A stretch of 20,152 nt of DNA from a virus: IMG/VR virus record IMGVR_UViG_3300042465_006315, positions 1-20,152 of that record; one strand, written 5' to 3'. The position numbers were made by a program, and so were the translations under genes. Below are positions 1-20,152 of this stretch, in pieces; the first letter of the stretch is position 1, and each line of letters starts with the position of its first letter. Below the pieces are notes generated by a model. The model saw only the letters and a list, made by a program, of their open reading frames with translations. It was not told where the DNA came from and searched no databases.

Positions 1-23
1 CCCCCTTTGATAACCACTAAAAT

Positions 24-815
24 ATGCCAAAAACCAAAGACCCTAAAGCCCACGGGCATCTTCGCTCGGGAAAGTGGATTACAGACAAGCGACGCTTCGC
101 CATATACCTGCGCGACGACTGCAACTGCGTGTATTGCGGCGAGTCAATTCGTTTGGCGATTGGCACGGCTGGTGCTGTGCTTGACCACGTTATTGCGGAC
201 GGAGGAAACCACGAAACAAATTTAGTGACATGTTGTAAGCCGTGCAACGACGCAAAGGGTGGATCACCCGTAGAAAGTTTTTGCAACGGAGATGCGTTGA
301 AGCGAGTTAGAAGGGCCATAGCGACAAACATTGACGAAGCAAGAGGGCGGGAGTTTTACAACGAGTTTAAGGGCGCGCGAAGCGAAAGCGTTTTGCCTCC
401 TTTGCCGTTTTTGCGAGCCAGTGAAGCCGCCGCGCTTATCGGAATTACTGGAGCAGAATTTCTAACCCGTGTAGAGGATGGACGGTTGAGCAAACCCACG
501 GAGGCTGGATTCGACATCAAGACCGTCGTGCGCGAGACTCTGCGGAACCGGGCCGAGAAAGAAGGTGGAGAGATAACGAACGCAGAAGCATCCCGGCAAC
601 TCACCGTTGCCCGCAAGCAGCAGATTGATCTCGAAATGGAGGTGACGCGCGGAGAAAGATGGCCAAAGGAGGACGTTGAGGCAATCCACGAAACCAGCCT
701 GAGCAACGTTGCGGGCCTGCTCAAGGCGCACGAAGGCAAGACGCTCACGCCGGAGTTGATCCGCGACATCTTCACCGAACTGCGCGAGGTGCCTGCGAAG
801 CTGGCCAAGCTATGA
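24..815 (+). CDS. HNH endonuclease fused to Nu1-like small terminase subunit
   Basis: The 263-residue product has two parts. Residues about 20-80 form an HNH nuclease: C35-x2-C38, then L53-D54-H55-V56, then N66-L67-V68 and C71-x2-C74-N75, in the usual order for the fold. Residues about 130-263 resemble lambda Nu1-type small terminases: a helix-turn-helix start (LRASEAAALIGIT), then a helical segment with the ARKQQIDLEME-type pattern and a C-terminal helix. Small terminases recognise the packaging site and load the large subunit, and HNH proteins are known partners of terminases in HK97-type phages, where they are normally separate genes. The frame is uninterrupted and overlaps the large terminase by ATGA (812-815), so it is translationally coupled. 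No Shine-Dalgarno is seen. GATAAC at 9-14 could be a -10 element like those elsewhere in the window, but its -35 would lie outside. The HNH call is firm; the Nu1 call rests on pattern and position. Confidence 0.8.
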   Translation: MPKTKDPKAHGHLRSGKWITDKRRFAIYLRDDCNCVYCGESIRLAIGTAGAVLDHVIADGGNHETNLVTCCKPCNDAKGGSPVESFCNGDALKRVRRAIATNIDEARGREFYNEFKGARSESVLPPLPFLRASEAAALIGITGAEFLTRVEDGRLSKPTEAGFDIKTVVRETLRNRAEKEGGEITNAEASRQLTVARKQQIDLEMEVTRGERWPKEDVEAIHETSLSNVAGLLKAHEGKTLTPELIRDIFTELREVPAKLAKL

Positions 816-2713
816 CCGACCCGATCAGCGTTGCCAAGATTCGCGCATCATGGCTGCACACCTACGCGCGCAGCTTCGCACCTTGGAGCCGCATGGCACC
901 GGAGGAATGGGCGGAATCCGTGTATCGCCTACCAAACGGCGGACGCTTCCGTTGGGACTTCGCGCCATACACACGCGCGATGTATCAGAGCATCTTCGAC
1001 CGGCGCGTCATCGAGACGAGCTATGCCATCTTCTCGCGCGGACTGAAAAGCACCGTCATCCTTCTTGCCATCGGCTACACGGTGGATCAAAAGCCGCGTC
1101 GCATCCTCTACATGATGCCGACGACCGGACAGGTGGAGAAATTCAGCAAAGACAATTTGTGCGGCGAGCTTTTCGACACGACGCCCTGCCTGAACGAATA
1201 CGGCAGCAAGGGCAACCGACGCGTTACGTCCAACACCATTCTGCACAAGCAATTTCCCGGCGGACTTATCACCATGTTCGGCGCGAATGCACCCGGCGAA
1301 TTGCGACGCGCGAAAGGCAGCTTCCTCGTCATTGACGAAAAGGACGCCATCCAAAAAGAGGAAGGCGACGAAGGCGATCAGGTGCAAATATTCTGGAAGC
1401 GTGGCAGCGAATACCCAGACACAATCCGCGTGTCTGCGAGCTACCCCTCGCTGCTCGGCCACAGCCGGATCATGAACGATCTGGAAAACTCAGACTGGAA
1501 TGAGTGGCACGTCACATGCGTCAAGTGTGGCGGCGAGCCGTTCGTCATGCACCGCCGACAGCTTCGATACGACAAGGGCAAGCCCGAGGGCGCGCGGCTG
1601 GAATGCCCGAGGTGCGGCGAGTTCCTGACCGACGCGGAGCGTTACGCGATGGCGCACAAGCAGGGATTCGACAACTGGAAACCGCGCAATGAGTTTCGCG
1701 GGCGGCGAGGCTACCACGCCAACGCCCTGCTTTGGCCGCACCCGGTTGATCCCGTGCGCTACCCGGCAGGATACCTTGGCCAGATGGCGGAGGAGGAAAT
1801 GGCCGTCGCAGCGAGCGCAGACCCGAAGCGCGCGCGCCGGCCAATGGTGAACACCGTGGACGCGGAGCCGTTCGACCCCACTGACGAAAGCGAGCAGCCG
1901 CCTGACTGGAAAACCTTGTATGAGCGGCGCGAGAATTACGACACCGTTCCGCAGGCCGCATCATTCATCACGGCATTTTGCGACGTGCAACGCAACCGGC
2001 TAGAGGTTGGCTGGCGCGCATGGAACCGCGAGGAAGAATCATGGGGCCTCGACCACGTAGTGCTCGACGGCTACACGTCGCATCAAGAAGTCTGGACGGC
2101 GCTGGCAAAGGAGCTTGGCCGCGAGTGGACGCACGCCAGCGGCGCGAAGCTACGGCTCGGAATGGCATTCGTGGACGGCGGCGCATACGCGGAGGAAGTG
2201 TATCGCTTTTTCCAGCGCATCGCGCGCGAGCCGGTGCAACATGTCACTGGCCACGTCCGCGCGAGCAAGGGCGTCGGCAGATTCGGCGCACCGATTATCA
2301 CGCGCAAGATGAGCACGGTTGCCAAGAATTTGAAGGGCCATGAGATCGGGACGTGGGAGGCAAAGGATCGCATTTACGAACGCCTGCGCGTGACGGAGCC
2401 GGGCGCGACGGCGATGCACTTCAACCAGCGATTCTCGGAAGAATACTTTCAGCAGTTGACCGTGGAAAAAGTCGTCATCACGTTTGACGGCGGGCAGGAG
2501 ATTCGGAAATACGAGAACGAAAAGAACGCGCGCAACGAAGCCCTCGACATCGAGGTTGGATGCCTCGCGGCGCTACGGCTGCACCCTCGCAACTGGGACG
2601 CGCTAGAGCAGGCCATTGCGGACGACGCCGAAGCCCTGCGCACGCCCAACGCGAAGCCGCGCGAGGAAGCGCCGCAGGTTGCGGTGTTCAGCGGGCGCGG
2701 GTGGGGGATGTAG
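812..2713 (+). CDS. Terminase large subunit, lambda GpA family
   Basis: The 633-residue packaging motor has an N-terminal ATPase and a C-terminal nuclease. The Walker A segment is deviant (S75-R-G-L-K-S-T81), as in the GpA family. Walker B is FLVIDEKD with D175/E176, followed by a coupling-motif-like VSASYPSL. A zinc-ribbon pair (CVKCG and CPRCG, about residues 237-269) separates the ATPase from the nuclease. Putative RNase H-like metal ligands are D391 (TAFCDVQ), D455 (AFVDGG) and D579 (LDIEVG). The length matches lambda gpA (about 640 residues). The enzyme would translocate DNA into the prohead and cut concatemers at cos-like sites together with the upstream protein. It starts in the ATGA overlap with that gene and ends only nine bases before the -35 of the next promoter. 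Confidence 0.93.
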   Translation: MTDPISVAKIRASWLHTYARSFAPWSRMAPEEWAESVYRLPNGGRFRWDFAPYTRAMYQSIFDRRVIETSYAIFSRGLKSTVILLAIGYTVDQKPRRILYMMPTTGQVEKFSKDNLCGELFDTTPCLNEYGSKGNRRVTSNTILHKQFPGGLITMFGANAPGELRRAKGSFLVIDEKDAIQKEEGDEGDQVQIFWKRGSEYPDTIRVSASYPSLLGHSRIMNDLENSDWNEWHVTCVKCGGEPFVMHRRQLRYDKGKPEGARLECPRCGEFLTDAERYAMAHKQGFDNWKPRNEFRGRRGYHANALLWPHPVDPVRYPAGYLGQMAEEEMAVAASADPKRARRPMVNTVDAEPFDPTDESEQPPDWKTLYERRENYDTVPQAASFITAFCDVQRNRLEVGWRAWNREEESWGLDHVVLDGYTSHQEVWTALAKELGREWTHASGAKLRLGMAFVDGGAYAEEVYRFFQRIAREPVQHVTGHVRASKGVGRFGAPIITRKMSTVAKNLKGHEIGTWEAKDRIYERLRVTEPGATAMHFNQRFSEEYFQQLTVEKVVITFDGGQEIRKYENEKNARNEALDIEVGCLAALRLHPRNWDALEQAIADDAEALRTPNAKPREEAPQVAVFSGRGWGM

Positions 2714-2721
2714 CTTTGCGC

Positions 2722-2750
2722 TTGCAACCCCGGCGCGGTGCGGCTATACG
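2722..2750 (+). promoter_or_regulatory. Predicted promoter for the head operon (TTGCAA-17-TATACG)
   Basis: TTGCAA at 2722-2727 and TATACG at 2745-2750 are separated by 17 bp. The expected transcription start is near 2757, five bases before the ATG at 2762. The element rules out the alternative GTG start at 2738, which would lie inside the promoter. It is one of six sites in the window with the same geometry. This is a prediction from sequence only. Confidence 0.55.
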
Positions 2751-2761
2751 CAGCGCCAACA

Positions 2762-3322
2762 ATGGCCGCAGTCACGACAACGCAGGGCGTGCCGCTCACG
2801 ATTGAGAGCGGCAACGAGTATCACTTCACGGTGAACTACCCCGACTTCCCGGTTGGCACATGGACGGCGGCATTCGTCATCGTGTTGAGCACCGGCACCC
2901 CGAGCAGCACGGCAGCGACCACCAGCGGCAGCGACTTCCTCGTTACGCTCACCAGCGCGGTCACGGCGGCACTCGCGCCCGGTGACTACACCTTTGCGGT
3001 TTACGTCACATCGAGCAGCCAGCGAACCACAGCGGAGACTGGCAAGATTTCCATTCTTCCAAACTTGGCCGTCGCGCGCACGGCGACGTTTGCCGAGGCG
3101 CAGGTTGCGCTACTCAAGACGGTGATGGCTTCGTTCGCAGCGACCGACAAGCAGACTGTGAATTTCAACGGCCAGAGCTTCACGCGCTACGCAATCGCGG
3201 ACTACCAAAAGCAGCTTGTGTATTTCCAAGCCGCCGTGATTCGTGAGCAGCAGACGCAGGCCGCACTGCGCGGCGAAGTCTGCGCGGGCCGCGTCGCACT
3301 CGACTTCATCGCCGCCGATTAA
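2762..3322 (+). CDS. gpW-like head-tail joining protein with N-terminal beta domain
   Basis: The 186-residue protein sits between terminase and portal, exactly where lambda places gene W. Residues about 109-171 look like gpW: a first helix (AEAQVALLKTVMASF), a short beta hairpin (QTVNFNGQSFTRYA) and a second helix (IADYQKQLVYFQAAVIREQQ). In lambda, gpW closes the filled head and prepares it for tail attachment. Lambda gpW has only 68 residues; here about 105 residues precede it. They are rich in Thr, Ser and Val and read as a beta sandwich (YHFTVNYPDFPVGTWTAAFVIV, then GDYTFAVYVTSS). ATG 2762 is chosen because the upstream GTG at 2738 falls inside the predicted promoter. No Shine-Dalgarno is present. 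Coding is near certain; the gpW assignment is by pattern and synteny. Confidence 0.7.
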   Translation: MAAVTTTQGVPLTIESGNEYHFTVNYPDFPVGTWTAAFVIVLSTGTPSSTAATTSGSDFLVTLTSAVTAALAPGDYTFAVYVTSSSQRTTAETGKISILPNLAVARTATFAEAQVALLKTVMASFAATDKQTVNFNGQSFTRYAIADYQKQLVYFQAAVIREQQTQAALRGEVCAGRVALDFIAAD

Positions 3323-3326
3323 CCCC

Positions 3327-5084
3327 ATGAAAAACCCTTTCCGCTGGCTCAAAGAAAAGCTCTCCCGCTCTTACAAGGACATTGCGGGCGTCGGCGTGAG
3401 CTACAACAAAGATTGGGCGCTGAACACGCAGAGCGAGGACGCCGACTTGTGGCAGTCCGCGTATGCGCTGACAGCCCGCACGCGCGACCTCGCGCGCACG
3501 AACCCGACGTTCATCCGCTATCGCGAACTCATCTGGGGCAGCGTATTCGGCGAGGCTGGCACGATGCTGCGCATGAAGGTGAAGGAGCAGGAGGATCGCG
3601 TCATTCACACCCCGCAGGAAAAGTCTGCCATCCTCGCGCACGATGAGCGCCGCCGCCGCGTGATGGAATGGGCAGCGAAAAAGGACGGGCGCGAATACAC
3701 GCACGAACCGCTTTACCGAGGCTTTGGAAACAACGGCAACCGCGTCGCGCAAATCAAAGTCGGCGAGCAGGACGTGTTTGCCTGCCAGCTTATTGAGCGG
3801 AAGTGGAAGGAATGGCAGCGCGCGCAGTATTGCGACGTGCGCGGCACCCGCACCTACTCGCAGATCCGGCAGCTTCGCTTGTGGAGCGCCATTCGTGACG
3901 GCGACTTTTTCATCCGCATGATTCGCAGTCCGAAGGTGAACAAGTTCGGCTTCTCACTCCAGCTCATCAACGCCGAATGGGTGGACAGATTCGCCAATGC
4001 CAAGCTCGCCAACGGCAACGAAGTCCGCATGGGCATTGAATACGAGTTCACCGAGTTCGGCACCGGCAAGCCCGTCGCGTATTACTTCATCAAGCGCCAG
4101 CCGATGGACTGGCAATTCAGTGTGCAGAAAGCATTCGGCAGCGTCGGCCCGCTACACGACCGCATTGACGCTCGCGACATCATTCACTACGCGCGCCCAG
4201 TGGACGCCGACGCCACACGGCCCGCGCCGTGGGTGGCGAGCGCCATCCCGACCGCGCGACAGCTTGACCAATACGCCATCGCCGAGGTTGTCGCCGCGCG
4301 CTCGCAGGCGTGCAAGGTGGGCTGGCTGTCCAGCACCGTCGTCCCCGAGGGCGGAGTGCCGACAAACGTTGACCCGCGCACTGGCGTCCCTCGCCAAGAA
4401 CTGACACCCGGCAGCATCGTCGGCCTGCCGTGGGGCGTGGAATACACGGAGAGCGACCCGAAACATCCCAACGGGAATTTCGAGGCATTCCGCAAGGCGC
4501 AACTTCGGCACCAAGCGGCTGGAATGCCCGGCGCTGCATACAGCGAGCTTGCGAACGATTACGAGTCCATCAACTTTTCAGCCGGCAGACTTCAACGGCT
4601 CGCGACGGATGCGATGACCTACATGATCCAGCGGTTCGACATTGACGTTGCCGAGGTGCCAATCTTTGAAGCATGGCTGGAAATGTCGCTGCTCACTGGC
4701 GAGATCCCGCTTCCCGCTGCGAAGTTCGACAAGTTCAACGCACCGCACTTCCAAGGCCCGCGCACGCCGCAGGTTGACGAGGTGAAGGAAGTCACCGCCG
4801 CCGCGCTGCGCATCGCGAATCATTTCAGCAGCGACCAGCACGAATGCGACCAATACGGCGTGGACTTCGAGACGATGCTTTTCGATCAGGCCGAGGCCAA
4901 CATGATGAAGGAAAAGGTCGGCATTGGCACCATCAAGACCGTTGAAACGCCGCCGCCGCAGGCACCCGCCGAAGCCGAGGAGGATGACGAAGTGGAAGTT
5001 GAAACAGAACCGGAAGATGAAAAGCCCAAACCGGCGGCGAAGAAATCGCGCATGACAAAAAGCAAGCGCGTGAAACTCAAATGA
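3327..5084 (+). CDS. Portal protein, lambda gpB-type
   Basis: The 585-residue portal would form the dodecameric ring at the capsid vertex through which DNA passes. Family-like stretches are DLARTNPTFIRYRELIWGSV (about residues 53-72), the RKWKEWQRAQYCDVRGTRTY region (about 156-175) with the following RLWSAIRDGDFFIR, and AGMPGAAYSELANDYESINF near residue 400. The last 50 residues are strongly charged: an acidic run (EAEEDDEVEVETEPEDE) followed by a basic run ending in KSKRVKLK. ATG 3327 follows the previous stop by four bases. A longer frame to 3243 would overlap the gpW-like gene by 80 bases and encodes only Arg/Ser/His-rich sequence, so it was not used. The end overlaps the next ORF by ATGA. 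Confidence 0.9.
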   Translation: MKNPFRWLKEKLSRSYKDIAGVGVSYNKDWALNTQSEDADLWQSAYALTARTRDLARTNPTFIRYRELIWGSVFGEAGTMLRMKVKEQEDRVIHTPQEKSAILAHDERRRRVMEWAAKKDGREYTHEPLYRGFGNNGNRVAQIKVGEQDVFACQLIERKWKEWQRAQYCDVRGTRTYSQIRQLRLWSAIRDGDFFIRMIRSPKVNKFGFSLQLINAEWVDRFANAKLANGNEVRMGIEYEFTEFGTGKPVAYYFIKRQPMDWQFSVQKAFGSVGPLHDRIDARDIIHYARPVDADATRPAPWVASAIPTARQLDQYAIAEVVAARSQACKVGWLSSTVVPEGGVPTNVDPRTGVPRQELTPGSIVGLPWGVEYTESDPKHPNGNFEAFRKAQLRHQAAGMPGAAYSELANDYESINFSAGRLQRLATDAMTYMIQRFDIDVAEVPIFEAWLEMSLLTGEIPLPAAKFDKFNAPHFQGPRTPQVDEVKEVTAAALRIANHFSSDQHECDQYGVDFETMLFDQAEANMMKEKVGIGTIKTVETPPPQAPAEAEEDDEVEVETEPEDEKPKPAAKKSRMTKSKRVKLK

Positions 5085-5176
5085 AGAAACCCGGCCCAGC
5101 CAAAAAGAAAAAAAAGCCGCGCAAGCCGCTTCCATTTGAAATCGAAAACCGCGACCCTCAATTATTCACACGATGA
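5081..5176 (+). CDS. 31-residue basic peptide between portal and protease/capsid
   Basis: A short frame begins with the ATG at 5081, overlaps the portal stop as ATGA, and ends in a second ATGA overlap with the protease/capsid gene at 5173. The product is very basic in its first half (MKKPGPAKKKKKPRKP) and ends FEIENRDPQLFTR. It resembles no family I know. The double stop-start overlap is typical of translationally coupled phage genes and favours real translation. It could carry ribosomes from portal to capsid gene even if the peptide has no function. Alternatively it may be an inert leader, or a virion or scaffold peptide that contacts DNA. Confidence 0.5.
   Translation: MKKPGPAKKKKKPRKPLPFEIENRDPQLFTR
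5136..5165 (+). promoter_or_regulatory. Possible weak promoter before protease/capsid gene
   Basis: TTGAAA at 5136-5141 and AATTAT at 5160-5165 are 18 bp apart, and the predicted start would fall at about 5172, next to the ATG at 5173. The geometry resembles the other predicted promoters, but the match is poorer and the site lies inside the 31-residue ORF, so it may be chance. Confidence 0.22.
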
Positions 5177-7071
5177 GCACAAAGAACATTCAAATCCCCG
5201 AGCAGCTTTTCCGAAGCGCATCCGTTGAACTCAGCAAGCGCGACGGCACCGAAGATGAAATGCACATGAGCATTTCCAGCGACGTGCCTTACAAGCGTTA
5301 CGACTGGATGAACGATGAATATTACTGGGAGGTGCTCGACCACGGGCGCGGCGCTTGCGACGAAACACGGCTCCGGGCTGGACTGCCAATCCTGTTCAAT
5401 CACGACACCGACAAGCACCTCGCGCGTGCAACGTCGTTTGAGAATGACGGAAAGAAAATCACCGTGAGCGGACTCAAGTGGAGCAGCAGCGAATTTGCGC
5501 AGGAGAAAAAAGCCGACGCAATGAACGGCTCGCTGCCAGACACTAGCGTTGGGTATCGTATCACGGACGACGGCGAATGTATCGGCTCAAAAGACGGTTG
5601 CCCTATTTATAAATTTAAGTGGGCACCGCATGAAGCATCGCTCGTCACGGTGCCTGCCGATACTACGGTCGGCGTAGGGCGCGGCGTAAGGCCGGAAGGC
5701 ATGATTACGCGCAGCGTTACTTTTTCTATTGACAACAAACCCAAACCCGCTACAAACGCACCAACCCACACACCTATGGCCGATCCAATCGCACCCACCG
5801 CACCCGAAACCCCGAGCATTAACATCGTCGCGGAACGCCAAGGGGCGGTTGCGGCGGAACGCAAGCGCGTTGCTGATATTCAGGAACTCAACACCCACTT
5901 CACGCAGAAAGGCATTGCAGGCCGTCGCGTGGATGCTGGCAAGCTCGCCGAACGCATGATTGCGGACGGCAAGACCGTTGACGACTTCCGCAACGAAGTC
6001 ATTCGCACCGAACTGCCCGAACTCAAGCCCATCGAGACTTCGCCCGAAGTCGGCATGAGCAAGCGCGACCTTTCCGGCTATTCCATCGTTCGCGCCATGA
6101 ACGGCGCAATCGGCGCGATGAAGGGCCAAAGCTGGAGCGGCCTCGAAAAGGACGCCAGCGAAGCCGCCGCGAAGATCGCGGGCCGCAGCACGCAGGGCTT
6201 TTTCATCCCTCACGACGTGATGCAGTCTCGCGCGTTGACAACCAACGTGTTCAGCGCAGCCGGGGCTTTCGTGGACACCTCCGCGCAGGGCCAGTCGCTC
6301 ATCGAGCTTTACCGGAACAAGATGCACGTTGTCGCCCTCGGCGCTCGCGTGCTGACCGGACTGCAAGGCAACCTCGCCATTCCCTCGCAGACTGGCGGCG
6401 CAACCGCATCGTGGCTGTCCGAGGATGCGACCATCACCGCCAGCGCGCAGACGGTCGGCCAGGTCTCGCTCACGCCGCACCGCCTCGCCGGTGCGACCGC
6501 ATTCACGTATCAGCTTCTTGCACAGTCCTCGCAGGACGTGGAGAACTTCGTTCGCAATGACCTGATGACCGTGCTCGCCATCGAAAAAGACCGCGCTGCA
6601 CTCAAGGGCACCGGCGCTTCCGGCGAGCCGCTCGGCATCTACGGCACTGCGAACAAATCCACCAGCGTCACGCTGGCTGGCGCGAATAGCATGACCTACG
6701 CGAACGCGGTTCAGTTCGAGGCGAACGTAGCACTCAACAACGCGGACATGGGAAGCCTCGGCTACCTCACCAGCGTTCAGACCAAGGCCAACGCCAAGCT
6801 CATCGCGGAAATCAACAGCACGAACAGCAACCCGGTCTGGAAGGGTGACATGGTGAACGGCTACACCGCCCGCGCCACGAACCAATTGACCACGCTTCCG
6901 AGTGTCATCTTCGGCAACTGGAGCGACCTCATCATTGGCGACTGGGCGAGCAACGAAGTGATCGTTGACCCCTACTCGCTCTCCATGCAGGGCCAAGTCC
7001 GCATCGTGATGCAGCAGCTTACCGACGTTGCCATCCGGCACGCCAAATCGTTCAGCATCTCCACCACGTAG
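5173..7071 (+). CDS. Prohead protease-major capsid protein fusion (HK97 fold)
   Basis: This is one 632-residue chain. Residues about 20-185 form an HK97/herpes-type serine maturation protease: catalytic-like H77 (LFNHDTDKHLARA), S125 (LPDTSVGYRI) and the H153-E154-A-S-L-V-T-V-P-A segment. Residues about 217-280 are helical and charged (AVAAERKRVADIQEL), like the delta scaffolding region. Residues about 340-632 are an HK97-type capsid: GARVLTGLQGNLAIPSQTGG, an E-loop-like region, an ALKGTGASGEPLGIYG segment and C-terminal DVAIRHAKSFSIS. The chain would self-assemble into proheads, cleave itself and release the capsid domain. ATG 5776 (M202, MADPIAPTAPE) is at the domain junction and could allow internal initiation. 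No separate scaffold gene is seen. It starts in an ATGA overlap with the micro-ORF. Confidence 0.92.
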   Translation: MSTKNIQIPEQLFRSASVELSKRDGTEDEMHMSISSDVPYKRYDWMNDEYYWEVLDHGRGACDETRLRAGLPILFNHDTDKHLARATSFENDGKKITVSGLKWSSSEFAQEKKADAMNGSLPDTSVGYRITDDGECIGSKDGCPIYKFKWAPHEASLVTVPADTTVGVGRGVRPEGMITRSVTFSIDNKPKPATNAPTHTPMADPIAPTAPETPSINIVAERQGAVAAERKRVADIQELNTHFTQKGIAGRRVDAGKLAERMIADGKTVDDFRNEVIRTELPELKPIETSPEVGMSKRDLSGYSIVRAMNGAIGAMKGQSWSGLEKDASEAAAKIAGRSTQGFFIPHDVMQSRALTTNVFSAAGAFVDTSAQGQSLIELYRNKMHVVALGARVLTGLQGNLAIPSQTGGATASWLSEDATITASAQTVGQVSLTPHRLAGATAFTYQLLAQSSQDVENFVRNDLMTVLAIEKDRAALKGTGASGEPLGIYGTANKSTSVTLAGANSMTYANAVQFEANVALNNADMGSLGYLTSVQTKANAKLIAEINSTNSNPVWKGDMVNGYTARATNQLTTLPSVIFGNWSDLIIGDWASNEVIVDPYSLSMQGQVRIVMQQLTDVAIRHAKSFSISTT

Positions 7072-7110
7072 TCCTAGCCGAAAGCAACCACTCCAACAGA
7101 CCCAAACAAT

Positions 7111-7506
7111 ATGGCCACACAATCCGACCTCAACGGTTCACTCACAGCGTTCTCACTCGTCCCCGCCGTCAATCTTCTCGTCGCCGCAGGCACGCAGACG
7201 TATGCTGGCGTTGACTTGCAGGACTACATCAACAACGTGAAGCTCATCTTCACGCACGCGGGCGCAGCCTCAGACGGCGCGAACTCGCTGCAAGTATCCA
7301 TCCTCGACAGCGCGGACAACGTCACGTTCGCCGCGACCGCTGGCCTGCCGACGTTTGCCGCCATCACCGCCGAAAGCGGCATGGTAAGCATCTCGCTCGA
7401 CACGCGATCCTGCCGCCGCTACATTCAAGGGAAGCTGCTCACGTCGTCCACCACTGCGACGTTCCGCTGCGCGCTCGTTGGAGTTGGCTTGAAGCAGGTC
7501 ATCTAG
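7111..7506 (+). CDS. Probable head decoration/stabilisation protein
   Basis: The 131-residue, beta-rich protein follows the capsid gene after a 39-base gap. Its layout (GVDLQDYINNVKLIFTHAG, then SLQVSILDSADNVTFAA, then a C-terminal YIQGKL...FRCALVGVGL) resembles small proteins often found beside capsid genes in siphophages, in which a beta sandwich carries a SILDSADNVTF-like hairpin. I infer a capsid-surface or head-completion role from position and composition; no catalytic motif is visible. It is the last gene of the head unit and lies 24 bases before a strong terminator. Confidence 0.55.
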   Translation: MATQSDLNGSLTAFSLVPAVNLLVAAGTQTYAGVDLQDYINNVKLIFTHAGAASDGANSLQVSILDSADNVTFAATAGLPTFAAITAESGMVSISLDTRSCRRYIQGKLLTSSTTATFRCALVGVGLKQVI

Positions 7507-7530
7507 TCACACTCTGGTTGGTATTCATCT

Positions 7531-7567
7531 AGGGCCGCGCGGAGAAATCTGCGCGGCCCTTGCTTTT
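7531..7567 (+). terminator. Rho-independent terminator after head genes
   Basis: A 10-bp perfect stem (AGGGCCGCGC at 7531-7540 with GCGCGGCCCT at 7551-7560) encloses a 10-base loop and is followed by TGCTTTT. The T tract is interrupted by GC, but the stem is very GC-rich. It separates the head unit from the accessory island; the next predicted promoter starts five bases later. Confidence 0.75.
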
Positions 7568-7571
7568 GCGG

Positions 7572-7599
7572 TTGACACTTAGCCAGCGTTCGCTAAAAG
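7572..7599 (+). promoter_or_regulatory. Predicted promoter of accessory island (TTGACA-16-TAAAAG)
   Basis: A consensus -35 TTGACA at 7572-7577 is followed after 16 bp by TAAAAG at 7594-7599 (or after 17 bp by AAAAGT). The predicted start is near 7606, four bases before ATG 7610. It lies immediately after the terminator, as expected for a unit with its own transcription. Confidence 0.6.
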
Positions 7600-7609
7600 T
7601 GTCCACACA

Positions 7610-9133
7610 ATGAAGCCGAAGAAAAACCCGCACGCCGTAGCACTCGGCAAAATGAAGTCGCCAGCAAAGACAGCGGCGGCACGTCTCAACGCGAAACTTC
7701 CGAGGAAGAAAGCGAAAATGAGCAAGCGCAAGAAGGCAGCACCGCCAGCACCGCGCACGCTTACGCAGTCGCGCGACCCGTATCGCGCCGAACTCATCCG
7801 CGCGGGCAAGCTCGGCGAGGAAGGTAAGCACGATGAAGCCGAATCCATCTGGCGCACGTATCTCGAATCGTGTCCCGAAGATCCAGACGTGTGCTTCAAC
7901 GTCGGCGTGTGCATCATGCGGCGCGCTGATTCGCCTGCACTTCGATTCGAGGCCGCGCAGTTTTTCGAGCGCGTAGTCCTAAGCCCGCACGCGGAGATCG
8001 AGCGGAAGGCGGATGCGATGAACAATATGGGCCTGATGATGGAGCGGTGCGGAGAGACGGAGAAAGCCGCAACCGCGTACGCCTTCGCGCTTAAGATGTT
8101 TCCCGCGCACAAGGCGGCGCGCGTGAACCTCGGCGACGCGAAGCGATTCATGGGCGACTTCGCCGGAGCGCGTGGCGAATACGACGCCGTGCTCGACCAA
8201 GACCCCGAATCACCGGAGGCCCACTTTTGCGCGGGCATGATTGCGCTGCTCTTTGGCGAATGGGAGCGCGGATGGCGCGAGTATCGCTGGCGCTACAAGG
8301 CACCGAGCTTCAAGTCGAAACCGTTCGCCAGCGAAGCGCCGCCGTGGGAAGGCGGGCCGCTGGACGGCAAGACGCTGCTCATCGTCGCGGAGCAAGGATG
8401 GGGAGATCAAATCATGTTCGCCCGATACGCGCAGGAGTTGAAACGCCGCTGGCCTTCGTGCTCTGTGTGGTATCACTGCGACCCCGCCATGCACGCGCTG
8501 CTTTCTGGCGTGTATGGAGTGGATCGCGTGGTGTTCAACCCGACCGATGGATTCGATTACGTTTCCCCGGTGATGGATCTCCCACATTGCACCGGCATGA
8601 AATCCGAAGCCGACATCCCGCCCGCGCACTGCATTCGCACAATGCCATCGTGGGCACCGTGGTCACTTCAAGTCGGCAACGTGCTCAGGAAGCGCGTGGC
8701 GCTTGTGTGGGCAGGCTCGCCGATGCACGGAAAGGACAAGGCGCGCAGCATCCCGGCGAAGCTGTATCAGCCGCTAATTGACGCGCATCCCGAGTGCGAC
8801 TTTTTCAGCCTGCAATGCGGGCCAGCGCAGCCCGAGGTTGCGGAGCTTCGCAGCGTGACCGACCTCGCGCCCGAGGTGCGGAACTGGACGGACACCGCGC
8901 AAATGCTCGCGTGCATGGAATTGCTCATCTCAGTTGATACCGCTGTGATCCACCTGGCTGGCGCGATGGGAACGCCAGCGTGGATGCTTTGCCCTACGTC
9001 GCCGGATTTTCGCTGGCAACTCACGCGCGAGGACAGCCCTTGGTATCACAAGATGCGCATTTTCCGACAGACCGACCGCAATGACTGGCAAACTCCAATC
9101 CAACGAATCACCCATGCACTCACGACTTTCTGA
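7610..9133 (+). CDS. TPR protein with C-terminal GT-B (GT9/GT41-like) glycosyltransferase domain
   Basis: This 507-residue protein starts with about 48 very basic residues (KNPHAVALGKM, then PRKKAKMSKRKK). Residues about 57-215 hold helical TPR repeats (EGKHDEAESIWRTYLESCPEDPDVCFNVG; GETEKAATAYAFALKMFP; GDFAGARGEYDAVLDQDPESPEAHF). The rest is the GT-B domain common in bacterial TPR-glycosyltransferases: EYRWRY near 225, AEQGWGDQIMFARYA at 260-274, VALVWAGSP near 363-371, then SVDTAVIHLAGAMGTPAWML at 441-460 and REDSPWY at 473-479. Such enzymes transfer sugars from nucleotide donors, often to proteins. The substrate is unknown; candidates are virion proteins or host surface glycans. It overlaps the methyltransferase by 20 bases. 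No Shine-Dalgarno; near-leaderless start inferred. Confidence 0.85.
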   Translation: MKPKKNPHAVALGKMKSPAKTAAARLNAKLPRKKAKMSKRKKAAPPAPRTLTQSRDPYRAELIRAGKLGEEGKHDEAESIWRTYLESCPEDPDVCFNVGVCIMRRADSPALRFEAAQFFERVVLSPHAEIERKADAMNNMGLMMERCGETEKAATAYAFALKMFPAHKAARVNLGDAKRFMGDFAGARGEYDAVLDQDPESPEAHFCAGMIALLFGEWERGWREYRWRYKAPSFKSKPFASEAPPWEGGPLDGKTLLIVAEQGWGDQIMFARYAQELKRRWPSCSVWYHCDPAMHALLSGVYGVDRVVFNPTDGFDYVSPVMDLPHCTGMKSEADIPPAHCIRTMPSWAPWSLQVGNVLRKRVALVWAGSPMHGKDKARSIPAKLYQPLIDAHPECDFFSLQCGPAQPEVAELRSVTDLAPEVRNWTDTAQMLACMELLISVDTAVIHLAGAMGTPAWMLCPTSPDFRWQLTREDSPWYHKMRIFRQTDRNDWQTPIQRITHALTTF

Positions 9134-9716
9134 CTTCATCGCGGCTCGCGCCGCTGAGACATACGCCGAGCCGCGCACAACCGGACACGACGGCCTAACC
9201 GCGCAGATGGCACCGCTTGTCGCTGCGATGCTGCCAACGGGAGCGAGCGTGCTTGACGTGGGCTGCGGTCAAGGCCCGGCGCTGGACTGGTTCCAGCAGC
9301 ACGGGCACTACCCCATCGGCGTCACCACCAACACGGCAGACCTTCGCGCGTGCGAGGCAAACGGGCACGAAGTTCACCCGTTGGACATGCACAAGTTGCC
9401 GGATTCGTTCGAGCGGTATCCGTTCGACTGCATCTGGGCGCGGCACGTCCTAGAGCATTCCGTGATTCCCTTCTTCGTGCTTCACGAATTTGCGCGCGTG
9501 CTCAAACCGGGCGGCATCCTTTACGCGGAGGTTCCGTCACCCGGCACGGATTGCCGACACGAAACGAACCCAAACCATTACAGCGTTTTGACGTGCGGAA
9601 TGTGGCTGCAACTCATCACCCGCGCAGGCTTTAAGATTCTGGAAGTGCGCGAAATCAACATCAAGACAGACGCAGGGCCGGATCTCTACCACTCAATCAT
9701 CGCCAATAAAAAATGA
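9114..9716 (+). CDS. Class I SAM-dependent methyltransferase
   Basis: The 200-residue protein carries motif I VLDVGCGQG (46-54) for S-adenosylmethionine binding, FDCIWARHVLEH (104-115) as the motif IV region, and VLKPGGILYAEVPSP (129-143) as motif V/VI. The layout is that of small-molecule or sugar O-/N-methyltransferases (Methyltransf_11/23 type) and lacks the NPPY/DPPY motif of DNA adenine methyltransferases. Between two glycosyltransferases, the simplest inference is methylation of a glycan or sugar. ATG 9114 gives a 20-base overlap with the upstream gene; an in-frame ATG at 9081 would add 11 residues (MTGKLQSNESP) and a 53-base overlap and cannot be excluded. It ends in an ATGA overlap with the next gene. 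Confidence 0.85.
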   Translation: MHSRLSDFIAARAAETYAEPRTTGHDGLTAQMAPLVAAMLPTGASVLDVGCGQGPALDWFQQHGHYPIGVTTNTADLRACEANGHEVHPLDMHKLPDSFERYPFDCIWARHVLEHSVIPFFVLHEFARVLKPGGILYAEVPSPGTDCRHETNPNHYSVLTCGMWLQLITRAGFKILEVREINIKTDAGPDLYHSIIANKK

Positions 9717-10681
9717 CCATTCACTACACAGGACAGCAGGGCGGGCCATTCGGCTGGGGCACATTCGGCGCGGCGATGGCGCTCGATTTCCATCGCGCGG
9801 GCGTGTGGGCGGAACGCGACAGCGCGGACGTGATATTCCAGCCGCTCGCGGACAACAACTTCACGCCATCCGCACCGCTCGGAAAACGCAACGTCGCAAT
9901 GAGCTTTTTTGAGTTCGCCCTCGGGCCGGATGCCAAGGCGAACGCGGGCAAATTCGAGACGGTTTTCGTCGGCTCGACATGGTGCCAGCAGCGATGCATC
10001 GAGGCGGGCATCCTCAATACGCGCGTGCTCATCCAAGGAGTTGACGGCGACATCTTCAAACCGCAACCGCCGCGCACGCCCGATGGCACGATCCGCATTT
10101 TCAGCGGCGGCAAATTCGAGTATCGCAAAGGGCAGGACTTGGTGATCGCAGCCTTCCGCGAGTTCGCCAAGGCGCATCCCGAGGCGCACCTTGTCTGCGC
10201 GTGGTTCAACCCTTGGCCGGCGCTTTTCAAGACGATGGCGCACACGAAGGTAATCAGCCCGCTGGCGCACGGCGCAACTCAGCCGGAGTTTTTCCGCAGC
10301 CTGTTGCGCAACAACGGCCTCGCTGATTCACAGTTCACCATCCTCCCGCAACTCAGCCACACCGACCTCGCGCGCGAGATGGCGCGCACCGACTTCGGGC
10401 TTTTCCCGAATCGGTGCGAGGGCGGGAACAACCTTGTGCTGCAAGAATACGCATCGTGCGGGCGGCGCATCGTAGCGAACGCAATGACCGGCCATGCGGA
10501 CGTGCGCGAGGCCATCACTCACCGCATCTATGCGACCAAGGATGAGAACCATTGGGCGGTTCAATCGGTGCAGGAAATCGCCGACGCGATGAACGGCGCG
10601 ATGATGTATCCGCAAATGAATCCCGCTCCGGTCTGGACGTGGGAGGCCGCCGCCCGGACCGTGCTCGACGCGTTGTCTTGA
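9713..10681 (+). CDS. GT4-type (group 1) glycosyltransferase
   Basis: The 322-residue protein has GT-B group 1 features: an N-terminal GGPFGWGTFGAAMAL segment (10-24), VGSTWCQQRCIEAGI (86-100) and VLIQGVDGDIFKP (105-117). A donor-domain entry GGKFEYRKGQDLVIAAFREF (132-151) follows, with the RCEGGNNLVLQEYASCG segment (234-250), in which E236 and E245 hold the positions of the paired nucleotide-sugar-binding glutamates. The enzyme would add a sugar from an NDP donor. It starts in ATGA overlap with the methyltransferase, so the three genes are one unit. Its TGA stop lies inside the -35 element of the next promoter, an unusually tight junction. Confidence 0.87.
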   Translation: MTIHYTGQQGGPFGWGTFGAAMALDFHRAGVWAERDSADVIFQPLADNNFTPSAPLGKRNVAMSFFEFALGPDAKANAGKFETVFVGSTWCQQRCIEAGILNTRVLIQGVDGDIFKPQPPRTPDGTIRIFSGGKFEYRKGQDLVIAAFREFAKAHPEAHLVCAWFNPWPALFKTMAHTKVISPLAHGATQPEFFRSLLRNNGLADSQFTILPQLSHTDLAREMARTDFGLFPNRCEGGNNLVLQEYASCGRRIVANAMTGHADVREAITHRIYATKDENHWAVQSVQEIADAMNGAMMYPQMNPAPVWTWEAAARTVLDALS

Positions 10682-10705
10682 CACTCCCGCGCGTGCCGCT
10701 AAGGT
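10678..10705 (+). promoter_or_regulatory. Predicted leaderless promoter for connector/tail genes (TTGACA-16-TAAGGT)
   Basis: TTGACA at 10678-10683 is followed after 16 bp by TAAGGT at 10700-10705. Counting seven bases on puts the transcription start at 10712, which is the A of the ATG. It shares TTGACACT and the exact spacing to TAA with the island promoter at 7572. The preceding gene's stop codon is embedded in the -35. Confidence 0.6.
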
Positions 10706-10711
10706 GCGCGA

Positions 10712-11065
10712 ATGGCAAACGCCTTTGCATCCGCACACGACGAACTAGCCGCCTGCCAGTCGGCGGAATACGGCACCGCCTGCGTCGCTACCATTGGCAC
10801 GATGAGCGCGATCCCGTGCGTCATCGGCACGAACGCATTCGGCGACGTGCTTTTGCCGGGCGGAGTCGGCGAGTCTGGATCGCAGTTGCTCGCCATCAAA
10901 AAGAGCCTGCTCACGGACTACGCCGACACGGTGAAATTCCCGAATGGCGAGCCGCCGAAATTCACGCCAGTAACGGTGCGCGGACAAGATCACGTCATCC
11001 TCGACGTGGACGAGCGCGACGGCATTTTTTACATCACGGTAGGCGACCCAACAGCTTCTGAGTAA
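10712..11065 (+). CDS. Probable head-tail connector (lambda FII-like by position and size)
   Basis: This 117-residue protein is the first structural gene after the island. It equals lambda gpFII in length and has a comparable plan: an N-terminal helix (FASAHDELAACQSA), a beta region (VACPCVIG-like ATIGTMSAIPCVIG), and a central segment SGSQLLAIKKSLLTDYAD that ends in beta strands (TPVTVRGQDHVILDVDERDGIFYITVG) like the gpFII barrel. It would bridge the portal/gpW neck to the tail. The assignment is from order and fold impression, not from a diagnostic motif. It ends in TAATG overlap with the next gene and has no leader or Shine-Dalgarno. Confidence 0.55.
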   Translation: MANAFASAHDELAACQSAEYGTACVATIGTMSAIPCVIGTNAFGDVLLPGGVGESGSQLLAIKKSLLTDYADTVKFPNGEPPKFTPVTVRGQDHVILDVDERDGIFYITVGDPTASE

Positions 11066-11475
11066 TGCAACTGACCATCGGCAACAAAATCGAAGCGTGG
11101 GCAATCCAAGCACTGCGCGCGGCGGCAACGCTGCCATTCGACTTGCAGGTTGAGGCGTTCAACAGCAGCGCGGAGACAGCAACGGAGCGAATCGTGGTGA
11201 AGGCCGAGGTTGGCGAGAAAATGCTAGAAGGGCAGAAGCCCTACGCCGCGCAACTCGACGTTTCATTCCACACCGTCAACCGCGACGCGGACGAGGCGAA
11301 CGATGTATTTGCCAAGGTGGAGGCTTCGCTTGTATCCCCGGCAACATCCGCTTACGTCACAGCGAATTTCACATGGCTGCTCGTAATGACCGAGGCCGCA
11401 AGGACGACGATGGAAACGCGCAGCAATTTTCGCGTGTTCACCCGCACAATTCCCTTGCAAGTCGCAAGCGTTTGA
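11065..11475 (+). CDS. Probable minor tail/tail-terminator protein
   Basis: The 136-residue protein begins in a TAATG overlap with the FII-like gene. It has an amphipathic N-terminal helix (IGNKIEAWAIQALRAA) and alternating strands (ERIVVKAEVGEK; AAQLDVSFHTV; TANFTWLLVMTEA; NFRVFTRTIPLQV). Length and position (after the FII analogue and before the tail tube) fit a gpU-like tail terminator or neck protein. I do not recognise a specific family, so the function is positional inference. Confidence 0.45.
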   Translation: MQLTIGNKIEAWAIQALRAAATLPFDLQVEAFNSSAETATERIVVKAEVGEKMLEGQKPYAAQLDVSFHTVNRDADEANDVFAKVEASLVSPATSAYVTANFTWLLVMTEAARTTMETRSNFRVFTRTIPLQVASV

Positions 11476-11492
11476 CGTAGAAGCGAACCACT

Positions 11493-11684
11493 ATGGCGCT
11501 ATCTTCACAGCAGGAAACCCAACTCCGCGAAATGGCCGCAGGATTGCGCAGTTCCATCGCCGCGCTCGAGGCGCTGAAAGACAACGTGGATCGCAGCGCG
11601 ACTATCGCCGACGAAAAACAGCAACTCGCCTCGCTGGAAAAACAACTTTCGAAACCCGCACCCGCAACACCCACCAAATCCTAA
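11493..11684 (+). CDS. Small coiled-coil protein
   Basis: The 63-residue product is almost entirely one predicted helix with heptad-like hydrophobics (QLREMAAGLRSSIAALEALKD; QQLASLEKQL), ending in a Pro/Ala/Lys-rich tail (KPAPATPTKS). It follows the previous gene by 17 bases and precedes the tail-tube gene by two, so it is probably co-translated in the tail operon. It could be a minor tail or chaperone component; no family is recognised. Confidence 0.6.
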   Translation: MALSSQQETQLREMAAGLRSSIAALEALKDNVDRSATIADEKQQLASLEKQLSKPAPATPTKS

Positions 11685-11686
11685 TC

Positions 11687-12067
11687 ATGGCCGTTCAACT
11701 CGTATCCTTCACCAACGGAGTCTGGGGCATCGCAAGCGAAGAGCTTGGCATCAACTGCTCCAAGTTTTCCGTCACCGTCTCGCCGGAAATTAACGAATGG
11801 ATTCCCGGCATCAACGGGCAGGCTCGCGGCAAAGTTGTCGGCGACCCTCAGGGCGAACTCGACATCGAAGGCGAGACGCTCGACATCACCACGGCGAGCA
11901 GTCTTTTCGTCCACAACTTCTACACGGCGTTCGTGCCGGTTAATTCGACCACCTACTTTGGCCGCTCGGCTGGCGGATTCTACCGCGACACCGGCACCGT
12001 TGACAACGAGCGCAACGGCCTCAAGAAAGTCACGGCCAAGTATTCCAGCCGCTTCGGAGTCGCCTAA
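11687..12067 (+). CDS. Probable tail tube protein
   Basis: The 126-residue protein starts two bases after the previous stop. It has the look of a small tail-tube monomer: KFSVTVSPEINEWIPGINGQARGKVVGDPQGELDIEGETLD resembles the strand-loop pattern of tube proteins, which build a stacked hexameric channel. A basic, Asn-rich C-terminus follows (DNERNGLKKVTAKYSSRFG). It is short for a tube protein (about 150-250 residues is usual), so the next gene could instead be, or share, the tube role. Position between connectors and tail chaperone supports the call. Confidence 0.5.
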   Translation: MAVQLVSFTNGVWGIASEELGINCSKFSVTVSPEINEWIPGINGQARGKVVGDPQGELDIEGETLDITTASSLFVHNFYTAFVPVNSTTYFGRSAGGFYRDTGTVDNERNGLKKVTAKYSSRFGVA

Positions 12068-12070
12068 GCT

Positions 12071-12700
12071 ATGGCAACTGACACGGCAGTATTTCCGAAT
12101 GTGCAGATTCAGGGCAACCTCGCCGTTGCCGGAAACCTGCCATCGTATCCGCGCTCATCGCTCGCCACGGACACGAACCAGATACTCCCGCTGCCATTCG
12201 ACATCTGGCGCGTGTGGGATGCCGTGGGCACCGTTCTGCCAGCGACTAGCGCGACCGATGACCTCGGCTACTACACCGGCACGCACGGCACGGCTGGCAG
12301 CTACATCGGCACCAGCGACCTAAAGGGGGCGGGCGCGACCACGCGCTACGCTCGCTGCCTCAAAGTGCTGCCGCCGTCCTACGTCGCCGCCGCGACCGTA
12401 ACGGTGCGTTTTTCCGCAGGTTGTATCACGACCATCGCCGACACCGCCGCGACGCTCATCGTGGACGTGCGCAAGGTCAGCCGCGACCGCACTGTTGGCG
12501 CAAACCTTTACGCCGGAGCCGCCGTCAGCATCCGCAGCGTGACGCTAGCCGAGACTTCATTCGCGCTCACGTCCTCGGGCTTGCTACCCGGCGACATGCT
12601 CGACATCAAAGCCGCCATCGCCGTCACAGACGCCGCTACCGGCACCGCCGTCATCGGCGCGTGGGCAGCGGCAGAGCTTTACACTTCGATTCAAGGCTAA
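12071..12700 (+). CDS. Hypothetical beta-rich structural protein (tail region)
   Basis: This 209-residue protein starts three bases after the presumed tube gene. It is rich in Ala, Thr, Val and Gly and reads as a beta sandwich: VFPNVQIQGNLAVAGNLPSY near the N-terminus, then AATVTVRFSAGCITTIADTA, ATLIVDVRKVSRD, and AVSIRSVTLAETSFALTSSG. The last strand set (DMLDIKAAIAVTDAATGTAV) looks like a jelly-roll edge. No signal peptide or catalytic motif is seen. Between tube and chaperone genes it could be a second tail-tube or tail-decoration protein, or an appendage displayed on the virion. I do not recognise the family. Confidence 0.6.
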   Translation: MATDTAVFPNVQIQGNLAVAGNLPSYPRSSLATDTNQILPLPFDIWRVWDAVGTVLPATSATDDLGYYTGTHGTAGSYIGTSDLKGAGATTRYARCLKVLPPSYVAAATVTVRFSAGCITTIADTAATLIVDVRKVSRDRTVGANLYAGAAVSIRSVTLAETSFALTSSGLLPGDMLDIKAAIAVTDAATGTAVIGAWAAAELYTSIQG

Positions 12701-12756
12701 CCATTCACACCGCCGAAAGGCCGGGAGACGGAACCCGCAAACGTCAATCAAACCAC

Positions 12757-13344
12757 ATGGAAATTTTCGAGACAACAGACGAGGAGCTTGCACTTAGCCT
12801 CATCACGGCGGGCGCGAAGCTGGCAGGCAGCGACACCGGAGACGTGCCGCCGTGCATCAACCACTACACGCCAGACCTTTGCCGTTCGCGCAGGCTGCTC
12901 CCTCAATCGCCCGTATCGCCGCAGGTATTCGAGGCGGCTGTCATCGAAGCGCGTGAGCGGAAAATCCCCGGCATCGTGACGTGGCGCATCGTCAAGGACG
13001 CGGAGTTCACCCGCGCAATCAAGGCATGGGATGCGATGGCCGAGGAAATGCACAAGGCCAAAGCGGAGAAGCGCGAGCCGAACCTTCCCGACATTTCAAC
13101 GGAAACCGTCATGCAGGCTCTCTACATGCGCCGGCTGAACCACAAGCCGATGAAAGACCACACCTGGGTTGTCTGCCCTTCGCTATCGCTCGGCAAGGCC
13201 AGCGTGAAGGTGAAGCCGATTGACGGCGTGCCGGATGAAGTGTCCGCGCCGCTGAGTTACACCGCCGAGGGCACTGCCGTTTTCTGGAATTTGAACACCA
13301 CAGCGGAGAACCGCGAAAAAATAGGAGCACCAAAAAAACCATGA
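12757..13344 (+). CDS. Hypothetical protein upstream of tail chaperone
   Basis: The 195-residue product is unrecognised. It has an acidic N-terminus (MEIFETTDEELALSLI), a central charged helix (FTRAIKAWDAMAEEMHKAKAEKREP) and a C-terminal beta-like half (ASVKVKPIDGVPDEVSAPLSY). The frame is open upstream to 12421, but that part overlaps the preceding gene and is Arg/His-rich shadow sequence, so the first sensible start is ATG 12757. The 56-base gap before it holds no clear promoter or Shine-Dalgarno. It ends in ATGA overlap with the tail chaperone gene, suggesting a role in tail assembly. Confidence 0.6.
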   Translation: MEIFETTDEELALSLITAGAKLAGSDTGDVPPCINHYTPDLCRSRRLLPQSPVSPQVFEAAVIEARERKIPGIVTWRIVKDAEFTRAIKAWDAMAEEMHKAKAEKREPNLPDISTETVMQALYMRRLNHKPMKDHTWVVCPSLSLGKASVKVKPIDGVPDEVSAPLSYTAEGTAVFWNLNTTAENREKIGAPKKP

Positions 13345-13823
13345 GCGAAGAAATCACACCCGAAGAATCATCCTTCATCAACGCCAAGCGAGGCTTCGAG
13401 CTATTCGGCACCCCGCTCGCGCCATACACCGCCAGCCGCAAGGTGGCAGCGCAGACGATGGGGATGCAATGGCCGTTCATCGGGGAGGCCGCGCTTGCGC
13501 AGCTTCAAGCGACCAACATGTATCCCGGCGCGATCCGCGACACCGCGATCCTGCTTTGGCTATGCACACTGCCCGACGCAAGCACGGCGCTGGCGCGGGG
13601 CGTGTGGACGCCTTCGCGTGCGCTGTCCAAACCGGATGAGGCGCGAGACGCCGCGCTGGAATGGGCAGACAAATGCGGCATCACCGATTCGAGCGGGCCG
13701 AAGTTTGGCGAGGCGTTCCAAGTATTCTTCGGAATCGTGACTGGCGTGGACGCCGCGCAGTTCCGCATCGAGGTTGAGAAAACGGGCGGCGGCGAATCAG
13801 GGGACGAGCCGGGAAAAGTCTAG
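13341..13823 (+). CDS. Tail assembly chaperone, short (gpG-like) form
   Basis: The 160-residue, mostly helical protein lies between tail-tube and tape-measure genes, where siphophages encode the chaperone that coats the tape measure. Segments such as RKVAAQTMGMQWPFIGEAAL and YPGAIRDTAILLWLCTLPDAS are helical, and the C-terminus is a flexible linker (EKTGGGESGDEPGKV). The 3' end carries a GGGAAAA slippery heptamer four bases before the TAG stop, so a fraction of ribosomes should shift -1 and extend the protein. The start ATG overlaps the previous stop; TAGGAG at 13322-13327 is a possible but distant ribosome site. Confidence 0.75.
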   Translation: MSEEITPEESSFINAKRGFELFGTPLAPYTASRKVAAQTMGMQWPFIGEAALAQLQATNMYPGAIRDTAILLWLCTLPDASTALARGVWTPSRALSKPDEARDAALEWADKCGITDSSGPKFGEAFQVFFGIVTGVDAAQFRIEVEKTGGGESGDEPGKV

Positions 13824-14047
13824 CCTCGCAGTCGCAATGGGCGCATCTCATCGCGCATGTTCACGCGGTCTGCGGGGCTTCACCGGACGAAATCTGGCAC
13901 CGGATGCCGCTGGCAGAGGCGCTGCAATACGATGCAATATGGTGGCAGGACTTCGACCGGCAACGGCAGATGCACGCCTTCGACAAGGTAGCGCGAATTT
14001 ACGTGCTTTCCGTGTTTGCCAATGACGGCGGGGAGGTGTTAGTGTGA
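13341..14047 (+). CDS. Tail assembly chaperone, -1 frameshifted long (gpGT-like) form
   Basis: If ribosomes slip -1 on GGGAAAA (13811-13817), the first 159 residues continue into 76 further residues read from 13817 to the TGA at 14045-14047, giving about 235 residues. The extension begins SLASQSQWAHLIAHVHAVCG and continues with PLAEALQYDAIWWQDFDRQR and FDKVARIYVLSVF, which reads as real helical protein. The extension frame has no start codon upstream of an internal ATG near its middle, so an independent gene is unlikely. In lambda, gpG and gpGT are made this way and in a fixed ratio; the T part recruits tube subunits. The next gene starts three bases after this stop. Confidence 0.8.
13811..13817 (+). 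promoter_or_regulatory. -1 ribosomal frameshift slippery heptamer GGGAAAA
   Basis: Read in the chaperone frame as G-GGA-AAA, this is a canonical X-XXY-YYZ site, one base different from lambda's G-GGA-AAG. It sits three bases before the zero-frame TAG. The -1 frame is then open for 76 codons. No convincing pseudoknot was identified by eye. Confidence 0.82.
14032..14038 (+). promoter_or_regulatory. Shine-Dalgarno site (GGAGGTG)
   Basis: A strong match to the 16S anti-Shine-Dalgarno lies 12 bases before ATG 14051, inside the end of the frameshift extension. It is one of only two clear sites in the window. The spacing is slightly long. Confidence 0.5.
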
Positions 14048-14050
14048 GCC

Positions 14051-14722
14051 ATGTTCACACTGGATTTGCGCGAGTTTCAAACCGCGATGACGCGGCGCGT
14101 GGATGAGTTCCACAAGGACGCCGCCGCCGAACTGAACAAACGGGCCGGCGATGTTTGTCTGCGCGCGATCAAACTCACACCTAAGACTTCGCAGGCTAAG
14201 ATTGACTCGGAAATGAAGGCGAGCAAGAACCGTGGCATCGTGATGCCGAGCGGCAAGCGCAGCACAAACAAAAAAAGCACGTTCCAAGAGTTCAAGATGA
14301 CCGGACTGGCCTATGCTTTGGTAAATTACTACCGCAAAAACGGCAGGCTACCGCGCGGGCAAACCCCAAAGTTTCTCGCCAAGCTCGGAAAAGGAAAGCC
14401 GCTATTCGGTAAGACGTTGATCGACGTGGCGCACAAGCTGGTGAACCGCAAAAAATCCTCCGCTGCCTACATCGCCGCAGGATTCATCCGCGCCGCGAGG
14501 GACTTCGGAAAAACAGTGACGATGCGGCTGTCTGAAAAGGGCAACGCAGCGCGCGGGGGTGGCGTCAAGGCGACAGCGATGCTGCTCGAAGCGACGATCA
14601 CGAACGCGAGCACAGGCGCGGAAAAGGTGGCCGGGCCTGCACTCCAGCGGGCGGTGGATTCCGTCGTCGCCGACATGACGAAACACATGGCGAATCAGCT
14701 CGAAAAACGCTGGCGAAAATAA
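14051..14722 (+). CDS. Basic minor tail/neck protein (gpZ/HK97 gp10-like, tentative)
   Basis: The 223-residue, strongly basic protein begins with a helix (FQTAMTRRVDEFHKDAAAELNKRAGDVCLRAIKLTPK) like tail-completion proteins of the HK97 gp10/lambda gpZ type, then a lysine-rich middle (KKSTFQEFKM; KFLAKLGKGK) and a long C-terminal helix (VDSVVADMTKHMANQLEKRWR). Tail-completion genes usually lie before the tail tube, so its place between chaperone and ligase is unusual and the function is uncertain. It is preceded by a good Shine-Dalgarno. The following 38 bases contain the ligase promoter. Confidence 0.5.
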   Translation: MFTLDLREFQTAMTRRVDEFHKDAAAELNKRAGDVCLRAIKLTPKTSQAKIDSEMKASKNRGIVMPSGKRSTNKKSTFQEFKMTGLAYALVNYYRKNGRLPRGQTPKFLAKLGKGKPLFGKTLIDVAHKLVNRKKSSAAYIAAGFIRAARDFGKTVTMRLSEKGNAARGGGVKATAMLLEATITNASTGAEKVAGPALQRAVDSVVADMTKHMANQLEKRWRK

Positions 14723-14725
14723 TCC

Positions 14726-14754
14726 TTGCGCGCGGAACCGCTTTAGAGAATACT
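14726..14754 (+). promoter_or_regulatory. Predicted leaderless promoter of ligase gene (TTGCGC-17-AATACT)
   Basis: TTGCGC at 14726-14731 and AATACT at 14749-14754 are 17 bp apart. Seven bases on from the -10 is 14761, the G of the GTG start codon, so the predicted mRNA has no leader. The -35 is imperfect. Confidence 0.45.
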
Positions 14755-14760
14755 CCCCGC

Positions 14761-15441
14761 GTGAAGATCGAAACACAGCAGCCAATCGAATGGGAAATCA
14801 ACCTCTCATCGCCGGACATTTTGTTCACCGATGACGCATGGGCCGCACAGGAAAAACTGAACGGCAAACGCTGCGTGGTGACGTGCATCGCTGGCGCTCT
14901 CAGCGCGCAGACCCGCAACGGCAACCCGATCAAACTTCCCGCGAAGGCGAGGGCGCTCTTGCCGCTCGGCAACTACATCGTGGACGGCGAACTTGTCGGC
15001 AATGACTTCACCGCTTTTGACGTGCTGGAAATCGGCGGCGAGGACGTGCGCGGGATGAGCCTGAACGACCGGCTCCGCATCCTCTCCGAGATGAGCGTGC
15101 CGCAGGTGCAGACCTTTTACGGCGAGGACTCGAAGCGGGCGCTCTACGCGCGCGTGAAGGGCATGGGCGGCGAGGGCGTGGTGTTCAAGCGCACATCGGC
15201 GAAATACAAGGGCGGGCGCACTGAGCACCAGATGAAGCTTAAGAACTGGAAAAGCGACACGTTCCGCGTCGTCTCATTCGACGGCAAGGGCATCGAGCTT
15301 GAATTTGACGGCAAGCCCGCAGGCCGCTGCGCGGGCGCGGCAAACCCCGGCGACCTGGTGGAAGTGCGGTTCCAAGACTGGACGAAAGCCGGGAAGCTCA
15401 TGCACCCGGTGATGACGGAGATCCGCGACGACCTCCGCTAA
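14761..15441 (+). CDS. Compact ATP-dependent DNA ligase
   Basis: The 226-residue protein shows the nucleotidyltransferase motifs of ATP-dependent ligases in order. Motif I is E31-K32-L-N-G-K-R37, K32 being the expected AMP-acceptor. Motif III is D75-G-E77, IIIa is FTAFDVLEIGGEDVRG (83-98), IV is E138-G-V-V-F-K143, and V is K159-L-K161. Residues about 165-226 look like a small OB fold (DTFRVVSFDGKGIELEFDG, then VEVRFQDWTK). No N-terminal DNA-binding domain is present, as in minimal bacterial and viral ligases that seal nicks. A GTG start is used; the nearest in-frame ATG (M101) would lose motif I. It lies alone between tail genes with promoters on both sides, so it is a cargo gene. All key residues are intact. 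Confidence 0.88.
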   Translation: MKIETQQPIEWEINLSSPDILFTDDAWAAQEKLNGKRCVVTCIAGALSAQTRNGNPIKLPAKARALLPLGNYIVDGELVGNDFTAFDVLEIGGEDVRGMSLNDRLRILSEMSVPQVQTFYGEDSKRALYARVKGMGGEGVVFKRTSAKYKGGRTEHQMKLKNWKSDTFRVVSFDGKGIELEFDGKPAGRCAGAANPGDLVEVRFQDWTKAGKLMHPVMTEIRDDLR

Positions 15442-15445
15442 ACGC

Positions 15446-15474
15446 TTGCCATGCGGCACGGCGCAATGTAGGGT
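15446..15474 (+). promoter_or_regulatory. Predicted promoter of tape-measure unit (TTGCCA-17-TAGGGT)
   Basis: TTGCCA at 15446-15451 and TAGGGT at 15469-15474 are 17 bp apart, within the 42-base gap after the ligase gene. The predicted start is 15481, three bases before ATG 15484. The -10 resembles TAAGGT at 10700. Confidence 0.5.
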
Positions 15475-15483
15475 GCGCGCCGA

Positions 15484-17403
15484 ATGGCCTCGCCGAATCT
15501 CAAAGCAATTCTGTCCCTCGACACCTCGCCGTTCGTGCGCGGCGCTGCCAAGGCGATGGCGACCGGCAAAGCCCTCGCCGCGCAGTTCGCGCGCAACCCC
15601 GTCAAGCTACTTGCCACGGGCGCGTTTCTCGGCGCGGAGAAAGCAGCCGCTGGACTTGGTAGGGGAATCAGCAAGCTCGGCAATGTAGTTTCCGGCGTGG
15701 CGGCATCTGGGCTTAAAGCATTCGCCGTCTCGATCCCGCTTGTCGGCGCTGCTCTTGCGGCAGGGGTAGCGAACGCTTACAACTTCGGCAGCGAATTGCA
15801 GGACATGCAAGACCGCACCGGAATCGCGGTGGAAAAACTCGTCGTGCTCACGCAGGCGCTCAAGGACAGCGGCGTGGAGTTTGGCGCGTTGGTTCCAGCC
15901 ATCAAGAAAATGCAGGTTGCGATTGTTAGTGTTGCGAAAGGCGGAAGCGCAAAGGCATTCGAGCAAATCGGCCTACACGTCAGCGACCTTCTCGACCTCG
16001 ACCCCGGCGAACAGTTCGAGCGTATCGGCGCGGCAATTTCCAAGATGGAAAATCCGGCTGCGCGTGCGACGGCAGCGGTTGAACTGTTCGGCAAATCCGG
16101 CATGAACATGCTTTCCTTTTTTGCGGACGGAGCCGCGATGCAGACCGCGCGTGATAGCATCGGCGAACAGGCGAAGATACTTGGAGACAACGCGGAACAG
16201 TTTGACCGAATCAGCGACAGGCTCGGGCGTGTGGGTGTTAAGCTGCGCGGTTTCTTCGTGGGCGTTGCCGCTCGACTTGCTCCAATAATGGACGGACTAA
16301 CAGCCGTCATGGATAAGATTGACATCGCTGGACTAGGTGGCGCGCTGGCCGACAAGCTAAAGGATGCCGCGAAGTGGATCATCATCGCAATTAAGGAGCC
16401 GATGAAAACAATCACCTTGATATGGGAAACGATGAAGCTCGGCGCGGCGAATTTCGTGGATTGGTTCGCCGAGGCTTTGGCTAACGGAATCGGCAAGGTG
16501 TGGAACGCGATGGCACCCGGTCTCGCCGGAATGATTAACAAAATCATCGGAATGGCAGGGCCGTTGGCTGGCATGATTCCAAAGGTGAAGCCCGAGGACA
16601 TGCCGAAGATGGAGACGAATCACACGTTTGACCTTTTCGGAAGGGCTGGACTGAAAGCAAAAGCCGACAAAGCGCGCGCCGCTTTGAACCCGGCAGACGC
16701 GGCGGCGGAGGACGCGATTGAGCGCGCGTCGCGATTCAGTATGCCGAAGGGCCAATGGATAGGTGCTAACTTTAAGGGCACTGAAGTCACGGACAAAGCA
16801 TCCCGCCCGCAGTCGGCAACCGATGTTCGCAACATGCAGGCAAACATGGGAATGGGTTTTTCCGCTCCCGGCTTTCCAGCGATGGAGCTTGGAATGGCTG
16901 GCGCCCACATGGCGCAAACCGGATTCGCGAAGGCCAGCAATGACGCGCTGCAAAAGCAGTTCAACTCATGGCGGTTCAAAGGATTCGACATCGCCGGAAG
17001 CGCACCGCTCACGATGGCAAAGGATCGCGCCACAGCGGGCGGCGGAGTTGAGGCTTTGAAACGTATGCAGGGCATGACGGAATTTCAGCGCGGCGGAATG
17101 GCGCTGCCGGGCGGGATGAACCCTAACGCGATGCCGACAACGGGCCTGCTAAAACACCGCGAGCTAGAGAGCATCCGCAGCATGGCGGCTGCGCGCGGTA
17201 TCACTCATGTTGACGGGATGCCGACGCGCAGGCCGGGCGAGGTTCGCCGTGGAGACGCAGCACGTCGCAAGGCATTCCTTCAAGACCAAGAGCGGAAGCG
17301 CATGGGCAATTTGACCGAAGCGGAAACACTCAGCGAGGTGATGAAAGCCGCGCAGGAAACCGCCGTCTCGACAAAGAAAATGGCAAAGGTTTTATCAGAA
17401 TGA
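15484..17403 (+). CDS. Tail tape measure protein
   Basis: The 639-residue protein is Ala/Gly/Met/Lys-rich and largely helical, with a hydrophobic stretch AFAVSIPLVGAALAAGVANA (79-98) followed by the tape-measure-like FGSELQDMQDRTGIAVEKLVVLTQALKDSGVEF. A second hydrophobic block, PGLAGMINKIIGMAGPLAGMIP, lies near residues 345-366. It would set tail length and help DNA ejection. At about 0.15 nm per residue the tail would be roughly 95 nm, if the protein is not processed. A methionine/glycine-rich region (about 440-570) is less ordered. It follows its own predicted promoter and ends in ATGA overlap with the next gene. Confidence 0.87.
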   Translation: MASPNLKAILSLDTSPFVRGAAKAMATGKALAAQFARNPVKLLATGAFLGAEKAAAGLGRGISKLGNVVSGVAASGLKAFAVSIPLVGAALAAGVANAYNFGSELQDMQDRTGIAVEKLVVLTQALKDSGVEFGALVPAIKKMQVAIVSVAKGGSAKAFEQIGLHVSDLLDLDPGEQFERIGAAISKMENPAARATAAVELFGKSGMNMLSFFADGAAMQTARDSIGEQAKILGDNAEQFDRISDRLGRVGVKLRGFFVGVAARLAPIMDGLTAVMDKIDIAGLGGALADKLKDAAKWIIIAIKEPMKTITLIWETMKLGAANFVDWFAEALANGIGKVWNAMAPGLAGMINKIIGMAGPLAGMIPKVKPEDMPKMETNHTFDLFGRAGLKAKADKARAALNPADAAAEDAIERASRFSMPKGQWIGANFKGTEVTDKASRPQSATDVRNMQANMGMGFSAPGFPAMELGMAGAHMAQTGFAKASNDALQKQFNSWRFKGFDIAGSAPLTMAKDRATAGGGVEALKRMQGMTEFQRGGMALPGGMNPNAMPTTGLLKHRELESIRSMAAARGITHVDGMPTRRPGEVRRGDAARRKAFLQDQERKRMGNLTEAETLSEVMKAAQETAVSTKKMAKVLSE

Positions 17404-18113
17404 GCGCACTCCATTACGTCGAAGACTCGACCTTCATCCAAGTCAAACCGCCGCAGTGGAATCGCAACTTCACAGGCGAGCTTGACACATGCACCGTCAC
17501 CTATCAGGGCGCGCAGTATCGCGCGAAGGCGTTTATGGATTCGCTCGGCGCATACGGCACGCTGTCATGCACGGACGAGGCAGGTGCAAACTTGAATGAT
17601 GCCAGCATGTTTCTGGACACCTGGACGAGCGACGACAACCCAGTGCTGCCAACCGTCACGCTGAACTACAAGGGACTGCGCGGCGGGGCGGCGCGTGGCG
17701 TGCTAGCCGAGGATGACGCTTCGCTTCAAACCGCGCAGACGACCAAGCAAATCACCGATGCAACTTCGGTGAACTACCAGAAAACAATCACCTGCTCAGT
17801 CACCTACGTAAGCTCGCGCACAACATACAAATGGGCGGCGCTTGCAAACCCCGGCTCTACGCCGACTTATTCCGCCGTGCGTAACATTCCCGTGCTGAAC
17901 ATGGGCAGCGCGGCGATCCGGCAAATGACATTTTCGGGAATGGTTGACGACGCAGGCGAACCAAGCGGCACCATTTCCACAGGCGACGCAACCGCCGTGT
18001 TCAACACATTCTCGGCAATCTCGCAGACCACATCTTTTCCCGTCTCGGAAATCGTGCCCGGCAAGCTCTGGACGTGCCAAAGCGTGAATGAATACATCCT
18101 GAAAGGAGCCTAA
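17400..18113 (+). CDS. Probable tail-tip protein (unrecognised family)
   Basis: The 237-residue protein starts in ATGA overlap with the tape measure. It is beta-rich with many Thr, Ser and Tyr (DSTFIQVKPPQWNRNFTGELDTCTVTYQG; TITCSVTYVSSRTTYKWAALANPG; IVPGKLWTCQSVNEYILKG). There are four cysteines, three of them in strand-like segments. Genes at this position encode distal-tail or hub-associated proteins, so a tail-tip role is inferred from order. The C-terminus overlaps the next gene by TAATG. Confidence 0.6.
   Translation: MSALHYVEDSTFIQVKPPQWNRNFTGELDTCTVTYQGAQYRAKAFMDSLGAYGTLSCTDEAGANLNDASMFLDTWTSDDNPVLPTVTLNYKGLRGGAARGVLAEDDASLQTAQTTKQITDATSVNYQKTITCSVTYVSSRTTYKWAALANPGSTPTYSAVRNIPVLNMGSAAIRQMTFSGMVDDAGEPSGTISTGDATAVFNTFSAISQTTSFPVSEIVPGKLWTCQSVNEYILKGA
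18102..18108 (+). promoter_or_regulatory. Shine-Dalgarno site (AAAGGAG)
   Basis: AAAGGAG ends four bases before ATG 18113 and lies inside the final codons of the upstream gene. Together with the TAATG overlap it supports ATG 18113 as the start. Confidence 0.55.
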
Positions 18114-18940
18114 TGGCATTTCCAAGCAAGCCAGAGCCAGCAAAGAACGGGTGGATTAACCGCAGCATCGAGCGGTTCAAGGCGTGGGCTTACTCGCGCC
18201 AGCCGATTCCAAACCAGCAGGATTTCGACGTGACTGAAGGCGTTGACGGCGTGCGCTTTTCCATCAAGAAAAAGCTGCTACCGCCAGAGCCTAAGCGCGA
18301 GCATCGGCAGTTTCACATCGAAGCGGCTGGCAGCAAAAAGTTGCGCGTGTTCAATGGCACACTATTCGGTCGACTGCCCACCGGCTTTTCAGCGAATGAC
18401 AACCCGGTATTCGAGATAACGGCGCGCGTGGATTCGTCGCCACTTCAAAGCGGGGACAAGGTTTATGCGAAGGTGACGTGGAATAGGACAGTTAGTGCGT
18501 TTGGAGACATCGCGAGCACCATCACCACCCGCACGGTGGAGGCGGCGGCAACGGTGCCAACAAATGATTACCTAACCGCGACAAGGCACTACCTACTTGC
18601 CACGATCACGCTGCCAGCCTCGAACGTTCCGGTTGTTAGTCAAAGCCGATGGGGGCCGATTGACGACCTGCCGGGGACGGCCTCCGATAACTACACGCTC
18701 CGCTACGGTGCAACCGGCACGGCTGATACCGCATACTACGATTTACTTTACACAAGCAAAGGGCACAAGTCGGACGGCTCAGACATCGCGCCAAGCTATA
18801 ATTCGATTCAGACCTATCAAAGCGGCCTTTGCAGAGTCTATAACGATGCGGGAACGATGAAGATTTTCATCGCGCCGATCACGGTGAACTCAATCGGCCA
18901 AATCACATGGATCGGCCCCGAGGCGCAGGCGTGGCCGTAA
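18113..18940 (+). CDS. Probable tail-tip or baseplate protein (unrecognised family)
   Basis: The 275-residue protein has a basic N-terminal helix (NRSIERFKAWAYSRQP), a linker ending VRFSIKKKLLPPEPKRE, and a long beta-rich remainder (FEITARVDSSPLQSGDKVYAKVTWNRTV; DYLTATRHYLLATITLPA; TMKIFIAPITVNSIGQITWIGP). The N-terminal part could anchor to the tail tip and the C-terminal part form a trimeric or carbohydrate-facing domain, but no family is recognised. It is translationally coupled to the previous gene and precedes the fibre gene by 40 bases that hold a promoter. Confidence 0.6.
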   Translation: MAFPSKPEPAKNGWINRSIERFKAWAYSRQPIPNQQDFDVTEGVDGVRFSIKKKLLPPEPKREHRQFHIEAAGSKKLRVFNGTLFGRLPTGFSANDNPVFEITARVDSSPLQSGDKVYAKVTWNRTVSAFGDIASTITTRTVEAAATVPTNDYLTATRHYLLATITLPASNVPVVSQSRWGPIDDLPGTASDNYTLRYGATGTADTAYYDLLYTSKGHKSDGSDIAPSYNSIQTYQSGLCRVYNDAGTMKIFIAPITVNSIGQITWIGPEAQAWP

Positions 18941-18943
18941 AAC

Positions 18944-18972
18944 TTGACGCACGCCCGAAAATCCGCTACAAC
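18944..18972 (+). promoter_or_regulatory. Predicted promoter of tail fibre gene (TTGACG-17-TACAAC)
   Basis: TTGACG at 18944-18949 and TACAAC at 18967-18972 are 17 bp apart in a 40-base gap. The predicted start is 18979, two bases before ATG 18981. Confidence 0.5.
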
Positions 18973-18980
18973 CCAACATC

Positions 18981-20152
18981 ATGCCGCGCGACCTTGACCT
19001 GACATTCGACATCTCCACCGGGGCGCTCACACTCGACCGCGTTGTTGGCAACTACGTCAAACGCTCGGAAACGCTCACGCTGTCCGTGACCATCGTTTCC
19101 AACGGCGCATCGGCTACCATCCCGGCAGGACTTGTCGGCACGCTCAAACCCGTCAACACCTACGGCACCACGCTCGCGCAGTGGACGACGTTCGCCCAGG
19201 TTGGCGCGACGAACGTCTATACGGCCTCGACCACGATCAACGCCGCCGCCGTCTCGACGCTTCTCGGCACGACCACGGAGCAAGCCAACTGTGTGTTCGA
19301 CTTCGCTGGCGCTGGCGTGGTGGAGTCTGACACGCTCGCGCTTGTCCTCAAGAACAACGTGACGCGCGACGATGACACCGCACCCACCGCGCTGCTCAAC
19401 CGCAACGATTTCCTCGTCACGAACGGCACCGGCCTGCTCGTCAACGTCGCAGCGGGCTACGCGGCCAACGGCGCATTCGTGGCAGCGCAAAGCAGCCTCG
19501 CCATCACCAACGCGACGAACTACATTGAGGTTAGCGCGGCAGGCGTGGCCAGCGTCAACACCACGGCATTCACGGCTGGCAGCTACCCGCTGGCAACGGT
19601 TGTTGCATCAGCCGGCGCAATCACGGCCAACACCGACTTGCGCGCGTGGATCACGCCGAAGCCCGCAGCGGCAGGCGGAGTAACATCCATCACCGGCACA
19701 GCGAACGAGATCACCGTGACGGGCACGACGACGCCGACGCTCTCGCTGCCGAGCGCGCTGACATTCACCGGCAAGACCATCACGGGCGGGACGTTCGTGT
19801 TGCCGCAAGTTGGATACCTCGCCGCGACATTCGATTATTTCAGCGAGTGGATGACGTTCATATCGTCCACTGATGCGGCTACGTGGAAACGCACTCATAC
19901 CACGCCAATCGTCACGACTGAGGGCACTATCCGCGATCCGGCGCTGCACTACGTTGCAGCCACGGGCACGTTTTATGTGGCCTACACGCGCAATGCTTTC
20001 ACTGGCGGAAATAGTTGGGGACTCGGCTCGTCAACAGACGGGAGGACATGGACATGGAGCACTATCAGCACTGGCTCGCTTGCAACTGGCACGCCAGCCC
20101 ACGTTTGGATTGGCGATTGGTTCACTGATTCAGACGGAACCGACCACGTTTT
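18981..20152 (+). CDS. Tail fibre/receptor-binding protein with Asp-box repeats (partial, runs off right edge)
   Basis: The frame is open from ATG 18981 to the window edge (390 residues, no stop), so the gene is truncated here. Residues about 1-135 are a beta domain (ETLTLSVTIVSNGASATIPAG; DTLALVLKNNVTRDDDTAP) of the kind that docks baseplate or tail-tip proteins. The next part is Ala/Thr-rich (about 136-235), followed by a fibre-typical stretch (GVTSITGTANEITVTGTTTP; FTGKTITGGTF). From about residue 275 a beta-propeller-like domain begins: SSTDAATW (295-302), YVAATGTFYVAYTRN, and SSTDGRTW (350-357), the latter a good Asp-box as in sialidases and other BNR proteins. This suggests glycan binding or cleavage at the host surface. 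It is transcribed from its own predicted promoter. Confidence 0.8.
   Translation, partial: MPRDLDLTFDISTGALTLDRVVGNYVKRSETLTLSVTIVSNGASATIPAGLVGTLKPVNTYGTTLAQWTTFAQVGATNVYTASTTINAAAVSTLLGTTTEQANCVFDFAGAGVVESDTLALVLKNNVTRDDDTAPTALLNRNDFLVTNGTGLLVNVAAGYAANGAFVAAQSSLAITNATNYIEVSAAGVASVNTTAFTAGSYPLATVVASAGAITANTDLRAWITPKPAAAGGVTSITGTANEITVTGTTTPTLSLPSALTFTGKTITGGTFVLPQVGYLAATFDYFSEWMTFISSTDAATWKRTHTTPIVTTEGTIRDPALHYVAATGTFYVAYTRNAFTGGNSWGLGSSTDGRTWTWSTISTGSLATGTPAHVWIGDWFTDSDGTDHV

Follow-up and report, generated by a model that had tools for sequence, protein, structure and literature searches.

Six sites in the window, that is, the whole stretch of 20,152 nt of viral DNA that was analysed, are very probably promoters of the host-sigma70 type that give rise to leaderless or near-leaderless mRNAs, the first gene of which would be translated without Shine-Dalgarno pairing. 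To our knowledge, promoters abutting start codons occur in some bacteria and at a few phage genes, and they have rarely been described for the structural genes of phages. The six sites exist as the sequence-only reading had claimed, each combining a TTG[A/C]-type -35 element, a spacer of 16-17 bp and a -10 element that ends 6-11 nt before a start codon:

2722-2750 (+): P1, putative promoter before the gpW-like head-tail joining gene; TTGCAA (2722-2727), 17 bp, TATACG (2745-2750), 11 nt to ATG 2762
2762-3322 (+): head-tail joining (gpW-like) gene; phrog_5774, E=2e-19
7572-7599 (+): P2, putative promoter before the glycosylation island; TTGACA (7572-7577), 16 bp, TAAAAG (7594-7599), 10 nt to ATG 7610
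10678-10705 (+): P3, putative promoter before gene 10712; TTGACA (10678-10683), 16 bp, TAAGGT (10700-10705), 6 nt to ATG 10712, predicted leader 0
14726-14754 (+): P4, candidate promoter before the DNA ligase gene; TTGCGC (14726-14731), 17 bp, AATACT (14749-14754), 6 nt to GTG 14761
15446-15474 (+): P5, putative promoter before the tape measure gene; TTGCCA (15446-15451), 17 bp, TAGGGT (15469-15474), 9 nt to ATG 15484
18944-18972 (+): P6, putative promoter before the fibre-like gene; TTGACG (18944-18949), 17 bp, TACAAC (18967-18972), 8 nt to ATG 18981

Codon usage and conservation place the start of the gpW-like gene at ATG 2762 and not at GTG 2738. The fibre label is that of the sequence-only reading, and the gene has no Pfam match.

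In the mechanism that we propose, a host sigma70-type RNA polymerase would read the sites, with a consensus of about TTG[A/C]C[A], 16/17 bp, yAaAnT, and transcription would begin on the start codon itself or no more than about 5 nt upstream of it. The first gene would then be initiated through recognition of the 5'-AUG by the 70S ribosome or by the 30S subunit with initiator tRNA, and the downstream genes of the operon would be translated through coupling or unaided initiation, with Shine-Dalgarno sites serving a minority of them. Transcription, RNA start, sigma factor and translation start at the sites are predictions from sequence. The boxes lie mostly 16-17 bp apart, are strand-specific and stand upstream of genes; the -10 element is so near the start codon that the predicted +1 coincides with it or lies only a few nt away, and the promoter-proximal gene is rarely preceded by a Shine-Dalgarno site. 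The promoter claim is limited to sigma70-like, because none of the six sites was listed in a 9-of-12 scan of the window with the E. coli sigma70 consensus. A good match to this consensus is typical of strong enteric promoters and is not required of every sigma70 promoter.

The strength of the motif alone proves nothing, since equally strong matches occur inside genes; its position does. The canonical E. coli scan found 3 sites in the window where 4.9 were expected, and a family-trained matrix gave 36 plus-strand and 30 minus-strand matches of at least 9 bits, the best of which falls inside terL. Such matches within genes and on the other strand, together with the below-expectation canonical scan, are what would be seen if TTG-N-TA patterns had been picked by eye in 20 kb. 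That the sites are due to chance is nevertheless so improbable that we give it almost no weight, as it is contradicted by the held-out and cross-validated positional tests. The held-out matrix was trained without the window, upstream regions more than 60% identical to the window's own were removed, and ATGs within genes served as the null. Five of the six sites reached p<=0.0032 (P1, 12.0 bits, P2, 12.3 bits, and P3, 11.7 bits, each with p 0.0005; P6, 10.7 bits, p 0.003; P5, 12.4 bits, a score equalled by 0 of 3000 in-gene ATGs), and P4 was weak (8.1 bits, p 0.034). Among the 22 starts of the window, seven had p<=0.0041 (binomial, ~3e-12). The expectation that the motif exceeds chance was therefore borne out by position, and failed by E. 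coli consensus and by strength alone. Over 16 contigs, the count of TTGAC-N18-21-TANNNT was not above that of the reversed control, so that whole-genome density is uninformative. When the promoter segments were folded, z lay between -1.4 and +1.2, and a hairpin reading of them was dropped.

High scores were also obtained at three starts that the sequence-only reading had not listed, 11493 (0.0005), 14051 (0.004) and 5173 (0.007). The first belongs to the following element:

11455-11483 (+): further candidate, TTGCAA, 17 bp, TAGAAG, 9 nt before ATG 11493; absent in relatives L018 and L030

We do not claim 11493 and 14051 as promoters, as the motif overlaps the coding sequence of the preceding gene, and 5173, at the capsid gene, was dropped because its motif is not kept in L003. 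No RNA families were found in the search, and tRNA genes numbered zero in the window and two in the relatives.

Promoters set for leaderless or near-leaderless transcripts form a family-wide, position-specific signal, as seen in k-mer, held-out, cross-validated and clade tests. Relatives were taken from IMG/VR, their genes and gene starts were called by our own caller using codon usage only, and upstream regions were made non-redundant. In a blind test on 272 such regions, the window excluded, TTGAC ranked first among 1022 five-mers at -42 to -32 from the start codon (23 occurrences there against 10 elsewhere, p=2e-11), followed by CTTGC; neither the reverse complement GTCAA nor genes with gaps below 25 nt gave a peak. 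An unconstrained EM search gave a blurred motif and was replaced by a position-limited, cross-validated version. With this two-box matrix under five-fold cross-validation, 51 matches placed the end of the -10 element 6-11 nt upstream of the start codon, compared with a background of about 2 per 3-nt bin elsewhere, with no peak at the usual leader distances (15-105 nt) and nothing on the opposite strand. The boxes in the relatives are TTG[A/C]CA and yAaAnT, with spacers of 16-17 bp dominant. TTG[AC] at -42 to -32 was above expectation in 11 of 11 clades (p<0.05 in six); the low-GC distant relatives contributed 15 regions only, too few to judge. When control phages were scanned in the same way, the matches at 6-11 nt numbered 0 in S-LBS1, 2 in PBb002, 0 in Persinger and 6 in mycobacteriophage Giles, whose host is described in PMC4633059 as using leaderless mRNAs widely.

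The distance distribution is cut off sharply at its lower end, with one match at 5 nt and 15 at 6 nt; such an edge would follow from a need for the RNA to include the start codon. The promoters might be real and yet produce leaders of 3-10 nt followed by ordinary 30S initiation independent of Shine-Dalgarno pairing (unstructured, S1-dependent), as in other Shine-Dalgarno-poor bacteria, with strict leaderless initiation not involved. We regard this as unlikely, though deserving of serious weight. Distances are spread over 6-11 nt, so many predicted leaders are of 1-5 nt rather than 0, and many genes of the family lack both signals and must start unaided somehow. However, the commonest single distance is 6 nt, corresponding to leader 0, and a leader of a few nt is too short to hold the usual 30S landing site. 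What counts against the main reading itself is that the motif accounts for ~40% of genes behind a gap by EM mixture estimate, or ~20% by strict score; before the remaining gapped genes, both a clear promoter and a Shine-Dalgarno site are lacking.

Shine-Dalgarno sequences are rare in this family, but they are used inside operons. The statement that clear Shine-Dalgarno sites are nearly absent was mostly right, except for a conserved AAGGAG and an operon-internal enrichment:

18098-18112 (+): stretch with Shine-Dalgarno AAGGAG before the operon-internal gene 18113; kept in L081, L082, L083, L099, L104, L105 and L106

Across the family, GGAG-type motifs precede 58 of 266 operon-internal genes, compared with 21 of 266 in the control window, while for genes behind gaps of at least 25 nt Shine-Dalgarno motifs number 35 of 283, compared with 25 in the control window (operon-internal versus gapped genes, Fisher p=0.004). 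Any GGAG-type motif occurs at five of 59 promoter-positive genes, and the strict motif at two; within the genes behind gaps of at least 25 nt, the anticorrelation between promoter and Shine-Dalgarno motif was not significant (p=0.38). If the proposed reading holds, starts in genomes of this kind will be wrongly placed by gene callers that rely on Shine-Dalgarno sites.

In many phages, transcription from late promoters depends on a factor that the phage itself makes (Mu C, T4 gp33/gp55). The sites might likewise be late promoters that require a phage-made activator or a changed sigma factor, their weak sigma70 match being deliberate; the poor fit to the E. coli consensus would agree with this, and an RpoD-like sigma factor is encoded by S-LBS1, the phage in the collection whose major capsid protein is nearest. 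We consider such dependence improbable. No sigma factor, RNA polymerase or late activator was among the matches listed for 53 proteins of relatives in Pfam and PHROGs (25 of 80 matched PHROGs families), the window itself being a fragment. Moreover, the motif is not late-specific, as it also occurs in non-structural regions of L092 and L094-L096, and both boxes resemble sigma70 elements at standard spacing.

Sigma70-like promoters for leaderless mRNAs have counterparts in several known systems. Bacterial leaderless genes have a -10 element (TANNNT) whose distance to the start codon is about 12 bp (Zheng et al. 2011, PMC3160421; Deinococcus-Thermus, PMC12340547), and in Deinococcus expression is impaired if this distance becomes too short (PMC12340547). 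They share with this phage family the short fixed distance and the lack of a Shine-Dalgarno site, whereas the phages have as their strongest element a clear -35 (TTG[A/C]C), the -10 element being degenerate (yAaAnT). In Akkermansia muciniphila, which is poor in Shine-Dalgarno sites and does not belong to the classic leaderless groups, ~10% of mapped starts are leaderless (Cappable-seq, PMC4782308) and the leaderless mRNAs come from -35/-10 promoters; that is a bacterium, however, and nothing in the analysis ties the phage family to its phylum. Cluster O mycobacteriophages have predicted leaderless SigA promoters (PL1, PR2 and PL2; PMC4351075) whose predicted +1 is likewise the first base of the start codon, but these are few per genome and their host has long been known for leaderless mRNAs, while here the promoters are repeated before structural blocks of an uncultured family. 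Leaderless phage mRNAs have been demonstrated experimentally for cI and cro of PY54 and for lambda cI (PMC4488713), regulatory genes of temperate phages, whereas those of this family are predicted and concern structural genes, which would accordingly be expressed without leaders.

The family-wide habit probably reflects the host. A search of genome_contigs for a prophage relative as a host clue (TerL alignments, two scans) found none. On balance we lean towards the view that in this uncultured phage family, and probably in its host lineage, leaderless mRNAs are the normal start of an operon, structural operons included, and that each exchangeable block carries a promoter-plus-start-codon unit of ~40 bp, functional whatever its genomic surroundings and in need of no ribosome-binding site. 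If so, a signature read from sequence could help to match uncultured phages to hosts with leaderless mRNAs.

Comparison with divergent relatives revealed footprints at the gpW, 10712, tape measure and fibre genes, with the boxes kept and the spacer or flank altered. At P1, the flank in L003 is unrelated, yet TTGCAA-N17-TATAAA is kept, and other divergent relatives have TTGACA, TTGCCA or TTGCGA variants at the gpW-like gene. At P3, the -35 element is kept and the -10 element nearly so in L002, L003, L009 and L111, with a variable spacer; TTGACA is retained in L117, where the protein is 47% identical and the flank unrelated. P5 is conserved in L099 and also in L110, where the spacer differs. At P4, one relative, again L099, reads TTGCAC...GAATACT. 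At P6, conservation in L105 starts at TTGACG, and L098 has TTGACT-N17-TAATGA 6 nt before the ATG of the fibre-like gene. Boundary sequences kept for recombination have been proposed for lambdoid phages, and the sites lie at the edges of exchangeable cassettes (glycosylation island, ligase), so they might be module boundaries that are merely promoter-like. This is very improbable, given that the conserved parts are the two boxes while the spacer is free, and that recombination alone would require neither the strand specificity of the motif nor its constant distance from the start codon in the different clades.

Several of the putative promoters would open gene blocks that are exchanged as cassettes between phages. 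The ligase and tape measure promoters travel with the ligase cassette, and P5 is missing from L113, L106, L116 and L082, in which the tape measure gene follows a different gene. It counts against the main reading that gene 10712 has a terminator-like hairpin upstream, and no visible promoter, in those relatives that lack the glycosylation-island promoter. A promoter-start unit would be a simple reason why glycosylation-island and ligase cassettes stay expressed after swapping. The proposal that the promoters split the late region into separate units found support at one boundary, where a terminator directly precedes P2. At the other boundaries in the window the gaps measure 30-48 nt and no terminator was detected; a strict hairpin search of promoter-positive gaps in the relatives found none either. 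Promoters without a terminator may be internal, adding to read-through transcription. The terminator is as follows:

7531-7560 (+): intrinsic terminator downstream of the capsid genes and immediately upstream of P2; 13-bp stem, T-rich tail, folding z = -5.2

Its stem is kept with altered sequence in L002 and is present in L009, and both relatives carry a different promoter-like sequence after the same terminator (TTGCCA-N17-TAGGAA in L009). Terminator-like hairpins also stand before L022 11884 and L025 9157.

The 20,152-bp IMG/VR virus fragment carries a tailed-phage structural region with the following genes.

Genes of the window
First part: HNH/terminase-small fusion, terminase large subunit, gpW-like joining protein, portal, protease-capsid fusion
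Second part: glycosyltransferase/methyltransferase island, several genes without family match, DNA ligase, tape measure, "fibre" gene (label of the sequence-only reading)

The fusion (24-815) is a single frame with an N-terminal HNH endonuclease domain and a C-terminal terminase-small-like part (phrog_2118 and phrog_57 matches). Within the variable island, TPR repeats are joined to a GT9-type glycosyltransferase-like domain (7610-9133).

The sequence-only reading proposed six leaderless or near-leaderless promoters, at 2722, 7572, 10678, 14726, 15446 and 18944, and all six strings were found at these positions with the claimed geometry. An E. coli-type promoter scan of the window listed none of the six, and its site total was not above that of shuffles. 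A family-trained matrix gave equally strong matches within genes and on the opposite strand, the window's best lying inside terL. Equal density within genes, which the reading had taken to speak against its proposal, thus holds if strength alone is considered. The proper question is whether -35/-10 pairs keep a constant distance to start codons; the six sites are special by position, not by strength.

TerL searches of IMG/VR yielded 78 loci, with 99% down to 26% identity to the window's TerL; relatives are given L-numbers below. The positional test was restricted to loci of >50% GC, 14 of whose contigs were completed. Genes and our home-made starts were called by codon usage alone, ignoring upstream signals, and upstream windows sharing >60% identity with one retained earlier were discarded, the window's own having precedence. 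Among the 567 remaining, 272 lie outside the window and follow a gap of at least 25 nt (gapped genes, as against operon-internal ones). In these 272 regions, TTGAC was the most enriched of 1022 five-mers at -42..-32 (23 vs 10 elsewhere in 70 nt, p=2e-11), followed by CTTGC; GTCAA showed no peak, and operon-internal genes gave no five-mer signal at -42..-32. The same lean was seen in 11 of 11 clades. With the two-box model TTG[A/C]CA, 16-17 bp, yAaAnT, five-fold cross-validation by contig found 51 matches whose -10 ends 6-11 nt before the start codon, compared with roughly 2 in each 3-nt bin at other distances; the larger distances expected of ordinary leaders showed no peak. The edge is sharp (1 match at 5 nt, 15 at 6 nt); RNA polymerase leaves six bases between -10 and +1, a geometry that would place +1 on the A of ATG at 6 nt. 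A version of the model trained without the window put five of the six sites at p<=0.0032; the one weak site (14726, before 14761) reached p=0.034.

Footprints were also seen in relatives. The gpW promoter keeps TTGCAA-N17-TATAAA in L003, where the flank is unrelated, and divergent phages carry their own versions. In the promoter of gene 10712, close relatives keep the boxes and change the spacer, and L117 retains TTGACA although its flank is unrelated. The similarity of L105 at the fibre-like gene starts at the -35, and L098 has TTGACT-N17-TAATGA-6-ATG. The tape-measure promoter accompanies the ligase cassette; phages in which a different gene lies upstream of the tape measure gene lack this promoter. 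The ATP-dependent DNA ligase gene is a cassette set between tail genes and flanked by promoter-like sequences in the window (14726-15484), L105/L110 and L099; several relatives lack both cassette and tape-measure-gene promoter. In L005, L007, L014, L018, L030, L042 and L110 the 10678-type promoter is missing and no promoter is visible upstream of the 10712 orthologue; a conserved hairpin resembling a terminator (CGCCCGG...CCGGGCG plus T-run) stops only a few nt short of its ATG.

As for the proposed division of the late region into separate units, it was supported at 7531-7572, where a strong terminator directly precedes the 7572 promoter; this is the only one of the six boundaries at which a terminator was found, and elsewhere the division is inferred. 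The terminator also occurs in L009, and L002 retains it with changes in the stem. The 7572 promoter lies within a 10-nt inverted repeat (7571-7606, GTTGACACTT/AAGTGTCCAC), and in L009 and L002 a different sequence likewise surrounds the promoter with arms (GCCATTC/GAATGGC); such arms could be an operator. Folding of 7571-7606 was not unusual against shuffles.

Shine-Dalgarno sites, read earlier as nearly absent, are indeed scarce before gapped genes (GGAG-type motifs in 35/283, control window 25) but not before operon-internal genes (58/266, control 21; p=0.004 between classes). This enrichment and a conserved AAGGAG before gene 18113 indicate use of the signal, chiefly within operons. Promoter-positive gapped genes were not significantly poorer in Shine-Dalgarno motifs than other gapped genes.

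The simplest account of these predicted signals is that they are promoters for host sigma70-type polymerase, whose mRNAs would be leaderless or nearly so. The family matches listed for 53 proteins of relatives included no sigma factor or RNA polymerase. Leaderless genes are known in several bacterial groups (PMC3160421, PMC12340547), and about 10% of starts in Akkermansia are leaderless (PMC4782308); leaderless promoters were predicted in cluster O mycobacteriophages (PMC4351075), and PY54/lambda repressor mRNAs are leaderless (PMC4488713). In the open-access literature we found no account of leaderless starts as the norm in the structural operons of any uncultured phage family. In a small control set of four phages, those of Synechococcus, Bordetella and Pseudomonas gave 0, 2 and 0 matches at 6-11 nt and Giles 6, against 10 in the window, which has fewer annotated genes; neighbouring registers of one site may count twice. 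The host of Giles is rich in leaderless mRNAs (PMC4633059).

Of the named phages, Synechococcus phage S-LBS1 (L100) has the major capsid protein closest to the window's (36%), and it shares the gene order terS-terL-hypothetical-portal-capsid. Although it encodes an RpoD-like sigma factor, promoter matches do not pile up at its start codons. Among non-structural proteins of L084, L087, L092-L095 and L098, one matches Tad4, a type I Thoeris inhibitor (PF25186, E=4e-26), and another phosphoadenosine phosphosulfate reductase (phrog_424). One relative has an integrase, so one or more members may be temperate.
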